A stretch of 64,000 bases of DNA, from the NCBI RefSeq assembly GCF_023217965.1, contig NZ_JALPSC010000002.1, positions 930,001 through 994,000 on the forward strand. The letters are read 5' to 3'. The notes below the pieces were generated by a model, which had not been told where the DNA came from, made no database searches, and saw nothing but the letters and a program-made list of their open reading frames with translations. The translations under genes and the position numbers were made by a program. This stretch comes from Prevotella sp. E13-27. GTDB lineage: Bacteria > Bacteroidota > Bacteroidia > Bacteroidales > Bacteroidaceae. Positions 1 to 64,000 of the stretch are shown here, piece by piece; positions within the stretch are counted from its first letter, which is position 1; every line of letters begins with the position of its first letter.

Positions 1-209
1 TCGCCCTCGTGGTAGATGCCTATGCCGTAGGTCAGGTTCTCAGGGAACTCGCGTTGCAGGAAGATGCCGTAGCAGTCGATGCGGTTCAGCGAATGGCGTA
101 TCTCGCCCACCTCGTCGTAATGGATAATGGCGACGTGGGGATGTAGGATTGGCACACGAATGTCACGTGCATAGTCGTTAGCCTCGTTGATATACAGATC
201 CAACTTCAT
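1..209 (-). CDS. AraC-family regulator, N-terminal part only (runs off window)
   Basis: The reading frame is open from an ATG at 209 down to the window edge, giving about 69 residues that begin MKLDLYINEANDYARDI. The stretch is clearly related to the N-terminus of the complete AraC-type protein at 17635-18537: both contain NDYAR, VPILHPHV or a close variant, IIHYDE and RHSLN. The DNA-binding C-terminus is expected outside the window. By paralogy it is a transcription factor with a cupin-like sensor domain. A -7 box lies eight bases upstream of the ATG, so the mRNA would have almost no leader. The family call rests on the paralog, not on a visible HTH. Confidence 0.75.
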   Translation of the reverse strand, partial: MKLDLYINEANDYARDIRVPILHPHVAIIHYDEVGEIRHSLNRIDCYGIFLQREFPENLTYGIGIYHEG

Positions 210-217
210 TGCGGGTA

Positions 218-225
218 CAAAGTTA
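218..225 (-). promoter_or_regulatory. Bacteroidetes -7 box for the partial AraC gene
   Basis: On the minus strand the bases read TAACTTTG, matching TAnnTTTG. The ATG follows after eight bases, which places the predicted transcription start within a few bases of the start codon. No convincing -33 TTTG was seen. Confidence 0.5.
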
Positions 226-267
226 CTAATTTTCTTCGAATTAACTGCAGAATAACATAAATGAGTC

Positions 268-1092
268 TTACAAATCAAGCTTTGGTTGCAAACTCAGACG
301 GTATTCGCTTGGCGACTGGCCAAGATGCTTGGTGCAGTAGCGGCTGAAGTAAGAGAGTGACGTGAAGTTCATCAGGTCGGCTATTTGGGTGAGGGACAGG
401 CGTTCATCATTCAAATAGTCTTTCAATATAGGTACGGTGTGTCGGTCGATGTATGAGGTGACACTATGTCCCGTCACGCGCTTCACGGTATCGGAGAGGT
501 ACTTGGGCGAGACGTTCAGGCGCTCGGCGTAATAAGTGACCTCACGCTCCGTCCGGCTGATGCCTGTAGCAAGCAGAGCCATCAGTTGTTTCACGATGTA
601 GGCTGTGCGGTCGGTGTGGATATCTGTAGAATCTCGTTGGGCATGGGCCTCGAAGATATCGTACATCATCGTCAGACAGAGACTGCCCATCAGTTCGCGA
701 TAGAACTGTACATGTCTGTCGTCCATGCGGTCACGAAGACGATGGAAATCATCCAGCAGGTGTTGTGCCTGTTCGTCAGAGAGTTTGATGACGGGGTCTT
801 GGTTCAGCGAGATACTGCCACCGATGCTGTAGTTGTTCGACGGCAGCAGGTTCTGCAGGAACTTGTAGTCGGCGGCGAACCACTCCACCCGCATATCATC
901 ATGCGCCGCGAGGTTGCTGACACGGGCAGGCATCGGTATCACCACCAGGTCGTTCTTCGTGATATGGTAGCACCGCTCGTTGAACACAAAACTGCCCTCG
1001 CCCGCCGTACACAACAGGTGCATGCAAGTGTCGCTCAACTCACGGGAATTCATCCCGTAGAAGTCTGTTGAATATTGAAAATCTGCCTTCAT
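268..1092 (-). CDS. AraC-family transcriptional regulator (cupin + HTH)
   Basis: A protein of about 274 residues. The N-terminal half has the pattern of an AraC cupin sensor (GEGSFVFNERCYHITKNDLV). The last 100 residues hold two helix-turn-helix units, including YYAERLNVSPKYLSDTVK and IADLMNFTSLSYFSRYCT, and end in the typical GQSPSEYR. The start is put at MKADFQ (1092) rather than an upstream ATG at 1110, because a TAATTTCG box lies just upstream of 1092. It is divergent from the flavodoxin operon starting at 1228, so it probably regulates that operon. The ligand is unknown. Confidence 0.85.
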   Translation of the reverse strand: MKADFQYSTDFYGMNSRELSDTCMHLLCTAGEGSFVFNERCYHITKNDLVVIPMPARVSNLAAHDDMRVEWFAADYKFLQNLLPSNNYSIGGSISLNQDPVIKLSDEQAQHLLDDFHRLRDRMDDRHVQFYRELMGSLCLTMMYDIFEAHAQRDSTDIHTDRTAYIVKQLMALLATGISRTEREVTYYAERLNVSPKYLSDTVKRVTGHSVTSYIDRHTVPILKDYLNDERLSLTQIADLMNFTSLSYFSRYCTKHLGQSPSEYRLSLQPKLDL

Positions 1093-1193
1093 GGCTGCGA
1101 AATTACACATTATTTTGTATATAAAAGAACATTTTCTGCAAAAAGTGAAAATTGTGAAGTAATTTGTGAAACAAAAGTATCAGGAAATCGTCG

Positions 1194-1201
1194 TAACTTT
1201 G
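1194..1201 (+). promoter_or_regulatory. -7 box of the flavodoxin-AKR-ADH operon
   Basis: TAACTTTG, followed by a leader of about 20 bases to the ATG at 1228. It fits the Bacteroidetes TAnnTTTG consensus. The -33 region is not a clear match. It supports 1228 over an upstream in-frame start at 1075 that would lie before the promoter. Confidence 0.6.
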
Positions 1202-1227
1202 CACCCAAATCCAAAAGTATATTTAAA

Positions 1228-1863
1228 ATGAATATCAAAAGTATCATCACAGCCGCCATAGCATTGCTGATTTCCACAGCTTGCAGCGGTGGCGCAAAAC
1301 AGGAGAAAGTTATGAACAAGGATGGTAAAAGTTTGGTAGTATTCTTCTCGCATGCGGGAGACAACTACGCAGTAGGAAACATTGAGGTAGGCAACACGAA
1401 GATTGTGGCCGACTACATCACAGAATTGACGGGCGCTGAGCAGTTTGAAATCGTTACCCACAAGTATGACGGCATGGCCTACAACCCGCTCATCAAACTG
1501 GCGCAGGAAGAAGCAAGGAACGGCGAGCTGCCCGAGTATGAGGGCGACATTGATTTGTCAAAGTACGATACGGTGTTCATTGGTGGACCTGTATGGTGGG
1601 GCACTTATCCTCAAGTAATGTTTACTTTCTTCAAGAAACACGCTAATGACCTGAAGGGCAAGACCGTCATCCCTTTCACCACCCACGAAGGTTCTGGATT
1701 GGCCAACTGTGTAGAGGATGTGGAGGATGCATTCCCTGGTGCAAATGTTACAAAGGGCTTCAGTATCTATGGTCACGAAGTGCGTACGGAAAAGAAAAAG
1801 GTCGAGAAGTGGTTGAAAAGCCTCACCCCCAACCCCTCTCCGAATGGCGAGGGGAGTAAATAG
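1228..1863 (+). CDS. Exported flavodoxin-like lipoprotein
   Basis: 211 residues. Residues 1-19 form a lipoprotein signal ending in LISTAC, so the protein should be membrane-anchored outside the cytoplasm. The rest is a flavodoxin fold of the type that binds FMN: LVVFFSHAGDNYAVG phosphate loop, GGPVWWGTYP in the isoalloxazine loop, and PFTTHEGSG. Flavodoxins are normally cytosolic electron carriers, so an exported one is unusual; a paralog with the same feature is at 21230. The C-terminus, from about residue 199, reads LTPNPSPNGEGSK, which is not protein family sequence but a translated repeat element. First gene of an operon with the AKR and ADH genes. Confidence 0.85.
   Translation: MNIKSIITAAIALLISTACSGGAKQEKVMNKDGKSLVVFFSHAGDNYAVGNIEVGNTKIVADYITELTGAEQFEIVTHKYDGMAYNPLIKLAQEEARNGELPEYEGDIDLSKYDTVFIGGPVWWGTYPQVMFTFFKKHANDLKGKTVIPFTTHEGSGLANCVEDVEDAFPGANVTKGFSIYGHEVRTEKKKVEKWLKSLTPNPSPNGEGSK
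1821..1856 (+). repeat. 36-base GC-rich interspersed element, copy 1 (family 1)
   Basis: Begins CCTCACCCCCAACCCCTCTC and ends GGCGAGGGGAG, with CCCCTC pairing to GAGGGG. It supplies the last codons of the flavodoxin gene (LTPNPSPNGEGS). The same core recurs at 12254, 12441, 14250 and 14376. Confidence 0.9.
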
Positions 1864-1917
1864 CCAAATCATTAAATCAATTGTAAATGGTAAATCGTCA
1901 AATTGTAAATCATTAAT

Positions 1918-2763
1918 ATGGAATACATTACATTATCAAACGGTGTCAAGATGCCGACATTGGGCTACGGTGTGTTTCTTGTAAGCCCTGAAGAGTGTGA
2001 GCGTTGCGTGAGTGATGCATTAAGTGTAGGCTATCGCCTGATTGATACGGCACAGGCCTACCAGAATGAGGATGGCGTTGGCAATGCCTGGCGCAAGAGT
2101 GGCATCAAGCGCGAAGATTTGTTCCTTGTAACAAAGGTCTGGATATCTAATGCTGGTGAAGAACAGGCTGCTAAGAGCATCGATGAGAGCCTGCGCAAGT
2201 TGCAGACGGAGTACATCGACCTGCTGCTCATCCATCAGGCCTATGGCGATGTGTTCGGCACATGGCGGGCGATGGAGAAAGCCTATCGTGCAGGCAAGGT
2301 TCGTGCTATCGGTGTGTCAAACTTTCAGGCAGGACGTTTCTTCGACTTCGCCCACTATGTAGAGCTGAAGCCGATGGTGAACCAGTTGCAGTGCAACACG
2401 CTCATCCAGCAGACAGACATCGAACCGATTCATGCTGAGTTTGGCACGAAGATGATGGCGTGGGGACCGCTTGGCGGACAGGGTGTTGACGGCATCGTGA
2501 AGAGCGAGGCGCTGACTGCCATCGGAGCGAAATATGGTAAGAGTGCTGCTCAGGTTGCCCTCCGCTGGCTCACCCAGCGCGGTGTCGTGGCTATTCCGAA
2601 GTCGAGCCACAAGGAGCGTATGGCGCAAAACTTTGACATCTTCGACTTCACGCTGAGCGATGACGAGATGGCTCAGATTGCCCAGCTGAACCAGCACGAC
2701 ACGGGCATCATCAACTTCGGCGACCCACAGTTTGTGAAATACTTAATTCAGAATTACGGATAA
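1918..2763 (+). CDS. Aldo/keto reductase
   Basis: 281 residues, full length for a cytosolic NADPH-dependent aldo/keto reductase of the diketogluconate-reductase type, which reduces aldehydes and ketones to alcohols. The catalytic tetrad can be read: DTAQAY (Asp, Tyr), LVTKVW (Lys) and LLIHQAY (His). The cofactor end is seen in AIPKSSHKERMAQN. It lies 54 bases after the flavodoxin and 14 before the alcohol dehydrogenase, suggesting one operon for carbonyl or electrophile reduction. Substrate unknown. A second AKR is at 28898. Confidence 0.9.
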   Translation: MEYITLSNGVKMPTLGYGVFLVSPEECERCVSDALSVGYRLIDTAQAYQNEDGVGNAWRKSGIKREDLFLVTKVWISNAGEEQAAKSIDESLRKLQTEYIDLLLIHQAYGDVFGTWRAMEKAYRAGKVRAIGVSNFQAGRFFDFAHYVELKPMVNQLQCNTLIQQTDIEPIHAEFGTKMMAWGPLGGQGVDGIVKSEALTAIGAKYGKSAAQVALRWLTQRGVVAIPKSSHKERMAQNFDIFDFTLSDDEMAQIAQLNQHDTGIINFGDPQFVKYLIQNYG

Positions 2764-2777
2764 TAAAAAATACAACT

Positions 2778-3950
2778 ATGCTTGGAAACTTTTCTTATTA
2801 CAACCCCACCAAACTGTATTTTGGTGATGAGTCTTTGAACTTCCTCAAGGACGAACTGAAGGGCTACGGCCCAGTGGTGCTGCTCAACTACGGCAGTGGC
2901 AGTGTAAAGCGTAACGGCATCTATGACCAGGTGGTGGCTATCCTCAAAGAGGCAGGCAAGACTATCGTTGAGAACCCAGGCGTGATGACCAATCCCACCT
3001 TAGAGAAACTGCATGAGGGCGTCAAGATTGCCCGCGAGAACGAGGTAGACTTGATCCTTGCCCTTGGCGGCGGCAGCGTTTGCGACTACTCAAAGGCCGT
3101 GGCTGCATCTGTCTATTATGAAGGCGACTACTGGGACAAGTTCTGGCTGAAGCAGGAAAATCCCGCTAAGGACCAGAGACTGCTGCCTGTGGGCTGTATC
3201 CTGACGATGGCTGGCACAGGCTCTGAGATGAACGCCGGCACTGTGATTACAGATGCAGAGCATACTTTCAAGGTGGGGCATGTGTTCGACAGTCGTCTGA
3301 TGCCTAAGTTCTCTATCCTCAATCCGAAGTTCACGATGACCGTACCCGAGAACCAGATGAAGGCGGGTATCTACGACATCATGAACCACATCATGGAGCA
3401 GTACTTCTCGGACTTCGATGACAACACCAGCGACTACCTCTCTGAAGGACTGATGCGTTCTGTCATCCACAGCAGCCGCATCGCTGTAAAGAATCCTCAG
3501 GACTACGAGGCACGCTCGAACATCATGTGGACAGCCACATGGGCACTGAACACCCTTATCGGGCTGGGCAAGCAGCAGGACTGGATGGTTCACATGATTG
3601 GTCACAGCGTGGGGGCTTGGACACATGCCCCACACGGCTATGCGCTGGCATCTGTCTCAATGGCCTACTATCGCCGCGCCATGCAGAACGGTCTGTCTAA
3701 GTTTGTGCGCTTCGCCAAAAACGTATGGGATATCCAGAGCAACGGAATGACCGACGAACAGATAGCCGAAGCTGGTCTGCAGGCCCTGAAAGCCTGGATG
3801 CAGGAGATTGGTCTGCCCTTGACCATCACTCAACTGGGTGCCACTGAAGATATGATTCCCGGCATCACCGAGGGCACCATCTGCTATCCCGCCGGTTATC
3901 TGAATCTGACGAAGTCAGACGTGACAGAGATTCTTAAGGAGAGCATGTAA
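2778..3950 (+). CDS. Iron-containing alcohol dehydrogenase (BdhA/YqdH-like)
   Basis: 390 residues, the normal length for the iron-dependent alcohol dehydrogenase family acting on NAD(P)H and short-chain alcohols or aldehydes. Visible motifs are LALGGGSVCDYSKAVA for nucleotide binding, GTGSEMNAGTVI, and the metal-binding region NHIMEQYF plus HMIGHSVGAW and PHGYALA. It starts 14 bases after the AKR. It is a clear paralog of the dehydrogenase at 18696, sharing long stretches such as YEARSNIMWTATWALNTLI. Cytosolic; exact substrate not determinable. Confidence 0.92.
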   Translation: MLGNFSYYNPTKLYFGDESLNFLKDELKGYGPVVLLNYGSGSVKRNGIYDQVVAILKEAGKTIVENPGVMTNPTLEKLHEGVKIARENEVDLILALGGGSVCDYSKAVAASVYYEGDYWDKFWLKQENPAKDQRLLPVGCILTMAGTGSEMNAGTVITDAEHTFKVGHVFDSRLMPKFSILNPKFTMTVPENQMKAGIYDIMNHIMEQYFSDFDDNTSDYLSEGLMRSVIHSSRIAVKNPQDYEARSNIMWTATWALNTLIGLGKQQDWMVHMIGHSVGAWTHAPHGYALASVSMAYYRRAMQNGLSKFVRFAKNVWDIQSNGMTDEQIAEAGLQALKAWMQEIGLPLTITQLGATEDMIPGITEGTICYPAGYLNLTKSDVTEILKESM

Positions 3951-3951
3951 T

Positions 3952-4167
3952 ATGAAACGAATCGTCTATTTATTTGTAGCATTATTGATGATGGCAACAG
4001 CAGATGCACAGACGCTGACGGAGCGTCAAAAGGGATTGGCAGCGTGTGCCTGCCTCATGGCACAGGGTGATATGAATCGTTTGGAGCCTACCGTGCGTAT
4101 GGCTCTCAACAAGGGCGTAACCATCAACGAACTGAAGGAGGCCTTCTCGCAACTCTACTATCAGTGA
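3952..4167 (+). pseudogene. Exported carboxymuconolactone decarboxylase-like protein, 3' truncated
   Basis: Only 71 residues: an export signal (MKRIVYLFVALLMMATADAQ) and the first part of a CMD/AhpD-like domain. It matches the first 75 residues of the 345-residue protein at 22327 closely (LTERQ, GLAACACLMAQGD, KGVTINELKEAFSQLY). The match breaks off after SQLY, where the longer protein continues AYTGFPRS. A stop follows two codons later, next to a probable transposase remnant on the other strand. The catalytic part and the cupin are missing, so it is probably non-functional. It begins one base after the ADH stop. Confidence 0.8.
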
Positions 4168-4299
4168 TACTTTAGTACTCCTGACTTGTCTGATCCATTC
4201 GTCTATGAAAGATTCTGCATGAGTTTTAGTGACTTGCATCCATATTTCCCTCATGCTCTCCTTTAAATAGGCAAGTACTTGGCAAACAGGTACTTGCAT
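4162..4299 (-). pseudogene. Fragment resembling an ISL3-type transposase
   Basis: The minus-strand frame from 4299 reads LAYLKESMREIW and later FIDEWIRQVRSTKVS. This resembles the stretch between catalytic motifs of IS204/ISL3 transposases (YLKE, LR.fW, A..FLD.WI..A..SGI), as I remember the family. Only about 45 residues remain and no terminal repeats were found. It sits exactly where the CMD gene is cut, so an old insertion followed by deletion is plausible. The rest of the overlapping frame is antisense to the CMD gene. Confidence 0.4.
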
Positions 4300-4394
4300 C
4301 GGTTCTTTTTTTATTCATTCTGCTCATAAAATAGGCAGTCTGTAACGGAGTGTTTTACAAATGCTGAGACTGAAAAGAGTTGACAAAAACTGAA

Positions 4395-4433
4395 GGAGGC
4401 CGTGTCAGTTGGTTTTGACACAGCCTCCTTTTT
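4395..4433. terminator. Strong hairpin terminator between convergent units
   Basis: Stem 4395-4407 (GGAGGC, a mismatch, GTGTCA) pairs with 4416-4428 (TGACAC, a mismatch, GCCTCC) around an eight-base loop. Five T follow on the plus strand. It lies between the 3' debris of the redox operon and the 3' end of the 1817-residue gene, so it may act in both directions. Confidence 0.75.
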
Positions 4434-4466
4434 GTTATGTCCCAGTTGGGGACATGGTTGACATTC

Positions 4467-7400
4467 CTACTTCAGCACCACCTTCTTGGTGTCGATGATG
4501 TAGGTACCCTTCTTCAGGCTCTTCGTGTTGCTCATCGTGCCGATGTATTTGCCGTCGAGCGAGTAGACACGTACGGACTTGCCGGTAGCCATGAGCTGAT
4601 CGATGCCAGTGGTCAGGCTGATGGTGACGCTCACGGGCTTCGACTCCACCTCACCGGGATAGACAGCGGTCACACTGAACTTGTACTCCTTGGTCTGAGT
4701 GAACTCAACCGTAGCCGTGGTCTCGGTAGCAGTCTTCACGAACTCCTCATCCACATAGACGTTGTAGCCCACAGGCTCGCTGCCGCCGGCCAGATAGCTG
4801 ATGTTATCGATGGCCAGGACGAAGCCGTTGTCACCGTTGGTGACGTTGCGGATGGCGAAGTACTTCGTGCCCTCGGGCAGCTCGTAACTCACCGTGCTCC
4901 AAGCACCGCCGTTGTCGGGCACTTCCTGAATGAGCTGGAAGTCGGCAGTCTCCTTACCCGTGGTAGAGTAGAGCACCTGATAGGTCTGAGCGCCATAGTC
5001 GTTGAATGCCTTCACGTCGAACGTCAGGGTCTGTGCCACGCCCGGCAGTTCAGGTGAGATGAGCCAGTCGTCGCAATCGACATATCCCTCCGACGTAGCG
5101 TTGTAGAGCGAGATGAGGTAGTTGTTGTCCACATTGCCGTCGGCACCGGCGAAGGCTTCCGAGTTGCCGCCGTAGGTAGCGAGGTTGAACACCTCCCAAG
5201 CAGTTGCCTTTCCGTGGCTGGGCAACTCCAGGTCCTCGAAGAGGCTGCCCTTCGTGCCGCCATTGGCGTTGACGACGGTCCAGTTGCCGATAGCGCCCGT
5301 AGCGTTAGCACCATTTGCATAGCTGCTGAAGTCGTCGGCCTGCTGAGATGCGCTCGTGTTGGGAGCCACCCAGGTCAGGGTCACCACGTTGCTCTCCTCG
5401 CTCTGCGTTGCAGCCAGGTTGGTGGGCTGAGCAGCCTTTGAAGTCTTCACGCTGATGGTAGCCGTGCTCAGGTCGTTGTCCTCCACTTGGTCGCTAGCGA
5501 AGCTCACCTTGGCAACGATGTCCACGTCGCCCTCCTCAGTGAAGATGGTGGTGGGCAGTTCGGTCTCGAACTCAGTGCTCTTGAAGGGCTGCAGTGCCTC
5601 GTCCACGGTCTGGTTCATCAGTTCCTTCTCGCCAGCCTTCACAATGACGGTATAGCCGTTGGCGGCATTCTCACCTTTGTTGGTCACCTTGACCACAATA
5701 TTAGCATTGCTGCCAGCCTGCACGGTGGTGTCGGCCTTCATGTCGATGGCCAGGTCGTACTGGTAGAGATCCACGATACGAATGTTGTCGATGATGAGCG
5801 TGTCCTCATATTGATTGACGCTCTGTGTCTCGATGTTAGCCAAGAGACCCACTGTAGAATAGCGCTCTGCATCGCTGATTGTGCTCAGAGGCACCTTCAC
5901 CGTAGTGTATTCGGCAGTCACGTCTGCCTCAGCCAGGGTGATGATCTCGCCACCGTCCTTTGCTCCGATGCCATATACCTTGTCGGTGCTCTCACTGCGC
6001 ACGTCGAACAGCAGTGTAGGGTTGGCAGCGGTCATCAGGTTCACCTTGTCAAGTATGAAGTACACCTGCTCACTATTGCCATTGTTGTAGAGCTTCAGAG
6101 CCACGCCGTCCTCGTCGGATGAGTTGGTGCTCACGCCCAGTCCGCCGTTGCAGCTCCATGCATAGTGCAGGCTTGTGCCCTCGAAGCTCTCGAAGAGAGG
6201 AATGTCCAGAGGAGCGCCCACTAACACCTCGCTGTAGGCCAGTGTTGCGTCGGTAGCTGCCTTGCCGTCGTTGGCCGAAATGCCGAAGTACTGAGAAGCC
6301 TGTTCACCCTCGTCAACGGGGAAGTCGATCGTGAGTTCGGTCTTGCCGGTTACGTCGGCAATGGTCTGGTCAACCACGAGATAGCTTCCGAAGATGCTCT
6401 GCTCCAGTTTCAACGTGCTAACCTCATACTTCATGGTAGCGGGGTCCACATAACCACCGTGAGCGCCTGTTGCTGCATCCCATGCAAAGGTGATGCTCGT
6501 AGCAGTGGTGCTCTTAACGTGGAAGTTCTTCACGTCGGCAGGTGAGTCAACACCCACATATACGGTCACCTTCTCCGACTTCTTGCCTGCGTTGCCGTCT
6601 TTATCGTAAGGAATGGCCTGATAGGTGTGCAGGGTGTCGGGAACATCCGTGTCTGTATATTCGGCAACATTTCCGGGGAGCACGTTCAGTGTGGTGAGCA
6701 GTTCGTTGTCGCGCAGGATCTCAATCTTGCTCAGGTTTTCAGCTGTCAGCTCGTCGCTGCCAATGGTCATAGAAGGAGCGGTCACCTCAATCTTTGCCGA
6801 CTTAGCGCCTTCGGCAGCAGGAGTAACGGTCAGCTCAGGAGCAGCGGGAGCCGTGGGATCCAGACCCTTCTCCACAGTCAGCGAGTTGACAACTAAGCGC
6901 CAGTTTTCTGGCTCAGAGATGGCGTGGATGGCAATGAAGTACTCGCCAGCTTCGTCAACGGTGAACTCACCCTCGAAGTCATCGGCCTCAGTAGAGCTCA
7001 CCTCGGTAGGACTGATGGCAGTGATGTTCAGACCTTCGGCAGTGGCCTCCTTGCCCACCTTCACCTCGAAGCGCTCAGTGTAGTTGGCGTTGTAAGACTT
7101 GGCGTTCACGGTCACCTTATAGCTCTTGCCGGCTTCCAGATTGAAGGCGGGGCTCACGAGATAGTCGTCGCCTGGGTTGGTAGAGTCGTAGCTGTACATA
7201 GTACCAATCGACGAGTTGAACGACCATGTCTTTCCGTCCTCGTTGTTGTCGATGATGGTGAACAGGCCCGTCTGGTCCACAGTCAGGTCGAAGGTATAAG
7301 GCACTGAGAGTGCTGCAGTGACCAGAACGCTCACTTCCTCGCTCTTCTGTCCGATGCCGTTAGCGTTGTAGGGAATGACCTGATACTTGTGTGTACCGAT

Positions 7401-9920
7401 GGTCAGACCTTTTTCCTCGTTATCCAAGATGGTACGCTCCGAACCGGGAGCCACGTCGGCCACGCTCTCAATCACAACGCCGTCGCGCAGCACGTCGATC
7501 TTGGTCAGGTTTTCGGTCATCTCGTTACCGTCAATGGTCGTAGTGGGTGCCTCGAAGACGATGGTAGCCTCCACCTTGTTGGGAGTGGGCGTCACCATCA
7601 GGTTGTTCACGGCTGCTGGAGCATTGCCGGCAGCACCGACCTCTATGGTCAGGGTCTTCACCTTCAGGCGCCACTGGTTGGCATTCGAAGTGGCATGGAT
7701 GGCCACGTAGTAGGTGCCAGCCTCGTCAGTCGAGAACGAGCCGCTGAAGTCGGTAAAGTCAGCAGAGGTCACCTCTGTCTCGGCAATCGCCACGGTCGAG
7801 AGACCCTCAACAGTAGCTTCCTTACCCACCTTCACCTCGAACTTCTCAGGATAGCCACTGTTGGCAGCGTTCACAATCACGTTGTAGCCCTTGCCGGCTT
7901 CGAGTTTGATGGGCAGCACCAAGTAGTCGTCGGCAGCTAAAGAGTTGCTATAAGAATAGTTGGCAAAGTTCGATGCGCTCCAGGTCCAGGTCTTGCCGTC
8001 CTCATTGTTGTCGATGACGAAGAAGTCGCCAAACGGAGCCTCAGTGGTGAAGTCGGCCACGTAGGGAGCCGTGATGGGAGCTGCGTCGAGCACGAAGTCA
8101 TCCACATAGAGATAATACTGATTTTTATCTGAGATGGCATGCACGCCAATGAAGTATTCGCCACTCTCGGCTACCGTCAGCTCATTGTTCGACAGGGTAA
8201 TGAAGCTGGCACTGGTAACAACGGTCGTATCAATCACCTGCGCGCCGGCAGCCAGGCCTTCGGCCTCTTTGCTCTTGGCAATCTTCACCTCTAAGCGCTC
8301 AGGATAGCTGGCCGACTGGGCATGGGCAGCGATGCTGAAGGCATACTTCTTGCCAGCCACAAGCTTGATGGCGGGCGAGACGAGCCAGTCGTCGCCCTGG
8401 TTGGTCGAGCTGTATGTGTAGCGTGCCATGCCGCTGTAGAAGGCCCATGTCTTGCCGTCGGCATTGGCATCGATGATCTTGAAGTGCTTCTGCTCAGCAG
8501 CGTCGTCGAAGGTGTTGACGTAGGGCAGCGTCTCTATGACGGAAGGAGCGGGCTCCTCGGCATAGATGGTGAGCGACTCAATGTAGCTGAGATAGTACAT
8601 GCGGTCCTCGGCAGCGTTGAACACGATGAGCTGGTTTGCATCGAGTGTCAGCGTCTTGGCCTCGCTGTCGTAGGTCATGGTGAAGTCCTGCAGGTTGCCG
8701 GTCTCTGAATCGGCACCTACTGCCCAGATAGGCATGGTGCCGCTATACATGCCGACGAACTGGAACTTGCTGAAGGTGACGGTAGTGCCGTCGAGGGTAC
8801 CCTTGATCCAGGCGTCGGGGAAGTTGGACGTCAGTCCGCTGATATATACCTCGTTCCCTACGAATGCAACCATCACGTCGGTAGGAACGGCTGCTGAGCC
8901 AGTGCCCTCGGCATACCAGTCTAAGACCTCGGCGCCGTCGGGCAGCACGATGGGATCGGTAGAAGCAGGCTGATAATTAGGATCAACTGTCCACACGGTA
9001 CCATAGTCGCCATAGCCAGACCATGAGTTGTCATCGTCCCAGTAAACGCCGATGATTTTGTCAGTGCTGCTGCCATCGAGCGTGATGGTGCCGGCCTCGT
9101 CGTCAACGGTGAAGGTGATGTCGCCCTCGCCCTTTATATAGGTGTTGCCGGTGGAAGTGCTCTGGACGTTACCCCAGTATAAGGCCAGCGTAGTAGAATA
9201 GTTGGTATTCCACAACAGCGGCTGGCCACCAGCCACGGTGATGGTGTTGCCATCCTTGGTGCCTTCTACCCAGGAACCCTGGCTATAGTGCGACACGGGG
9301 TTCTTGATATACACCTTGCCGCCTTCGGCCTCAAGAATCGTCACGATACCGCTCTGGTCTTCACTATAGACCGAATTGTTGCTCACATAGAAGGCCGTAC
9401 CGGTACGGTTGTAGTACTTTGTCACGCCCTCACCCGGATCGGTGATGATGCCGTGATCGTCCTTGGTGGGAGCCTTGCGCTGCGCCTTGGCACGTGCCGA
9501 CAGGGCGGTGGTGCCCACCTGCTGGAACTGCTCCACCTTGCGCGCATTTGGCAGTGTGCCACAAGGGGTCTTGCCATTGCCAATGATGCCGCTGCGCGAC
9601 ACGTAAGCCGGAGTCTTGGGAGCCGTCGGCCAGTTATAAACTGCCTCCTCCAGGTGAGCGTCGCTCTTCGAGGGACGCACCTGTGCGGCCTGAGCGGCTA
9701 CTGCCGAAGCAAACTGCTTGCCTTCAGCCACAACCAGCTTCTCGTTGGCCTTAGCTACAGCAGCACGTGCTAAAGCAGCCTCTTTGGCCTGAAGGACCTT
9801 CGGTGCCTTCATCGCAGCACTATACGCGGTTTTCTTTGCCACCACGGTCTGTGCTTCGGCGGGAATTGCGAGCAGCACTGCTGCCACAACTAAAAGAAAA
9901 TAAACAATTCTTTTACCCAT
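4467..9920 (-). CDS. Giant secreted multidomain protein with choice-of-anchor J repeats
   Basis: 1817 residues. A signal peptide (1-24, ending AIPAEAQ) is followed by a region of unknown type to about 460. Three similar choice-of-anchor J (cleaved-adhesin-like) domains lie at about 465-610, 617-765 and 873-1017; each has NADGKTW or NNEDGKTW, GDDWLVSP, GDDYLVSP or ADDYLVLP, and a closing GEYFIGVHA-like strand. Fibronectin-III-like segments separate them. A fourth related domain (about 1235-1390), a CARDB-like segment and a fifth (about 1525-1710) follow. The last 65 residues (VRVYSLDGKYIG to KGTYIIDTKKVVLK) resemble a type IX secretion sorting tail. Likely cell-surface adhesin or binding protein; no protease motif was seen. 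Confidence 0.85.
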   Translation of the reverse strand: MGKRIVYFLLVVAAVLLAIPAEAQTVVAKKTAYSAAMKAPKVLQAKEAALARAAVAKANEKLVVAEGKQFASAVAAQAAQVRPSKSDAHLEEAVYNWPTAPKTPAYVSRSGIIGNGKTPCGTLPNARKVEQFQQVGTTALSARAKAQRKAPTKDDHGIITDPGEGVTKYYNRTGTAFYVSNNSVYSEDQSGIVTILEAEGGKVYIKNPVSHYSQGSWVEGTKDGNTITVAGGQPLLWNTNYSTTLALYWGNVQSTSTGNTYIKGEGDITFTVDDEAGTITLDGSSTDKIIGVYWDDDNSWSGYGDYGTVWTVDPNYQPASTDPIVLPDGAEVLDWYAEGTGSAAVPTDVMVAFVGNEVYISGLTSNFPDAWIKGTLDGTTVTFSKFQFVGMYSGTMPIWAVGADSETGNLQDFTMTYDSEAKTLTLDANQLIVFNAAEDRMYYLSYIESLTIYAEEPAPSVIETLPYVNTFDDAAEQKHFKIIDANADGKTWAFYSGMARYTYSSTNQGDDWLVSPAIKLVAGKKYAFSIAAHAQSASYPERLEVKIAKSKEAEGLAAGAQVIDTTVVTSASFITLSNNELTVAESGEYFIGVHAISDKNQYYLYVDDFVLDAAPITAPYVADFTTEAPFGDFFVIDNNEDGKTWTWSASNFANYSYSNSLAADDYLVLPIKLEAGKGYNVIVNAANSGYPEKFEVKVGKEATVEGLSTVAIAETEVTSADFTDFSGSFSTDEAGTYYVAIHATSNANQWRLKVKTLTIEVGAAGNAPAAVNNLMVTPTPNKVEATIVFEAPTTTIDGNEMTENLTKIDVLRDGVVIESVADVAPGSERTILDNEEKGLTIGTHKYQVIPYNANGIGQKSEEVSVLVTAALSVPYTFDLTVDQTGLFTIIDNNEDGKTWSFNSSIGTMYSYDSTNPGDDYLVSPAFNLEAGKSYKVTVNAKSYNANYTERFEVKVGKEATAEGLNITAISPTEVSSTEADDFEGEFTVDEAGEYFIAIHAISEPENWRLVVNSLTVEKGLDPTAPAAPELTVTPAAEGAKSAKIEVTAPSMTIGSDELTAENLSKIEILRDNELLTTLNVLPGNVAEYTDTDVPDTLHTYQAIPYDKDGNAGKKSEKVTVYVGVDSPADVKNFHVKSTTATSITFAWDAATGAHGGYVDPATMKYEVSTLKLEQSIFGSYLVVDQTIADVTGKTELTIDFPVDEGEQASQYFGISANDGKAATDATLAYSEVLVGAPLDIPLFESFEGTSLHYAWSCNGGLGVSTNSSDEDGVALKLYNNGNSEQVYFILDKVNLMTAANPTLLFDVRSESTDKVYGIGAKDGGEIITLAEADVTAEYTTVKVPLSTISDAERYSTVGLLANIETQSVNQYEDTLIIDNIRIVDLYQYDLAIDMKADTTVQAGSNANIVVKVTNKGENAANGYTVIVKAGEKELMNQTVDEALQPFKSTEFETELPTTIFTEEGDVDIVAKVSFASDQVEDNDLSTATISVKTSKAAQPTNLAATQSEESNVVTLTWVAPNTSASQQADDFSSYANGANATGAIGNWTVVNANGGTKGSLFEDLELPSHGKATAWEVFNLATYGGNSEAFAGADGNVDNNYLISLYNATSEGYVDCDDWLISPELPGVAQTLTFDVKAFNDYGAQTYQVLYSTTGKETADFQLIQEVPDNGGAWSTVSYELPEGTKYFAIRNVTNGDNGFVLAIDNISYLAGGSEPVGYNVYVDEEFVKTATETTATVEFTQTKEYKFSVTAVYPGEVESKPVSVTISLTTGIDQLMATGKSVRVYSLDGKYIGTMSNTKSLKKGTYIIDTKKVVLK

Positions 9921-10016
9921 AATTAAATTGATTTTAGTGAATAATAAAAACGAATAAAAATAACAAATCGATTAGTTTTTGTAAAAAATAATAACAAATT
10001 TAAATTATTTATAGTG

Positions 10017-10048
10017 CAAAAGTATAAAATTATTTTGTATTTAACAAA
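10017..10048 (-). promoter_or_regulatory. Complete Bacteroidetes promoter of the giant secreted protein
   Basis: On the minus strand TTTG (10045-10048), 20 bases, then TACTTTTG (10017-10024): an exact fit to TTTG-N20-TAnnTTTG. The leader to the ATG at 9920 is about 90 bases and very A/T-rich. Confidence 0.75.
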
Positions 10049-10095
10049 TTTATAGACTCGTTACAACATAAATTAACACTAAAACCTATCCACGC

Positions 10096-10140
10096 TTTTT
10101 TATAACGACCACGGATTATTTTTTTATAACGACCACGGAT
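10096..10140. repeat. Two direct 21-base repeats
   Basis: A run of six T followed by ATAACGACCACGGAT occurs at 10096-10116 and again at 10120-10140, and is followed by further short ACGGAT repeats. Purpose unknown. It lies in the debris-filled gap between 9921 and 10586. Confidence 0.7.
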
Positions 10141-10246
10141 GAAACGGATTTAACGGATTCTGAACTGCGCATGGCTGATTCATCAGCTATCAATGGACCT
10201 GTCCGCTTGTGACTGGTCCATTTTTTCTGCAATTGATTTTTACTAT

Positions 10247-10336
10247 CACATCCTGCAATTACCTATAAGTTGTTTGCCCAGCTCATAGGCATTCTGCAGG
10301 TCGGTAGCGAAATGCTCGTCACGAAACCTTCGTTTC
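10247..10336 (-). pseudogene. C-terminal remnant of an NADPH-dependent FMN reductase
   Basis: An open frame of 29 residues ending at 10247 contains FRDEHFATDLQNAYELGKQL. It aligns with the end of the FMN reductase at 53945 (RDTQFPIDLEKAFELGKRL). No start codon or upstream domain is present. It is debris rather than a gene. Confidence 0.6.
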
Positions 10337-10438
10337 TACCTAAATTCCGTAGCTCTTTAGTTTAACTTTGTTATAAGTTCCTGAGCACAGGGCAGCTCAT
10401 GGCAGGAGCGTCGTACGACCTTGACTTCGACCATCAGT

Positions 10439-10588
10439 TCATAGAGACAGAGCAGTCGCAGGTGCCGTTGCCGCGATGACTGCGGTCTCGCTGGCTAAGG
10501 CTGCCGCCACATTCTGCACCTTCAGGGCTGCACGCTGGAAGTCGGCAAAGCCGAAGGGCTTCAGCAGATAGTCAACGGCATCGACCTT
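10439..10588 (-). pseudogene. Fragment of a LytTR-type response regulator receiver domain
   Basis: The 49-residue frame starts KVDAVDYLLKPFGFADFQRA. DYLLKPF is the lysine-proline motif at the end of receiver domains, and the preceding AVD is typical of LytTR regulators in Bacteroidetes. The phosphoacceptor half and the LytTR DNA-binding domain are absent. It abuts the stop of the exporter permease at 10587, so it marks a recombination joint. Confidence 0.6.
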
Positions 10589-11624
10589 ATGAATTCTTCT
10601 TATAGCTCTGCACAGCCCAACAGCCCATCAGCGTACCGATGCCAGCAAGGGCTAAGACCTGATGGGCAGTTTCGTGCAGTCCACCTCCACGGATAAAGAC
10701 GGTGCGGATGGCATCAATGAAGTAGTGCATGGGGTTGATATAGGTGGTCAGATAAGCCCACTGGGGCATGGAGCGCGTGGGGGTGAATAGTCCCGAGAGC
10801 AACATGATGCTCACCACAAAGAACCACATCACGAACATGGCCTGCTGCATGGTGTCGGAGTAGTTGGACACGATGAGTCCGAAAGAAGAGAAGAACAGCG
10901 CCAGCAACATGGCAAGCACGTAGATGAGCCACACGGGACCAGCAGGCGTGATGCCATAGACGAGCCACGCCAGCAGCAAGCACACGGTGATGACAAACAG
11001 CGCGATGAGCCAGTAAGGAATGAGTTTGGCAAGGATGAACGACCACTTGGAGACGGGTGTGACATTGATCTGTTCGATGGTGCCAGCCTCTTTTTCGCCG
11101 ACGATGTTAAGTGTGGGCAGGAAGCCCGTCATCAGCATCATCACAATGGCAAAGAGGGCCGGAATCATGAAGAGTTTGTAGTTCTGTTGCTTATTGTAGA
11201 GGGTAAGCACGGAAGCGGCTGAGAGCGTTGAGACAGGAGCACTGACTATCTGCGAGAGATAGGCGCTGCCCATTGAGCCCTTGGTGCCGTTGACGGCATT
11301 GGCAGCAATGAGATACTTGCCATTGCGAATCTCGAGGATAACGTCGGCCCTACCCTTTTCAATGTCCTTTACCGCTTCAGCATAGGTAGCCTTCTGTCCA
11401 CCGAAAATGAAATAGTTGGAGGCAGCAATCTGCTGTATCAATCGCTGCGACTCCACGGTGTGGTCGATGTCAACCACATCTACCACGATGTTCTTCACCT
11501 CCATCTGCATCACCCACGGCATCACACACATGATCACGATGGGGAACATGATGATGAGTTTGGGCAGAAACGCATTACGACGTATCTGCAGGAACTCCTT
11601 TTGTATGAGATATTTCAGTGTCAT
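10587..11624 (-). CDS. ABC-2 type transporter permease (last gene of exporter operon)
   Basis: 345 residues with the ABC-2 export permease layout: one N-terminal membrane helix (KLIIMFPIVIMCVMPWVM), an extracytoplasmic domain of about 140 residues, then five or six helices starting at about 165. The conserved GEKEAGTIEQINVTPVS segment before the second helix is typical of YhhJ/YbhR-type permeases. It forms the inner-membrane pore together with the permease encoded just upstream, from which it is separated by five bases. Drug or metabolite efflux is inferred from context. Confidence 0.9.
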   Translation of the reverse strand: MTLKYLIQKEFLQIRRNAFLPKLIIMFPIVIMCVMPWVMQMEVKNIVVDVVDIDHTVESQRLIQQIAASNYFIFGGQKATYAEAVKDIEKGRADVILEIRNGKYLIAANAVNGTKGSMGSAYLSQIVSAPVSTLSAASVLTLYNKQQNYKLFMIPALFAIVMMLMTGFLPTLNIVGEKEAGTIEQINVTPVSKWSFILAKLIPYWLIALFVITVCLLLAWLVYGITPAGPVWLIYVLAMLLALFFSSFGLIVSNYSDTMQQAMFVMWFFVVSIMLLSGLFTPTRSMPQWAYLTTYINPMHYFIDAIRTVFIRGGGLHETAHQVLALAGIGTLMGCWAVQSYKKNS

Positions 11625-11629
11625 ATCAG

Positions 11630-12814
11630 TTACTCCAATCTTACATTAAACTTCTTCAGCGCGATGGCGAGCAGCACCACCGTCATAACTGCCAGCACAG
11701 CTACCTCGTGAGCCACTTCGCCAATGCCCACACCCATAATCATCAACTTGCGCATAGTCTCGATATAATAGCGTGGCGGCACGATAGCCGATATCCATTG
11801 CAGGATAGTTGGCATCGATTCAACAGGAAACAGCATGCCCGACAGCATCACCACAGGCATCAACAGCACCATAGCTGACAGCAGCAGGGCCACAAGTTGC
11901 GTCTGTGCCACGTTGGAAATGAGCAGTCCCAGCGAGAGTGCTAGCAGGATATAGAGGGTACTCACAGCCAGAATCCAGAACAGCGAACCAGCAAGGGGCA
12001 CACCCAGCACGAAACGCGCCATCAGCAGGATGGTGATGAGGATGGCGAAGGCCAGTACCAGATAGGGCACTGCCTTAGCGATGATTACCATCAAGGGGCG
12101 CACAGGCGATACGAGCAGTACCTCCATCGTTCCTTTCTCTTTCTCGCGGACAATCGATATCGAGGTCATCATGGCACAGATGAGCATCAGCAGCATACCC
12201 ATGATGGCAGGCACGAAATTATAGGCTGACTTCATCTGAGGGTTGTAGAGGAGCCTCACCCCCAGCCCCGGCCTCACCCCTAACCCCTCTCCAAGGGGCG
12301 AGGGGAACTTGAAGGGCGAGGGGAGTGAATAGTGTTTGCCGTCAACTGGCTGAGACAGTATGCTTTGGGCGTATGTAGTCCATTGCTGAGCCATATTGGG
12401 GTCGCTACCGTCAACCATGATTTGCCACTGAAGGTTACTACTCCCCTCGCCCTTCAAGTTCCCCTCGCCCCTTGGAGAGGGGTTAGGGGTGAGGCCGGGG
12501 CTGGGGGTGAGGCTCATATCGGCCTTCTGACTGCGGATGAGTTGTTCGGCTTCCCGTGGGGTGTTCACAGTCTGCGTGATGACAAAATATTCCGATTGTG
12601 CCAATCGTTCTACGGCCTGCTGCGTACGGGGCGACATCTCTGACGTGACCACCACCGTGCGCACATTTTTCACATCGGTGGTGATGGCAAAGCCGAAGAG
12701 CAACATCATCACCACAGGCATGCCGAAGAGTATCAGCATCGTACGCTTGTCGCGCAGAATATGCTTGGTTTCCTTGATTACAAATGCTATAAATTGTTTC
12801 ATTTCTCTAAACAC
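11630..12814 (-). CDS. ABC-2 type transporter permease carrying two in-frame repeat insertions
   Basis: 394 residues. It has an N-terminal helix (TMLILFGMPVVMMLLFGFAI), an outer loop, then helices from about 205 including KEKGTMEVLLVSPVRP, the usual ABC-2 segment. The outer loop is enlarged by two translated copies of a GC-rich repeat: LTPSPGLTPNPSPRGEG near residue 100 and FPSPLGEGLGVRPGLGVR near residue 175. Both preserve the frame and lie in the periplasmic loop, where they may be tolerated. It sits between the double ATPase gene (14 bases upstream) and the second permease. Confidence 0.9.
   Translation of the reverse strand: MFREMKQFIAFVIKETKHILRDKRTMLILFGMPVVMMLLFGFAITTDVKNVRTVVVTSEMSPRTQQAVERLAQSEYFVITQTVNTPREAEQLIRSQKADMSLTPSPGLTPNPSPRGEGNLKGEGSSNLQWQIMVDGSDPNMAQQWTTYAQSILSQPVDGKHYSLPSPFKFPSPLGEGLGVRPGLGVRLLYNPQMKSAYNFVPAIMGMLLMLICAMMTSISIVREKEKGTMEVLLVSPVRPLMVIIAKAVPYLVLAFAILITILLMARFVLGVPLAGSLFWILAVSTLYILLALSLGLLISNVAQTQLVALLLSAMVLLMPVVMLSGMLFPVESMPTILQWISAIVPPRYYIETMRKLMIMGVGIGEVAHEVAVLAVMTVVLLAIALKKFNVRLE
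12254..12325 (+). repeat. 72-base composite family 1 element, left arm of perfect inverted repeat
   Basis: Identical over 72 bases to the reverse complement of 12441-12512. It looks like one 36-base element nested in another, since the CCTCACCCC head and the GGGCGAGGGGA tail each occur twice. It is translated on the minus strand inside the permease. Confidence 0.9.
12441..12512 (-). repeat. 72-base composite family 1 element, right arm of perfect inverted repeat
   Basis: Exact inverse of 12254-12325, with 115 bases between the arms. Translated as LTPSPGLTPNPSPRGEG. Both orientations of the element leave an open frame. Confidence 0.9.
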
Positions 12815-12828
12815 TAAACTCTAAACAC

Positions 12829-14343
12829 TCAACTATCACTACGGCTAGCCTGGCGGGCCAGATAGGTAAACACGTGATCCATATCGGGTTGGTGGAAACG
12901 TTGTTTCAGTTCGTCTGGTGTACCCAGTGCACTGATCTTGCCGTCCACCATGATTGAGATGCGGTCACAATACTCCGCCTCGTCCATATAATGGGTGGTC
13001 ACAAAGACCGTGATGCCACGATGGGCTGCGTCGTAGATGAGCTCCCAGAACTGGCGGCGCGTAGCGGGATCGACACCACCTGTGGGTTCGTCGAGGAACA
13101 CCACACCTGGGTCATGGAAGATAGAGACTGAGAAGGCCAGCTTCTGCTTCCAACCTAAGGGCAACGAACCCACCAAGTCATCGCGATGGTCTTCAAACTT
13201 CAACTGCCGCAGCACCTCGTTCATCTTACGCTTCACCTCGTCGGGTTTCATGCCGTAGATACCAGCAAAGAGACGAATATTCTCGGCAACAGTCAAGTCT
13301 TCGTAGAGCGAGAACCGCTGCGACATATAACCGATATGCTTCTTTATCTGCTCATATTCCGTGCGGATGTCAAAGCCTACCACCCTACCCGTTCCGCTGG
13401 TGGGCTGGTTCAGGCCTGTCAGCATGTGCATAGCCGTCGTCTTGCCGGCACCGTTGGCACCCAGGAATCCGAATATCTCGCCCCTCTTAACGCTGAATGA
13501 AATATCGTCGACGGCATGGAAATCGCCAAAGGCTTTAACCAGATGTTCTACTTCGATGACGTTATCTTCTTTCACTTCTGCAATCTTCTCGTGTTCAATG
13601 CCTGACGGATTGAAGATACTGGCAAACTGGGTGAGGATATCATCGGGAGTGCCAATACCGCGCACCTTCCCTTGGTCCAGAAAAGCGACGCGCTCGCAAC
13701 AACGCACCTCGTCGAGATAAGGCGTTGAAGCCACAATGGTGATACCACTTTCCTTCAGCATCAGCAGCATCTCCCACAGCTCCTTACGGCTCACGGGGTC
13801 AACACCCGTGGTGGGCTCGTCGAGGAAGAGCACACTGGGTTGGTGTACCAATGCACACGAGAGCGCCAGCTTCTGCTTCATACCTCCCGAGAGAGCCCCT
13901 GCCTTACGGTCTTTGAAGCGTTCTATCTGCGAGTATATGGCTTTGATGGAGTCGTAGCCTTCATCAACAGTCGTTCCGAAAAGCGTGGCAAAGAAGTTCA
14001 AGTTCTCCTCGATAGTGAGATCCTGATAGAGCGAGAACTTGCCTGGCATATACCCCACCCTGCTACGCACCTCACGCATCTGCTTCACCACATCGTGGCC
14101 ATCTACCGCCGCCGTACCAGCATCAGGCAGTAATAGTGAACAGAGGATGCGAAACATCGATGTCTTGCCGGCTCCATCGGGGCCTATCAGTCCGAAGACC
14201 TCACCCTGGCCGACAGAAAACGACACATCGTCGAGTGCCTGAATAGGAGCCTCACCCCCAGCCCCTCTCCAAAGGGCGAGGGGAGTTGTTGCTTCTTTAC
14301 CGTAGCTTTTGCTGACGTTTTTAACAATGATTGCTTCATTCAT
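12829..14343 (-). CDS. ABC exporter ATPase with two nucleotide-binding domains (YbhF-like)
   Basis: 504 residues. NBD1 has Walker A GPDGAGKT, signature LSGGMKQKLAL and Walker B VLFLDEPTTGVD. NBD2, from about 265, has GANGAGKT, a degenerate signature (SLPLGWKQKL instead of LSGG) and VVFLDEPTGGVD. The tandem layout matches YbhF/RbbA-type exporters, where the protein powers two ABC-2 permeases. The substituted LSGG in NBD2 suggests asymmetric hydrolysis (inference). Residues of about 19-34 (TTPLALWRGAGGEAP) are a translated family 1 repeat in front of the first strand. Confidence 0.92.
   Translation of the reverse strand: MNEAIIVKNVSKSYGKEATTPLALWRGAGGEAPIQALDDVSFSVGQGEVFGLIGPDGAGKTSMFRILCSLLLPDAGTAAVDGHDVVKQMREVRSRVGYMPGKFSLYQDLTIEENLNFFATLFGTTVDEGYDSIKAIYSQIERFKDRKAGALSGGMKQKLALSCALVHQPSVLFLDEPTTGVDPVSRKELWEMLLMLKESGITIVASTPYLDEVRCCERVAFLDQGKVRGIGTPDDILTQFASIFNPSGIEHEKIAEVKEDNVIEVEHLVKAFGDFHAVDDISFSVKRGEIFGFLGANGAGKTTAMHMLTGLNQPTSGTGRVVGFDIRTEYEQIKKHIGYMSQRFSLYEDLTVAENIRLFAGIYGMKPDEVKRKMNEVLRQLKFEDHRDDLVGSLPLGWKQKLAFSVSIFHDPGVVFLDEPTGGVDPATRRQFWELIYDAAHRGITVFVTTHYMDEAEYCDRISIMVDGKISALGTPDELKQRFHQPDMDHVFTYLARQASRSDS
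14250..14285 (+). repeat. Family 1 element inside the ATPase gene
   Basis: 36 bases, CCTCACCCCCAGCCCCTCTC to GGCGAGGGGAG. Read in the host frame on the minus strand as PLALWRGAGGEA, a third translation frame of the same repeat, again without a stop. Confidence 0.9.
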
Positions 14344-14368
14344 CGCTATCTATTTTCGAAGGAATTGT

Positions 14369-15298
14369 CTATTTACTCCCCTCGCCCTTTGGAGAGGGGT
14401 CGGGGGTGAGGCCCTTCAACTCGCCGTACATACCAATCTTCACGAATCCGTCGTTACGGATAGCTACCTTGACGGCATACACTAGATCGGCACGTTCATC
14501 GTCAGTGAGGATAGTCTTGGGTGTAAACTCCGAACGAGACGATATCCAACTGATGGTGCCTGCATACTCTTTGCGTTGACCATCACCGTAGTCGGCAAAC
14601 ACCTTTACCTGTTGACCAATCTTGATGTTCTGCAACTGGGCAGAAGTGACGTAGGCACGCAGGTGCATTGACTCGGTATCGGCTATCTTAAACAGCGGTT
14701 TACCCACACTCACAAACTCACCTCGCTCCACATATTTCTCGAGCACAGTACCCTTTGTGGGAGTCATGATGTGACACTTTCGTAACATATCCTGCAACTG
14801 TGCCTTCTGCACATCGGCAGCAGCCGTCTGCTTGTCGAGGGCTTGCGTGCTGGTGTTCAGCGATGATATCTGCGCATCCAGTTGCTTCTGCAGCACCTTC
14901 ACCTGACTCGTGGCATCGTCGAGCATCTTCGAGGGCGCTGCCCCGTCAGCCACTAACTCACGGTAGCGCTGCTCGTCCTGCCGGGCCTTAGCCAACTGCT
15001 GGCGTGTGGCAGCTATCTGGCGTTCCATATCGGGTTTCTGACTCTGATACACCGCTTTGGTAGCGTCCATCTGCTGAATCTTCAGCCACGTCTGCGTGGT
15101 GTCAATAAGTCCCACCTCTCGGGCTGCCTCCATCTTGTCGCCCTCGTTCACGTCAAACGACAGCAATGCCCCACTCTGTTCGGCAAACACGGTCGTCTCG
15201 GTAGCCTCGAACGTGCCCGTTGCATCGTATTCTTTCTCGTTGTTTCCGCAGGCTGTCATCATCAGCGCCACACCTGCCAATACATATATCTTTTTCAT
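14369..15298 (-). CDS. HlyD/YbhG-type membrane fusion lipoprotein of the exporter
   Basis: 309 residues. Residues 1-17 are a lipoprotein signal ending LMMTAC. A barrel-sandwich half motif (ATETTVFAEQSGALLSFDVNEGDKM) is followed by a coiled-coil hairpin at about 75-165, the second half motif (PTKGTVLEKYVERGEFV) and a beta-barrel domain (LRAYVTSAQLQNIKIGQQVKV). It bridges the inner-membrane ABC complex and the TolC protein. The C-terminal LTPDPSPKGEGSK is a translated family 1 repeat. It lies 25 bases before the ATPase and 4 after the TolC gene, so it is clearly co-transcribed. Confidence 0.92.
   Translation of the reverse strand: MKKIYVLAGVALMMTACGNNEKEYDATGTFEATETTVFAEQSGALLSFDVNEGDKMEAAREVGLIDTTQTWLKIQQMDATKAVYQSQKPDMERQIAATRQQLAKARQDEQRYRELVADGAAPSKMLDDATSQVKVLQKQLDAQISSLNTSTQALDKQTAAADVQKAQLQDMLRKCHIMTPTKGTVLEKYVERGEFVSVGKPLFKIADTESMHLRAYVTSAQLQNIKIGQQVKVFADYGDGQRKEYAGTISWISSRSEFTPKTILTDDERADLVYAVKVAIRNDGFVKIGMYGELKGLTPDPSPKGEGSK
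14376..14411 (-). repeat. Family 1 element at the 3' end of the HlyD gene
   Basis: 36 bases, inverse orientation to the copy 90 bases downstream at 14250. It gives the last residues of the lipoprotein (LTPDPSPKGEGS), exactly as copy 1 does for the flavodoxin. Confidence 0.9.
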
Positions 15299-15302
15299 AT
15301 GC

Positions 15303-16577
15303 TTAATTATTTGTCGTGTATTTGTTGTCGTATATCTCTTTCAGCATCTCAATCTCGTGTACCGACTGTTGCACGCAAGCCGCATTCTCCTGATTAATCT
15401 CGCGCACCAGATCGTTCACGTCGATGATGCCATGTGCCAGCTTCGATTCTGCCGCCTTTCTCACAGCCTGTCGCAGCGAGATAATCTCCCCGTCATGGGC
15501 CATCAGTTTCTGGTAGCGCTCTATATTCTCGTTCTGTTGAATCTGTTCCAGATTGTTATTGAAGAGGAACACCTCTCGGCTGTTCTCCGTCATATGACGC
15601 TGCAACCGCAGTTTTGCCTTATCGTTCTTGCGGGTATAGAGGGCACCGATGTTCCATGTAACGCGGGCACCAATAATGCCATTCAGACTCCATTTGTGGC
15701 GCATCATGTCCTCAAACATATTCAACCCTGGATAACCATAGAAGCCCTGTGCAAACACACCCACCTTCGGCATCAGTGCTGCGTTGAGTGCCTTCTCCTG
15801 AGCATTCAGCACACTGATCTGTGCATCCAGCACCTTCAGCTCCGGACGATGGTTTTCAGCTGTCAGCCCTCCGCCTTCTGCCTTCACTTGCGGTTTTTGT
15901 ATGTTATTTATCTCTATGCCGCAGAATGTACTCAGCATGCGTTGCAGCATCTGTTTCTGTGATGCCAGCTCAGTGCCCTTCTGCACCGCATTCAGTCGCT
16001 CTGCCTTCACACTCTGCAGGTCGCTCTCGGCTGCTGTTCCGCGCTTGGTCATCGACTCCAGTTTGCGTTCGTTGCCTGCCAACAATGTCTGCAGGTCAGT
16101 GTTCAATTTGATTTGTTCGTCAATCAGCAACAGCCCGAAATACATCTCATTCACACGCTTGTGAACATTATAAATATTGACTTCATTCTGTGCCGCCTGC
16201 ACCTTACCCTGTTCACGGGCTATACGCTTCTGACTGCCTATGACACCACCGTCGTAGATAGTCTGCTGCACATCGATACCCACTCGGTACTGATCCTTCG
16301 TCAGTCCCTTCATGTCAATGCCCATACCGCCCATCATCGTCTTCATCTCGTCAGGCCAAGCCGTCACCTCACTCTGATACGTGGCTTGTGCGGATGCCGA
16401 CACCTGCGGCAGCCAACCCTTCTGGATATTGGCAACAGTCAGCTGTGTGGTCTTCTCGATGAGTCCATACTGCTGTATCAGCGGATAATTCTTCTCTGCT
16501 GCCTGCTGACACCCTTCCAGCGTCTGCCCCTGTACCAGCATGGGCAACATCGTCAAAGCTAAAAACAATTTCTTCAT
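15303..16577 (-). CDS. TolC-family outer membrane efflux protein
   Basis: 424 residues when started at MKKLFLALTMLPMLVQGQ (16577), which gives a proper signal peptide; the -7 box at 16606 rules out the longer start at 16628. Two TolC repeats with long alpha-helical stretches are visible: AEKNYPLIQQYGLIEKTTQLTV, then NEVNIYNVHKRVNEMYFGLL, and again RPELKVLDAQISVLNAQEKAL. It forms the outer-membrane exit duct for the ABC-HlyD complex encoded behind it. First gene of the five-gene operon. Confidence 0.92.
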   Translation of the reverse strand: MKKLFLALTMLPMLVQGQTLEGCQQAAEKNYPLIQQYGLIEKTTQLTVANIQKGWLPQVSASAQATYQSEVTAWPDEMKTMMGGMGIDMKGLTKDQYRVGIDVQQTIYDGGVIGSQKRIAREQGKVQAAQNEVNIYNVHKRVNEMYFGLLLIDEQIKLNTDLQTLLAGNERKLESMTKRGTAAESDLQSVKAERLNAVQKGTELASQKQMLQRMLSTFCGIEINNIQKPQVKAEGGGLTAENHRPELKVLDAQISVLNAQEKALNAALMPKVGVFAQGFYGYPGLNMFEDMMRHKWSLNGIIGARVTWNIGALYTRKNDKAKLRLQRHMTENSREVFLFNNNLEQIQQNENIERYQKLMAHDGEIISLRQAVRKAAESKLAHGIIDVNDLVREINQENAACVQQSVHEIEMLKEIYDNKYTTNN

Positions 16578-16605
16578 ATCATCTTTTGTCATTGAATTCC
16601 AGATG

Positions 16606-16613
16606 CAAAAGTA
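16606..16613 (-). promoter_or_regulatory. -7 box of the exporter operon
   Basis: TACTTTTG on the minus strand, giving a leader of about 25 bases before the TolC start. About 100 bases separate it from the divergent AraC promoter, leaving room for a shared operator. Confidence 0.55.
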
Positions 16614-16710
16614 CGATGTTTTTTTCATCGTGGTGTTATCTGTAAGAATGAGGAAATGTTCTTTTTGTTCGATTTATACATAAACAGAGCATTGTTTCGC
16701 GTAAAATGAT

Positions 16711-16718
16711 TATCTTTG
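16711..16718 (+). promoter_or_regulatory. -7 box of the divergent AraC regulator
   Basis: TATCTTTG, about 20 bases before the ATG at 16739. It shows that the in-frame ATG at 16706 lies upstream of transcription. Confidence 0.55.
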
Positions 16719-16738
16719 CCAACAAAAAAGGACGTATT

Positions 16739-17644
16739 ATGAACAGACAACCGCAACTGATGGATGCCACACGAATGCGCGACATCCTGACACCACACCT
16801 CTCGCAAATGCGCGAGCATATATTCATGAATAGCGAACTGGCAATGGTTCGCGGCGACAGCACCGTGTTTAGTCTGCTGATGCGCCAAAAGCCACCTTTT
16901 ACCATCAATGATCACCGTTTGGGCATCATCATGAACGGCGAGGCTGAAATTACCATCAACCTGCAAGACCGCCACCTTACGAGCGGCACACTCGTCTATA
17001 TCGGTCCTGGTACCATCATCCATCCCAAGCGTCTGTCGGCCGACCTTCGCATCTTCGGCATGGGACTATTTTCCAACTTCCCCATGCCCTTTGCGCAGGG
17101 ACAGATGCCATCGGCTTTCAACGGGCAGGTGCGCGACTTCCAGTTACTCGTCAGCGAAGAGAATATCGCTACTGCCAGACATATTCTGGACACCATCTGG
17201 CAAATGGTTCATGCCTCCGACGACTATCATCGTCCCACCGTCACAGCCCTCGTAGCAGCCCAGATGCACCACTACGACCAGCTGTTCCATCGGCAGACTG
17301 ACCAGCTGGCCAGCAGTCGTTCACGCGAACAGACTATCTTCGACCGTTTCCTTCAACTGGTCACCCAGCATTGTGCCGAACAACACCAGATAGGCTACTA
17401 TGCTGACCGTATGTGCCTCACCGAGCGCTACCTGACCACCGTCATCCGCCAAACCAGTGGCACCACCGCCAAAGACTGGATAGACTGTGCCCTCATCACT
17501 CGCATCAAAATAGAACTGCGCCACACGGACAAATCTTCGGCACAGATAGCTGAGGAGATGCACTTTGCCAACCCCTCGTTCTTCTCCAAGTATTTCCGCC
17601 GCCTCACGGGGATGACACCTGGAGAGTATAAAAACTACAGTTGA
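16739..17644 (+). CDS. AraC-family regulator divergent from the exporter operon
   Basis: 301 residues starting MNRQPQLMDATRMRD. An N-terminal cupin-like sensor (about 20-140, with FTINDHRLGIIMNGEAEITIN and GTLVYIGPGTIIHPKR) precedes a C-terminal AraC domain whose two HTH units read YYADRMCLTERYLTTVIRQT and IAEEMHFANPSFFSKYFRR, ending GMTPGEYKNY. Divergent placement next to the TolC-HlyD-ABC genes makes it the likely regulator of efflux. The last ten bases overlap the convergent AraC gene. Confidence 0.9.
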   Translation: MNRQPQLMDATRMRDILTPHLSQMREHIFMNSELAMVRGDSTVFSLLMRQKPPFTINDHRLGIIMNGEAEITINLQDRHLTSGTLVYIGPGTIIHPKRLSADLRIFGMGLFSNFPMPFAQGQMPSAFNGQVRDFQLLVSEENIATARHILDTIWQMVHASDDYHRPTVTALVAAQMHHYDQLFHRQTDQLASSRSREQTIFDRFLQLVTQHCAEQHQIGYYADRMCLTERYLTTVIRQTSGTTAKDWIDCALITRIKIELRHTDKSSAQIAEEMHFANPSFFSKYFRRLTGMTPGEYKNYS

Positions 17645-18537
17645 TTTTTCCCTAAGAACTCGCTGGGAGTAAGTCCCGTGATGCGCTTGAAGAGACGAGT
17701 GAAATGGTGGGGGAAATCGAATCCGAGCAGGCGAGAGGTCTCGCTGATGTTGTGACCCTGCATCAACAGACTTTTCGCCTGATTGATAACGTAGTTGTGG
17801 ATGTAGCCAATAGCTGTGCCACCAGTTGCCTTGTGGACAATATCGCCAAAATAACGAGGCGAATAGGCCAGTTCTGAGGCGCACCACGAGACGGTGGGCA
17901 AGCCTTGCGACAATTGGCGATTCTCGCGGAAATAGGTTTGAAGCAAGTTGTGAAAGCGCTTCAGCAGGTCAGCCTCTCCCTTGTCCTCTTCGAAAAGCTG
18001 GCGCTGATAGATACGATTACAGTATTCCAGTATCAGGTGCAGATAGCCAAGCAGCACATTTCTCAAAGACGGGGAGTCCGCGTGTGTCTGCAACTCTTGT
18101 CGCATCTGGGTCACCAGTTGCGTGATACAGAGCCATTCGTCGGGCTCCATGCGCAGCGAACCATCAAAGAAATACGAGAAGAACTGATAGCGGTCTATCT
18201 GGCGTTCCAGCTCGCTGCCGTGCAACAGTTCAGGCGACCACAGCAATACCCAACCACATAACGAGATACGTTCGCCGTTGTCCTCCAGTCCACCGATCTG
18301 TCCTGGTTCTACAGCTATGATGGAGGCATCGCTTACCTGCAGCGTCTTCATACCGTAAGAGAGCGTATTGGGAAACTGTCGCTGGATAAACAGTCCATAC
18401 ACGCCATAGTTGTTCAGGCTATGACGGAAGGGCGCCAGCTCGTCATAATGAATGATGCTGACCAATGGGTGCAACACTGGTGCATCCACAAAACGAGCAT
18501 AGTCGTTAGGAGTTTCAACCTTCAGAATATTCTTCAT
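17635..18537 (-). CDS. AraC-family regulator divergent from the second redox operon
   Basis: 300 residues starting MKNILKVETPNDYARF; the longer frame to 18558 runs over the -7 box. The sensor half is related to the partial protein at 1-209 (IIHYDELAPFRHSLN). The C-terminus has SELAYSPRYFGDIVHKAT and ISETSRLLGFDFPHHFTRLF helices and GLTPSEFLGKNQL. It is divergent from the alcohol dehydrogenase operon starting at 18696, the same arrangement as at the left end of the window, so it is the presumed regulator. It converges on the neighbouring AraC gene with a ten-base overlap. Confidence 0.9.
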   Translation of the reverse strand: MKNILKVETPNDYARFVDAPVLHPLVSIIHYDELAPFRHSLNNYGVYGLFIQRQFPNTLSYGMKTLQVSDASIIAVEPGQIGGLEDNGERISLCGWVLLWSPELLHGSELERQIDRYQFFSYFFDGSLRMEPDEWLCITQLVTQMRQELQTHADSPSLRNVLLGYLHLILEYCNRIYQRQLFEEDKGEADLLKRFHNLLQTYFRENRQLSQGLPTVSWCASELAYSPRYFGDIVHKATGGTAIGYIHNYVINQAKSLLMQGHNISETSRLLGFDFPHHFTRLFKRITGLTPSEFLGKNQL

Positions 18538-18545
18538 ATCGGTGG

Positions 18546-18553
18546 CAAAGGTA
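18546..18553 (-). promoter_or_regulatory. -7 box of the AraC gene, near-leaderless
   Basis: TACCTTTG on the minus strand with eight bases to the ATG at 18537, the same spacing as for the partial paralog at 218-225. Confidence 0.5.
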
Positions 18554-18660
18554 CGCAAAATAGTCTAATAATGGTATGAAATTAATGCTTTTTTTGCACT
18601 TTCTGCGAAATTGGTATGTCATCAGCCAATTTATGTAATACCTCTATAAAATAATATGCG

Positions 18661-18668
18661 TAATTTTG
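18661..18668 (+). promoter_or_regulatory. -7 box of the second redox operon
   Basis: TAATTTTG followed by GCACCCA, the same surroundings as the -7 box at 1194 (TAACTTTG, GCACCCA). The two paralogous operons thus share promoter context. No clear -33 box was seen, consistent with activator dependence (inference). Confidence 0.6.
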
Positions 18669-18695
18669 CACCCAGAAACTTAAAAACGATAAATT

Positions 18696-19862
18696 ATGTT
18701 AGGCAATTTCACATTCCACAATCCCACGAAGCTGCACTTCGGTGAGGATTCTTTAAGCAAACTGAGTGAAGAACTGAAAAACTATGGCAAGAAGGTGATG
18801 CTCTGCTATGGTGGCGGAAGCATTAAGCGCAACGGCATCTACGATCAGGTGATGGCTGAGCTGAAGAAGGCTGGCTGCGAGGTGGTAGAGATTGCTGGTG
18901 TGATGCCCAACCCTACTATTGAAAAAGTGCTGGAAGGTGCCCATACAGCTCGTAAGGAGAATGTTGATTTCATCCTTGGCGTGGGTGGTGGCTCTACCAT
19001 TGACTACTGCAAGGCCGTAGCAGGAAGTGCCTGGTACGATGGTGATCCTTGGGAGTACTACTTCAAGAACTGGCAGCCGATGACCTGCCGCTGGATTCCC
19101 GTAGGCTGTGTACTCACAATGGCCGGCACAGGCTCTGAGATGGATAGCTGTTCGGTCATCTCCAGCCACTCGGAGAATCGCAAGTTGTTCTATAACTTCC
19201 GCAACCCAGATTTCTCCATTCTCAACCCTCGCTTCACCTTCACCGTTCCCAAGTATCAGATGGTGGCTGGTATCTACGACATCATGAGTCATATTCTGGA
19301 GCAGTATCTCTCGGGCACAGACGACAACACCAGCGACTATATCGCCGAAGGACTGATGCGTTCACTTATCGTCAGCAGCCGCAAGGCTAACGTGAATCCT
19401 GAGGACTACGAGGCTCGCTCGAACATCATGTGGACTGCCACTTGGGCACTCAACACGCTCATCGACCGTGCTAAGGCTACCGACTGGATGGTGCACATGC
19501 TTGGTCAGGCTGTGGCCGCCTATACCGACGCTACGCACGGACATACACTCGCTGCCGTCAGCGGAGCCTACTACCGTCTGCTCATCAGCAAGTCCGAGGA
19601 TGCAGTCGCCAAGTTCAAGCGCCTGGCTATAAATGTCTGGGGCGTTTCTGCCGAGGTTAAGACCGACGAGCAGGTTGCGATGGAAGGTCTTGAGACAATG
19701 GAGCAATGGATGCGCGAACTGGGACTGGCAATGAACATCACCGACTGTGGTGCCAAGCCAGAGCTGATTGAGGGAATGGCTGATGCCTGCCCCATCTGTC
19801 AAGGTGGCTACTACATTCTGAATCGCGACGAAGTAGTACAAGTACTTAAGGAAAGTCTGTAA
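18696..19862 (+). CDS. Iron-containing alcohol dehydrogenase, paralog of 2778-3950
   Basis: 388 residues, full length. Nucleotide motif ILGVGGGSTIDYCKAVAGS, then GTGSEMDSCSVIS and the metal site MSHILEQYL with HMLGQAVAAYTDATHGHTLA; one metal histidine of the paralog (GHSVGAW) is Gln here. It shares FHNPTKL/YYNPTKL and YEARSNIMWTATWALNTLI with its paralog. NAD(P)H-linked alcohol or aldehyde metabolism in the cytosol is expected. First gene of a seven-gene run to 25770. Confidence 0.9.
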   Translation: MLGNFTFHNPTKLHFGEDSLSKLSEELKNYGKKVMLCYGGGSIKRNGIYDQVMAELKKAGCEVVEIAGVMPNPTIEKVLEGAHTARKENVDFILGVGGGSTIDYCKAVAGSAWYDGDPWEYYFKNWQPMTCRWIPVGCVLTMAGTGSEMDSCSVISSHSENRKLFYNFRNPDFSILNPRFTFTVPKYQMVAGIYDIMSHILEQYLSGTDDNTSDYIAEGLMRSLIVSSRKANVNPEDYEARSNIMWTATWALNTLIDRAKATDWMVHMLGQAVAAYTDATHGHTLAAVSGAYYRLLISKSEDAVAKFKRLAINVWGVSAEVKTDEQVAMEGLETMEQWMRELGLAMNITDCGAKPELIEGMADACPICQGGYYILNRDEVVQVLKESL

Positions 19863-19880
19863 TTAATTGAAAATTGAAAA

Positions 19881-21227
19881 TTGAGAATTAAAGCTTTATT
19901 GCTGAGTCTTATGATAACAGCAAACAGTTTCGCTCAGGGCGTGATTGATGTGCACAGCCACATCATCACTCCTGAGTTTGTGTCGGCTCTTGAAACAGAG
20001 GGACGTGTGATGGACGAGGGATTCCCCTTGCCGAAGTACAATGTGGAGAATCATCTCAGATGGATGGACGAGGCTGGTGTGGAGACATCGGTGTTGACGT
20101 TGGCTGCACCACAACCTTCATCAGCAAAAGTGGTGAGGCAAACCAACGAGACAGCCGCTCGCATCAAGAAGGAACACCTAGGCAGATTCATGTTCTGTGC
20201 TGCCCTACCCCTGCCCGATGTCTCGAAAGCCATCGAAGAAGCGAAGTATGCGCTCGACGTACTGAAGGCTGATGGCATTAAGTTGGCAACAAATGTCGAT
20301 GGACAGTATCTTGGTGCACCCGAACTCGACACGCTTTTCTCTGTGCTGAATGAGCGCAAGGCTATTGTCATCCTGCATCCCCATCGCCCTGAACCTGTCA
20401 ATCGTCAGGTAATGCAGCAGACACCGCTCGCTATGCAGGAATATCTCTCAGAGACCACCCGCGCCGTGTCGAACATGATTTCACGCAATGTACTGGCTCG
20501 CTACAATAACATCAAGGTGGTGGTTCCCCATTGCGGCGCCTATCTGCCGCTGGCTATTCCCCGCATGAAATCGCTGACACCTGTGATGCAGGCCAACAAG
20601 ATGGTGGGCGAGATTGACTATGAAGTCAACCTCCGCACCCTCTATTACGACCTTGCCGGGGCACACTCTCCAGAGTTCATCCGCATGCTGCTCACCATCA
20701 CCACACCTGACCATCTGCTTTATGGTTCCGACTATCCCTACGTGGCCCCACAGGTGCTCACGCAGAGTCTGGCGAGGATGAAGGACTATCTCTCGAAAGA
20801 GTCCGACCTTGCACCGTTCAAGGAGATGATTCTATGGAAGAATGCGAAATGGCTGTTAGAACAGACAGGAGAAAAGCCATCAGCAGCCATCGCCACAGCA
20901 AACATGATTGTCCGCATTGCTGAGATTGAGGTCTATCCGCAGTATCTGGAGGAATACTTAACCTTTGCCAACGAGGTGGATCGCCTGAGTATAGAGCGTG
21001 AGCCTGGTGTCATCTGCCTGTATCCCATGCAGAGTGCCGAAGACTCATGCCAGATTCGCATCCTTGAAATCTATGCCTCTGAGGAAACCTATCAGCAGCA
21101 TCTCAAGACCGACCACTTTCAGAAGTACAAGCAGGGTACACTCCACATGGTGAAAGACCTGAAACTGCCTACCATGAAGCCGCTCGACCCAGAGACGATG
21201 AAACTGATATTCAAAAAACAAAGATAA
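19881..21227 (+). CDS. Exported amidohydrolase fused to an ABM monooxygenase-like domain
   Basis: 448 residues from a TTG start, which gives a clean signal peptide (MRIKALLLSLMITANSFAQ); the next ATG would lose part of it. Residues 20-340 are an amidohydrolase-2 (ACMSD-like) barrel: VIDVHSHIITPEF metal site, ILHPHRPEP, VPHCGAYLPLAIPR and LLYGSDYPYV. Residues of about 350-440 resemble the antibiotic biosynthesis monooxygenase/YgiN fold (MIVRIAEIEVYPQYLEEYL, EPGVICLYPM, YASEETYQQHLKTDHFQKY). The reaction is unknown; decarboxylation or hydrolysis of an aromatic or lactone compound coupled to quinol chemistry is a guess. Located outside the cytoplasm by its signal. Confidence 0.8.
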   Translation: MRIKALLLSLMITANSFAQGVIDVHSHIITPEFVSALETEGRVMDEGFPLPKYNVENHLRWMDEAGVETSVLTLAAPQPSSAKVVRQTNETAARIKKEHLGRFMFCAALPLPDVSKAIEEAKYALDVLKADGIKLATNVDGQYLGAPELDTLFSVLNERKAIVILHPHRPEPVNRQVMQQTPLAMQEYLSETTRAVSNMISRNVLARYNNIKVVVPHCGAYLPLAIPRMKSLTPVMQANKMVGEIDYEVNLRTLYYDLAGAHSPEFIRMLLTITTPDHLLYGSDYPYVAPQVLTQSLARMKDYLSKESDLAPFKEMILWKNAKWLLEQTGEKPSAAIATANMIVRIAEIEVYPQYLEEYLTFANEVDRLSIEREPGVICLYPMQSAEDSCQIRILEIYASEETYQQHLKTDHFQKYKQGTLHMVKDLKLPTMKPLDPETMKLIFKKQR

Positions 21228-21229
21228 CG

Positions 21230-22327
21230 ATGAAAAAGATTTTATCATTCTTAGCAGCAATGTTGTTCTGCTGCTGTTCCGCAGATAACGAAGTGAAGGC
21301 TGAAGAGCCCACAAATACCGGCAAGACGCTGGTGGTATATTACAGCTATACAGGCAACTGCCGCGAGATAGTGAACACGTTGACCAGTCAGATTGAGGCT
21401 GATGTCCTCGAAATTCAGCCTGCTGAGAAGGGACTGAAGTACGAGGCGAACAATTATGCCTTGGGTACACAGTTGCTGAATGCCATCAAGGCCAATCCTA
21501 ACGATGCCAGCAGTTACCCTGCTATTGACCCTGTAACTACATTGCTCAGCGGCTACCAGAACATCATCATAGTCACCCCGCTTTGGTGGAGTCAGATGGC
21601 TGCCATCATGCAGACATACCTCTTTCAGAGTGCTTCTCAGATGGTAGGAAAGCATGTCGGAATGATTGTGTCGAGCCATTCGAGCGGCATCAGTGGTGTA
21701 GTAAGTGACGCCAAGCGACTATTGCCTAATGTCACATGGATGGGAGATGCATTGTGGATTAACGCCAGCAACCACAGCAATCGTGCCACACTGATAGAAA
21801 ACTGGCTCAAGACACTGACTTTTGCAGAAGAGAATATGGATAAAATGTATATCACTATCGGTGGACAGACGCAAAGCGTGACACTGGTCGATAATGACGC
21901 AACGCGCGAGTTGGTTGCTGCACTACAGAGCGCACCCATAACGGTAACTCTCAACGACAACAATTTCGAAATATGGGGTTCTTTAGGCAAATCGCTGACA
22001 ACGAAAAACGAGCAGATGACAGCCCTACCCGGAGACATCGTTCTTTATAACGGCAGCAACATATGCATCTTCTACGAGTCAAACTCTTGGAGCTATACTC
22101 GTTTAGGACATATCGACGGACTGTCAGAAAATGAGCTTCGCACATTCCTCAAAGCAGGCGAAAGCAACATCAGTGTGACACTTTCGCTTACTTCAGGTAC
22201 GACCGCAATCAAGAGCGTCAATGGTAATCGTATGGAAGATAGAGCATATTACTCTCTGAATGGTGTAAAAGTTGATAATCCATCCAAGGGATTATATATA
22301 AAAAATGGTAAAAAAGTAATATTATAA
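21230..22327 (+). CDS. Lipoprotein flavodoxin fused to a cyclophilin-like domain
   Basis: 365 residues. A lipoprotein signal (MKKILSFLAAMLFCCC) leads to a flavodoxin domain at about 30-205 (TLVVYYSYTGNCREIV, TPLWWSQMAAIM, SSHSSGISGVV). Residues 210-330 match the bacterial cyclophilin-like fold (MYITIGGQTQSVTLVDNDATRELVAAL, ITVTLNDNNFEIWGSLG, PGDIVLYNGSNICIFYESNSW). The last 25 residues (YYSLNGVKVDNPSKGLYIKNGKKVI) resemble a Bacteroidetes type IX sorting tail. Signal, redox domain and tail imply surface or periplasmic location. Its stop overlaps the next start by one base. It replaces the simpler flavodoxin of the first operon. Confidence 0.8.
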   Translation: MKKILSFLAAMLFCCCSADNEVKAEEPTNTGKTLVVYYSYTGNCREIVNTLTSQIEADVLEIQPAEKGLKYEANNYALGTQLLNAIKANPNDASSYPAIDPVTTLLSGYQNIIIVTPLWWSQMAAIMQTYLFQSASQMVGKHVGMIVSSHSSGISGVVSDAKRLLPNVTWMGDALWINASNHSNRATLIENWLKTLTFAEENMDKMYITIGGQTQSVTLVDNDATRELVAALQSAPITVTLNDNNFEIWGSLGKSLTTKNEQMTALPGDIVLYNGSNICIFYESNSWSYTRLGHIDGLSENELRTFLKAGESNISVTLSLTSGTTAIKSVNGNRMEDRAYYSLNGVKVDNPSKGLYIKNGKKVIL

Positions 22328-23364
22328 TGCAAAGAATCGTTTTATTATTAATCACGATGATGACTATGGTAACAGCAAATGCACAAAGGCTACGGGTAGG
22401 CGACGGCACGTCGGGAATGATGCTGACTGAGCGTCAGCAAGGATTGGCAGCATGTGCCTGCCTGATGGCACAGGGGGACTTGGTACGACTGGAACCTGCC
22501 GTGCGCATGGCTCTCGACAAGGGTGTAACCATCAACGAACTGAAGGAGGCTTTCTCGCAGCTCTATGCCTATACAGGATTTCCACGAAGCCTGAATGCCC
22601 TTGGAGTGCTGAGTAAGGTATTGGAAAGCAAGCAGCCTAACTGGCAGGAGGGCAAGCCTTGGACACGCCCCGCAGAATGGGACGATGCCAAGAAGGCCTA
22701 CGAACTGGGTACCAAGAACCAGACGCAGCTCTCAGGAAAGCCCTTCAACTACGAGTTCTGCCCGCAGGATGACTACTACCTGAAGTCCCACCTCTTTGGT
22801 GACATCTTCGCTGGCGACCAGCTCTCAGCTGCCGACCGCGAGATAGTCACCGTAGCAGCCCTGAGCGGTCTCGAAGGTGTAGCCCCACAACTGGCTGCCC
22901 ACAAGCAGGGTGCCGTAAATATGGGCAACTCAAAGCAACTGGTAGATGAACTCTGCACATGGCTTGGTAACGAGGGCTACACCCTGGACACCAAATGGCC
23001 CAAGGGCGATCCTAATCCTTACGGCAAGTACTTCATAGGCCAGAGCTATCTGGCTGATGTTGGTGGTGGTGTGATAAATGTCACGTTTGAACCTCGCTGC
23101 CGTAACAACTGGCACATCCACCACAAGCAGGTGCAGGTGTTGATTTGTGTTGCAGGTCGTGGCTGGTATCAGGAATGGGGAAAGGCTCCTATCCCAATGA
23201 CTCCCGGCACCGTCATCGCCATCCCTGCCGAGGTGAAGCACTGGCACGGAGCACAGAAAGACTCATGGTTCCAGCACCTTACCTATCATAAGGATGTTCA
23301 AGAAGGTGCTTCAAACGAGTGGTGTGAGCCTGTAGATGATGCTACCTATAATGCACTGAAATGA
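22327..23364 (+). CDS. Exported carboxymuconolactone decarboxylase-cupin protein
   Basis: 345 residues. A signal peptide (MQRIVLLLITMMTMVTANAQ) is followed by two CMD/AhpD-like modules (about 35-105 with GLAACACLMAQGD and KEAFSQLYAYTGFPRSLNAL; about 140-215 with FAGDQLSAADREIVTVAALS) and a C-terminal cupin (about 235-330; NNWHIHHKQVQVLICVAGRG, PGTVIAIPAEVKHWHGA). Such proteins are found with oxidoreductases and may act on lactones or hydroperoxides. The full-length version of the truncated gene at 3952. Translationally coupled to the preceding flavodoxin gene. Confidence 0.85.
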   Translation: MQRIVLLLITMMTMVTANAQRLRVGDGTSGMMLTERQQGLAACACLMAQGDLVRLEPAVRMALDKGVTINELKEAFSQLYAYTGFPRSLNALGVLSKVLESKQPNWQEGKPWTRPAEWDDAKKAYELGTKNQTQLSGKPFNYEFCPQDDYYLKSHLFGDIFAGDQLSAADREIVTVAALSGLEGVAPQLAAHKQGAVNMGNSKQLVDELCTWLGNEGYTLDTKWPKGDPNPYGKYFIGQSYLADVGGGVINVTFEPRCRNNWHIHHKQVQVLICVAGRGWYQEWGKAPIPMTPGTVIAIPAEVKHWHGAQKDSWFQHLTYHKDVQEGASNEWCEPVDDATYNALK

Positions 23365-23377
23365 TAATCAAACAACA

Positions 23378-24211
23378 ATGAAACAAGTATCAGTATTAGT
23401 AGGTACTGGCAGTATCGGACAGGCTATTATCCGTCGTGTGTCGGCTGGTAAGCACATTGTGTTGGCAGACTACTCCATAGAGAATGCTCAGCGAGCAGCA
23501 AGGACATTGGAAGATGCAGGATTTGAGTGCTCAACTATCCAATGCGACCTTGGTTCAAAAGAGAACATCCTGAAGTTGGTGGAGTTTGCAACGAGCAAGG
23601 GCGATGTGACGAACCTTGTGAACGCTGCTGGCGTGTCACCTTCACAGGCTCCCGTAGCTGAGATCCTTCGCGTTGACCTCTACGGAACAAGTGTTCTGTT
23701 GGAAGAGTTTGGCAAGGTAATTGCCGAGGGTGGTTCAGGTGTGATTATTTCATCACAAAGCGGTCATCGTCTGCCAGCCTTATCGCAGGAACAGAACGAG
23801 GCTTTAGCCACAACATCTGTAGAAGAATTGCTAGAACTGCCGTTCTTGAAGGAAATCGATGATACCCTAAAAGCCTATCAATACTCGAAGCGTTGCAATG
23901 TGCTCCGCGTGATGTTCGAGGCTACTCGCTGGGGCCGTCGTGGAGCTACCATTAACTCTATCTCACCAGGTATCATCATCACGCCATTGGCAAACGATGA
24001 ATTGCATGGCCCCCGCAAGGAAGGCTATCTGAAGATGATAGAGGGCATGCCAGCCCGGCGTGCAGGAACACCTGACGAAGTGGGCAATATGGCAGAGTTC
24101 CTGATGTCCTCCCGAGGACGTTTCATCAGCGGTGCCGACTTTCTGATTGACGGTGGCTGTACAGCTTCTTATTGGTATGGTGATTTGCAATACCTCAAGG
24201 CTACGCATTAG
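23378..24211 (+). CDS. Short-chain dehydrogenase/reductase
   Basis: 277 residues, NAD(P)-dependent oxidoreductase of the SDR superfamily. Nucleotide motif VLVGTGSIGQAIIRR is a GxGxxG variant rather than the classical TGxxxGIG. NAAGVS replaces NNAG, the catalytic YQYSKR gives YxxxK, and SPGIIITPL and the FISGADFLIDGG end are typical. It has an insertion near 150-175 (ALATTSVEELLELPFLKEIDDTLK). A related enzyme is encoded two genes downstream, and both are likely cytosolic members of the operon. Substrate unknown. Confidence 0.88.
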   Translation: MKQVSVLVGTGSIGQAIIRRVSAGKHIVLADYSIENAQRAARTLEDAGFECSTIQCDLGSKENILKLVEFATSKGDVTNLVNAAGVSPSQAPVAEILRVDLYGTSVLLEEFGKVIAEGGSGVIISSQSGHRLPALSQEQNEALATTSVEELLELPFLKEIDDTLKAYQYSKRCNVLRVMFEATRWGRRGATINSISPGIIITPLANDELHGPRKEGYLKMIEGMPARRAGTPDEVGNMAEFLMSSRGRFISGADFLIDGGCTASYWYGDLQYLKATH

Positions 24212-24253
24212 CGAGAGCAGAGTGAAACTCGTTTCAACTCTGCCGAGCGTGAG
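24211..24253 (+). repeat. Family 2 hairpin element directly after the SDR stop
   Basis: GCGAGAGCAGA, then GAAACTCGTTTC, then TCTGCCGAGCGTGAG. AGCAGAG pairs with CTCTGC-like bases around the inner GAAAC/GTTTC palindrome. It begins on the last base of the stop codon. Confidence 0.85.
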
Positions 24254-24357
24254 TAGGTTCGAACGAAGTTCAAGGCGACACACTAAACAGCCACCCACTT
24301 CCGTTATTTTGAAAAACAAATAAAAGTTATGGAAGATACTTACGGTTGTAATCTGAA

Positions 24358-24906
24358 ATGGATATTTTCGAGCAATTAAGATCAGGGGCTGATGTCGATA
24401 TGGCAACACCCGAGTATGCGAAGGCCATCAAGCACATGACCGACTGCGCCAACATTTGTTTTAAAATCAATACAACGGCTCCACAGCCTGAGCAGATTCG
24501 GCCATTGGAAGAGCAGTTGTTTGGTGGTAACCTCGACAAGACGAGCTATCTGATGCCTCCGTTACAGATTGACTTTGCCTGTCAGATGAAGATTGGCAAA
24601 GGCGTGTTCGTGAATCACTCGCTGACCTGCATGGCTGCTGGCGGCATTACCATCGACGACGGTGTGATGATTGGCCCTAATGTACGCATTGTTACAGATA
24701 ACCACGACTTTGCGAACCGCATGGTGCTGCGCTGCAAACCCGTCCACATCGGACATAATGCCTGGATTGGTGTAGGAGCGATTATCTTGCCAGGTGTAAC
24801 TATTGGCGAGAATGCCGTTGTGGCCGCCGGTGCGGTTGTTACCAAGGATGTAGCACCTAATTCTATCGTTGGTGGCAATCCTGCAAAATTCATTAAGAAC
24901 ATATAA
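24358..24906 (+). CDS. Hexapeptide-repeat sugar O-acetyltransferase
   Basis: 182 residues of the maltose/galactoside O-acetyltransferase family, a left-handed beta-helix trimer that moves acetyl from acetyl-CoA. Hexapeptide rungs are visible: ITIDDGVMIGPNVRIVTDNHD, HIGHNAWIGVGAIILPGVTIG and [29 protein letters not shown]. The catalytic His is in DNHD. It sits between two SDR genes, 19 bases before the second. The family 2 repeat and about 100 bases with no gene lie upstream. Related paralogs are at 31058 and 49501. Confidence 0.88.
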   Translation: MDIFEQLRSGADVDMATPEYAKAIKHMTDCANICFKINTTAPQPEQIRPLEEQLFGGNLDKTSYLMPPLQIDFACQMKIGKGVFVNHSLTCMAAGGITIDDGVMIGPNVRIVTDNHDFANRMVLRCKPVHIGHNAWIGVGAIILPGVTIGENAVVAAGAVVTKDVAPNSIVGGNPAKFIKNI

Positions 24907-24924
24907 ACAACAGGAGGATATAAT

Positions 24925-25770
24925 ATGATTTTCGACAGAAGCGAACAGAAACAGGTAGTGGCACTATTGGGTGCCGGTAGTATGGGAACAGCCATTGTGC
25001 GCCGTATTGGTGCCGGTAAGAAGATTCTGTTGGGCGACATCAGCGAGAATGCATTGGAACGTGTCGGTGACGATTTCCGCCGCTGTGGCTATGATGTAGA
25101 GACTTTGCAGGTAAATGCTTTGCAGAAGGAAAGCGTGGAGGTATTCGCAAGGAAGGCAGCAGAACTGGGGCCCGTGATGTACTTCATTGATACAGCAGGT
25201 GCATCGCCCAATCAGGCCAATCCTGAACACATCGTTAACCTCGATATGCTGGGCACTGGCTATGCTGTAGACGCCTTCGGAGAGGTGATGGCCGAGGGTG
25301 GTGCAGGACTAATCATTTCGAGTCAGGCAGCCTATATGTACCCCATCCCCAACGACATCGAACTGCAACTGGTGAACACTCCGACCGCTCAGCTGAAGGA
25401 CGTGAAGTTCGTTCAGGAGGTGGCCATGCAGAACTCAGGCTTTGCCTACATGATTGCCAAGCGCATGAACCATCTGCAGGCACAGCGTGCTGCTGCCACC
25501 TCATGGCGCAAGCGTCGTGCCCGTATCAACACCATCAGCCCTGGTGTCATCGTTACCCCGCTGGCTTACGATGAGTTCAATGCCAATGGTGAGGGCTATC
25601 AGCGCATGATTGATGCCTCTGCCGCCCAGCGCACAGGCACCAGCGACGAGATTGCCGAGGCAGCAGCCTTCCTGCTGGGAGAGCATGCCAAGTTTATTAC
25701 AGGTACCGACCTGCTCATCGACGGTGGTGTCATCGCTGCTATCCGCACGGGTGAATATCAATTAGGATAA
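24925..25770 (+). CDS. Short-chain dehydrogenase/reductase, paralog of 23378-24211
   Basis: 281 residues. VALLGAGSMGTAIVRRIGAGK nucleotide motif, DTAGASPNQANPE in place of NNAG, YMIAKRMNHLQ with YxxxK, SPGVIVTPLAYDEF and FITGTDLLIDGG. It shares insertions and the unusual GxGxxG motif with the SDR two genes earlier, so the pair arose by duplication or may form a heteromer. It ends the recognisable operon. An AGGAGG-like ribosome site lies in the short gap before it. Substrate unknown. Confidence 0.88.
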   Translation: MIFDRSEQKQVVALLGAGSMGTAIVRRIGAGKKILLGDISENALERVGDDFRRCGYDVETLQVNALQKESVEVFARKAAELGPVMYFIDTAGASPNQANPEHIVNLDMLGTGYAVDAFGEVMAEGGAGLIISSQAAYMYPIPNDIELQLVNTPTAQLKDVKFVQEVAMQNSGFAYMIAKRMNHLQAQRAAATSWRKRRARINTISPGVIVTPLAYDEFNANGEGYQRMIDASAAQRTGTSDEIAEAAAFLLGEHAKFITGTDLLIDGGVIAAIRTGEYQLG

Positions 25771-25785
25771 AAAACAAAGACAACA

Positions 25786-25842
25786 ATGAAAAAGGTAATA
25801 ATCCGTAATTTGGGTATAACCAGATTGCGGATTTCTTTGTAA
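25786..25842 (+). pseudogene. 18-codon gene start interrupted by a hairpin
   Basis: ATGAAAAAGGTAATAATC begins like an ordinary gene 15 bases after the SDR, but an imperfect 34-base palindrome (25800-25833; AATCCG with CGGATT, TGG with CCA) follows at codon 5 and a stop comes at codon 19. It may be the start of a lost operon gene. From 25843 to 26184 I see no gene. Confidence 0.4.
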
Positions 25843-26184
25843 TTTTACCATATAGTAATCTTTACAAACTAATTTCATCGACTCACTGAAGCAGGAACGG
25901 CAGATGTAATAATTTTCTTTTCGTCGAAGATTGATTTATCAGTAAAAGAAAAGGTGAACGACAGGGGAGGAAGCAACGGTGATTGCTACTTTCTCAGTAA
26001 AAAGAGAAATTATGATCCAGGAAGCTTATACCGCAAGATTCCGTCCGTTTTTCGTTCCTGCTACATTACAACCTATACACTGGTGCCATTCATCGTAGTC
26101 AGTACAAAGACATGCTTACCAAACTAACAGGTATGCCATTTACAGATATTTTCGGCGAAGATACGAAAAAAATCTCATTCACGC

Positions 26185-26919
26185 TTAATATTTTCCAAGC
26201 TTGTCGGTGATGCCGCCATAGCTCTTGGCGGCACGCTGCAAGGCTTCGTCGGTCATGTACAGTTGGTAGAGCGTGCAGCGGGTCTGGATAGTCTGCGGCG
26301 AGCAGCGGTCGCCAATGACGCGTACCAGTGCCCAGCCTTTCGTAGAGTCGGCAAACTCGTCGCTCACCAGCGCAAGTCGTCCGTCTACTGCGGTCATCTC
26401 CTGTCTCGACACCATGTGACGAGTGAAGCGCACGCGGGGAATGACGTCTTCTCCGCGCTGCTCTGCCGTGTAGAGCCATAACTGTTCGCCCCATTGACGA
26501 TTGCCTACACCGAGGTCGGTCAGCAGGGCTGGCTTGCCGTCCACCGTGCCAAGGTGCTGCTCGACGGTGGGCAGTTTTCCGTTGCTCACTGGTATACCGG
26601 GCATCAAAAACGAGGCTTCCGTCATCTGTATTTTCTCGACATACACCGGCGGCAGGCTGTTGGCCAGCGACGCAAAGTCCTGGTAGGCATTGGCCCGCTC
26701 GGTGAACATCGGTTCAGCGTAGCGCAGCATCTTCCACAGTGCCGTAGTATGGCGCATCTTCTGCCGCTGGATAAACTGCGCCAGCGTGTTGCTGCGCTTC
26801 TCCTGCGACTCTGACACGCGTCCAATCACCTGACCACCACGCTGATAGAATGTCACGCCCCCGATGCGGAGCGTTTTGGGAATCACCAGTCCCAAGCCTG
26901 ATTTCTTCATTTTCACCAT
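26185..26919 (-). CDS. Conserved hypothetical protein (Bacteroidales)
   Basis: 244 residues from MVKMKKSGLGLVIPK, or from the second ATG three codons later. The N-terminus (LRIGGVTFYQRGGQVIGRVSESQEKRSNTLAQFIQRQKMRHTTALW) recalls Bacteroidales DUF6266-type proteins, but I cannot confirm this. The remainder is soluble, with no signal peptide or membrane helix. A degenerate 11-base repeat runs up to its start codon. It stands alone, with gaps on both sides. Function unknown. Confidence 0.7.
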   Translation of the reverse strand: MVKMKKSGLGLVIPKTLRIGGVTFYQRGGQVIGRVSESQEKRSNTLAQFIQRQKMRHTTALWKMLRYAEPMFTERANAYQDFASLANSLPPVYVEKIQMTEASFLMPGIPVSNGKLPTVEQHLGTVDGKPALLTDLGVGNRQWGEQLWLYTAEQRGEDVIPRVRFTRHMVSRQEMTAVDGRLALVSDEFADSTKGWALVRVIGDRCSPQTIQTRCTLYQLYMTDEALQRAAKSYGGITDKLGKY

Positions 26920-27148
26920 CTTCGTATCCTATTTGTTTCGTCGTTTCTTTGTTACTGCTTCGGTGCTCCTTCGTTACTGCTTCGATATAGCCTCGATACA
27001 CCTTCGGTCGTTCTTCGGTATTTGTCCGCTACTTGGTCGCTATTTGTCCGCTACTTGTCCGGTTCTGAACCGGACATATACCGCAGAAGTATCGCAGTAC
27101 TACCGCACATCAATGCCGACTAATTGCTTACTAATTGCCGACTGTTCG
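26919..27148 (-). repeat. Degenerate 11-base tandem repeat abutting the start codon
   Basis: From 26951 the plus strand divides into units of eleven: GTTACTGCTTC, GGTGCTCCTTC, GTTACTGCTTC, GATATAGCCTC, GATACACCTTC, GGTCGTTCTTC, GGTATTTGTCC, GCTACTTGGTC, GCTATTTGTCC, GCTACTTGTCC and on to about 27148. Almost every unit starts G and ends TC or CC. Weaker units continue to the ATG at 26919. Exact repeats occur at a 22-base spacing (26951/26973; 27019/27041). Confidence 0.75.
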
Positions 27149-27571
27149 CTGAGTGCAGCAAGGCTATGCTGGGCAAAATTACGAATTTTCCCCTAAATCT
27201 GAGCGTATGAAAGAAGAATAATAAACTTATTCATCCCTTTTTGTGTGATTTTTGTTGTTTTGTGTTACTAAATTGAAGATTAAAGCGGTATCTCCGATGG
27301 ACGCATATTCTTTGCTCTTTTTCCTTGGGAGGACTACGGACGGCTTGGGAAAATAGGGAGGCCATTTCAAAGAGACTATAGGCTATAAGATATAAAATCT
27401 ACACTATGAAACATCAGCCCGGCATGGCTAATCGAGAGAGGTAGCGGTGTCGGGCATTATTCTTTTCCCTCGCAGTCCGTCGGCTGCTCCCGTCGTTGGT
27501 CGCAGCCTCGCGGGACGAGCCTCCTGTCAGAGTCTCGCCCCGTTACAAGGTATCTCCGATGGCCGAAGTGT
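27149..27571. other. Gap without recognisable gene
   Basis: About 420 bases. The sequence is GC-rich around 27460-27540 (CTCCCGTCGTTGGTCGCAGC and CTCGCGGGACGAGCC), and TATCTCCGATGG occurs twice (27289 and 27550). No open frame, promoter or RNA gene was recognised. Confidence 0.5.
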
Positions 27572-27808
27572 TTATTGATAAAACACGAATTTGGTTCCCT
27601 TTGAGCCTACACCATCATAATCAGCAGGCACGGGAAACTGGCTGCAAAGGTTATCTATCGCATCATCGTCGACTGTGGCAGTCAGTTCCAGTTCGATAGC
27701 CATCCGACGCTCATTGTAGCTCAGATTCCAGATGCATTCACCAAGGACGGCATTGACTACAGTCCTTATCTCATCCTGAGTGCGCCAGATGGTATCAAAA
27801 TCAGTCAT
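27572..27808 (-). pseudogene. Truncated copy of the hypothetical gene at 35687-36034
   Basis: 78 residues. Residues 1-73 match the 115-residue protein at 35687 nearly throughout (DFD.IWRTQDEIRTVV, then GECIWNLSYNERRM and QFPVPADYDG.GSKGTK). The copy then ends in FVFYQ and stop, losing the last 40 residues. Its start overlaps the end of the 27801 gene by eight bases. It may still be translated, but it lacks a third of the protein. Family unknown. Confidence 0.7.
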
Positions 27809-28103
27809 AATATTCTATCGATAGTTCCTGGCTTACGTCATACTCGCGGCCATCATCGTAATAATAGACCAACCGCAGGCCACGATAGACCGACGGAACT
27901 TTCAGCTCATCGAGCAGATGCCATTTGGGTTTGCCGAAGTCATACGATGAACGGTCGAGGATGATGCGGTTGCTGGTATAGTCGAAGTGGTAATACCCAC
28001 CGCCGATACATTGATCGCCTGGCTTCAGCAGGTCTTTATGCTGGTTCACCATGCCAATTCGGAAATGGCCATCCATAGTGATGATGAATTTCGGGAGGCT
28101 CAT
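27801..28103 (-). CDS. Small hypothetical protein
   Basis: 100 residues, MSLPKFIITMDGHFRIGMVN to LSIEYYD; rich in Tyr and charged residues, no signal peptide and no membrane helix. I do not recognise the family. It overlaps the truncated gene at 27572-27808 and follows a junction palindrome at 28114. The leader bases CCAAACTGACATG resemble those in front of the SDR at 51681. Confidence 0.6.
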   Translation of the reverse strand: MSLPKFIITMDGHFRIGMVNQHKDLLKPGDQCIGGGYYHFDYTSNRIILDRSSYDFGKPKWHLLDELKVPSVYRGLRLVYYYDDGREYDVSQELSIEYYD

Positions 28104-28113
28104 GTCAGTTTGG

Positions 28114-28127
28114 TAAATTGGAATCTA
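28114..28127 (-). repeat. Junction palindrome, copy 1
   Basis: Minus strand TAGATTCCAATTTA, a variant of TAAATTCSAATTTA. Its first three bases are the stop codon of the ACT-domain remnant. The bases that follow (CCAAACTGACA) are nearly the same as after the copy at 51651. Confidence 0.6.
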
Positions 28128-28247
28128 CTTTATTGCATAGCCAGCGGATTGAAGCAATCCGATAGCACGTTCAAAGTTCTCTGATTTTGTCAGGATGTAA
28201 TCCATGTTGAACGTGGAAATGGCGAAAATGCCTATATTCAAAAATCG
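28125..28247 (-). pseudogene. C-terminal remnant of an ACT-domain protein
   Basis: The open frame gives 40 residues: IGIFAISTFNMDYILTKSEN followed by FERAIGLLQSAGYAI. IFAISTFNTDYILVKEE...AI..L...GY is the end of the small ACT_7/CASTOR-like ACT proteins of bacteria, so about two thirds of the protein is missing at the 5' side. The fragment starts directly behind the stop codon of the chimeric thioesterase gene and in the same frame. No start codon with a ribosome site is apparent. Confidence 0.65.
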
Positions 28248-28580
28248 TCACTCTGTGAACTCTACAATCGCACTGACATTATCGCCGATGGACAGCGAGA
28301 GGATGATGCCACCTTCTACTTGATAGAGCGTCGGAATGAGCACATCGCCGAGCTTTGCCGCCACACGATACTCTACCCTCAGACCGCGCACAGTGAAGTC
28401 CTCCGACAGCAGTTCCATGGCCACACGGACATAGTTGGCATTGTTCATGTGCCTGTTGTAGTCGATGTCGGCACGGAGCACCTTGTAGTAGATGCCCTTG
28501 GGCAAAGCCTTTACGCCATCTTCCTTTGCTTTTGCCTCCAGCCAATCCTTGTTGGCCTGTATGTATTCTCGCTTTGCCAT
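28248..28580 (-). CDS. Chimera: FKBP isomerase N-terminus joined to acyl-ACP thioesterase C-terminus
   Basis: 110 residues. Residues 1-34 (MAKREYIQANKDWLEAKAKE, then VKALPKGIYYKV) match the N-terminal helix of Bacteroidales FKBP-type peptidyl-prolyl isomerases as I know them. Residues 33-110 match the last 77 residues of the thioesterase at 54628 (VLRADIDYN.H.NNANYVR.AMELL.EDF and GLRVEYRVAAKLGD). The joint is at AAGGTGCT, which both parents would share. A hotdog domain of this size could still fold; the start and stop are intact. Expression and function are unknown. Confidence 0.7.
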   Translation of the reverse strand: MAKREYIQANKDWLEAKAKEDGVKALPKGIYYKVLRADIDYNRHMNNANYVRVAMELLSEDFTVRGLRVEYRVAAKLGDVLIPTLYQVEGGIILSLSIGDNVSAIVEFTE

Positions 28581-28583
28581 AAT

Positions 28584-28901
28584 CTATGCTATTGGTTCTA
28601 GATAGTTTACCTTCTTTCCCGTTTGCTGTGCGTATGCGATTTCCCGCCGTGTGCTCTCGCCGATATAGCCACCCACGTTAATGACAAATATCTCATCTGC
28701 CATGTCGATCTTCCGCAGGTGCATGTCATCAAGCATTTCCTTAGTGCCTGTTTGCCAAACCTCTTCGTCGCCGGAGTGTCCGAACAAGCCCACGCTGATG
28801 ACAATGCAGCCTTCAAGTGTCAGTCGTTTCTGGGTTTCCAGGAACTGATCCTTGAAACGGGTGCTACCACATAGGGTAACTATCTTATAATTCTGTATCA
28901 T
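28584..28901 (-). CDS. Nucleoside 2-deoxyribosyltransferase-like (DUF4406-type) protein
   Basis: 105 residues. TLCGSTRFKDQFLETQKRLT, then GHSGDEEVWQ, HLRKIDMADEIFVINVGGYIGESTRREI and AQQTGKKVNYL follow the deoxyribosyltransferase-fold pattern, in which the GSTR loop and the GESTRREI strand bind nucleotide. This small group is annotated as DUF4406-like. A role in nucleotide salvage or phage-type base handling is possible but unproven. It overlaps the aldo/keto reductase stop by four bases and lies three bases before the chimera. Confidence 0.75.
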   Translation of the reverse strand: MIQNYKIVTLCGSTRFKDQFLETQKRLTLEGCIVISVGLFGHSGDEEVWQTGTKEMLDDMHLRKIDMADEIFVINVGGYIGESTRREIAYAQQTGKKVNYLEPIA

Positions 28902-29731
28902 ACACTTTCAGGATTGTATTTCAGTGCATCCGAAGGCCAGCCTGTTACATTCCTGCCTGTATCAAGCAGGCGGATTTCACGGAGATCCTCATCTGACAGC
29001 GTAAAGTCAAAGAGATCGATATTCTCAACCATTCTTTCCCTATGTGTGGTCTTGGGAATGATGATAATGCCGTTCTGAATTAGGAATTTCAATGCTACCT
29101 GTGCAGATGTCTTGCCATATTTTTTGCCAATACTAACCAGTGCTTTGTTCTTGAAAATGCTATTTCTGCCTTCTGCCAGCGGACTCCAGGCTTCAAGAGT
29201 TACATTGTAAGGCTTCAGGTATTCCAGCATCTTCCGTTGCTGATAGAGAACATGGGTCTCGCACTGGTTCACGACAGGCATCACCTTTGCATCATCCACA
29301 ATCTTCGGAAAGGTGTTTGGATAGAAGTTTGACACACCAATGGCTCTGAACATACCTTGTTCATAGAGTTCTTCGAGCGTGTGCCACATGACGGTAGGAT
29401 TTCCGACAGGCCAGTGAATCAGCATCAAGTCCACATAGTCAAGCCCCAACTGCTTCATGGAATGGTCAACTGTACGCAAGGTTTCCTCCTTCGTATAGCA
29501 CGAATCGCATATCTTTGTCGTGATGAACAGTTCTTCACGAGGAACGCCACATGCCCGAACAGCATTCCCCACACCTTTCTCGTTGTAGTACATAGCAGCC
29601 GTGTCAATGCTTCTATAGCCTACCGATATGGCATCTTCCACTACTCTCTGGGTTTCCCTCTCAGAGATATTATAGACACCCAGACCAACCATCGGCATCC
29701 GCAGGCCATTATTCAAAACTTTGTATTCCAT
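28898..29731 (-). CDS. Aldo/keto reductase
   Basis: 277 residues, full length. Tetrad: DTAAMYYNEKGVG (Asp, Tyr), ITTKICDS (Lys), LMLIHWPVG (His). The NADPH site is IIIPKTTHRERMVENIDLFDF. It differs from the AKR at 1918 in most surface positions, so it is not a recent duplicate. It reduces aldehydes or ketones in the cytosol. The downstream genes overlap, forming a minus-strand run from 29731 to 27572. Confidence 0.92.
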   Translation of the reverse strand: MEYKVLNNGLRMPMVGLGVYNISERETQRVVEDAISVGYRSIDTAAMYYNEKGVGNAVRACGVPREELFITTKICDSCYTKEETLRTVDHSMKQLGLDYVDLMLIHWPVGNPTVMWHTLEELYEQGMFRAIGVSNFYPNTFPKIVDDAKVMPVVNQCETHVLYQQRKMLEYLKPYNVTLEAWSPLAEGRNSIFKNKALVSIGKKYGKTSAQVALKFLIQNGIIIIPKTTHRERMVENIDLFDFTLSDEDLREIRLLDTGRNVTGWPSDALKYNPESV

Positions 29732-29813
29732 AGCGATTTCTTTTCTATCAATGGTTTTAACTCTCGTTCGAAGATACCACGTTCTACTATCCTATAGTTG
29801 TGGAGGGTATGCC

Positions 29814-29921
29814 TCACGATACTCTGGAGAATGGCTGATGGATGCCGTTGAGCGTACCGTAATTCTCCCACTGAGCAGCAAGAGCAGTATAGGCGTTTTC
29901 TTCGTCAAACAGTTCCATCAT
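29814..29921 (-). CDS. Small ORF coupled to the preceding gene
   Basis: 35 residues: MMELFDEENAYTALAAQWEN, then YGTLNGIHQPFSRVS. It begins at an ATG that overlaps the stop of the 29918 gene (TGATG). Composition is protein-like, but it ends abruptly and is followed by bases resembling GGTACCCTCC of the family 3 element in degenerate form. It could be a 3'-truncated gene start. Family unknown. Confidence 0.4.
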   Translation of the reverse strand: MMELFDEENAYTALAAQWENYGTLNGIHQPFSRVS

Positions 29922-30298
29922 CTTATATTCTTTGCCTTTCGTAAGTCCATCATGTCATCCCAGAAGTCATCAGCGTCCGTCTCTGTGAATCCCTCATGTG
30001 AAATTTCTTTAAGAATCGCATCCAGCAACTGCATCTTCGTAACCTGAAGGTCTGGAGCCACATCAATAGGACATGCCACGATGTCGCCCAACAAACCGAC
30101 ATGCAGGTTGAAAACGGCAATCTCTCCATTCAAGACTTTTACCTCAATCCGATTACTTGAACCGTATTCAGGCTTAGTCTTCAACAGTTCTTCGTAGAGA
30201 GGAATGCTGGCGTATGCTTCTGCATCAACAGACTGTAATAGTTCCCTGAGTGTCATAGTTTCATAAACTATCATAAATTCAGGCACAAAATTACTCAT
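29918..30298 (-). CDS. Hypothetical protein
   Basis: 126 residues, with possible internal starts at MIVYETMTLRELL or MTLREL. Acidic and soluble: LRELLQSVDAEAYASIPLYE, then VLNGEIAVFNLHVGLLGDIV and FTETDADDFWDDMMDLRKAK. No family recognised. Divergent from the Sel1 gene at 30357 and coupled to the 35-residue ORF downstream. Confidence 0.6.
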   Translation of the reverse strand: MSNFVPEFMIVYETMTLRELLQSVDAEAYASIPLYEELLKTKPEYGSSNRIEVKVLNGEIAVFNLHVGLLGDIVACPIDVAPDLQVTKMQLLDAILKEISHEGFTETDADDFWDDMMDLRKAKNIR

Positions 30299-30325
30299 AA
30301 AACCTCAGAATTTATCAGAATTGAC

Positions 30326-30333
30326 TAATTTTG
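30326..30333 (+). promoter_or_regulatory. -7 box of the Sel1 gene
   Basis: TAATTTTG, 23 bases before the ATG at 30357; a TAGGAGA ribosome site lies between them. It excludes the in-frame ATG upstream. Confidence 0.5.
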
Positions 30334-30356
30334 CAACATTATTTAGGAGAATAGCC

Positions 30357-31039
30357 ATGCCAAAGGAGCGTAACAAGGCAGACTCGTATCGCGAGAAGGC
30401 TTACGAAGGTGACACCAAGGCAATGAACAACCTTGGGGTCTGTTATGAGCGTGGCACTGGCGTAAAAGTCAATCTGGAGATTGCTTTTGAGTGGTACATG
30501 AAAGCCGCTGAGCAGGGCGATGTCTATGGATGCTTCAACGTTGGTGAGTGCTACTATCACGGCAAAGGCGTGGATCAGGATGTGGTGAAGGCATTCGAGT
30601 GGTACATGAAAGCTGCCGATAAAGGTGATATGCAGTCACAGGTCAATGTGGCCAATGCCTTCTATCTCGGCAATGGCACAGAGCAGGATCACCACAAAGC
30701 CTTCCTCTGGTATCGTGAGGCCGCTTTCCAAGGACATATACTTAGCCAAAAAAACGTCGGAGCCGCCTACTGGAATGGCGACGGTGTGGAGAAGAACTTG
30801 GAGGAATGCGGGTACCCTCCACGATGTTATCAACATCGCGGATTCCTCCCTTCTGGTATGAACTTGCCGCCAACGGCGGTGATGCCCAGGCACAATTCGC
30901 CACGGGCTGGTTTCTGATGACTGGCACAGGCGTTCCCAAGGATGAGCGCAAGGGGCTGAAGTGGATTCACAAGGCCACCTTTCAGGGATTCCAACCTGCT
31001 ATTGACTACTGTAAGGAGCATGGGTATAAGTGGTATTAA
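30357..31039 (+). pseudogene. Sel1-repeat (TPR-like) protein gene broken by a hairpin element
   Basis: The first 150 codons give about four Sel1 repeats (AMNNLGVCYERGTGVKVNLE, AFEWYMKAAEQGDVYGCFNV, GECYYHGKGVDQDVVKAFEW and so on). At 30811 a 41-base family 3 element shifts the frame and a stop follows at 30917. The natural C-terminus continues in another frame to 31039 (WYELAANGGDAQAQFATGWF, KGLKWIHKATFQGFQPAIDY). Removing the element and adjusting the joint would restore a single protein of about 215 residues. Sel1 proteins are protein-interaction scaffolds. A mosaic paralog is at 56113. Confidence 0.8.
30811..30851 (+). repeat. Family 3 hairpin element, copy A
   Basis: 41 bases: GGTACCCTCCA, stem CGATGTT-ATC-AACATCG, then CGGATTCCTCCCT. 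Same ends as copies at 53236 (inverse) and 60506, but different stem bases that still pair. Confidence 0.85.
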
Positions 31040-31057
31040 ATACAAAGAGAAATCAAA

Positions 31058-31636
31058 ATGACAATACAAGAATTTCGTGATTACATGGCATCGGGCAAAC
31101 CCGTCGTTGGCGGTGGTGATGTCCACATGATGTTCCATCAGCTGTCGCAGGAGGCACTGAAGATAACAGCAGAGATTAACGGCAAGTATCATACTCCAGA
31201 GCAGCTGCACGATTTGCTGGAACAGCTTTGGGGACGTGAAGTGCCCAAGACGGTAGGCATGTTTCCTCCGTTTCATACCGACTGCGGCAAGAACACCATC
31301 GTTGGTGAACGGGTCTTCATCAACATGGGTTGTAAGTTCCAGGATCAGGGCGGTATCACCATCGACGAGGGCGCTCTCATCGGTCACAACGTCGTGCTGG
31401 CAACCATCAATCACGACCTTGACCCGGCCAAGCGCCAGAGCATGAGCTATGCACCTATCCACATTGGCAAAAACGTATGGATTGGAGCCAATGCCACAGT
31501 TCTTGCAGGTGTGACTATTGGCGATGGAGCCGTAGTAGCAGCTGGTGCAGTAGTAACAAAGGACGTTGAACCGAATACGATTGTTGGTGGCGTTCCAGCC
31601 AAGGTGATAAAAAAGATAGAGATAAAAGACAGATAA
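31058..31636 (+). CDS. Hexapeptide-repeat acetyltransferase (copy 1 of 2)
   Basis: 192 residues, maltose/galactoside O-acetyltransferase type: [21 protein letters not shown] with catalytic His in [25 protein letters not shown] and [20 protein letters not shown]. It differs from the protein at 49501-50079 at four positions only, so the two genes are recent duplicates 18 kb apart. It follows the broken Sel1 gene by 18 bases, and its stop is part of a short TAAATTTA junction that runs into the next gene's ATG. Acetyl acceptor unknown. Confidence 0.9.
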
Positions 31637-31640
31637 ATTT

Positions 31641-34352
31641 ATGGAAAATAGCAAAATACAATTTTTGAAGAAAAACTACCTGCTGTTTATGGCTATGCTC
31701 GCTTTCACTCTGATAGTCCATGCACAGACAGCAAATGATAACCCTCGCGAACGTCTATGGCAAGCGTTTCTCACACCGCCCGACAGCATCCGCGTAGGAT
31801 GCTACTATTATTGGGTGAACGAGCAGGTGGATCCTAAAGGTGTTGTGGCCGACTTGGAGTGGATGAAGGAGAACGGCATTACCTTGGCATTCCTTGCCAC
31901 CGACATTCGCGACCGAACGACATGGGATAATCCTTGGGAGGGGCAGGCTTTCGGCAAGAACAAATTTCAGAGCCGCCTGTGGTGGAAGAATCTGCGTACG
32001 GCACTGAAAACAGCCGGTCGGCTGGGCATCGAGATGGGCTTGTTCAACTGTCCAGGATGGAGTCAGTCGGGTGGGCCATGGGTGAAGCCCGAGGAAGCTA
32101 TGCGCAACTGGACGTCCCATGGCATAGAAGTCTGTAAGACCAAAGAGGGCACCGACGTAATGTGCTCTCCCTGTTCGCCCGATGCACAGGGGCTGGAGGT
32201 CGATAAGCTGTCGAAGCACCACGTGCAGAAACACTTCGAGGCATTCATTGGTGAGATTCTGCGCCGTATTCCTCAGAAGGACCGCCCCACGCTGACCACC
32301 GTTGTTGTGGACAGTTGGGAACGTGGGAAGCAAAACTACACCGATTCTATCTTTTCAAAGTTCCGTCAGCGTTTCGGCTATGAGCTTGACTACACCAACC
32401 CCGCTTGTCAGAAGGATCTCGATCGGCTCATTGCCGACCTGGTAGCTTCAGAGTATATGGGCGGACTGACTGAGAAAGCCCATGAATATGGTCTGCGCAC
32501 TTGGTGTGAGCCCTACGCTCACAGCCCCTTCCCTGCCAACAGCATCACCTACGGCAGTGCAGCCGACGAGGTTGCTGCGGAATTTTGGGTGGACGATCGC
32601 AAATTCCGCCAGAAAGAGGTAGATGCAGCTCTCGGTTCCGCACGTCGCAGTGGCAAGAACAGAGTATGGGCTGAGAGTTTCACCGATGGTTGGCCTGAAC
32701 TGGCAAAGGATGACTGGAGCTTTGAGAAGCTAAAGCCCATAGCCGACCGCTACTTCCATGCAGGCATCAATGCAAGCATCCTTCATGTCATGATTTCGCA
32801 GCCAGGCAACGACCGCAAACCCGCTGTCCGCCCTTGGTTCGGCACCTACTTCGACCGTCGCAGCCAGCATGCATCCGACCTGAAGCCACTTGTTACCTAT
32901 CTTCGCCGCTGCAACTTCATGCTGCAGTTGGGCAAGCCGTTGGATGGTGCTAACGACCGTCGAATCCTGAACGATGGCACCAAGATTCGTTTCACCGAAG
33001 AATCATTCTTTGAAGTTACTTTCCCAGATGGTCGACAAGAATACTGGAATCCTGCCCAACCACAACCATCAGCCACAGCCATGCCTGAGCAATTGCAGTT
33101 TTCAAAGGCTATCGTGAGCGGTGTGAGTTGGTATGACCAGCATGGCGAGACTGTTTCGGCTCATGGTGCCAACATCATCCGAGACGGCGGGAAGTATTAT
33201 TTGTTTGGTGAATACAAAACTGACTCGGCCAATGTATTTAAAGGTTTCAGCTGCTATTCGTCAGATAATCTGACAGACTGGCATTTTGAGGGTATCGTCT
33301 TTGATCAACAACCCGATGGACGCATGGGACCCGATCGCGTGGGCGAACGTCCGAAAGTACTCCGTTGCCCTGCAACAGGCGAATATGTAATGCTCATGCA
33401 TACTGATAATCTGCAGTACAAAGACCCCTGTACCTGTTATGCTACGAGCCAAACTATTACTGGCCCTTATGAATTCCAGGGGCCGTTGCTCTACAAAGGA
33501 GAGCCTGTCAGGAAATGGGATATTGGCTCGTTTGCTGATGATGATGGGCATGCGTATCTCTTGGTGCATCATGGCATCATCTACCGTCTTGCCACTGACT
33601 TTCATTCGCTTGACTCATGTTTGATGAACGGTCTGAAAGGTGCTGGCGAGAGTCCCGCCATGCTGAAGAAAGATGGAACATACTACTGGCTTTCGAGTCA
33701 CACCACATCGTGGGAACGCAACGACAATATGTACTGGACTTCCAACTCTCTTTCCGGACCATGGGAGTATCGCGGTGAATTCTGTCCCAAGGGCTCGCTT
33801 ACATGGAATAGTCAATGCTCGTTCGTCCTGCCTCTGGAGAACGGTTCCTTTATGTATATGGGTGACCGCTGGTCCTTCCCCCGTCAGCGTAGTGCTGCTA
33901 CTTATGTTTGGCAACCTCTTACTATTGCTGACGGTAAATTGACTATTCCGCATTATTATGAAGCTTGGGACCCGTTGACAATGCAACAGGAAATTGTAAA
34001 TAGCAAAAAGCTACATGAGAAAAAATGGCAGTCGCAGGTCATTGGTGACAGTCTATCTATTCCTTACACGGGGCGTCGTATAGCACTCTATGGAACTACT
34101 GACAATATGAGTGGCTATGCAGATATCACTATCCGCGACCAAAGAGGACACAAGGTGTTTGGTGGCATCGTCGATTTTTACAGTCTTGTTCCTGCCACCG
34201 GTATCCGTTTTCTGTCTCCCATGTTGGCTAAAGGTAAATATACGCTGGAACTTCGTATTGCATCAATGAAGCCCAACTGGACTGACAAGCGTCGCAATCA
34301 GTACGGCAGTACAGGTCACAAGGTAGAGATTACCCATGTGATGATTGAGTGA
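31641..34352 (+). CDS. Secreted GH106-like / GH43 fusion glycosidase
   Basis: 903 residues. Signal peptide in residues 10-29 (LLFMAMLAFTLIVHAQ). Residues of about 30-450 match the first part of GH106-type alpha-L-rhamnosidases (PPDSIRVGCYYYWVNEQVDP, LGIEMGLFNCPGWSQSGGPW, LRTWCEPYAHSPFPANSIT). Residues of about 505-760 are a five-bladed GH43-like domain (NIIRDGGKYYLFGEYKTDS, GESPAMLKKDGTYYWLSSHT). A C-terminal beta-sandwich (VIGDSLSIPYTGRRIALYGT) is probably carbohydrate-binding. GH106 enzymes are usually about 1000 residues alone, so that part is truncated here. Plant or host glycan breakdown is expected. Confidence 0.85.
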   Translation: MENSKIQFLKKNYLLFMAMLAFTLIVHAQTANDNPRERLWQAFLTPPDSIRVGCYYYWVNEQVDPKGVVADLEWMKENGITLAFLATDIRDRTTWDNPWEGQAFGKNKFQSRLWWKNLRTALKTAGRLGIEMGLFNCPGWSQSGGPWVKPEEAMRNWTSHGIEVCKTKEGTDVMCSPCSPDAQGLEVDKLSKHHVQKHFEAFIGEILRRIPQKDRPTLTTVVVDSWERGKQNYTDSIFSKFRQRFGYELDYTNPACQKDLDRLIADLVASEYMGGLTEKAHEYGLRTWCEPYAHSPFPANSITYGSAADEVAAEFWVDDRKFRQKEVDAALGSARRSGKNRVWAESFTDGWPELAKDDWSFEKLKPIADRYFHAGINASILHVMISQPGNDRKPAVRPWFGTYFDRRSQHASDLKPLVTYLRRCNFMLQLGKPLDGANDRRILNDGTKIRFTEESFFEVTFPDGRQEYWNPAQPQPSATAMPEQLQFSKAIVSGVSWYDQHGETVSAHGANIIRDGGKYYLFGEYKTDSANVFKGFSCYSSDNLTDWHFEGIVFDQQPDGRMGPDRVGERPKVLRCPATGEYVMLMHTDNLQYKDPCTCYATSQTITGPYEFQGPLLYKGEPVRKWDIGSFADDDGHAYLLVHHGIIYRLATDFHSLDSCLMNGLKGAGESPAMLKKDGTYYWLSSHTTSWERNDNMYWTSNSLSGPWEYRGEFCPKGSLTWNSQCSFVLPLENGSFMYMGDRWSFPRQRSAATYVWQPLTIADGKLTIPHYYEAWDPLTMQQEIVNSKKLHEKKWQSQVIGDSLSIPYTGRRIALYGTTDNMSGYADITIRDQRGHKVFGGIVDFYSLVPATGIRFLSPMLAKGKYTLELRIASMKPNWTDKRRNQYGSTGHKVEITHVMIE

Positions 34353-34378
34353 TTAATGGAAGAGATAAATTTAGCGGT

Positions 34379-34519
34379 ATGATTACAATCAGGAAATACA
34401 GGGTACAAGACATAGTTCCTGCTATGGAAATCTGGAATGAAGTGGTACGTGACGGTATTGCCTTCCCTCAGGATGAAGAACTGGCGGGGCAAACGGTAAC
34501 AGAATATAAGAGAAGATGA
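34379..34519 (+). pseudogene. GNAT acetyltransferase, N-terminal fragment
   Basis: 46 residues: MITIRKYRVQDIVPAMEIWN, then EVVRDGIAFPQDEELAGQ. This is the start of a phosphinothricin-acetyltransferase-like GNAT (usual length about 165) without the acetyl-CoA motif. The frame ends in the ATGA overlap with the next gene, so the fragment's translation would feed ribosomes into the metallohydrolase gene. A TAAATTTA junction lies just upstream at 34366. Confidence 0.65.
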
Positions 34520-35604
34520 AGCGAAAGATGATATACAGCATTCTATTGGTAGTGGCTTTGCTGCTATGCTGGCAGGGTTACGAGTTCTGGGTGGCGGTTG
34601 GCCGTCAGCCGCGTGGAGAACGGTTGGAGCGGTGCAAACAGTCGCCGCAGTGGCGCGATGGTGAGTTTGTCAACGTGCATGAGACACCAACGCTGACGGG
34701 TGATGAGGGGTTCTTCGGTCAGATGTATAAGTTTCTGTTTGGCAAGGTGAAGAATCTGAGTCCTGACAGCAACGTACCAACGGCAAAGTCGTCGCTGAAG
34801 GACATTCCCCGCTCTGAAGAGGTTTGCGTCTGGCTCGGTCACTCCACGATCTTTATTCAGACAGGTGGCGTGCGCTTCCTCTTCGACCCTGTACTGACCA
34901 ACCGATTGCCTGTTTGGTGGTTCATGCGCCCGTTCAAAGGGGCTGATGTCTATACCGTCAATGACATTCCCGAAGTCGATTACCTCGTCATCACCCACGA
35001 CCACTGGGACCATCTCGACTGGAAAACCGTTACAGCTCTGAAAGATCGCGTCGGCCAGGTAGTCTGCGCCCTCGGCATCGGTGAGCACTTCGAGTATTGG
35101 GGCTACGACCCGCAGCGGATTCATGACCTCGACTGGCAGGACAGCATTGCCATCAACGATTCCATCACCCTCCGCTGTCTGCCTACCCGCCATTTCTCTG
35201 GCCGCATGGGACAGCACAAGACGCTCTGGGCTTCGTACCTCATTGACGGCCCGCGCCGCATCTTTGTCTCTGGTGACGGTGGCTACGATGAACGATTCAA
35301 GACGTTTGGCAAGCAATATCCAGACATCGACCTCGCCATCCTTGAAAACGGACAGTACGATGAGGGGTGGCGCCATATCCACACACTTCCCCGCGAACTG
35401 CCAACGGTCATCAGCGAACTCGGTGCCCGCCGGGTGCTGACCTACCACAACTCCAAATATGCCCTTGCCAACCACTCCTGGACGGAACCGCTCGACAGCA
35501 TCTATGCCCATGCACAGGGCAAGTCATGGCAGTTGCTCACCCCTCGGATCGGTGAACAGGTAAGACTAAATGAACAGCAGACATTCAGTAATTGGTGGAG
35601 GTGA
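34516..35604 (+). CDS. Membrane-anchored metallo-beta-lactamase-fold hydrolase (NAPE-PLD/UlaG-like)
   Basis: 362 residues with an N-terminal membrane helix (MIYSILLVVALLLCWQGY). The MBL metal site is THDHWDHLDW (HxHxDH), with a further His in PTRHFSGRMG and an Asp in VSGDGGYDERF. The HSTIFIQTGGVRFLFDPVL region is characteristic of the NAPE-PLD-like branch, which hydrolyses phosphodiesters or lactones. It starts inside the stop of the GNAT fragment. A hairpin terminator follows on the opposite strand. Confidence 0.88.
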   Translation: MKRKMIYSILLVVALLLCWQGYEFWVAVGRQPRGERLERCKQSPQWRDGEFVNVHETPTLTGDEGFFGQMYKFLFGKVKNLSPDSNVPTAKSSLKDIPRSEEVCVWLGHSTIFIQTGGVRFLFDPVLTNRLPVWWFMRPFKGADVYTVNDIPEVDYLVITHDHWDHLDWKTVTALKDRVGQVVCALGIGEHFEYWGYDPQRIHDLDWQDSIAINDSITLRCLPTRHFSGRMGQHKTLWASYLIDGPRRIFVSGDGGYDERFKTFGKQYPDIDLAILENGQYDEGWRHIHTLPRELPTVISELGARRVLTYHNSKYALANHSWTEPLDSIYAHAQGKSWQLLTPRIGEQVRLNEQQTFSNWWR

Positions 35605-35632
35605 GCGCTGGTGAATATCCGACTGGTCATAT

Positions 35633-35669
35633 AAAAAAGCCTTCCCGCCAACATTATGGCAAGGAAGGC
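35633..35669 (-). terminator. Terminator of the 36 kb minus-strand genes
   Basis: GCCTTCC (35639-35645) pairs with GGAAGGC (35663-35669), extended by GCC/GGC. On the minus strand the hairpin is followed by six T. It lies between convergent genes. Confidence 0.7.
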
Positions 35670-35686
35670 ATTCCCTATGTATTCGG

Positions 35687-36034
35687 TCATGACTTCGCTT
35701 TCCTATATTCCATGACAAGAGAGTTGAAACGTTCAGAAAACTCATCATGTTCACGGCACATCAGGTCAAACATCTCAGCACCGTCAAAGTGGCTGAGAGG
35801 TAGTCGTGGGGACAGTTTTGTCCCCTTCGAGCCCGCTCCGTCATAGTCTGCCGGAACGGGGAACTGACAGATGAGTGCATCGGCATCTTCCTCCTCCAGA
35901 TACTCGGTCAGCTCCAATTCAATGCCCATCCGTCGCTCATTATAACTCAGGTTCCAGATACATTCTCCCAGAACAGCATTAACCACCGTTCTGATTTCGT
36001 CCTGTGTGCGCCAGATGGAATCAAAGTCTTTCAT
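35687..36034 (-). CDS. Hypothetical protein, full-length version of 27572-27808
   Basis: 115 residues. An acidic soluble protein: DFDSIWRTQDEIRTVVNAVL, NLSYNERRMGIELELTEYLE, QFPVPADYDGAGSKGTKLSP, then a charged helical end (REHDEFSERFNSLVMEYRKA). Family not recognised. It overlaps the thioredoxin gene by four bases and was duplicated to 27572, where it lost its 3' part. Confidence 0.65.
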   Translation of the reverse strand: MKDFDSIWRTQDEIRTVVNAVLGECIWNLSYNERRMGIELELTEYLEEEDADALICQFPVPADYDGAGSKGTKLSPRLPLSHFDGAEMFDLMCREHDEFSERFNSLVMEYRKAKS

Positions 36035-36360
36035 TGTTCTGAGAGCTTTTGAAATCGGTTAATGTTGTATTTCAATTCCTCCAAGTCAATGAACTGAGAT
36101 CCACGATATACTTCCTTGCCATCCATCAGAAGCAATACCGTAGGGCCTGAATAGACTAGGAATCTACCTGCAATCAAAGGTTCTTCGGTGATATCTGTAT
36201 AGAAAGAAGTCAGAGACGGGTACTGACCTGCCAACCTCGCCACTTTGTCAAGCATGACATTGCAGACTCCGCAATCTGGAGCCTTGATGTAGAACAGACA
36301 TATGCCGTTATCCGTTATGGTCTGCTCTATATCTATTATGTTAGTCAGGTGCTTCATCAA
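36031..36360 (-). CDS. Thioredoxin-family protein
   Basis: 109 residues, one thioredoxin domain. The active site is CGVC in IKAPDCGVCNVMLDKVARL, and the cis-proline is in VYSGPTVLLLMDGKEVYRGS. It has no signal peptide, so it is a cytosolic disulfide reductase. CGVC differs from the usual CGPC, which should change its redox potential (inference). A junction palindrome lies ten bases upstream. Next in the minus-strand run is the hypothetical gene at 35687. Confidence 0.85.
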   Translation of the reverse strand: MMKHLTNIIDIEQTITDNGICLFYIKAPDCGVCNVMLDKVARLAGQYPSLTSFYTDITEEPLIAGRFLVYSGPTVLLLMDGKEVYRGSQFIDLEELKYNINRFQKLSEQ

Positions 36361-36369
36361 TTCTTACCG

Positions 36370-36383
36370 TAAATTCGGATTTA
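36370..36383 (-). repeat. Junction palindrome, copy 2
   Basis: Minus strand TAAATCCGAATTTA, preceded by AGA and followed by CGG, like the copy at 50077 (AGATAAATCGGAATTTATGG). It lies between the GNAT and thioredoxin genes. Confidence 0.6.
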
Positions 36384-36434
36384 TCTAATGCGTCTCCATT
36401 TTTGAGAACAGGTTGATTATTATAACGCCAGCTT

Positions 36435-37040
36435 TCATTTGCTCTCTGATGATATGCCCTTCTTATAGATATACGTGGTATAGCCAGGAGCGTAGGAGTC
36501 ATAGACCTCGCTGAGGAACTGACCTACCAGTGTGAAACCATGTTGTGGGTAGTATTCGTGGGTGCAACTGGTGTCGGTCCAAAGGTATAGATGCCTCAGG
36601 TCTCTGTGCAGGAACTCATCCATCATTTCCTGCAGCAACAGTTTCCCACAGCCTTTCTGATTGCTGATGAAGAGCGATAGTTTCACTTCGCCGTCACTCA
36701 TGCACTGCACCGTTTTTCCGTCAACCTCCAGCATATAGTCGGCCAATAGACGGAAACGTTCAAGCTCATGGTCGGTCATCTGTGCCTCAATGTTCTCGCG
36801 CCATTGGCTGACATCTGCCTTGTCGTCATGGAAGTTGGCAAACAGCACCCCATGAATCACGCCATCATCGCCCACGGCCTTCAAGGCAAGCGAGGGATTG
36901 CTATAGTTATAGCGAAGGATATACTCTGCCACTGCATCGATAAACCACTGCCGTTCGTCGGCATAAAAATCGCCCCATGCACCAGCAGCCAGTGGTGCTG
37001 CTTTAGCAAAGTCATCATTCGTGAATTTCTCTATTTCCAT
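36435..37040 (-). CDS. GNAT-family acetyltransferase
   Basis: 201 residues. The acetyl-CoA loop is SLFISNQKGCGKLLLQEMMD (Q-x-x-G-x-G/C), followed by HLYLWTDTSCTHEYYPQHGF, the usual motif B. The N-terminal half (KAAPLAAGAWGDFYADERQW) is not of a substrate class I know. Acetyl-CoA dependent N-acetylation is expected; the acceptor is unknown. It lies 74 bases before the thioredoxin gene on the minus strand. Confidence 0.8.
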   Translation of the reverse strand: MEIEKFTNDDFAKAAPLAAGAWGDFYADERQWFIDAVAEYILRYNYSNPSLALKAVGDDGVIHGVLFANFHDDKADVSQWRENIEAQMTDHELERFRLLADYMLEVDGKTVQCMSDGEVKLSLFISNQKGCGKLLLQEMMDEFLHRDLRHLYLWTDTSCTHEYYPQHGFTLVGQFLSEVYDSYAPGYTTYIYKKGISSESK

Positions 37041-37083
37041 TTCTATTATTGCCTCATGCTTTATTAAGTTATGTAATACTCTG

Positions 37084-37097
37084 AAAATTGGAATTTA
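37084..37097 (-). repeat. Junction palindrome, copy 3
   Basis: Minus strand TAAATTCCAATTTT. Its TAA is the in-frame final stop of the remnant upstream (37095-37277). Confidence 0.55.
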
Positions 37098-37277
37098 CTT
37101 GATTGAAATCCCCTTTAGACATGAACATTATCTGACAAACCTGAATCCCCAGTGCATCGTATTCAGCTGTCCAAACACAGGAACCCAGAATGCGCCTAAC
37201 ATTTCCGTGTAGCGAGACATGGAAATATCGCCCATGTCGAAAGTGTCTGTCCATCCAAAATCATGAAGGATTTCCAT
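37095..37277 (-). pseudogene. Small remnant gene with an internal stop
   Basis: The frame from 37277 reads MEILHDFGWTDTFDMGDISM, then YTEMLGAFWVPVFGQLNTMH and a stop at 37128; it continues in frame for ten codons to a second stop inside the junction palindrome. The aromatic-rich sequence looks like real protein, but I do not recognise it. It is probably the 5' and 3' pieces of a deleted gene. Confidence 0.35.
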
Positions 37278-37380
37278 ATTTCATTTAAACGAATTTATTT
37301 ATCTCATTAAAATCTTTATTTGAATCTTTTGAAATCAGATATCTCCATATCGATGACAAAAGTCATTAATGGTTCCAATG

Positions 37381-37725
37381 TTAATCTGTTACCACTTCAG
37401 AGAAATGCTCCTTTCCCCAGGCTATCAGAGCCGTAAGTGCAGGCATCAGCGATTTGCCTGTGTCTGTCAGGGAATACTCCACTCGGGGTGGAACCTCCGG
37501 ATAGACCTCACGATGAACAAGGTGACTCTGCTCCAGGTTCTTCAGTGTCTGCGAGAGCATCTTCTGAGAACAATCCGTCATCAGACGGCGGATCTCATTG
37601 AAGCGCAATACACCCGTCTCGCTAGTGTGAAGCATATAGAGCACCAGCATGGACCACTTGTCACCAAAACGGCTCACTACTTGCCTGATAGGACAGGCTA
37701 AATACTCTGCTTTGATATCTGCCAT
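37381..37725 (-). CDS. HxlR-family transcriptional regulator
   Basis: 114 residues from MADIKAEYLACPIRQVV; the longer start at 37746 would overlap the -7 box. A single winged helix of the HxlR type: CPIRQVVSRFGDKWSMLVLY, FNEIRRLMTDCSQKMLSQTL and the wing HREVYPEVPPRVEYSLTDTG. A Cys near residue 10 is typical of family members that sense electrophiles or redox stress. Divergent from the cupin-PNPOx pair at 38026, which it may control. Confidence 0.9.
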   Translation of the reverse strand: MADIKAEYLACPIRQVVSRFGDKWSMLVLYMLHTSETGVLRFNEIRRLMTDCSQKMLSQTLKNLEQSHLVHREVYPEVPPRVEYSLTDTGKSLMPALTALIAWGKEHFSEVVTD

Positions 37726-37743
37726 AATATACTTATTAGAGTG

Positions 37744-37751
37744 CAAAGGTA
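37744..37751 (-). promoter_or_regulatory. -7 box of the HxlR gene
   Basis: TACCTTTG on the minus strand, followed by GCACT. It gives a leader of about 12 bases to the ATG at 37725. Confidence 0.5.
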
Positions 37752-37872
37752 ACCAATAGTTACTGAATTACCAAATTATACTTAGTTAATCTAAGTTAAT
37801 GTCACCTTCGCAGAAGCCCGATAACATCACAATTCCTACTTTTTGGTAACTATCTCACCAAAAAGTGCCTTC

Positions 37873-37903
37873 TTGTGGGAATGATTTTTTCGCTGTACCT
37901 TTG
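37873..37903 (+). promoter_or_regulatory. Promoter of the cupin-PNPOx operon
   Basis: TTG at 37873-37875, 20 bases, then TACCTTTG at 37896-37903. The transcript would carry a leader of about 115 bases with two hairpins. Confidence 0.6.
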
Positions 37904-37987
37904 CGGTGCAATTCGAGATAATTGCACCGCGAGGACAGGCTGCACCTCAGCATAAAGCAAGCTTTCTGCATTCGGTTTGCACTGTCC
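37903..37987 (+). repeat. Structured leader: perfect hairpin plus family 2-like palindromic element
   Basis: GCGGTGCAATT (37903-37913) pairs perfectly with AATTGCACCGC (37920-37930). Next, GGACAG (37933-37938) pairs with CTGTCC (37982-37987) around an element containing AAGCAAGCTT and TGCA on each side. The second element is laid out like the one at 62178-62235, also in a leader. Confidence 0.7.
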
Positions 37988-38025
37988 TTGCACCTAGTAA
38001 ATAATATTTTAAACGAATAAGAATT

Positions 38026-38481
38026 ATGAAACAGATTGAGACAATTAAGAGTGGTAAGAATTTCAGCGCAGTAAGCGTAGGTAAGATGAGTGAGATTATC
38101 GAGCACGTGCTTCCGATGGGACCTAACGTAACCATTCAAGGTAAGGTTTTCGCAGGTCAGGCCGTTGGCGCAACGGGTAGCGAACTGAGTTTCCAGACGC
38201 TCGTTCCTGGTCAGGACAGCGGTTTCCTGCACACTCACAAGACTCATGAGGAGCTGTACATTATCCTGAAGGGCGAAGGCCAGTATCAGGTGGATGGTGA
38301 GATCTTCCCTGTCAGCGAAGGCACTATTATCCGCGTTGCTCCCGATGGCAAGCGTGCGCTGAAGAACACAGGCAGCGAGAACCTGACCATGCTCTGCATC
38401 CAGTACAAAGCCAATGCCTTCACTGAGGCTGACAGTCCCATGACTGATGGTGTCATCCTGCAGGAAGAACTGAAATGGTAA
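38026..38481 (+). CDS. Cupin-domain protein
   Basis: 151 residues. A single cupin at about 55-125: DSGFLHTHKTHEELYIILKG (motif 1, HxH with Glu), EGQYQVDGEIFPVSEGTIIR and APDGKRALKNTGSENLTMLC (motif 2, the metal His replaced by Lys). It may bind a metal weakly or act as a small-molecule binder. It overlaps the start of the PNPOx-like gene, so the two are coupled, and lies divergent from an HxlR regulator. Probably a stress-related detoxification pair (inference). Confidence 0.85.
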   Translation: MKQIETIKSGKNFSAVSVGKMSEIIEHVLPMGPNVTIQGKVFAGQAVGATGSELSFQTLVPGQDSGFLHTHKTHEELYIILKGEGQYQVDGEIFPVSEGTIIRVAPDGKRALKNTGSENLTMLCIQYKANAFTEADSPMTDGVILQEELKW

Positions 38482-38936
38482 GCGAGATGTTTGACAAAGC
38501 AATTCAGTTTCTGAAAGACCATAAAGAAATCGCCTTCGCTACCAGCGAGGGCGATTGTCCTAAGTTGCGCATCTTCCAGATTATGAAACAGGAAGGGCAT
38601 GTGCTCTACTTTGCCACTTCTGCCCAGAAGGCAGTCTATCGGGAGTTACATCAGAATCCCAATGTTGAGATACTGGCCTACGCAGATAATATATCCGTCA
38701 GATGCTCAGGCATGGTGAACTTCAATGTCGAAGACGATGTGAAACGATGGATATATGATAATAATCCCGTGCTGCCCCGCCTTTATACAAGTTATGACCA
38801 GATGGAATACTTCTGCCTGCCAATAGCAGAGATGGACTATTACGACCTGTCTCCAACACCGCCGGTATTTCAACATTTCGATCTGATGGCAGGCGAAGTG
38901 GCAAATGGTTTTGTAGGAGAACGCTTCTACAAATAA
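38475..38936 (+). CDS. Pyridoxamine 5'-phosphate oxidase-like flavoprotein
   Basis: 153 residues. Split-barrel FMN-binding fold: AFATSEGDCPKLRIFQIMKQ, VLYFATSAQKAVYRELHQNP, VEILAYADNISVRCSGMVNF. Similar to general stress proteins that bind FMN or F420-like cofactors. The start is taken at the ATG overlapping the cupin stop; a second ATG four codons on is equally possible. It is the last gene of the two-gene unit. No gene is visible from 38937 to 39087, though a stray TACCTTTG box on the minus strand lies at 39005-39012. Confidence 0.85.
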   Translation: MVSEMFDKAIQFLKDHKEIAFATSEGDCPKLRIFQIMKQEGHVLYFATSAQKAVYRELHQNPNVEILAYADNISVRCSGMVNFNVEDDVKRWIYDNNPVLPRLYTSYDQMEYFCLPIAEMDYYDLSPTPPVFQHFDLMAGEVANGFVGERFYK

Positions 38937-39087
38937 TCCATTCGGGTGTTTTTCCTATTCAGGTTTAGCCTGAACGATTTCTTCTCTTGCGTATGAACAT
39001 GGTGCAAAGGTACTAAAAAAAGAGCCGATTCACCCTGATTCACCCAAATATTTCTGTAACTATCTGATTTTCAGTAACCGCTATTTG

Positions 39088-39498
39088 ATGGCGCAAAAAG
39101 TAATGAAGTCAGGCGATGCGAAGATTATCAAGAACGCTGGAGGCTTGGTGATTTCTGCCTTTGACTCTGCCATGCGTAGCCTTATCGTAGCTATTTACGA
39201 GTTAGGTGTAGAGGAAATCATGGTTGTGGCACACTCACATTGCGGAGCCTGCCACATGAGCTATGACCACTTCCACCATGAGATGATTGCCCGTGGCGTG
39301 ACGGATGAAACGCTCGACACCATCCGTAAGTGTGGCATCGACCTCGACCAGTGGCTGGAGGGATTTAAGGACACACCGACCTCCGTCCGTAAGACCGTTG
39401 AGACCATCAAGCCCCATCCACTTGTTCCCAAGGACATCGTGGTTCGTGGGTTTATCATTGATTCAGAGACAGGAGCATTGGAGGAGATTAAAGCATAG
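39088..39498 (+). pseudogene. Beta-carbonic anhydrase lacking its N-terminus
   Basis: 136 residues beginning MAQKVMKSGDAKIIKNAGG. The rest matches the YbcF-like beta-carbonic anhydrase branch: VISAFDSAMRSLIVAIYELG, VAHSHCGACHMSYDHFHHEM with the zinc His-x2-Cys. The first 60 or so residues, with the first zinc Cys and the Asp-Arg pair (CxDxR), are missing, so it should be inactive. No -7 box is placed to express it. It converges on the deiminase gene across a GC-rich hairpin. Confidence 0.75.
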
Positions 39499-39524
39499 CC
39501 CCCAATAATATTATTAATGTGGAA

Positions 39525-39580
39525 ATGCAAGGGCGGGAAGCCGAGGCCGAAGATGTCGGCGCGGCTCCCCGCCCTTGCAT
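39525..39580. terminator. Long GC-rich hairpin between convergent genes
   Basis: ATGCAAGGGCGGG (39525-39537) pairs with CCCGCCCTTGCAT (39568-39580), and AAGCCG with CGGCT inside. There is no clear T-run, so it may be a repeat element acting as a terminator rather than a classical one. Confidence 0.6.
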
Positions 39581-39593
39581 ATACAATTGAACT

Positions 39594-40874
39594 TTAAGCC
39601 CCCTGTCTATAAATCCACGTCGTACAATTAAGTACTCCGCCTTCAAGTGCAACGTCGTTATAGTTGATAGTCTCGATAATCTTGTCGGGAAATATCTGCT
39701 TAAATGCAGCGATAGCCTCAGCATCCTTATTCCCCTCAACCTCAAATATTGGAAGGACAATCAGATTGCTTACAGCAAGGTAATTAACGTAAACTCCGAT
39801 GGCATGATACGGATGTTTCAAATCTTTATAATCATAGAAGAACGGCACATCAACATATTTGAGGTTATAATCCTTCAGAACTTTTTCTATGCCATTCGCC
39901 CAATACTTGTATTCATCAGAGCGGTTGTTTCCCAATATAGTGTCATGGTCTATAAAGCGAACCATACCGTCTGCGTGTCCCGTCATGTCACTGTTTTGGG
40001 CCGGAATTATGATTACCTCTGCCTCAAGCAATTCGGAAAGGTCTTTGACCAACTGGTCTTTGTCTGTATATTCATAATTCTCCGTGAAGATTCTATCTGA
40101 AACGATTGCTCTGCCAGAGCAAAGCAAAACATTTCCACCGTCAAGGTTGATATTCGAGAATACAGGCTCAAATCCATTCAGCCGACACACTTCTCTCACG
40201 TCAGAGCGCGAATCTTCCCATTCCTTATTGCCTTTCAAATAAGACGGCTCGTAGCGGAACTGTATTAGTTTGCCGGATTCAGTTTGGATTGGCATATAAT
40301 CCCTGCACCAAATATCCTTCGTGCCTTTTAACAAACGATAATCTACACCATGCTTTTTCAAGATAGAAGTCAACCGATTAAAGCACTCAGGGAAATGTTC
40401 TTCCAGAAGTCCCGACAAATATACAATCTCCTTGCCCTTTGGCTGTGCTGGGACTGCATCTGCTTTCTTGGCATTCTTTGGAGTTGATTCGTCTTTCTTT
40501 TGATGCTCATTTTTCATATCCCAATATGTCTTTCTGATTGACGGATAATCGCCATTCATAAACATCTCACAAAGTTCTTTCGTTGGCTCCCAGTCATGCT
40601 TCAGGCACAAATCTGTAAAGACCGCCTCCTTGCCTCTTTTTTTCAAAACGAAATTGTTGATATATTCAGATGATATATGCTTTCCAGAACGCAGGAGTAT
40701 CAGGTTCATCCTCATAAGGACTTTCCTGTGAGCCTTTGTTGACAATCTGTTATCAACCAGCCTTTTCATCAACTCGTTAAGTTTGGGCTTCTTGACCCAT
40801 TTGACAACTTGGATAATGACAGGAATGATACCAATTAATCCAATAATTGTTCCGATGATAAATTCCGTACTCAT
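39594..40874 (-). CDS. Membrane-anchored agmatine/peptidylarginine deiminase-family protein
   Basis: 426 residues. Residues 3-25 form a membrane helix (EFIIGTIIGLIGIIPVIIQV). A charged helical linker fills 28-145. From 148 the agmatine deiminase/PPAD fold starts: DIWCRDYMP at 187-195, NINLDGGNVLL, NSDMTGHADGMVRF and EGGVLNCTTW with the catalytic Cys at 417. These deiminases turn a guanidino group into a urea group with release of ammonia. Most relatives are soluble or secreted, so a cytoplasmic-facing anchored form is unusual. It lies four bases behind the secreted protein at 40879. A/T-richer than its neighbours. Confidence 0.85.
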   Translation of the reverse strand: MSTEFIIGTIIGLIGIIPVIIQVVKWVKKPKLNELMKRLVDNRLSTKAHRKVLMRMNLILLRSGKHISSEYINNFVLKKRGKEAVFTDLCLKHDWEPTKELCEMFMNGDYPSIRKTYWDMKNEHQKKDESTPKNAKKADAVPAQPKGKEIVYLSGLLEEHFPECFNRLTSILKKHGVDYRLLKGTKDIWCRDYMPIQTESGKLIQFRYEPSYLKGNKEWEDSRSDVREVCRLNGFEPVFSNINLDGGNVLLCSGRAIVSDRIFTENYEYTDKDQLVKDLSELLEAEVIIIPAQNSDMTGHADGMVRFIDHDTILGNNRSDEYKYWANGIEKVLKDYNLKYVDVPFFYDYKDLKHPYHAIGVYVNYLAVSNLIVLPIFEVEGNKDAEAIAAFKQIFPDKIIETINYNDVALEGGVLNCTTWIYRQGA

Positions 40875-40878
40875 AGGG

Positions 40879-41544
40879 CTATTTCTTCATTTTATTGTAT
40901 TCTTCTTCGGATATTTCTTGAATATAATCTAAAACATCCAACTTGGAGGAGGCTTTTTTCGTGCCATCCCAATCTACAAAAGTAATAAGGCGACCATAAT
41001 TACTTACCCAATAACTTGTTTCTTTAATTCTATGTTTCTTATTTCCAACAATATAACTATTTTCTCTTGTTATTTTAATCGATTTCAGGAATAACGAATT
41101 ATGATCTATGGAAGCATTAATATACACATATTCGGATGTGCATTGATACTTATCACCTCTATCTGTCTCAGTCCACTTAAAAGGCTTGTCCTTCTCAGGA
41201 AAAGCAAACAGAATTAGTCTGTCTTGATACTTCGTACTCCCCGTTAATCTGTTTTGTCGAAGTTGAACATCTGAAATTACAGCATTTTCTTCTGTATGGT
41301 ATCTATAAGTAGTTTTGGCCGACATCATCCCTTGACCAATATAGACTTCTTCTACAAGATAATTGTCATAGGCCTGAGATTGAAAGCTATACTGAGTCAT
41401 AGAAGAGAGATTTCCTTGACTATCTGGCGAAGCGTATGTACGGCAGCCGAAAGGATAAACATAATCCTCAAAATTATATTTCTGTGCTTGAGCTGACACA
41501 ACAAGTAGCATAATTGCCCCTAAAAGAAGAAATGATTTTTTCAT
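40879..41544 (-). CDS. Secreted hypothetical protein
   Basis: 221 residues. A clear signal peptide (MKKSFLLLGAIMLLVVSAQAQ) leads to a beta-rich protein with many Tyr, Ser and Thr (YHTEENAVISDVQLRQNRLT, FKWTETDRGDKYQCTSEYVY, RIKETSYWVSNYGRLITFVD). No family recognised. It shares an operon with the deiminase four bases downstream and is preceded by a leader with a long inverted repeat. The low G+C of the pair suggests acquisition from elsewhere. Confidence 0.7.
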   Translation of the reverse strand: MKKSFLLLGAIMLLVVSAQAQKYNFEDYVYPFGCRTYASPDSQGNLSSMTQYSFQSQAYDNYLVEEVYIGQGMMSAKTTYRYHTEENAVISDVQLRQNRLTGSTKYQDRLILFAFPEKDKPFKWTETDRGDKYQCTSEYVYINASIDHNSLFLKSIKITRENSYIVGNKKHRIKETSYWVSNYGRLITFVDWDGTKKASSKLDVLDYIQEISEEEYNKMKK

Positions 41545-41592
41545 GTGCTTTTATGTCCGTTTTACCCTGTTAACTCTTCAGTTTTAAAATAC

Positions 41593-41775
41593 AAGAGGCG
41601 CAGACTTTCGCCATACGCCACACGGTTCACCACAAACCACAAATGTATACGGGAAATCTGCGCCCTATAGGTGCAGCTCCAATAACATTTGTTTTGCTCG
41701 TATTCATATGGTGGTGATTGTGTGGCTATCGAGCAATATGTCTTGCACTCCTTGCGGATTGCGGGTGCAAATATA
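41593..41775 (-). promoter_or_regulatory. Candidate promoter and structured leader RNA of the deiminase operon
   Basis: A minus-strand -7 box TATATTTG (41768-41775) would start an RNA of about 220 bases before the ATG at 41544. Within it GGCGCAGA (plus 41597-41604) and TCTGCGCC (41657-41664) form a stem extended by TTTC/GAAA, closing a loop of about 50 bases that ends some 50 bases before the ATG. Function unknown; cis-regulation is inferred. Confidence 0.45.
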
Positions 41776-41876
41776 CGAAATATATTCCAATGTTGGATGA
41801 AAAAGACGAAAAAAAGCAAGAAAAAGGATTCCTTTATCGAAGATATACGTAAGGAACAGGGGAAAAGGTACGGGCA

Positions 41877-41961
41877 AACAGGGAGCGAGACGGCATGTAA
41901 CAGGGAGCGAGACGGTGTGTCTCTCAATTCGAACGCCCGCCCACATGAATTAGGGCGGGCG
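41877..41961. repeat. 22-base tandem duplication followed by a GC-rich hairpin
   Basis: AACAGGGAGCGAGACGG plus five bases occurs at 41877-41898 and 41899-41920. Then CGCCCGCCC (41934-41942) pairs with GGGCGGGCG (41953-41961). A further CCCGCCC follows at about 41982. No gene is seen between 41776 and 42019. Confidence 0.7.
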
Positions 41962-42019
41962 CCCTTATATCTTGGAGCACCCGCCCTGATATGCTGGAGC
42001 GGTCGGTCGAAACCGAGTT

Positions 42020-42655
42020 TTATTCCTTGGAAGTATCTTGCTTTAGGAAGTAGAGCCAGCGGCGGCTTTCGCGTACCTTCCACAGACGTGGATGTTCGCC
42101 CTTGCAGAGACTGTCGAGATAGGCTTTGGCAGAGTCGCGCTTCAGCCCGCTGAATATCATAAACTCTGGAATCGTTGCATAGCCCAGCCGCATGCAGCGA
42201 CGCAAAGCCTCGTCCATTGCCTTCTCGTCGTACATCTGGCTATTTCCCACCTGAGCCTCACTCTTGCGGTAGCCTTCGCGGTTCTTGCCACCTTCCTTGA
42301 TGAATTCCTTGGAAGGGATGAACTCAATGCCCGCATACTCAATGTCTCTGCCATGAATGGTCTTGGGGTCGGTATGCTCGCCCAGTAGTTTCAATTTGGG
42401 GGCAAACGAGCCGATGGGTGTTTCCACACGGTAGCCGTCTGACAGCCAGAGGCCAACAACGTCTATCACTACGTCGAACACCATCTGCAACTCTCCTGTA
42501 CGCAGGTTGCGATACTTGTTGCAGAAATCTTCCAGTTGCTTGAAACTCTTCTTACGGCCTTTTGCCGGGCGCACATAGAGCAGCGGCTTGCCGTCCTCAC
42601 CCTTCGTTGGGCGCGGATGAATCTCAAATTCTATTCCGTCAGTCTTACGTGGCAT
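42020..42655 (-). CDS. HU-like DNA-binding protein with C-terminal extension
   Basis: 211 residues. Residues 1-135 match the Bacteroidales HU-HIG-type domain (FEIHPRPTKGEDGKPLLYVR, FDVVIDVVGLWLSDGYRVET, PIGSFAPKLKLLG). The last 70 residues look like a winged helix or HTH (AMDEALRRCMRLGYATIPEF, SGLKRDSAKAYLDSL, RESRRWLYFL). It is likely a nucleoid-type or regulatory DNA-binding protein; similar proteins are common near mobile regions. Its promoter overlaps that of the divergent lipoprotein gene. Confidence 0.85.
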   Translation of the reverse strand: MPRKTDGIEFEIHPRPTKGEDGKPLLYVRPAKGRKKSFKQLEDFCNKYRNLRTGELQMVFDVVIDVVGLWLSDGYRVETPIGSFAPKLKLLGEHTDPKTIHGRDIEYAGIEFIPSKEFIKEGGKNREGYRKSEAQVGNSQMYDEKAMDEALRRCMRLGYATIPEFMIFSGLKRDSAKAYLDSLCKGEHPRLWKVRESRRWLYFLKQDTSKE

Positions 42656-42675
42656 AATAATTCTATTTTAGATGG

Positions 42676-42707
42676 CAAAGTTACTAAAAAATGATGAGAA
42701 ATCCAAA
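42676..42707 (-). promoter_or_regulatory. Promoter of the HU-like gene
   Basis: Minus strand TTTG (42704-42707), 20 bases, TAACTTTG (42676-42683): a complete Bacteroidetes promoter, about 20 bases before the ATG. Confidence 0.75.
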
Positions 42708-42715
42708 TATTTTTG

Positions 42716-42723
42716 TAACTTTG
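42716..42723 (+). promoter_or_regulatory. -7 box of the lipoprotein gene
   Basis: TAACTTTG, 26 bases before the ATG at 42750. Its polymerase site overlaps the -33 box of the divergent HU promoter, so the two may compete. It excludes the in-frame ATG at 42672. Confidence 0.6.
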
Positions 42724-42749
42724 CGCCATTATTTCAAACATATATTAGT

Positions 42750-43130
42750 ATGAAGATTTTTAGATTAAAACCGTGGATTCTTTCAATTGTATTGATAACG
42801 TTGCTTTTGTGTTCATGCGGTTCCAAAGGCACAAATGGTTCACAGAGCAAGATAACAGCAGATATGGCATACGAGGGCGTGAACAACTATTGCCATAAGG
42901 AATATGACTGGAGCGTAGCAAAGGACAATCCCGACATCATGTATGTGCAAATGGGCGAAGAGACGGACTCTGCGTATCAAGTGGTATTCCGCAGCTATAC
43001 GGGTGCCTTTGTGCATTTCTATGTCAATAAGACAAGTGGCACAACAAAAATGGTGGAGAAAGTGCCAAACCTCAATGTCGAGGAGGAAGCTGGAACCATC
43101 AACTTATTTGATTACTTAGAGAAGAGATGA
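42750..43130 (+). CDS. Small lipoprotein of unknown function
   Basis: 126 residues. Lipoprotein signal LSIVLITLLLCSCGS, with the lipidated Cys near residue 23, then a compact domain (MAYEGVNNYCHKEYDWSVAK, YVQMGEETDSAYQVVFRSYT, KTSGTTKMVEKVPNL). Family not recognised. It ends in an ATGA overlap with a thioesterase fragment, so it opens a tightly packed run of genes reaching 45588. Confidence 0.7.
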   Translation: MKIFRLKPWILSIVLITLLLCSCGSKGTNGSQSKITADMAYEGVNNYCHKEYDWSVAKDNPDIMYVQMGEETDSAYQVVFRSYTGAFVHFYVNKTSGTTKMVEKVPNLNVEEEAGTINLFDYLEKR

Positions 43131-43249
43131 AGAAGATAATAAATCCTTGGCGCAACCATGATGGATATAACTGTTTCGGTTGCAGTCCTGACAATCCCAT
43201 TGGGCTTCACTTGGAGTTCTATGAGGATGGTGACTATATTGTGAGGTAG
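43127..43249 (+). pseudogene. PaaI-like hotdog thioesterase, N-terminal fragment
   Basis: 40 residues: MKKIINPWRNHDGYNCFGCS, then PDNPIGLHLEFYEDGDYIVR. This is the start of the small hotdog thioesterases (the CFGC..NP.GL motif) of about 150 residues; the catalytic part is missing. The start overlaps the lipoprotein stop and the stop lies three bases before the next ATG, so it is neatly embedded in the operon despite being truncated. Confidence 0.7.
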
Positions 43250-43252
43250 AAG

Positions 43253-43966
43253 ATGAACAGTAAGATGGATCCGATGGGCAGAGCCATTGCCGACTACTGC
43301 AAAAACAAGAAGGCAGATAGGCTCAGAGTGTTTTCCCCAATGTTTGAGGAGGACGAGATACCCTTGACTACACTTTTCCGTAAATACAAAGCTATGCCAG
43401 AGATTGAAAGGAAAGCTCTCGACATGGCTACTGGAAAGACGCTTGATGTGGGGGCTGGCTCTGGTTGTCATTCACTTGTCTTACAAGAAAAGGACATCGA
43501 CGTGACAGCCATTGACATTTCCCCACTATCCGTTGAGACAATGAAAGAGCGTGGGGTTAAGAAGGTACTTGAACAGAATTTCTTCACTCTGGAGGGACAA
43601 TACGATACCATCCTCATGCTAATGAATGGTATAGGCATCGTTGGAACATTGGAACGTCTGCCTGAGTTCTTCCGTCAACTTGATAAAATACTGGCTCCAG
43701 GAGGCCAAGTGCTTTGTGATTCATCTGATATATCCTATGTGTTCGAGGCCGAAGATGGCATGATTGATATTCCCGATGAAATGGCGTATTACGGTGAACA
43801 TAGTTTCCAGATGCAGTATAAGGACACCATTAGCGAACCCTTTGACTGGCTCTATATCGACGCTGACACCCTGAGAGAGCAAGCAGCAAAGAATGGATAT
43901 GCCGTTGAAGTGGTTGCAGAAGGTGAGCATTACGATTACTTAGCGAGAATAACAAAGTCAAAATAA
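43253..43966 (+). CDS. SAM-dependent class I methyltransferase
   Basis: 237 residues. SAM motif I is KTLDVGAGSGCHSLVL, motif II VTAIDISPLSVETMKERG, followed by YDTILMLMNGIGIVG and LDKILAPGGQVLCDSSDISY. N-terminal helices (MGRAIADYCKNKKADRLRVF) probably cap the substrate site. Substrate unknown. Eight bases separate it from the flavin reductase gene. Confidence 0.88.
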   Translation: MNSKMDPMGRAIADYCKNKKADRLRVFSPMFEEDEIPLTTLFRKYKAMPEIERKALDMATGKTLDVGAGSGCHSLVLQEKDIDVTAIDISPLSVETMKERGVKKVLEQNFFTLEGQYDTILMLMNGIGIVGTLERLPEFFRQLDKILAPGGQVLCDSSDISYVFEAEDGMIDIPDEMAYYGEHSFQMQYKDTISEPFDWLYIDADTLREQAAKNGYAVEVVAEGEHYDYLARITKSK

Positions 43967-43973
43967 GAACAAT

Positions 43974-44567
43974 ATGAAGAGTTTTAAGTCAACAGCGTGG
44001 ATTCTTCCACAACCCGTGCTGATTATCGGCACTTATGATAAGAACGGTAAGCCCAATGCAATGAACGCAGCTTGGGGAGGTCAATGGGATATGCACGAAA
44101 TCATTATCTCGCTCGGCTCTCATGCTACAACTGACAACCTTGCTGAAAACCCTGAATTTACGGTTGCTTTCGCTACTAAAGATACCATGATAGCTTCTGA
44201 CTATGTGGGTATCGTTAGCGGCAGGAACACACCAGATAAGATGGAAAAAGCTGGCTTGACTGTAGAGAAGGCTCCTAATGTGAATGCCCCTGTATTCAAA
44301 GAGTTCCCTATGACGTTGGAATGTCGGGTGAAACAGAAGATTGACGAGAGCGAGACAGGCTATTATCTCGTTGCTGAAATTGTCAACATCCTCTGTGATG
44401 AAAAGTACCTGGCAGAAGATGGCAAGCCTGATGTGGAGAAAATGGAGCTTATCACCTTCGACCCGGTACATCACACTTACATTCAGTTAGGAAAGACTGT
44501 TGGTAATGCTTTCTCTGATGGCAAACAGTTCTTGGACGAGCCAAGCGGCAAAGCCGAGTGGAAATGA
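43974..44567 (+). CDS. Flavin reductase-like FMN-binding protein
   Basis: 197 residues. Split-barrel of the flavin reductase family: STAWILPQPVLIIGTYDKNG, NAMNAAWGGQWDMHEIIISL, LAENPEFTVAFATKDTM. Binds FMN and passes reducing power or flavin to partner enzymes. The last residues PSGKAEWK arise from a short palindrome (44543-44561) also found in the broken gene at 60376, so the original tail may have been replaced. It overlaps the PLD gene by ATGA. Confidence 0.88.
   Translation: MKSFKSTAWILPQPVLIIGTYDKNGKPNAMNAAWGGQWDMHEIIISLGSHATTDNLAENPEFTVAFATKDTMIASDYVGIVSGRNTPDKMEKAGLTVEKAPNVNAPVFKEFPMTLECRVKQKIDESETGYYLVAEIVNILCDEKYLAEDGKPDVEKMELITFDPVHHTYIQLGKTVGNAFSDGKQFLDEPSGKAEWK
44543..44561 (+). 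repeat. Short family 2-like palindrome at the flavin reductase 3' end
   Basis: AAGCGGCAAAGCCGAGTGG. The first 16 bases are identical to those at 60465-60480 in an unrelated gene. Confidence 0.6.
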
Positions 44568-45070
44568 GCTTCATCAAGTACATAGCAGACGAGAGCCACT
44601 ACAAGGAAGTCTTGTCCCTGGTAGGTAAAGCCAAACAAACTGTGTGGATTGGAACGGCAGACATCAAGGATCTGTACGTTGATGATAAGCCATTCCTTTC
44701 CCTGATAGCCTCTTTACTCAAAAAGGGCGTTGAGGTCAGGCTGATTCATGCAAAGGAACCAGGAACGGCATGGAGAGAGGATCACGAGAAGCATCCGATT
44801 CTCTATGACGGTATGGAGCGTGTGCTATGTCCGCGAGTCCATTTCAAGCTCATTATCATAGACAGTTCAATAGCCTACGTCGGTTCCGCAAACTTGACAG
44901 GCGCAGGTATGGGCATGAAATCACCCAAGAAAAGGAACTTCGAGGCCGGAATTCTGACCGATGACCCAGAAATGCTTGATGCAGCCATCGAACAGTTCGA
45001 TAATGTTTGGATTGGCAAGTTCTGCAAGGAATGTGGCCGCAGAGAATATTGTTCAGACCCGATAAAATGA
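44564..45070 (+). CDS. Phospholipase D-like domain protein
   Basis: 168 residues with one HKD motif, HFKLIIIDSSIAYVGSANLT (HxKxxxxD...GSxN), so it should work as a dimer to form a two-HKD active site. Such single-HKD proteins include nucleases (Nuc-like) and phosphodiesterases. The C-terminus KFCKECGRREYCSDPIK has four Cys, a possible zinc knuckle. Started at the ATG overlapping the flavin reductase stop rather than an upstream GTG. ATGA overlap with the next gene. Confidence 0.88.
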   Translation: MSFIKYIADESHYKEVLSLVGKAKQTVWIGTADIKDLYVDDKPFLSLIASLLKKGVEVRLIHAKEPGTAWREDHEKHPILYDGMERVLCPRVHFKLIIIDSSIAYVGSANLTGAGMGMKSPKKRNFEAGILTDDPEMLDAAIEQFDNVWIGKFCKECGRREYCSDPIK

Positions 45071-45588
45071 GTAGGATAGAGCGAGAAAAGCAGATTGTCC
45101 GAAAGATGATTGAGCTGTATTGCCGTCATCGTCTGAAAGAGGAAGCTATGCCAGAGGAATATATACTTTTGGCAGAATACGCTTGTCGCCGTTTGGATCA
45201 TTGCAGATATGGTGAGAAAAAGACAGTTTGCAAGGACTGTCCCACTCATTGCTATTCGCCGAAAGATCGCGAGGCCATCCGTGAAGTGATGCGCTGGGCA
45301 GGGCCAAGAATGATATGGTATGCCCCAAAGGATGCCCTCATTCATTTTTTTCATAAAGTGAAATACTGGCTCCAGTCGCTCTCTTTCAGAACTGGTGTTA
45401 TAGTTCTTTTGTGCTGCATACCCTTCTATATCCTTTCCTTCGCCCAGATGCTGCTACCAATAAGTGTTGCTGCAAAGGGAATCTTATGGACTATACTATT
45501 CGGATTGGCTAAGACCTGTCAATATGGAGGTCTTACAATTCTTGGTGTTGAGGGCTACAAGCGGTTAAAAAATAAATTCAAAAAGTAA
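45067..45588 (+). CDS. YgbA_NO-type protein fused to a two-helix membrane domain
   Basis: 173 residues from the ATG overlapping the PLD stop. Residues 1-95 are a YgbA-type domain (nitrous-oxide-stimulated family): REKQIVRKMIELYCRHRLKE, LAEYACRRLDHCRYGEKKTV, CKDCPTHCYSPKDREAIREV with clustered Cys, a likely metal or Fe-S site. Residues 100-173 add two membrane helices (TGVIVLLCCIPFYILSFAQM, ILWTILFGLAKTCQYGGLTI). YgbA family members belong to nitrosative stress regulons; the tail resembles transporter-suffix domains. The fusion may tether the cysteine cluster to the membrane. Confidence 0.8.
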   Translation: MSRIEREKQIVRKMIELYCRHRLKEEAMPEEYILLAEYACRRLDHCRYGEKKTVCKDCPTHCYSPKDREAIREVMRWAGPRMIWYAPKDALIHFFHKVKYWLQSLSFRTGVIVLLCCIPFYILSFAQMLLPISVAAKGILWTILFGLAKTCQYGGLTILGVEGYKRLKNKFKK

Positions 45589-45597
45589 AAAGAATAA

Positions 45598-45984
45598 ATG
45601 GAAACAAGAAAACATATAGCTGCTGAGAAGAAGAGGTGCGGAAGTCATAATTGCGCCCAGGCTATTCTTCATACCTATGCCGATATAGCCGGAATTGATG
45701 AAGAACTATCCATGAACATTGCCGGAGCTTTTGGTGGAGGTATGGGTAATATGGAAGGTACATGTGGCGCACTTGTTGGATCTGGTCTCGTTTTGGGATT
45801 GGTAAATAAAGACAAGGCAAAGTCAATGAAACAGATGCGCCAGATAATGACTAAATTCCAAGAAAGAAACGGGGCTACACAATGCAAGTTGCTGAAAGGT
45901 ATAGGAACAAAGGTGGTACTTAGAGAATGTCCTGACTGTGTAGCCGATGCAGCAGAATTTCTTGAAGAACAATTAAATGAGTAG
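45598..45984 (+). CDS. C_GCAxxG_C_C family protein
   Basis: 128 residues. The diagnostic motifs are present: CGSHNCAQAILHTY, GAFGGGMGNMEGTCGALVGS and a C-terminal CKLLKG...RECPDCVADAAEF. The conserved cysteines suggest a redox or metal-binding role and the family is often linked to membrane proteins, but its function is not established. It starts nine bases after the YgbA gene and ends the tightly packed plus-strand run. Confidence 0.85.
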   Translation: METRKHIAAEKKRCGSHNCAQAILHTYADIAGIDEELSMNIAGAFGGGMGNMEGTCGALVGSGLVLGLVNKDKAKSMKQMRQIMTKFQERNGATQCKLLKGIGTKVVLRECPDCVADAAEFLEEQLNE

Positions 45985-45993
45985 GAGTAAAAT

Positions 45994-46131
45994 ATGCAGA
46001 TAATACTCGCTTCCGCAAAAATAATGAACGTTTCGATTAAGCGAGAACAGAGCAAACTCGTTTGTTCTGTCGAGCGTATAGTCATGGATGCTGCGATTAG
46101 CCTCTCTTTTTTGTTTTTAGGTGCCTGCTAA
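45994..46131 (+). pseudogene. YaaA-like peroxide stress gene start invaded by a family 2 element
   Basis: MQIILASAKIMN is how YaaA (DUF328) proteins of Bacteroidales begin; full length is about 250 residues. After codon 12 the frame enters a family 2 hairpin (IKREQSKLVCSVERI), continues for 18 codons and stops at 46131. The remainder of YaaA is absent. Nine bases separate it from the previous gene. Confidence 0.6.
46041..46077 (+). repeat. Family 2 hairpin element
   Basis: GCGAGAACAGAGCAAACTCG then TTTGTTCTGTCGAGCGT. AACAGA pairs with TCTGT-like bases around CAAAC/GTTTG. Confidence 0.8.
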
Positions 46132-46141
46132 TGTCCTGGCC

Positions 46142-46600
46142 TTAATCTTCCTGTCGTCCTTGCCCCAGGTGAAAATCCCAGAATCCCGTACCAGTCTCAG
46201 GGTCGAACTTCCTTCCGATAGCACCGCCGACTGTAGGACGTAACTCTATCTCTGCTGTATAAAGAACCGTTGTAGCTTTGAGGTGTCCACCTGCCATGCC
46301 ATGCTTTCCCTCTTGTTTAAAAGAGAATAGTGCATGAGTATGATGGAAGAGTTGGGCATCACTGTCTATTACCACATTACCATTGAGAGATACCAGTTCC
46401 AGCATCCCCTCTAGCCGCTCCGTCTCAAAGCTGCCAGTTTCAGGGATGAACACCTGCAGCTCTGCACTCTGACAGCCGCCGATTCCAGAGAATACGGCAG
46501 ACGGTACGGATTCTTTCTCACATATTGAGAGGAGGTTACTGATAATCTCGTCCCCTCGATCCATACGGATGTAGTAATTATCTCCTATTTTCTTGTAGTC
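46142..46600 (-). CDS. PPC-domain (DUF296) DNA-binding-like protein
   Basis: 152 residues from MDYKKIGDNYYIRMDRGDEI; the -7 box at 46628 excludes the longer frame. Family motifs are SAVFSGIGGCQSAELQVF, SLNGNVVIDSDAQLFHHTHA and GGHLKATTVLYTAEIELRPT. Plant members carry AT-hooks; bacterial stand-alone members form trimers and their role is unclear. Monocistronic, between a plus-strand run and the minus-strand methyltransferase gene. Confidence 0.88.
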   Translation of the reverse strand, partial: DYKKIGDNYYIRMDRGDEIISNLLSICEKESVPSAVFSGIGGCQSAELQVFIPETGSFETERLEGMLELVSLNGNVVIDSDAQLFHHTHALFSFKQEGKHGMAGGHLKATTVLYTAEIELRPTVGGAIGRKFDPETGTGFWDFHLGQGRQED

Positions 46601-46627
46601 CATCTTAATAATTCGTAAAGTTGGGTG

Positions 46628-46635
46628 CAAAGATA
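46628..46635 (-). promoter_or_regulatory. -7 box of the PPC gene
   Basis: TATCTTTG on the minus strand followed by GCACCCA, the same downstream bases as at 1194 and 18661. The leader is about 20 bases. Confidence 0.55.
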
Positions 46636-46674
46636 CGAATAATATATTATGTATGCCATATTTCTTAATTTATT

Positions 46675-47181
46675 TTATTCCTTAACTGGTTTCCAGGGTG
46701 TAAAACGGGGAATGTATCGCGGTACATTCTTGCAATACTCTTCATATTCCTTTCCAAAACGCTTACGCAGGCCAGGCTCTTCTGACAATGGGAAATAGAA
46801 CATGTTGATAATGAGAAATACGATTGCCCAAATGCCGATAGCCCATGTGGACAATATCAAAGCCTCGCCTATGAGTATCAGAAAAACCCCTGTAATCATC
46901 GGGTTACGCACATAGGCATAAGGGCCGGAAATAACCAGCTTGCTGGTTGGATTCCATGGCGCAAGAGTTCCTTTGCCTATTTTGTAGAATAGCCTGACCG
47001 TGGACACCGCTAACAGTACGCCAGCCAAGAAACACACGACACCTATCAGGCATCTCCATAGTACAATATCACTGGGTTGCCAACCAGAAAAATACAACAA
47101 CAGTGATGGTATAATGATGGACACTGTTACTGGCAATGCCATGATTGCCTTGAATACGCTGAATGATAAAGATTGGTTCAT
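46675..47181 (-). CDS. Isoprenylcysteine carboxyl methyltransferase-like membrane protein
   Basis: 168 residues, four or five membrane helices (FKAIMALPVTVSIIIPSLLL, CLIGVVCFLAGVLLAVSTVR, IGIWAIVFLIINMFYFPLSE). The SAM-binding C-terminal pattern of the ICMT/PEMT group is seen: KLVISGPYAYVRNPMITGVF, EEPGLRKRFGKEYEEYCKNV, PRYIPRFTPW. In bacteria such proteins methylate small molecules or lipids; the substrate is unknown. It follows the rhodanese-MBL gene by four bases. Confidence 0.88.
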   Translation of the reverse strand: MNQSLSFSVFKAIMALPVTVSIIIPSLLLYFSGWQPSDIVLWRCLIGVVCFLAGVLLAVSTVRLFYKIGKGTLAPWNPTSKLVISGPYAYVRNPMITGVFLILIGEALILSTWAIGIWAIVFLIINMFYFPLSEEPGLRKRFGKEYEEYCKNVPRYIPRFTPWKPVKE

Positions 47182-47185
47182 ATTT

Positions 47186-48241
47186 TCATTCGTAATGTCT
47201 TATTCTTACGTCAATATCGTCACCTTTGAGCTGTCCAGGTATTCTGCTTACATCTGTCTGACCGTAGTGATATGGGAACAACACCTTGGGCTTGATGATT
47301 TTCGCAGCCTTAATCAATTGGTCGGGTGTCATCGTGTAGGGCTGGTTGCAGGGAAGGAAAGCGATGTCGATGTCCTTGACAGCTGACATTTCTGGAATGT
47401 CCTCCGTGTCACCAGCGATATAGATTCTCAGTCCGTCGATAGTTAGGATGAAGCCGTTGTCACGTCCTTTGGGGTGGAACTGTGTGCGTCCCTCGGTATA
47501 GTTATAGGCTGGAACGGCTTCAATGGTGAAATCATCAGCTATCTTCAGTTTATCGCCATTCTTCATCACCTCGCCAGAACCATATATGTCGGCACAACGC
47601 TGGCTGGTGATGAATCGTGTCTTATCACCTGTCAGCAGCTTGATGGCATCTTGGTTGAAGTGGTCAAAGTGCTCATGAGTCACCAAGAGATAGTCGGCCT
47701 TGGGCATGGAGGCATAGTCAATTGTCTTGTCGCCCAACTTCGTCACGGGATCAACCTGAATCTCTTTGCCGTCATACTGAATGCGGATGCTAGCATGTAT
47801 CAGGGCATGGAACTTCGCGGTCTTGCCGCTTTTCGTCTTGAATACGTCCACCTCGTAGGTGTCTGTTGTGACAGGCATTCCTGCTTCTTTCCACGCAATA
47901 ATGCCACCTTTGAGGTTCACACACTTATAACCGATGTCAGCCAGTTTATCTGCTGCATTGGCTGAGCGGCGACCACTTCGACAGTAAACAGCAATGGTCT
48001 TATCGATTGGTAATGTATCTTTCGCTTTCTCCATGAAATCGGATTGCTTCTGGTCTATCAGGATAGCACCTTCGATGTGGCCCTCCGCATATTCGTCAGC
48101 AGTCCGCACGTCGAGCAGTATGACGTCAGGATTGGTTATTAACTCTGAGAATCCCTGTACATCGATATTCTCAAAATTCTGTTGACCACAAGCGGAAGTC
48201 AGCCCAAGCGTAGCCAGTAGGCATGTAAGAATCTTCTTCAT
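47186..48241 (-). CDS. Exported rhodanese / metallo-beta-lactamase-fold fusion lipoprotein
   Basis: 351 residues. The signal ends TSACGQQ, so it is a likely lipoprotein. Residues 25-125 are a rhodanese domain with active-site loop VYCRSGRRS (persulfide Cys). Residues 140-350 are an UlaG-like MBL domain: HEHFDHFNQDA metal site, AGDTEDIPEM and PYHYGQTDVSRIPG. The order is the reverse of persulfide dioxygenase-rhodanese fusions, and the MBL half is of the UlaG rather than ETHE1 type. Sulfur handling outside the cytoplasm is possible. Confidence 0.85.
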   Translation of the reverse strand: MKKILTCLLATLGLTSACGQQNFENIDVQGFSELITNPDVILLDVRTADEYAEGHIEGAILIDQKQSDFMEKAKDTLPIDKTIAVYCRSGRRSANAADKLADIGYKCVNLKGGIIAWKEAGMPVTTDTYEVDVFKTKSGKTAKFHALIHASIRIQYDGKEIQVDPVTKLGDKTIDYASMPKADYLLVTHEHFDHFNQDAIKLLTGDKTRFITSQRCADIYGSGEVMKNGDKLKIADDFTIEAVPAYNYTEGRTQFHPKGRDNGFILTIDGLRIYIAGDTEDIPEMSAVKDIDIAFLPCNQPYTMTPDQLIKAAKIIKPKVLFPYHYGQTDVSRIPGQLKGDDIDVRIRHYE

Positions 48242-48341
48242 ATCTTCGATAATCTAATTATTCATTCTTTTTCTTGTCATTTGTGTTGAGACGAATCACG
48301 TCCGAGTCGTCACGAGACTCAACTTTTGTTAAATCTTGGCA

Positions 48342-48349
48342 CAAAGATA
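48342..48349 (-). promoter_or_regulatory. -7 box of the rhodanese-MBL gene
   Basis: TATCTTTG on the minus strand; a leader of about 95 bases with a TTGAG...CTCAA stem (about 48286-48323) follows before the ATG at 48241. The divergent nitroreductase has a weaker TATCTTTA box at 48372-48379. Confidence 0.5.
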
Positions 48350-48393
48350 GCAATAATTTTTCATTTTTTCGTATCTTTACACCCAGATTTAAT

Positions 48394-49092
48394 ATGTTTT
48401 GTGAAATGACCCTAGAAGAAGCCATTGAAGCCCGTCACAGTGTAAGGGCATATAAGGAACAGCCGTTGGCAGAGAATGTAGTCAAGGTGCTAGAAGAGAA
48501 AATCGCGGTACTGAACCGTGAGGGTAAGTTGCATATACAGCTTATTCAGAACGAGCCGAAGGCATTCTTAGGAACGATGGCCAAATATGGGAAGTTCCGT
48601 AATGTAGGCAACTATATCGTCATGGCAGGACAGAAAGCTGATGACTTGGATGAGCGCGTAGGCTATTATGGCGAGCAATTGGTACTGTTGGCCCAGACAC
48701 TTGGCTTGAACACATGCTGGGTAGGTCTCTCGTACTCGAAGGTGTCAGGAACGTATGAGCTTGGCGAAGACGAGAAGATAGCTTGTTACATTGCCATTGG
48801 CTATGGTGAGACACAAGGTGTCAGTCATAAAATCAAGACCGTCGAGCAAGTAAGCAATGCCAGTGACATCACTCCATCATGGTTCAAGAAAGGAATTGAA
48901 GCTGCTTTGCTTGCTCCAACAGCCGTAAACCAGCAGAAATTTTCGTTTGAGTATATCGGTATGAGAAACAATCGCCATCAAGTGAGGGCAAAGAAAGGTT
49001 TCTCCATGATTGGTTATACAAAGATGGATTTAGGCATTGCCAAATACCACTTTGAGATTGGTGCCGGAGAAGTAAATTTTGAGTGGTTATGA
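48394..49092 (+). CDS. Nitroreductase-family flavoprotein
   Basis: 232 residues from MFCEMTLEEAIEARHSVRAY; the upstream in-frame ATG precedes the -7 box. The FMN-binding start ARHSVRAYKEQPL is clear, with LLAQTLGLNTCWVGLSYSKV, IGYGETQGVSH, and a second half IEAALLAPTAVNQQKFSFEY. Reduces nitro or quinone compounds with NAD(P)H. It is shaped like the two-domain nitroreductases of anaerobes with a substrate-shaped C-terminus. Coupled by ATGA overlap to the MmcQ gene. Confidence 0.9.
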   Translation: MFCEMTLEEAIEARHSVRAYKEQPLAENVVKVLEEKIAVLNREGKLHIQLIQNEPKAFLGTMAKYGKFRNVGNYIVMAGQKADDLDERVGYYGEQLVLLAQTLGLNTCWVGLSYSKVSGTYELGEDEKIACYIAIGYGETQGVSHKIKTVEQVSNASDITPSWFKKGIEAALLAPTAVNQQKFSFEYIGMRNNRHQVRAKKGFSMIGYTKMDLGIAKYHFEIGAGEVNFEWL

Positions 49093-49463
49093 ACATTGAG
49101 CAAGTCAGAGAGTACACGTTGTCACTCCCAGGAGTGACCGAAGACCAAGCGTTTGGTGATGATATTCTTAACTTCCGCTTGGAGGGAAAGATTTTCGTCT
49201 GCCTATGGTTAGGCGGTGGCAAGTATGATATGAAGGACGGAGTTGCAAGAATTGCCTTGAAACTGTCACCAGACAGGAATATCGAACTCAGAGAACAATT
49301 CTCAGCCGTGAGACCCGCTTATCATTGGAACAAGACGCACTGGAGCGATGTCTATTACGAAGAAATGGACGAAGCAATAGTAAAGGTGTTGATTAAAGAG
49401 TCCTACCAACTCATTGCATCGAAACTTCCAAAGGCTATTCGCTCAAAGTATGTGCCTGTATAA
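49089..49463 (+). CDS. MmcQ/YjbR-family protein
   Basis: 124 residues from the ATG overlapping the nitroreductase stop. Family pattern: REYTLSLPGVTEDQAFGDDI, LEGKIFVCLWLGGGKYD, HWNKTHWSDVYYEEMDEAIV, SYQLIASKLPKAIR. YjbR/CyaY-like fold, proposed double-wing DNA binding; actual role unknown. More distant from the two MmcQ genes at 53497 and 60376 than these are from each other. Confidence 0.88.
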   Translation: MNIEQVREYTLSLPGVTEDQAFGDDILNFRLEGKIFVCLWLGGGKYDMKDGVARIALKLSPDRNIELREQFSAVRPAYHWNKTHWSDVYYEEMDEAIVKVLIKESYQLIASKLPKAIRSKYVPV

Positions 49464-49500
49464 GAATGATTTAGATGTGGTAAAATGGAAATAAAGAACA

Positions 49501-50079
49501 ATGACAATACAAGAATTTCGTGATTACATAGCATCGGGCAAACCCGTCGTTGGCGGTGGTGATGTCCACATGATGTTCCATCAGCTGTCACAGGAGGCAC
49601 TGAAGATTACGGCTGAGATTAACGGCAAGTATCATACTCCAGAGCAGCTGCACGATTTGCTGGAACAGCTTTGGGGACGTGAAGTGCCCAAGACGGTAGG
49701 CATGTTTCCTCCGTTTCATACCGACTGCGGCAAGAACACTGTCGTTGGCGAGCGGGTCTTCATCAACATGGGTTGTAAGTTCCAAGACCAAGGTGGCATC
49801 ACCATCGACGAGGGTGCACTCATAGGTCACAACGTCGTGCTGGCAACCATCAATCACGACCTTGACCCGGCCAACCGTCAGAGCATGAGCTATGCACCAA
49901 TTCACATCGGCAAAAACGTCTGGATTGGAGCCAATGCCACCGTACTTGCTGGAGTAACCATCGGCGATGGAGCCGTAGTAGCTGCTGGTGCAGTAGTGAC
50001 AAAGGACGTTGAACCGAATACCATTGTTGGTGGCGTTCCAGCCAAGCTGATAAAAAAGATAGAGATAAAAGACAGATAA
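49501..50079 (+). CDS. Hexapeptide-repeat acetyltransferase (copy 2 of 2)
   Basis: 192 residues, differing from 31058-31636 at four positions (for example YIASG for YMASG and PANRQ for PAKRQ). Same hexapeptide rungs and catalytic NHD. The two nucleotide sequences are also very similar, so the duplication is recent. Its stop codon is the first part of a junction palindrome and the next ATG is its end, leaving ten bases between the genes. A Vat-type acetyltransferase follows. Confidence 0.9.
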
Positions 50080-50090
50080 ATCGGAATTTA
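50077..50090 (+). repeat. Junction palindrome, copy 4
   Basis: TAAATCGGAATTTA. The TAA is the stop of the acetyltransferase and the last A is the first base of the next ATG. In the duplicate at 31634 the same place reads only TAAATTTA. Confidence 0.7.
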
Positions 50091-50731
50091 TGGAAATCAA
50101 TAATAGACCCAACCACAATGAGGCTTTTCCGAATCCGAAGATTCCAAGCCTCTGCTTCATCAAGAACGTGGTGAAGAACCCGCGTATCATCATCGGCGAC
50201 TATACCTACTATGATGATGTGGATGGTGCTGACCAGTTTGAGAAGCATGTCACTCATTTCTACGACTTCATAGGTGACCGGCTGATTATTGGCAAATTCT
50301 GCGCTATTGCCAAGGGTGTGGAGTTTGTCATGAATGGAGCCAATCATAGGATGGACGGTGTGACAACCTATCCGTTTTATGTCATTGGTGGTGACTGGGG
50401 AAGTGCCATTGCTCCAGTGAAAGATGAATTGCCTCTGAAGGGTGATACCGTTGTGGGCAATGATGTCTGGATTGGCCAGCATGTTACCATCATGCCAGGC
50501 GTTCACATAGGTGACGGAGCAATTATCGGAGCCAACTCTGTTGTTGCCTCAGACATTCCTCCATACGCTGTTGCCGTGGGAAATCCCTGCCGAGTGGTCA
50601 GGATGCGTTTTGATGACGAATTCATCGCCTTTCTGCTGCAACTGAAATGGTGGGATTGGGACATTGAGAAAATTGAGCGCAATTTCAAAGCTTTGTCAAG
50701 TGGTGATTTATCATTGATCAGAAACCTATAA
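50090..50731 (+). CDS. Vat/CatB-type xenobiotic O-acetyltransferase
   Basis: 213 residues of the hexapeptide xenobiotic acetyltransferase group that includes streptogramin (Vat) and chloramphenicol (CatB) enzymes: [40 protein letters not shown] with catalytic [26 protein letters not shown] and [20 protein letters not shown]. Whether it gives resistance cannot be told from sequence, as many CatB-related proteins act on other acceptors. Next to a Lnu-like nucleotidyltransferase. Confidence 0.88.
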
Positions 50732-50743
50732 ATTCGAATTTTA
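50729..50743 (+). repeat. Junction palindrome, copy 5
   Basis: TAAATTCGAATTTTA, from the stop of the Vat-like gene to the first base of the next ATG. Confidence 0.65.
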
Positions 50744-51243
50744 TGGTAACTTGTTTTGATGTATATGAGATTCTTGAAATGCTGTCTGAAGCATCTGTAA
50801 AGGTATTTTTGGACGGCGGTTGGGGTGTCGATGCACTTATAGGCAGAGAAACAAGAATACATAACGACATCGATCTGTTCGTAGAGAAGAAAGACTACTG
50901 TATAACCATATCCGTGATTACAGGGAAGGGATACAGAGAAGTTATAATGGACTATACGACCGACAGCCATACTGTCTGGAAAGATGACAACGGAAGAATA
51001 ATCGATCTGCATTGTTTCGAATATGTCGAAGATGGAATTCTATATGACGGATACACTTTCCCAAGCGAAACTTTCTCAGGTAAAGGAAAAATCGGGAATA
51101 TTGAGGTGTTCTGCATAAACCCGGAGGCACAGGTACAGTTCCATCTTGGATATGAATACGATGAAAATGATGTCCACGATGTTCTGTTGTTATGCAGAAC
51201 TTTCAATCTTGAGATACCGGAGCAATATAAAACTCACATCTGA
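50743..51243 (+). CDS. Lincosamide nucleotidyltransferase-like protein (Lnu/ANT-type)
   Basis: 166 residues. The polymerase-beta-like motif is FLDGGWGVDALIGRETRIHN followed by DIDLFVEKKDY (GGW..D.L.G..TR.H.DID), diagnostic of Lnu(A/C)- and ANT(2'')-type enzymes that transfer AMP to a drug hydroxyl. A third Asp lies in RIIDLHCFEYVED. Length fits Lnu(A)/(C). It may confer lincosamide resistance, but this needs testing. It sits between a Vat-like gene and a nucleoside phosphorylase fragment, separated by junction palindromes. Confidence 0.8.
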   Translation: MVTCFDVYEILEMLSEASVKVFLDGGWGVDALIGRETRIHNDIDLFVEKKDYCITISVITGKGYREVIMDYTTDSHTVWKDDNGRIIDLHCFEYVEDGILYDGYTFPSETFSGKGKIGNIEVFCINPEAQVQFHLGYEYDENDVHDVLLLCRTFNLEIPEQYKTHI

Positions 51244-51254
51244 TTCAATATGCT

Positions 51255-51653
51255 ATGATTACTGATAGTTATGATATTGAAACTGAACCAATGATCAATC
51301 TGTTTGATTTCTACGGCAGACGTGGAGATTTTGCAGATATATGCCTGATAATATTCTCGAAGGAAATTCATCGGCATTTACTTGATTCCTACGAATCTGA
51401 AATTATTGCAACTATGTCGGCTTGCAATGGCGACACGCATATCTATAAAACAACTTATAAAGGAGTTACGATAACTTTCTACCTGTCAGGAATAGGTTCA
51501 GCAGTAGCATCCTCTCAATGTCATCTTGCAAGCTGGCTAACTGGAGCATCAAAGTTCATTATGTTCGGTTCCTGTGGCAGTCTTGACCGTACAACCACAC
51601 AAGGTAGATTTATCATACCGACACAAAGTTACAGAGGGGACGGGTGTTCATAA
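51255..51653 (+). pseudogene. Nucleoside phosphorylase, 5' half only
   Basis: 132 residues. FLSGIG-like YLSGIGSAVASSQCHLASWL, KFIMFGSCGSLDRTTTQGRF and IIPTQSYRGDGCS follow purine/uridine phosphorylases (usual length about 260). The frame stops right after GCS, where homologs continue with the substrate-binding half, and the stop TAA is the start of a junction palindrome. The cut is therefore exactly at the palindrome. Confidence 0.75.
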
Positions 51654-51664
51654 ATTCCAATTTA
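51651..51664 (+). repeat. Junction palindrome, copy 6
   Basis: TAAATTCCAATTTA. It provides the stop of the truncated phosphorylase and is followed by ACGAACTGACAC, nearly as after copy 1 on the minus strand. Confidence 0.7.
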
Positions 51665-51680
51665 ACGAACTGACACAAAT

Positions 51681-52385
51681 ATGGATTTCAAGGATAAAGT
51701 AGTCGTCATAACAGGTGGTGCGCAAGGTATCGGAAGATGTATAGCAGAAGAATTCGAGAAACTTGGAGCTACTGTTTGCGTAATCGATAAACAGCAGGGT
51801 GACCACTTCGTGGGTAACCTTGCTGACAAACAGGTGCTGGAGCAGTTTGCCAAGGAAGTGATTGCCCAGCATGGGCATGTGGATTATCTCATCAACAATG
51901 CCTTGCCACTGATGAAGGGCATAAACGAATGCAGTTATGAGGAGTTTCAATATGCCCTGAGCGTGGGGGTGACAGCTCCGTTCTATCTCACAAAGCTCTT
52001 TGCTCCACATTTCGCCAAAGGAGCGGCCATCGTCAATATATCTTCTTCACGTGACCGTATGAGTCAGCCCCAGACGGAAAGCTATACGGCAGCAAAGGGA
52101 GGCATTGCAGCTCTGACTCACGCCTTGGCAGTCAGTCTTGCTGGAAAGGTGCGAGTAAACAGTATATCGCCTGGGTGGATTGACACGGCCTACACCGTCT
52201 ATGAAGGTTCCGATGCCATTCAACAACCGGCAGGACGTGTTGGAAATCCATTGGATATAGCTAATATGGTGCTCTTTCTCTGCTCTGACAAGGCAGGATT
52301 CATCACGGGCGAGAACATCTGTATTGATGGCGGCATGACTAGACAGATGATATATCATGGCGATAACGGTTGGACATTAAATTGA
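51681..52385 (+). CDS. Short-chain dehydrogenase/reductase (classical)
   Basis: 234 residues. A classical SDR: VVITGGAQGIGRCIAEEF (TGxxxGIG), YLINNALPLMKG (NNA), VNISSSRDRMSQPQTESYTA then AKGGIAAL (Ser, YxxxK), SPGWIDTAY and FITGENICIDGG. NAD(P)-dependent oxidoreductase of unknown substrate. It begins just behind the junction palindrome that cuts the phosphorylase. Confidence 0.9.
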   Translation: MDFKDKVVVITGGAQGIGRCIAEEFEKLGATVCVIDKQQGDHFVGNLADKQVLEQFAKEVIAQHGHVDYLINNALPLMKGINECSYEEFQYALSVGVTAPFYLTKLFAPHFAKGAAIVNISSSRDRMSQPQTESYTAAKGGIAALTHALAVSLAGKVRVNSISPGWIDTAYTVYEGSDAIQQPAGRVGNPLDIANMVLFLCSDKAGFITGENICIDGGMTRQMIYHGDNGWTLN

Positions 52386-52409
52386 AATATGAAATGTAAA
52401 ATGTGAGAT

Positions 52410-53486
52410 ATGAATCCTGTTGCCATCAGACTTCTCAACCAGCAGCTCATCGCTCCACAGTTCAGTACACCTACTGAGGTGGTCAGCTACATGGGTGCCA
52501 TGCAGGCACAGGAGTATCGTATGATGCGCTGGGCTGTGGCAATGCGCACGCGCAAACCTTCATTCAAGGCTTTCAAGAAAGCTTTTGATGAGGGACTGAT
52601 TATCCGTCTGCACCTGATGAGAGGCACTTGGCAGTTGGTATCTGCTGAAGATTACTGGTCTATGATAGACCTATTTGCTCCAAAAGCAATTGCCGTCACG
52701 AAGGGATGGATGAGCAGCAATAGAATAACCATACCCGATGAAGAACTGATGCGTGTCAGAGATATTCTCGTTCGGACAGCAGCAGGCAAAAGGAGTGTGA
52801 CAAAAGATGATTTCGTTCTGGCGTTGGCAGAAAAAGGTTTGAAGATGGACGACCATCGCCTGTCTTATCATATCCGCATGGCAGAAATGGCAGGCATCCT
52901 TTGTAGTGGAGATTTGTTACCGCTCAAAGCCACCTACGCGCTAACATCAGATAAGATAAAGTCATCCGCAAAGATGGACAGAGACGAGGCGTTGGCTTAC
53001 TTTACTCATAAGTACTTCCAGAGTCGCCAACCAGCTACACTGGAGGATTTTGTATGGTGGTCAGGACTCAACATCAGCGACTGTAGAAAAGGCATTGCAC
53101 TCCTTGGCAACGGCATTCACATGGAGAAGTGGAAAGGCAGGGAGTTATATCTGACCGAAGAATGCCGCATAAGGGGATTCCGAAAAGGCAAGTTCCTCCT
53201 GATTCCTCCATACGATGAATACCTCATCAGTTATAAGGGAGGGGCCCAGAAACTACCGAGTGTTTCTGGGAGGGGCACCCGTGACATCGTACTGCCTCCA
53301 GAACACAGGCATCGTGCCCATAATAATAACGGAATTTTTCAGCCAATAATAGCTTACGACGGAACGGTATGTGGTAATTGGTCACCTTTTAAAGAGAACT
53401 TACAAGCATCCTTCTTTGAAGAAAACTTTGAATTTGTTGATGTAAGTGAAGCTTGGCAATCATACAGTAGTTATCGGAATAAATAA
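52410..53486 (+). CDS. Winged-helix AlkZ-like protein with an in-frame hairpin element
   Basis: 358 residues of the winged-helix DNA-binding family that includes the DNA glycosylase AlkZ: MNPVAIRLLNQQLIAPQFST, YMGAMQAQEYRMMRWAVAMR, GLIIRLHLMRGTWQLVSAED (the H-R region of the HTH-42 domain), TLEDFVWWSGLNISDCRKGI. It lacks a clear AlkZ catalytic QxQ. GAMQAQE may take its place. Near residue 275, GGAQKLPSVSGRGT interrupts the conserved DEYLISYK...RDIVLPPEHR and is a translated family 3 element. Confidence 0.85.
   Translation: MNPVAIRLLNQQLIAPQFSTPTEVVSYMGAMQAQEYRMMRWAVAMRTRKPSFKAFKKAFDEGLIIRLHLMRGTWQLVSAEDYWSMIDLFAPKAIAVTKGWMSSNRITIPDEELMRVRDILVRTAAGKRSVTKDDFVLALAEKGLKMDDHRLSYHIRMAEMAGILCSGDLLPLKATYALTSDKIKSSAKMDRDEALAYFTHKYFQSRQPATLEDFVWWSGLNISDCRKGIALLGNGIHMEKWKGRELYLTEECRIRGFRKGKFLLIPPYDEYLISYKGGAQKLPSVSGRGTRDIVLPPEHRHRAHNNNGIFQPIIAYDGTVCGNWSPFKENLQASFFEENFEFVDVSEAWQSYSSYRNK
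53236..53280 (-). repeat. Family 3 hairpin element, copy B (in frame)
   Basis: Plus strand AGGGAGGGGC, stem CCAGAAAC and GTTTCTGG, then GAGGGGCACCC: the reverse orientation of copies A and C with the same ends but a different, self-complementary stem. About 42-45 bases, keeping the host frame. Confidence 0.75.
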
Positions 53487-53496
53487 AAAATGCAGT

Positions 53497-53925
53497 ATGA
53501 ACATAGAAGACTATCGCGAGTATTGCCTGTCATTAGGCGAAGACATTGAAGAAAAACTTCCTTTCCAGAAGTTCAAGAACGGAGAGGGGGTATTGGTGTT
53601 CTACGTGATGGGACATATGTTCTCATTCTTCGATTGCAATGACTTCTCTGTCATATCACTGAAATGCCAGCCTGAGCGCATCGAAGACCTGAAGGCACAA
53701 TACAAGTGCATCGGCAATCCGTATAACGAATCGCCCAAGCATTGGATAGGCATCAACCCCTTGACTGCCCCTGATGACCTGCTAAAGGAACTGACCCGAA
53801 ACTCTTTTGAGATTGTAAAGATTAAATATGCGAGTAAGCGAGAGCAGAAACAAACTCGTTTGGATTCTGCCGAGCGTGAGCATATTCAACCGAAGGTTAA
53901 ATATACGAAAACGAAGAAGATATAA
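53497..53925 (+). CDS. MmcQ/YjbR-family protein with a family 2 element in its tail
   Basis: 142 residues from MNIEDYREYCLSLGEDIEEK. The core matches the gene at 60376 (VFYVMGHMFSFFDCNDFSVI, GNPYNESPKHWIGIN). The paralog ends IVKAKYTKK; here the end is IVKIKYA, then SKREQKQTRLDSAEREHIQP from the element, then KVKYTKTKKI, so 22 or more residues were added in frame near the C-terminus. Function of the family is unknown. Confidence 0.85.
   Translation: MNIEDYREYCLSLGEDIEEKLPFQKFKNGEGVLVFYVMGHMFSFFDCNDFSVISLKCQPERIEDLKAQYKCIGNPYNESPKHWIGINPLTAPDDLLKELTRNSFEIVKIKYASKREQKQTRLDSAEREHIQPKVKYTKTKKI
53838..53880 (+). repeat. Family 2 hairpin element, type copy
   Basis: GCGAGAGCAGAAACAAACTC then GTTTGGATTCTGCCGAGCGT. 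GCAGA pairs with TCTGC and CAAAC with GTTTG. Confidence 0.85.
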
Positions 53926-53944
53926 TTCTAAAACCACAAAAATT

Positions 53945-54601
53945 ATGAAAGCATTATTTATCAACGGAAGTCCGCGTAAGAACGGCAACACGGCACAGCT
54001 GCTGAAGCGTGCCATGGATGGTGCCAGAGAGTCTGGTGCTGAGGTGGAACTGGTGAACCTCTACGACCGCAACCTGAACTACAAAGGTTGCATGTCGTGT
54101 TTCGCCTGCAAACTGAAGGGAGGCAAGAAGGGTGTCTGCTCTTTCAAGGACGACCTGCAGCCCATACTCCAGAAGGCTGTGGAGGCCGACGTACTGGTGT
54201 GCGGTTCGCCCAACTATTGTGGCTACCCCTCAGCAGCACTACGTGCCTTTATGGAGCGAATGGAGTTTCCCGCTGTCAACTACTCCGACTATTCCAAGCC
54301 CGTCATACTGAAGCGCATCTGTTCGGCCACCATCTATACGATGAACTGCCCTAATGAAGAAGTATATCGTCAGATGATCTATCATATCCTGATGGACGCC
54401 TCTGCCCAGCAACTCGGTGTGTTCGGCCCTACGAAAGTACTATGCTCCTACGACACATATCAGTTCCCGAACTACGACCGCTACGATGCCGCCACTTTCA
54501 GCGAGGTTCACAAGGAAGAGGTACGCGACACGCAATTCCCCATCGACCTCGAAAAAGCCTTCGAACTGGGCAAGCGACTGGTGGCAAAGGCCAAGGAATA
54601 A
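53945..54601 (+). CDS. NADPH-dependent FMN reductase (flavodoxin fold)
   Basis: 218 residues from MKALFINGSPRKNGNTAQLL. The FMN phosphate loop is NGSPRKNGNT, with CGSPNYCGYPSAALRAFMER in the second loop. A four-Cys patch (GCMSCFACKLKGGKKGVCSF) is typical of the iron-sulfur flavoprotein-like group and could hold a cluster or disulfide. The C-terminus RDTQFPIDLEKAFELGKRL also survives as a remnant at 10247. Reduces FMN, quinones or nitro compounds. Confidence 0.9.
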   Translation: MKALFINGSPRKNGNTAQLLKRAMDGARESGAEVELVNLYDRNLNYKGCMSCFACKLKGGKKGVCSFKDDLQPILQKAVEADVLVCGSPNYCGYPSAALRAFMERMEFPAVNYSDYSKPVILKRICSATIYTMNCPNEEVYRQMIYHILMDASAQQLGVFGPTKVLCSYDTYQFPNYDRYDAATFSEVHKEEVRDTQFPIDLEKAFELGKRLVAKAKE

Positions 54602-54627
54602 CATACTAAAACAAAGAAGAAATAATC

Positions 54628-55332
54628 ATGTACAGTTTGAATTATAAAGTAACGACAAGTACCTGCGACAGCGAAAGAAAACTGAAACTCTATTCAGCTC
54701 TCCAGATGATGCAGGACTGCTCAGAGATGTGGATCGACAGCGAGCCGGAAGTCAAGGACTACTTCTTGCAGCAGAATATGGCGCAGCTGTTAGCTACACG
54801 CCAGGTTGAGGTTATCCGTGTGCCTGACTACAAAGAGGAACTGACGGTGACAACCTCCGTCTATGGCATGAAGCCAATGTTCGGATTCCGCAATACGTTC
54901 ATCTACGACGCACAGGGAAATCCCTGCTACAAGACATGGAGCATGGGAGCGTTCGTTGACAAGGTGGCTGGCAAACTGAAGCGTGTGGACGATGCGACCA
55001 TACAATCAATGAAGCTGGAGCCGCAGCTGGAGATGAACTACAAAGACCGCCGCATCATCCTGCCAAAGACGGAAGGTGAAGTGCTGGAGCCGATTAAGGT
55101 GCTTCGTGCCGACATCGATTACAACAAGCATCTGAACAATGCCAACTATGTCCGCATGGCGATGGAACTGTTGCCGGAGGATTTTGTGGTAAGCGGCTTA
55201 CGGGTAGAATATCGGGTAGCAGCCAAGCTTGGCGATTGTCTGACTCCTACTATTTACAAAACAGCTGACGGTATCATCATTTCCCTGTCTATAGGGAGTG
55301 AGGTGAGTGCCATCATTGAGTTCAATAAATGA
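54628..55332 (+). CDS. Acyl-ACP thioesterase
   Basis: 234 residues, two hotdog domains of the acyl-ACP thioesterase (FatA/FatB-like) family: KLYSALQMMQDCSEMWIDSE in the first, and the catalytic region DIDYNKHLNNANYVRMAMEL in the second (Asp, Asn, His), followed by GLRVEYRVAAKLGD. It releases fatty acids from ACP and so sets chain length. The second domain is also present in the chimera at 28248. Another thioesterase of the family is at 57192. Confidence 0.9.
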   Translation: MYSLNYKVTTSTCDSERKLKLYSALQMMQDCSEMWIDSEPEVKDYFLQQNMAQLLATRQVEVIRVPDYKEELTVTTSVYGMKPMFGFRNTFIYDAQGNPCYKTWSMGAFVDKVAGKLKRVDDATIQSMKLEPQLEMNYKDRRIILPKTEGEVLEPIKVLRADIDYNKHLNNANYVRMAMELLPEDFVVSGLRVEYRVAAKLGDCLTPTIYKTADGIIISLSIGSEVSAIIEFNK

Positions 55333-55347
55333 CACAGTAATTCGATT

Positions 55348-56085
55348 ATGAAGATAAAAAACATCATGCTTATGGCAGCAGTAGCAACAGCAACTCTGAC
55401 GGGTTGCGGTAGTAGAGAAAATAAGGTGGAGACAACCGACTTTGTGGACGACGTAAAGGTGGCACTTGCCGATAGCGGGCGCATAGACTTGAATGCTTTG
55501 CAATGGACGAGGGAGCCTAAAGCCTTTGAGGTCAAAGGTGATACCATAGCCATCACTACCGCTCCGCACACCGACCTATGGCAGCGCACGTACTATCACT
55601 TCCAGAACGACAATGCGCCCGTGCTACAGATGAAGACAAAGGAAAAATTCTTCAGTTTCGTGGTGAAGACCGACTTCACGCAGAGCCACCAGCGCTTCGA
55701 CCAATGCGGCATCGTGATGTATCTGGATAGCGAGAACTGGCTGAAAGGTTCTGTGGAATATGAGAACGACGAGTTCCAGCACTTAGGCAGCGTAGCCACC
55801 AACAAGGGCTATTCTGATTGGGCTACGACGGCTATCCCTGCCGATGTCAAGACCATGTGGTACCGTTTCTCGCGCCGAGAGGATGACTACTGCATCGAAT
55901 GTTCTACCGATGGCGAGAATTTCAGTCATATGCGCATCTGTCACATGTATGCTGCTGCCGACGAAATCAGTTTCGGCATATATGCCTGTTCGCCAGAGGA
56001 ATCATCATTCACCGCCCTCTTTTCAGACATGAAGATTACCGAGTGTGTTTGGAAGGCTCACGACGGTCAGCAGCCGGACTTGTAA
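55348..56085 (+). CDS. DUF1349 lipoprotein (concanavalin-like fold)
   Basis: 245 residues. The signal ends TATLTGCGSR (lipobox). The DUF1349 fold is seen in TTAPHTDLWQRTYYHFQNDN, FSFVVKTDFTQSHQRFDQCG, IVMYLDSENWLKGSVEYEND and FGIYACSPEESSFTALFSDM. This group has a laminarinase-like jelly roll and may bind sugars. It follows the thioesterase by 15 bases and its stop lies in a junction palindrome. Confidence 0.88.
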   Translation: MKIKNIMLMAAVATATLTGCGSRENKVETTDFVDDVKVALADSGRIDLNALQWTREPKAFEVKGDTIAITTAPHTDLWQRTYYHFQNDNAPVLQMKTKEKFFSFVVKTDFTQSHQRFDQCGIVMYLDSENWLKGSVEYENDEFQHLGSVATNKGYSDWATTAIPADVKTMWYRFSRREDDYCIECSTDGENFSHMRICHMYAAADEISFGIYACSPEESSFTALFSDMKITECVWKAHDGQQPDL

Positions 56086-56096
56086 ATTCTAATTTA
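56083..56096 (+). repeat. Junction palindrome, copy 7
   Basis: TAAATTCTAATTTA, beginning with the stop of the DUF1349 gene and followed by TCAG, as in the related AATTTATCAG before the other Sel1 gene at 30310. Confidence 0.7.
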
Positions 56097-56112
56097 TCAG
56101 TCTAAGAATCAT

Positions 56113-56538
56113 ATGCCCAAGGAACGTAACAAGGCTGATGGCTATCGTGAGAAGGTACCGATTAAGCGAGAGAAAATTGATGCATGCATCGACTCTTCCG
56201 AGCGTGAGGTGTCTCGACCAAAGGTCAAGGCTTACAAGGGTAACACCAAGGCGATGAACAGAATGTTTGCCCCTATGGCTTACGCCGCTTCCCCGATTAA
56301 CGGGGATGCTCAAAGGTATGAGCTGGCGGCCAATGGCGGTGATGCTCAGGCACAGTTCGCCACAGGCTGGTTCTTGCGTCCCTTCGGTAGCAAGCGAGCA
56401 GAGCTCGAGCGTCTGATGACTGGCACAGGCGTTCCCAAGGATGAGCGCAAAGGGCTGAAATGGATTCACAAGGCAACGTTTCAGGGATTCCAGCCCGCCA
56501 TCGACTACTGCAAGGAACAGGGGTATAAGTGGTATTAA
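56113..56538 (+). CDS. Sel1-type protein rebuilt as a mosaic of host segments and palindromic elements
   Basis: 141 residues, open throughout. It starts and ends like the gene at 30357 (MPKERNKADGYREK; KGLKWIHKATFQGFQPAIDY) but is interrupted three times: IKREKIDACIDSSEREVSRP is a family 2 hairpin; FAPMAYAASPINGDAQR holds a CCCCG-ATTAA-CGGGG palindrome and replaces about 120 residues of Sel1 repeats; RPFGSKRAELERL is a 39-base family 2-like insertion. Only about one Sel1 repeat remains, so scaffold function is doubtful even though the frame is intact. Confidence 0.75.
   Translation: MPKERNKADGYREKVPIKREKIDACIDSSEREVSRPKVKAYKGNTKAMNRMFAPMAYAASPINGDAQRYELAANGGDAQAQFATGWFLRPFGSKRAELERLMTGTGVPKDERKGLKWIHKATFQGFQPAIDYCKEQGYKWY
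56166..56208 (+). repeat. Family 2 hairpin element
   Basis: GCGAGAGAAAATTGATGCAT then GCATCGACTCTTCCGAGCGT. The inner arm ATGCATGCAT differs from other copies but is still palindromic. Translated in frame. Confidence 0.75.
56290..56306 (+). repeat. Small CCCCG/CGGGG palindrome in the Sel1 mosaic
   Basis: TCCCCG, ATTAA, CGGGGA. Located where most Sel1 repeats are missing relative to the paralog. Confidence 0.6.
56377..56415 (+). repeat. 39-base in-frame insertion with an AAGCGAG...CTCGAGCG palindrome
   Basis: Splits the sequence TTTCTG/ATGACTGGCACAGG that is continuous in the paralog at 30917. It contains AAGCGAGCAGAGCTCGAGCG, and 39 bases is a multiple of three. Confidence 0.75.
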
Positions 56539-56567
56539 CGAAAAGAACAAAACTAACAAATACGATT

Positions 56568-57188
56568 ATGAAAGTATTACTATTAAACGGAAGTGCCAAC
56601 AAGAAAGGCAACACGTTTACAGCACTCACTGAGATTGCCAACAAATTAGAGAAAAATGGTGTAGAGGCAGAAATCATCCAGCTGGGCAACAAGCCCGTCC
56701 GTGGCTGTATTGCCTGCGGACAGTGCCGGATGAAACGACTGGGACATTGTGTCTTTGATGATGACATCTGCAACCGTATCGTAGAGAAACTTAACGAGGC
56801 TGATGCACTCATCGTTGGCTCGCCCGTCTATTACGGTCAGCCCAACGGAGCGGTGATGGTCGTGCTCCAGCGTGCCTTCTTCTCGGGTGCCAAGGTTCAG
56901 GACAAGCCTGCGGCAGCAGTTGCCGTTTGTCGCCGTGGTGGTGCTTCGGCTGCCTACCAGACACTGAACTTGATGTTCGAGATGATGAACATGCCCATCG
57001 TGACCTCACAATACTGGAACATCGCCTACGGCATGGCTCCAGGCGAAGTGACACAGGACACCGAGGGTATGCAGACCATGCGCACATTGGCCGACAACAT
57101 GGCATGGCTGCTGAAGAAGATCCACGCCGATGATCAGCCTGACTATCCTGAGCGTGAACCATGGCAGGGCATGAACTTTATCAGATAA
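56568..57188 (+). CDS. NADPH-dependent FMN reductase (flavodoxin fold)
   Basis: 206 residues from MKVLLLNGSANKKGNTFTAL; the longer frame begins inside the Sel1 gene. FMN loop NGSANKKGNT, four-Cys region CIACGQCRMKRLGHCVFDDD, and GSPVYYGQPNGAVMVVLQRA. Related to the FMN reductase at 53945 but a distinct subgroup (multimeric flavodoxin WrbA-like). Cytosolic reductant of flavins or quinones. Three bases separate it from the thioesterase gene downstream. Confidence 0.9.
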   Translation: MKVLLLNGSANKKGNTFTALTEIANKLEKNGVEAEIIQLGNKPVRGCIACGQCRMKRLGHCVFDDDICNRIVEKLNEADALIVGSPVYYGQPNGAVMVVLQRAFFSGAKVQDKPAAAVAVCRRGGASAAYQTLNLMFEMMNMPIVTSQYWNIAYGMAPGEVTQDTEGMQTMRTLADNMAWLLKKIHADDQPDYPEREPWQGMNFIR

Positions 57189-57191
57189 AGA

Positions 57192-58013
57192 ATGATTACA
57201 AACGGAAAATACAGACATACCTACACAGCCACGGCATCGGACATCACGCCTTTGTACAGACTAACGCCGAATGTCATGCTGATGTACTTCCAGGACAGTT
57301 TCGCCCGGCTGATGACCATCCACCATGTGGCTGCCTTCGACATCGTGAAGCAGCATCGTATGTGGGTCATCACGGAGGTGCAGATGGACATACGACCGAC
57401 GGTTACATACTGGTCGGAGGATTTCACGGTGGAGATATGGGTGAGCGAACTTACTTCACTCCGCATCTACTGCGATTTCCGCATTGTCCGTAAGGATCGC
57501 TCGACCTCAGGTCGCTTGCAAGGCAAGAACGAGCAGTTAATAGCCTCTGGCACAAGTCGGTGGAACATCCTCAATCTCGACACCAAGCGATTGGAAACAA
57601 CCGATTTCCTTGTCGATAAGCTGACAGTGGTGCCTGAACTGATGACTGCCAGTCATAAGAAAGTGCGGTTCCCCAAACCGCAGTCGTTCGACATGCAGAT
57701 GGGGCATCGGGCAACACGTCTTGACCTTGATTTTAATTTCCACGTCAGCAACCGCAGCTATGTCACTATTGCCCTGTTGACCATGCCCGACGAAGTGCTG
57801 GCTTCGCAGACGTTGACATCCGTCATCGTCCACTGGCTGCATGAGACCTATCTTGATGAAACTCTAACTTGCCACATGTCTCACATAGATGATGGTAGTT
57901 ACCTCCATACGCTTACGAATGCGGAGGACATAGTGGTCTGTGAACTTATGAGCAGATGGCAGCAACAGCCTGCAATACCAGAAGTCAGCGAAGTGCTGAA
58001 CAGGCATTTATAA
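57192..58013 (+). CDS. Acyl-ACP thioesterase-like protein
   Basis: 273 residues, two hotdog domains: LTPNVMLMYFQDSFARLMTI, DIRPTVTYWSEDFTVEIWVS, and the second domain MGHRATRLDLDFNFHVSNRS with the catalytic region D.DFN.HVSNRSY. The segment KDRSTSGRLQGKNEQLIASG near residue 100 looks longer than expected and contains an inverse family 2-like palindrome (57498-57517). It is divergent in sequence from the thioesterase at 54628. Acyl-thioester hydrolysis is expected. Confidence 0.85.
   Translation: MITNGKYRHTYTATASDITPLYRLTPNVMLMYFQDSFARLMTIHHVAAFDIVKQHRMWVITEVQMDIRPTVTYWSEDFTVEIWVSELTSLRIYCDFRIVRKDRSTSGRLQGKNEQLIASGTSRWNILNLDTKRLETTDFLVDKLTVVPELMTASHKKVRFPKPQSFDMQMGHRATRLDLDFNFHVSNRSYVTIALLTMPDEVLASQTLTSVIVHWLHETYLDETLTCHMSHIDDGSYLHTLTNAEDIVVCELMSRWQQQPAIPEVSEVLNRHL
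57498..57517 (-). repeat. Family 2-like palindrome inside the thioesterase gene
   Basis: CGCTCGACCTCAGGTCGCTT; the inverse reads AAGCGACCTGAGGTCGAGCG, closely like AAGCGAGCAGAGCTCGAGCG at 56392. Translated in frame. Confidence 0.6.
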
Positions 58014-58117
58014 AATGCTAATAGATAAGTCGGATTTTCGCAAACAAGAAGTAAAGTCAATAATTTGAAAGGTCTTGGCAGAGACCAGTGCCTCGTCACG
58101 AAACACTCCAAAAAAAT
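58014..58117 (+). other. Short gap with a degenerate junction motif
   Basis: AGATAAGTCGGATTTTCG at 58023-58040 resembles AGATAAATCGGAATTTATGG at 50074, though it is not at a stop codon. No gene or -7 box was recognised. Confidence 0.4.
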
Positions 58118-59059
58118 ATGAAGAAAGTAATGTTTTTATTGGCAGTAGGTGTGATGTGCCTGACAGCCTGCGCTCAGAAAAAGGGTGGCGAACGTGGTAC
58201 TCGCCAAGGTGGCCGCATGGTGATTAACAAAGATTCTGACAGCGTTTTCGTGGCATTGAAACAGGAAGCACTGGGCAAGTTCAAGCAACTGACGTTCAAC
58301 GATGAACTGACAGGCAAGACGATGGAGTATAATCTGCTGATTCCCGAAGGTGCAGAGGCAGGTCAGAAACTCCCCTTAGTGCTCTTCATGGCTGATGCCA
58401 GTACTGCAGGAAAGGAAGTGACGGCTCCGCTCACTCAGGGCTATGGAGCATTGGAGTTCGCCTCAGACAGGGATCAGAAAGAGCATCCTTCATTCGTCCT
58501 GGTTCCCCAATACACGGAATGGGCGGTGCAGGATGACTGGAGCACCACTGACGAGGTAGAAATGACCATCCGACTGCTTCAGACCCTCTGCAAGGAATAC
58601 AATGTAGATACCAACCGTCTATACACCACAGGTCAGTCAATGGGTGGCATGATGTCGTTCTACTTCAACATCACCCATCCCGACCTCTTTGCCGCCTCGC
58701 TCTTCGTCAGTAGCCAGTGGGACACTTCGAAAATGCAGGACTTCGGCAAGAAGCATTTCTTCTACGTCGTAGCTGGTGGCGACCAGAAGGCATCGGGTGG
58801 CATGAGAGACCTGGCAAAGGTGCTGAAGGAGAATGATGCCCGTGTTGACTCTGCATCATGGAGTGCAAAATTGCCGTCTGCGGAACAAGAGAAGTTGGCA
58901 GAAAAACTGATTGCCCGTGACGGCAATATCAACTTCATCCGTTGGGAGGCAGGAAGCGTACTCCCCGAATCGGGCAAGGGCATGGAGCACATGGCATCCT
59001 TCGACTATGGATATAAGATTGCCGCAGTTCGCGACTGGCTGTTCAAACAGAGTAAATAG
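58118..59059 (+). CDS. Exported alpha/beta hydrolase (PHB-depolymerase/esterase-like)
   Basis: 313 residues. The lipoprotein-type signal ends VMCLTACAQ. Alpha/beta-hydrolase core: YNLLIPEGAEAGQKLPLVLF, then the nucleophile elbow TGQSMGGMMS (GxSxG), preceded by YNVDTNRLY. A His near HMASFDYGY is the likely catalytic base. Such proteins cleave esters of feruloyl or acetyl groups on plant polysaccharides or polyesters. Located outside the cytoplasm. Confidence 0.87.
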   Translation: MKKVMFLLAVGVMCLTACAQKKGGERGTRQGGRMVINKDSDSVFVALKQEALGKFKQLTFNDELTGKTMEYNLLIPEGAEAGQKLPLVLFMADASTAGKEVTAPLTQGYGALEFASDRDQKEHPSFVLVPQYTEWAVQDDWSTTDEVEMTIRLLQTLCKEYNVDTNRLYTTGQSMGGMMSFYFNITHPDLFAASLFVSSQWDTSKMQDFGKKHFFYVVAGGDQKASGGMRDLAKVLKENDARVDSASWSAKLPSAEQEKLAEKLIARDGNINFIRWEAGSVLPESGKGMEHMASFDYGYKIAAVRDWLFKQSK

Positions 59060-59083
59060 ACTTTGACAAATCCAAACCGACAA

Positions 59084-60379
59084 ATGAAAAGATTATATAT
59101 TGAGCGTTTCTACTTGAATAGGGCCGATGACGAGTACCCTATGACAGTGCGCATCATTCTGCAGATGAAGGATGATGTGGATAGGCATCTGTTCGAGGAA
59201 GCAGTTGCAGCAGCGCAGACGAGATACCCTTACCTGTGTGTCAAACTTGGTGTCGAACGCGATGCTGACGGCAGCGAGCACTATGTCTATCACGACAATC
59301 CACAGCCTTGGAAAGTCTCGGGCTGTCGTCAGCCGGTATGCTTGTGCAGTGAAGAAGCCAATGAGCATCTGATGGCATTCGCGTGGTGGGACGATTGCGT
59401 GGCATTGGATTTCTTTCATGCGCTCATCGACGGGACTGCCGCCTATCGCATCCTCCGGACATTGCTCTATGAATACTGCCGGCGACGCTACGATAGTGAG
59501 TTAGACAATACAGGAGTCTGGGTGGCAGGTGACATCATCGACGAGGCAAAATGGACTGATCCTGCCACACTGCCAAGACCAACGAGCATCCACCCGCAGC
59601 AGCTGCCTGAACGTCCTAAGGTTATCAATCTGGCCACCGATGCCATCGTACCCCTTGCTGATAAGAAAGAAGTGGTACAGATACGCATCTCTGAGGAGCA
59701 GATGATGAAGCGTGTGCGGGCATGCGGTGCCACGCCTACTTCTTTCCTAACCCTGCTTCTGGCAAGAGCCATCGCCAGTCTGCATCCAGAGAGTGCGCCT
59801 CTGGCACCAACCGTTACAGTAGCAGTTGATTTGAGAAAGACACTCGGAACCACTGCGGCACACCATTCACAAGTAGGCGGACTGTTCCTGCCACTGGGGC
59901 AAGATATGCAGCAGGCGGACTTTGATACTCAGATAGCAGCTTTCCGCAAGATGATAGCCGAGCAGACTTATCCAGACAACCTGCAAGACTATTTCTGGCA
60001 GACCCAAGACCGGATGGAAAGGGTGGAACAACTGCCCACGCTTCAAGCCCGCTATCAGGCCTTTGCTCCAACAAACCAACTGAGCCAGCAGTACGGTTCA
60101 TGCATGTTCAGCTATGTAGGGAAGGCTGGTCTTGGTGCTGCCGAACAATATATCAGGGAGATGCGCACAGAGACCGACTCTGCCTATATGATTGTGGTGG
60201 AAGTAAGTGCTGCCGCAGGTGTTTTCAGCATCAGTTTCATGCAGCGTTTTGCAACCGATGTATATCTTGATACGTTCCTCGACGAGCTGCATCAGCAGGG
60301 GCTGACTTACGAGATTCCAGACCGTCATCCGCTACAGATAGCCCCCATTGCCGATTATCGAAATACTAAGCAGAAATGA
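59084..60379 (+). CDS. Condensation-domain-like acyltransferase
   Basis: 431 residues. The catalytic motif HALIDGTAAYRILRTLLYEY fits HxxxDG of condensation/alcohol acetyltransferase/WS-DGAT enzymes. N-terminal subdomain (MTVRIILQMKDDVDRHLFEE, AVAAAQTRYPYLCVKLG) and C-terminal half (PTVTVAVDLRKTLGTTAAHH, DFG-like QYGSCMFSYVGKAGLGA) follow the chloramphenicol acetyltransferase-type fold. It joins an acyl group from CoA or carrier to an alcohol or amine. No carrier-protein gene is nearby. It overlaps the next gene by ATGA. Confidence 0.8.
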   Translation: MKRLYIERFYLNRADDEYPMTVRIILQMKDDVDRHLFEEAVAAAQTRYPYLCVKLGVERDADGSEHYVYHDNPQPWKVSGCRQPVCLCSEEANEHLMAFAWWDDCVALDFFHALIDGTAAYRILRTLLYEYCRRRYDSELDNTGVWVAGDIIDEAKWTDPATLPRPTSIHPQQLPERPKVINLATDAIVPLADKKEVVQIRISEEQMMKRVRACGATPTSFLTLLLARAIASLHPESAPLAPTVTVAVDLRKTLGTTAAHHSQVGGLFLPLGQDMQQADFDTQIAAFRKMIAEQTYPDNLQDYFWQTQDRMERVEQLPTLQARYQAFAPTNQLSQQYGSCMFSYVGKAGLGAAEQYIREMRTETDSAYMIVVEVSAAAGVFSISFMQRFATDVYLDTFLDELHQQGLTYEIPDRHPLQIAPIADYRNTKQK

Positions 60380-60464
60380 ACATAGAAGACTATCGCGAGT
60401 ATTGCCTGTCATTGGGCGAAGACATTGAGGAGAAGCTTCCTTTCCAGAAATTCTTTGCAAAGCA

Positions 60465-60482
60465 AAGCGGCAAAGCCGAGCG
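60465..60482 (+). repeat. Short family 2-like palindrome
   Basis: AAGCGGCAAAGCCGAGCG, sharing 16 bases with 44543-44558 in the flavin reductase gene. Confidence 0.65.
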
Positions 60483-60505
60483 CAAAAGTGGCGAAGGAGT
60501 ATTGG

Positions 60506-60546
60506 GGTACCCTCCACGAGATTATCAATCTCGCGGATTCCTCCCT
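60506..60546 (+). repeat. Family 3 hairpin element, copy C
   Basis: GGTACCCTCCA, stem CGAGATT-ATC-AATCTCG, CGGATTCCTCCCT. It differs from copy A only in the two stem dinucleotides, which change together and keep pairing. Confidence 0.9.
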
Positions 60547-60789
60547 TCTACGTCATGGGACACATGTTTTCATTCTTCGACTGCAACGACTTCTCTGTCA
60601 TCTCGCTCAAATGCCAGCCAGAGCGTATTGAAGACTTGAAAGTAGAGTATGATTGTATTGGCAATCCATATAACGAATCGCCAAAGCACTGGATTGGCAT
60701 CAACCCAAATTCTGCACCAGACGACTTACTGCAGGAACTGACACGGAACTCATACGAGATAGTCAAGGCGAAATATACGAAGAAATGAT

Positions 60790-60843
60790 ATGAAAGTTTC
60801 TGTATATGCAACTTTTCGCATCGTTCTTACGTCTAACAGGTAG
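60790..60843 (+). pseudogene. 17-codon gene start, possibly of a ThiS/MoaD-like gene
   Basis: [17 protein letters not shown] and stop. The start is reminiscent of small ubiquitin-fold sulfur carriers, but the piece is too short to be sure. AAAGTTTCT (60793) and AGAAACTTT (60842) form inverted repeats around it. Confidence 0.25.
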
Positions 60844-60866
60844 AAACTTTTAAAAAGAAAACGAAT

Positions 60867-61184
60867 ATGATACTCTCAACAACCCCACAAATTGAAGGTC
60901 ACAGCATCCGCGAGTACAAAGGTATTGTGACAGGTGAAACCATTATCGGTGCTAACATGTTCAAGGATCTGTTTGCTGGCATCCGCGACATCGTAGGCGG
61001 TCGTGCAGGTGCTTATGAGAAAGTACTTTCCGAAGCCAAGGACACCTCCATGCAGGAGATGATGCAGCGTGCTCAGGCTATGGGAGCCAATGCCATCGTA
61101 GGCATCGACATCGACTACGAGACCGTCGGTGCTGACGGCTCGATGCTCATGGTAGCCACCAGCGGAACGGCAGTTGTAATCTGA
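60867..61184 (+). CDS. YbjQ-family (DUF74) protein
   Basis: 105 residues. Family motifs: [60 protein letters not shown]. YbjQ/YdfR-type proteins form pentamers and are annotated as possible heavy-metal binding; the role is unknown. Two bases precede the iron-sulfur membrane protein gene, so the two are probably co-expressed. Confidence 0.92.
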
Positions 61185-61186
61185 TA

Positions 61187-62008
61187 ATGAAAAAATACCG
61201 CTCTTCCATCATTCTGTGGCTGGTATTCGAAGCCATTGCCATTTGGTTGTGGCAGGCAACAGGGAATCTGTTCTTCTTGCTCAACTTCTCATATATCGGC
61301 TTTTGTATCGGCTTCGGAGGAACCCTGTTCGCTGCGGGATGGAAGTACGCCAGGGAGTTCACCCAATTCGGCGTAGGAACTTATATGCTCGTGTTTCTTG
61401 GCCTGATATGCCGTGAGAACATGCAAATCGAGGGACTGTGGTATTATCTACTAAGTGGAGTCTGGGGAGCAGGAACACTCCACTATGCCATCGCCAAGAT
61501 TTTCGGCCCATTGTTGTTCGGCAGAGGATGGTGCGGATATGCCTGCTGGACAGCTATGATCCTAGACCTACTACCATACAAGCAACATCGGACACCAAGA
61601 AAAAGCTGGGGATTCATCCGATATATTATGTTCGGTCTTTCGCTGGCCATCGTCCTGCTTCTGTTCTGGCTTGGCAAGGCAAATGCCTACACGATGTTCA
61701 TGCTTTTCGTCGCAGGCAACATCTTCTATTATGCAGTCGGCATCACCCTCGCTATCCTGCTGAAGGACAATCGCACCTTCTGCAAGTACATCTGCCCCAT
61801 AACGGTGTTCTTGAAGCCGATGAGCTATTACTCCCTGATTCGCATTAAGTGTGATGAGGACAAGTGCATCAGTTGTTGGAAATGCCTGAAGGCCTGTCCG
61901 ATGGAGGTCGAGGCGAACAAGAACGCTCGCATTCGCAAGAATGCTACAGAGTGCATCCTCTGTCAGAAGTGTACGAAGGCCTGTCCGACAAAGGCTTTGT
62001 CTGTTTGA
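61187..62008 (+). CDS. NapH-like membrane protein with two 4Fe-4S clusters
   Basis: 273 residues, five or six membrane helices. Loop motifs GRGWCGYACWTAMILDLLPY and FCKYICPITVFLKP are typical of the NapH/NosR/CcoG group. The C-terminus carries two ferredoxin-type clusters (CISCWKCLKACPMEVE and CILCQKCTKACPTKA). It would pass electrons across or along the inner membrane; the terminal acceptor is unknown. A related protein begins at 63480. Confidence 0.9.
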   Translation: MKKYRSSIILWLVFEAIAIWLWQATGNLFFLLNFSYIGFCIGFGGTLFAAGWKYAREFTQFGVGTYMLVFLGLICRENMQIEGLWYYLLSGVWGAGTLHYAIAKIFGPLLFGRGWCGYACWTAMILDLLPYKQHRTPRKSWGFIRYIMFGLSLAIVLLLFWLGKANAYTMFMLFVAGNIFYYAVGITLAILLKDNRTFCKYICPITVFLKPMSYYSLIRIKCDEDKCISCWKCLKACPMEVEANKNARIRKNATECILCQKCTKACPTKALSV

Positions 62009-62080
62009 ATTGCAAAGCTGGCCCTGTCACCATTCGGAATGGAAGTCGTATAACAAATATGAGTTATTCAATATCTTTAT

Positions 62081-62099
62081 TATATCGCAGACGATATAT
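62081..62099. promoter_or_regulatory. Palindromic operator 1 (probable OhrR/MarR site)
   Basis: TATATCGCAGACGATATAT, a near-perfect palindrome. Two further TCGCnnnCGATA copies follow at 62129 and 62243. Confidence 0.55.
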
Positions 62100-62127
62100 T
62101 ATTAAACTCTCTTAAAGTTTTTAATAA

Positions 62128-62162
62128 ATCGCTTGCGATATAAAATATTATTCTTACCTTTG
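62128..62162 (+). promoter_or_regulatory. Promoter of the peroxidase-OhrR operon with operator 2
   Basis: TTG (62133-62135), 19 bases, TACCTTTG (62155-62162). The -33 box lies inside the palindrome ATCGCTTGCGATAT (62128-62141), so a bound repressor would block the polymerase. Confidence 0.65.
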
Positions 62163-62177
62163 CAACTGTGTTGCGAA

Positions 62178-62235
62178 GATGGGCTGCACTCGGCATAGCT
62201 CAAGCAAGCTTGGCTCTGCTCTCGTTTGCACCATC
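62178..62235 (+). repeat. Palindromic leader element like that at 37933-37987
   Basis: GATGG (62178) pairs with CCATC (62231). Inside are TGCACTCGGCATAGCTCAAG and CAAGCTTGGCTCTGCTCTCG then TTTGCA. The inverse contains CGAGAGCAGAGCC...TGCCGAG, linking it to family 2. Confidence 0.75.
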
Positions 62236-62241
62236 TTTATC

Positions 62242-62254
62242 ATCGCAAACGATA
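62242..62254. promoter_or_regulatory. Palindromic operator 3
   Basis: ATCGCAAACGATA, 17 bases before the peroxidase ATG, downstream of the promoter. Confidence 0.5.
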
Positions 62255-62270
62255 CAAACAGAATAAAGAT

Positions 62271-62813
62271 ATGGCAAAGATTTATGATTTCAAGGCTCAG
62301 ACGAGCAGAGGTAAGGAGATTGATTTCTCACAGTTTCATGGTAAGGTATTGCTGGTGGTGAACACGGCAAGCAAGTGTGGATTCACGCCTCAGTTCGCCG
62401 GACTGGAGGAGCTGAACCAGAAGTATAAGGACAAAGGACTGGTGATTATCGGTTTCCCCTGTAACCAATTCAAGGAGCAGGATCCTGCTGATGACAGCAA
62501 AATTGAAGAGTTCTGTCAACTGAACTATGGTGTGACCTTCCAGATTATGAAGAAAGGTGATGTCAATGGTCCCAATGCCCAGCCAATCTTCGAGTATCTG
62601 AAGGCTCAGGCTCCCACCGAGGAGTACAACGGTCTGAAGGCCAAAGCTGCCAAGACGCTCTTCAAGGCTATCAGCAAGAGTGTGGAGAAGGACAGTGACA
62701 TCAAGTGGAATTTCACAAAGTTCCTGATTTCGAAGGACGGTGAGACCATCAAACGCTATGCGCCAACCACAGAACCTAAAGACTTCGAGAAGGACATTGA
62801 GGCCATGTTATAG
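62271..62813 (+). CDS. Glutathione peroxidase-family thiol peroxidase
   Basis: 180 residues. Active site NTASKCGFTPQFAGLEEL with Cys in place of selenocysteine; the tetrad partners are in GFPCNQFKEQ (Gln) and WNFTKFLI (Trp, Asn). The second Cys in GFPCNQF suggests a thioredoxin-dependent two-Cys mechanism. It reduces hydrogen peroxide and organic hydroperoxides in the cytosol. It is followed after 17 bases by an OhrR-like regulator and preceded by three palindromic sites. Confidence 0.93.
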   Translation: MAKIYDFKAQTSRGKEIDFSQFHGKVLLVVNTASKCGFTPQFAGLEELNQKYKDKGLVIIGFPCNQFKEQDPADDSKIEEFCQLNYGVTFQIMKKGDVNGPNAQPIFEYLKAQAPTEEYNGLKAKAAKTLFKAISKSVEKDSDIKWNFTKFLISKDGETIKRYAPTTEPKDFEKDIEAML

Positions 62814-62830
62814 TAATAAGGTAAGGAACT

Positions 62831-63280
62831 ATGCACGAAGAATTGCGACTCGATAAGCAAATTTGCTTCCGTCTCTATACGGCAGCACGACTCATCACAC
62901 AGGCCTACACGCCGATGCTGAATGAGTTGGGTATCACCTACCCTCAGTATCTCGTTCTAATGGTACTTTGGGAGCAGGATTCCCAGCCTGTGAACGACAT
63001 AGCCCATCGGTTGTTGCTCGAAACGAACACCGTTACGCCGCTGCTTCAGCGCATGGAGAAGCTTGGCATCGTGGTTCGTAAGCGTGGCAAGGAGGACAAG
63101 CGACAACAGATAGTATCGCTGACTGCAAAGGGCAAGGCGATGGAGGAACAGGCCTACGCCATCATCCCTACAGGCATGGGCAAAGAGCTTAAAGCTTGCC
63201 CCTTCCAACTGGACGACTATGCCAAGTTTGCCAGTGAACTCGACACGATTATCGAAACATTAAAGAATAAGGAGAAATAG
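62831..63280 (+). CDS. OhrR-like MarR-family peroxide-sensing repressor
   Basis: 149 residues. Cys12 in DKQICFRLYTAARLI is at the position of the reactive Cys of OhrR. Winged-helix motifs: YPQYLVLMVLWEQDSQPVND, LLLETNTVTPLLQRMEKLGI, wing RKRGKEDKRQQIVSLTAKGK. OhrR proteins lose DNA binding when organic hydroperoxides oxidise the Cys. With the peroxidase gene it forms a self-regulated unit (inferred from neighbours and operators). Confidence 0.92.
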   Translation: MHEELRLDKQICFRLYTAARLITQAYTPMLNELGITYPQYLVLMVLWEQDSQPVNDIAHRLLLETNTVTPLLQRMEKLGIVVRKRGKEDKRQQIVSLTAKGKAMEEQAYAIIPTGMGKELKACPFQLDDYAKFASELDTIIETLKNKEK

Positions 63281-63284
63281 AATT

Positions 63285-63470
63285 ATGGCACAACCATGTG
63301 AGAATTGCAAATTAAGAGCACATTACGAGAAGAATCCCAAGTCACTGATGGGCCGCTTCTGGCGTTGGCACATCAATTTCTGCCCAGGTTGGAAGGCATA
63401 TTTCACTAGTCTGGACGAAGAAAAGAAGTCGGAGCTGAGGAAAAAGTACCAATTCACGAAGTATCAGTAA
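63285..63470 (+). CDS. Small cysteine-containing protein
   Basis: 61 residues: MAQPCENCKLRAHYEKNPKS, then FWRWHINFCPGWKAYFTSLD and a charged tail. The CENC and later FCPGW could bind a metal. It starts four bases after the OhrR gene and ends nine bases before an iron-sulfur membrane protein, so it is probably part of that unit. Family not recognised. Confidence 0.7.
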   Translation: MAQPCENCKLRAHYEKNPKSLMGRFWRWHINFCPGWKAYFTSLDEEKKSELRKKYQFTKYQ

Positions 63471-63479
63471 ACATTGAAT

Positions 63480-64000
63480 ATGGCACAGAAACGATTCCAT
63501 AGACATTTCGAGACTCCAGGGCTGCCGCTCTACTGGATCATCATCGCCTACATCATCCTCGGCTGGTTTTTCCCAGTGATTGGCCTGTTGGCCATCATCT
63601 GTATGATCGGCCCTGTGGTGACGAGCATCTTTAAAGGTCGCTGGTGGTGCGGACATGTGTGTCCTCGTGGCAATATGTACGACAGATTGCTCTCGAAGTA
63701 TTCACCCCATCGTCCGATTCCCAAGTTTGTGCGAACCTTCGGCTTTCGTCTGTTCATGGTGTTCTTCATCTTCACTATGTTTGGCATACAACTAAGCTTT
63801 GTGCCTTGGAGCGAGGGTGGACTTCCCATGTGGGCTGGTATAGGCAAGGTCTTCTGGACAATTATCGTCATGACTACCATCGTTGGTGTCACGCTTTCTT
63901 TCATCTATGCACCACGCACATGGTGTTCGTTCTGTCCAATGGGAACCATCTCCAACTGGGTAGCACCTAAGAAAGCTCCACTGCCAAAAGCATTCACGAA
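63480..64000 (+). CDS. NapH-like 4Fe-4S membrane protein (3' end outside window)
   Basis: At least 173 residues, MAQKRFHRHFETPGLPLYWI. Membrane helices WIIIAYIILGWFFPVIGLLA and VFWTIIVMTTIVGVTLSFIY, with loop motifs GRWWCGHVCPRGNMYDRLLS and RTWCSFCPMGTISNWVAPKK typical of NapH/CcoG proteins. The C-terminal ferredoxin clusters would lie beyond the window. Probably works in electron transfer, with the small Cys protein before it. Confidence 0.88.
   Translation, partial: MAQKRFHRHFETPGLPLYWIIIAYIILGWFFPVIGLLAIICMIGPVVTSIFKGRWWCGHVCPRGNMYDRLLSKYSPHRPIPKFVRTFGFRLFMVFFIFTMFGIQLSFVPWSEGGLPMWAGIGKVFWTIIVMTTIVGVTLSFIYAPRTWCSFCPMGTISNWVAPKKAPLPKAFT

Follow-up and report, generated by a model that had tools for sequence, protein, structure and literature searches.

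The question raised by this locus is how a short hairpin came to lie within three genes of different families, and whether it is protein sequence, a by-product of gene shuffling, or an element that moves. The locus lies in a 64,000-nt stretch of the genome of Prevotella sp. E13-27, hereafter called the window. The original prediction placed three copies in it, A, B (inverse) and C, and all were confirmed at the positions it gave, as was an empty paralog of the gene that carries copy C (Table 1). The hairpin probably represents a genus-restricted family of non-autonomous mobile elements, and we read it as a new and very small member of the wide group of palindromic, non-autonomous elements found inserted in protein genes. 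The window gave no Rfam match above the gathering score and, by this measure, holds no known RNA family. In a literature search of titles and abstract beginnings, with most subscription papers outside its scope, we recognised no such element in Prevotella. Among the host names used below, Sel1, YjbR, DUF1294, DUF4112 and LGT are Pfam matches of hosts or their relatives, and PF06224 is a precomputed assignment of AlkZ-like homologs. The names Hsp20, carbonic anhydrase, integrase, XRE, NifJ and IstA are presumed from motifs, and no Pfam match was obtained for the integrase N-terminus, for the remnant of the carbonic-anhydrase type, or for the fragments resembling IstA and NifJ.

Table 1. Hairpin copies, their host genes and related features in the window, with the further first-family copies (D to H) of the E13-27 genome.
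Feature	Position in window	Strand	Description
Host ORF of copy A (Sel1 repeats)	30357..30914	+	PF08238; ends at frame-shifted stop
Copy A	30811..30851	+	Hairpin element in Sel1-repeat gene; G-rich strand antisense to gene
Second-family double hairpin	44529..44560	+	Near two-ORF junction
Copy B host gene	52410..53486	+	PF06224 (AlkZ-like), 358 aa
Copy B	53236..53280	-	Divergent element in AlkZ-like gene, whose sense strand is the G-rich strand
Empty-site paralog of copy C host	53497..53922	+	PF04237 (YjbR)
Second-family double hairpin	57498..57527	-	Inside ORF 57192-58013
Copy C host	60376..60639	+	YjbR-family; 5' part as far as frame-shifted stop
Second-family copy in copy C's gene	60453..60482	+	30-nt in-frame insertion after TT
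Copy C	60506..60546	+	Element in YjbR-family gene; G-rich strand antisense to gene
Copy D			Duplicate of copy C's gene
Copy E			Edge of truncated gene
Copy F			Carbonic-anhydrase-like remnant
Copy G			DUF1294 remnant
Copy H			DUF4112 gene

The element is ~39-43 nt long and, on its G-rich strand, has the layout AA^GGGAGG-hairpin-GGAGGGTACC^, in which a covarying stem of ~9-11 bp is flanked by two ends, GGGAGG and GGAGGGTACC, that are fixed and unpaired. The distance from AAG to ACC varies, mostly from 40 to 46 nt, so the effect on the reading frame depends on the copy. As the original prediction had stated, copies A and C differ in paired positions only. Across the eight copies of the E13-27 genome, 96.3% of 80 stem cells are paired and both sides change in 5 of 10 pairs, against 29-49% pairing when partners are slid. 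An alignment of 33 distinct rows from more genomes gave 91.0% of 321 cells paired (at most 53.3% in the slid control) and changes on both sides in 7 of 10 pairs; none of 500 shuffles reached the observed paired fraction or covariation score, with the caveat that this alignment was fitted to the model, includes doubtful rows, and draws on related sequences, whose kinship inflates covariation scores. The count of further pair types did not exceed that of shuffles in either covariation test (8 copies; 33 rows). The proposed compensatory stem changes are thereby borne out beyond both the slid and the shuffled controls.

The strand that folds is probably the G-rich one. At one position of the stem a G-T wobble is found on the G-rich strand in 45 of 69 readable unique elements and the reverse in none, the others having a Watson-Crick pair (9) or another combination (15); on the opposite strand the wobble would be an internal A-C mismatch. 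This count covers the 69 of 99 unique elements that were readable with a fixed pattern, and it concerns a single position in related sequences, so that its p-value is no true probability. At the other modelled pairs of the stem, a census favoured neither strand (21 GU versus 33 AC). Predicted DNA folding of the G-rich strand is exceptional for copy A (z -5.3; 0 of 200 shuffles as good) and copy C (z -4.3; 1 of 200), and weaker for the divergent copy B (z -2.0, 8 of 200, on the G-rich strand; z -2.6, 3 of 200, on the other). It is from the wobble and from the DNA folding of A and C that we take the G-rich strand as the likely folding strand. RNA folding energy, lower on this strand in 82 of 98 unique elements, was not relied on because G-rich strands fold better anyway.

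The AlkZ-like host of copy B allows a direct comparison with homologs. Copy B is in frame there, as originally proposed, and adds exactly 13 residues between K and S of YKSRDIV, the encoded peptide being KGGAQKLPSVSGRGT. Homologs have 345 aa in 82 of the 120 listed, and the host protein has 358 aa. Besides the host, 5 of 24 aligned homologs, down to 76% identity, have the insert (one in diverged form, and one of the five being shortened elsewhere); the other 19 read YK(S/G/T)RD without it. A structure prediction for the host protein was unusable (mean pLDDT 47). The idea that nothing more than normal coding sequence or a chance resemblance is involved, favoured by the segments being open in frame in several hosts, is hardly credible given the 19 homologs that lack the 13 residues, the occurrence of identical nucleotides in different frames and on both strands, and the compensatory stem changes. 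It was rejected on the basis of these homologs and of the empty relatives described below, and the prospect that orthologs would all have the segment as normal protein sequence was not realised.

Junction-spanning empty relatives, found by aligning the joined flanks to other fetched DNA, exist for 19 site clusters (the doubtful locus L051 is still counted among them). Together with the AlkZ-like homologs, these relatives that lack the segment bear out the empty sites that had been proposed. In place of AAG...ACC the empty sites have four host bases in 16 of the 19 clusters, five in two and three in one. The four bases are typically AAGA, with AACA, AAAA, AAAC, CAGA and a few others also found; the target contains AA. 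In the commonest case the AA is kept, two host bases are lost and 40-41 nt are gained. No target duplication was seen at the 19 clusters. The replaced bases are deduced from diverged relatives that are 72-96% identical, and not from isogenic pairs. In the window, the native site of the YjbR paralog reads GTAGAA CA CCAATAC on the opposite strand. Copy A has an empty relative at L227, while L060 is filled at the same site with another stem. Copies A and C each add a net 38 nt and shift the frame, so that only B of the three keeps it; the native frame of the copy A host is picked up again downstream at 30851. Nested and tandem copies also occur (L144 and L108).

The E13-27 genome (3.96 Mb) contains eight copies, all within 60 kb (G000:C2:960811-1020836), according to R1, a covariance model built from these eight copies after a loose pattern search. 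The loose pattern is unspecific by itself (12 matches versus 19 with a reversed control), and specificity comes from the added hairpin and covariance model. With R1 at E <= 10, where 150 of 588 first-look candidates were scored, the genome yielded only these eight. A rough formula puts the chance of eight uniformly placed copies falling in such a span at ~1e-12, or 8e-11 for seven, copies C and D being located in duplicated genes. The surrounding region, G000:C2 950-1022 kb (from 20 kb in the window to past its end), contains many duplicated and fragmented genes, including three copies each of Hsp20-like and Sel1-like genes and several that are YjbR-like. Elsewhere, an integrase-like promoter, leader and 5' part with the element recur at L053, L096-L104 and L132, and the downstream sequences differ.

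Many further copies were expected beyond this genome, and the searches found them. A second model, R2, trained on an alignment that includes the doubtful rows L044 and L050 (the latter resembling what we take to be a normal signal peptidase sequence), matched 92 of 398 same-genus genomes at E <= 0.01, E13-27 included, with 1-8 copies per carrier. The R2 search scored 16 first-look candidates per genome, and absence in a genome is for that reason no proof. Among 100 relatives, E13-27 and 17 of 59 other same-genus genomes matched; outside the genus a single genome of 40 did so, weakly (E 0.2) and probably by chance. In named genomes 86 stretches fit a strict pattern. The 80 of these that were listed bear the names Prevotella, Prevotellaceae, Bacteroidaceae or Bacteroidales in 78 cases; of the remaining two, one belongs to 'bacterium P3' and the other to an Actinotalea, probably by chance. 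Record titles put many of the strict-pattern matches in ruminant gut samples. The 137 matches collected, which leave out seven weak R2 places (E 0.0017-0.0094), fall into 64 flank clusters, a clustering that merges a few unrelated sites. Eight doubtful loci with one match each (L044, L050, L051, L119, L121, L122, L141 and L148) were excluded from the frame count, the fold test, the wobble count and the divergence test.

Instead of transposition of the element itself, the copies could owe their spread mainly to gene conversion among them and to recombination of fragments of host genes. The same filled site is found in host genes of different genomes, 5' segments with the element have been joined to a variety of downstream sequences, the 60-kb region contains duplicated gene fragments, and copy A and L060 share a site with different stem variants. 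We nevertheless regard this origin as unlikely, since the 137 matches are spread over 64 flank clusters, divergence drops inside the element relative to its flanks, and copies are nested, all of which suggests insertion of the element itself.

This drop in divergence bears on the mobile-hairpin reading as well. In 21 of the 23 clusters with a shared site, divergence within the element is lower than in its 90-nt flanks; this does not hold at the Sel1 site shared by A and L060, nor at that of L026. The test used only pairs with flanks aligning at <= 40% difference and is biased toward recognisable elements, so low divergence may in part reflect detection. In XRE-type, Hsp20-like and DUF1294 genes, one and the same position is occupied by distinct variants. 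There are two ways to read this: the element returns to preferred sites, or it stays conserved in place. It might be a selected, site-returning element that arrives at the same sites in different species without flanking DNA, or be kept in place as an mRNA hairpin that ribosomes skip or recode even in frame-broken genes. We hold this to be improbable; it would explain the low divergence in 21 of 23 clusters, the same-position variants, and the codon selection seen in frame-shifted XRE-type and integrase-like genes.

Reading frames were assigned by ORF length, with one member per cluster; single assignments are fallible, and the XRE cluster was assigned to the wrong strand. By this rule 45 of the 64 clusters are coding, and 27 of these 45 are in frame versus an expected one third (p 2e-4). 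Other in-frame copies include L153, in an LGT gene, and L034, in one that is Hsp20-like. A diverged first-family variant at L041, L136, L137 and L150-L152 is in frame directly behind MNK (or NEQ/NK), where what look like signal peptides begin. Several frame-shifted copies are in damaged genes. Copy H contains a stop in the native frame, L028 has further disruptions, an IstA-like region (L209) has three first-family copies and one second-family copy, and a NifJ-like gene (L112) has two first-family copies and two that are second-family-like.

Some frame-shifted hosts nonetheless look selected, and the overall outcome of the codon analysis was mixed. In five XRE-type genes with a 45-nt subtype, in which the element differs by only 6%, pN/pS downstream is 0.20 in the native frame versus 0.83 and 1.19 in the other frames (pS 0.34), and 0.09 versus 5.34 and 0.59 over 14 upstream codons. 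Synonymous differences in these genes amount to 42-49% over the 30 codons that follow downstream, 21-24% beyond them, and 27% upstream. Downstream of a frame-shifting copy, three integrase-like genes gave a pN/pS of 0.04 across 290 codons, and an in-frame control of three sequences gave 0.08. Such values speak for the element being tolerated out of frame through ribosome skipping or recoding, as in T4 gene 60 or the mitochondrial byps, and a 29-nt translational hop is reported for an adhesin gene of Prevotella loescheii (PMC5009743). That hop might be an insertion of the same general kind. Against skipping, the native frame is disrupted in 3 of 8 copies of the XRE subtype (L126 by TGA, L145 by TAG, L130 by fusion to another gene), copy H has its stop, and L028 its further disruptions. 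At L053 a small upstream deletion breaks the first frame, so that the integrase, if made, would start downstream. At L103 and L132 a second insert restores the frame over the retained part, which would be unnecessary under bypass, and copies of 41/44 nt would need another shift than those of 42/45 nt. Selection on the frame-shifted hosts may also be older than the insertion, and insertion after gene divergence would equally explain the data. Judged from sequence, skipping or recoding of frame-shifting copies is possible but in our judgement very unlikely. If it were true, this would be a rare bacterial case. Short blocks that interrupt genes and shift the frame are also known as the byps in mitochondria of Magnusiomyces and as the gap in T4 gene 60 (PMC5009743). 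The Prevotella element resembles them in these two respects, and differs in that several of its frame-shifted hosts are decaying.

The mobile-hairpin reading remains the one we favour. An element of this size has no room for a transposase, in agreement with the original prediction, and we infer movement in trans. A putative trans-acting enzyme would recognise the folded G-rich single strand and its ends, copy or cut the element, and insert it beside AA; selection would afterwards retain in-frame copies in functional genes, and several frame-shifting copies would remain in duplicated or decaying genes. Weighing against this reading are the low copy number of 1-8 per genome, the lack of a mobilising gene in the search described next, and the lower divergence of the element than of its flanks at 21 of 23 shared sites, for which insertions that are simply old give no explanation.

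The partner enzyme had been suggested to be a RAYT or IS200/IS605-like protein. Mobilisation as a REP-like sequence by such an HUH tyrosine transposase would agree with a hairpin with unpaired ends, a short and fixed target, and the lack of a target duplication. PF01797 was found in 58 of 92 carriers versus 139 of 306 non-carriers (odds ratio 2.05, p 0.004), an association in raw counts in which genome size and completeness also vary. It was not found in 34 of the 92 carriers, among them the copy-rich G027 and G032, and the element ends lack a GTAG or CGTC tag. Among the places listed for the 398 same-genus genomes, no linked PF01797 transposase was found near elements: gene and element share a contig only twice, ~350 kb apart in E13-27 and ~30 kb apart in G157. 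In all, 197 of the same 398 genomes had a match, 185 of them above the curated cut-off; many of these genomes are incomplete and some PF01797 genes may be missed. The suggested partner was not supported, PF01797 not having been found in every carrier; we give mobilisation by this route a low probability.

Compared to known systems, the element combines familiar features in an unfamiliar way. Rickettsia palindromic elements (RPE) are 105-146 bp long with 12-bp terminal inverted repeats (PMC2229807). Like RPE, the Prevotella element is a folded, non-autonomous palindrome found in frame in many unrelated protein genes; unlike them, it is ~39-43 nt long, its ends GGGAGG and GGTACC form no inverted repeat, and its confident matches are in Prevotella and relatives. 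It shares with REP sequences the size class, the single hairpin, the loop and stem variants and the presence of some copies inside ORFs, as described in PMC3733652, which also presents CGTC REP repeats as being without a known transposase. It differs from REP sequences in lacking a GTAG/CGTC end tag and, where these are of high copy and mainly extragenic, in having 1-8 copies per carrier and 45 of 64 clusters coding; in contrast to RAYT-linked REP sequences, a transposase link was not found (PF01797, 398 genomes). MITEs are likewise short, non-autonomous and at times fused in frame, whereas the Prevotella element has no terminal inverted repeat or visible target duplication and replaces target bases. 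A non-autonomous element of the IS200/IS605 type would have a subterminal hairpin and would insert, without duplication, beside a short fixed target; in the Prevotella element an AA target and no duplication were seen, but host bases are replaced. The question of how palindromic inserts move, which is open in Rickettsia, where in-frame cases are best known, would become testable in a system with a small element, empty sites, a defined target, length variants, compensatory stem changes and common rumen bacteria as hosts. The element also illustrates how, in a simple way, proteins come to acquire short peptides, here of ~13 residues.

A second family, TT^CTTGC..GCAAG-CGACC..GGTCG-AGCG^, forms a double hairpin of ~30 nt with compensatory variants in both stems, and enters after TT with no visible loss in YjbR and Hsp20-like hosts. 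The E13-27 genome has 49 model matches at E <= 0.001, some within genes, and relatives have up to 56 per genome at E <= 0.01. Among 30 copies inspected in E13-27, many share one repeated context, which looks intergenic from its sequence. Of 40 genomes from other genera, 19 gave matches, but these are weak (best E 2e-6), and 29 of the matches are in G088. At L144 (1501-1572) a second-family copy is nested in the loop of a first-family element, and at L268 (1501-1562) one is located inside another second-family copy. A third short hairpin, GAAAGCTGGTGCTCACCGCTTTC, is present at G000:C2:1019720-1019742, 1018690-1018712 and 1649743-1649765, with a compensatory variant, and one copy is in frame in a remnant that we take to be carbonic-anhydrase-like.
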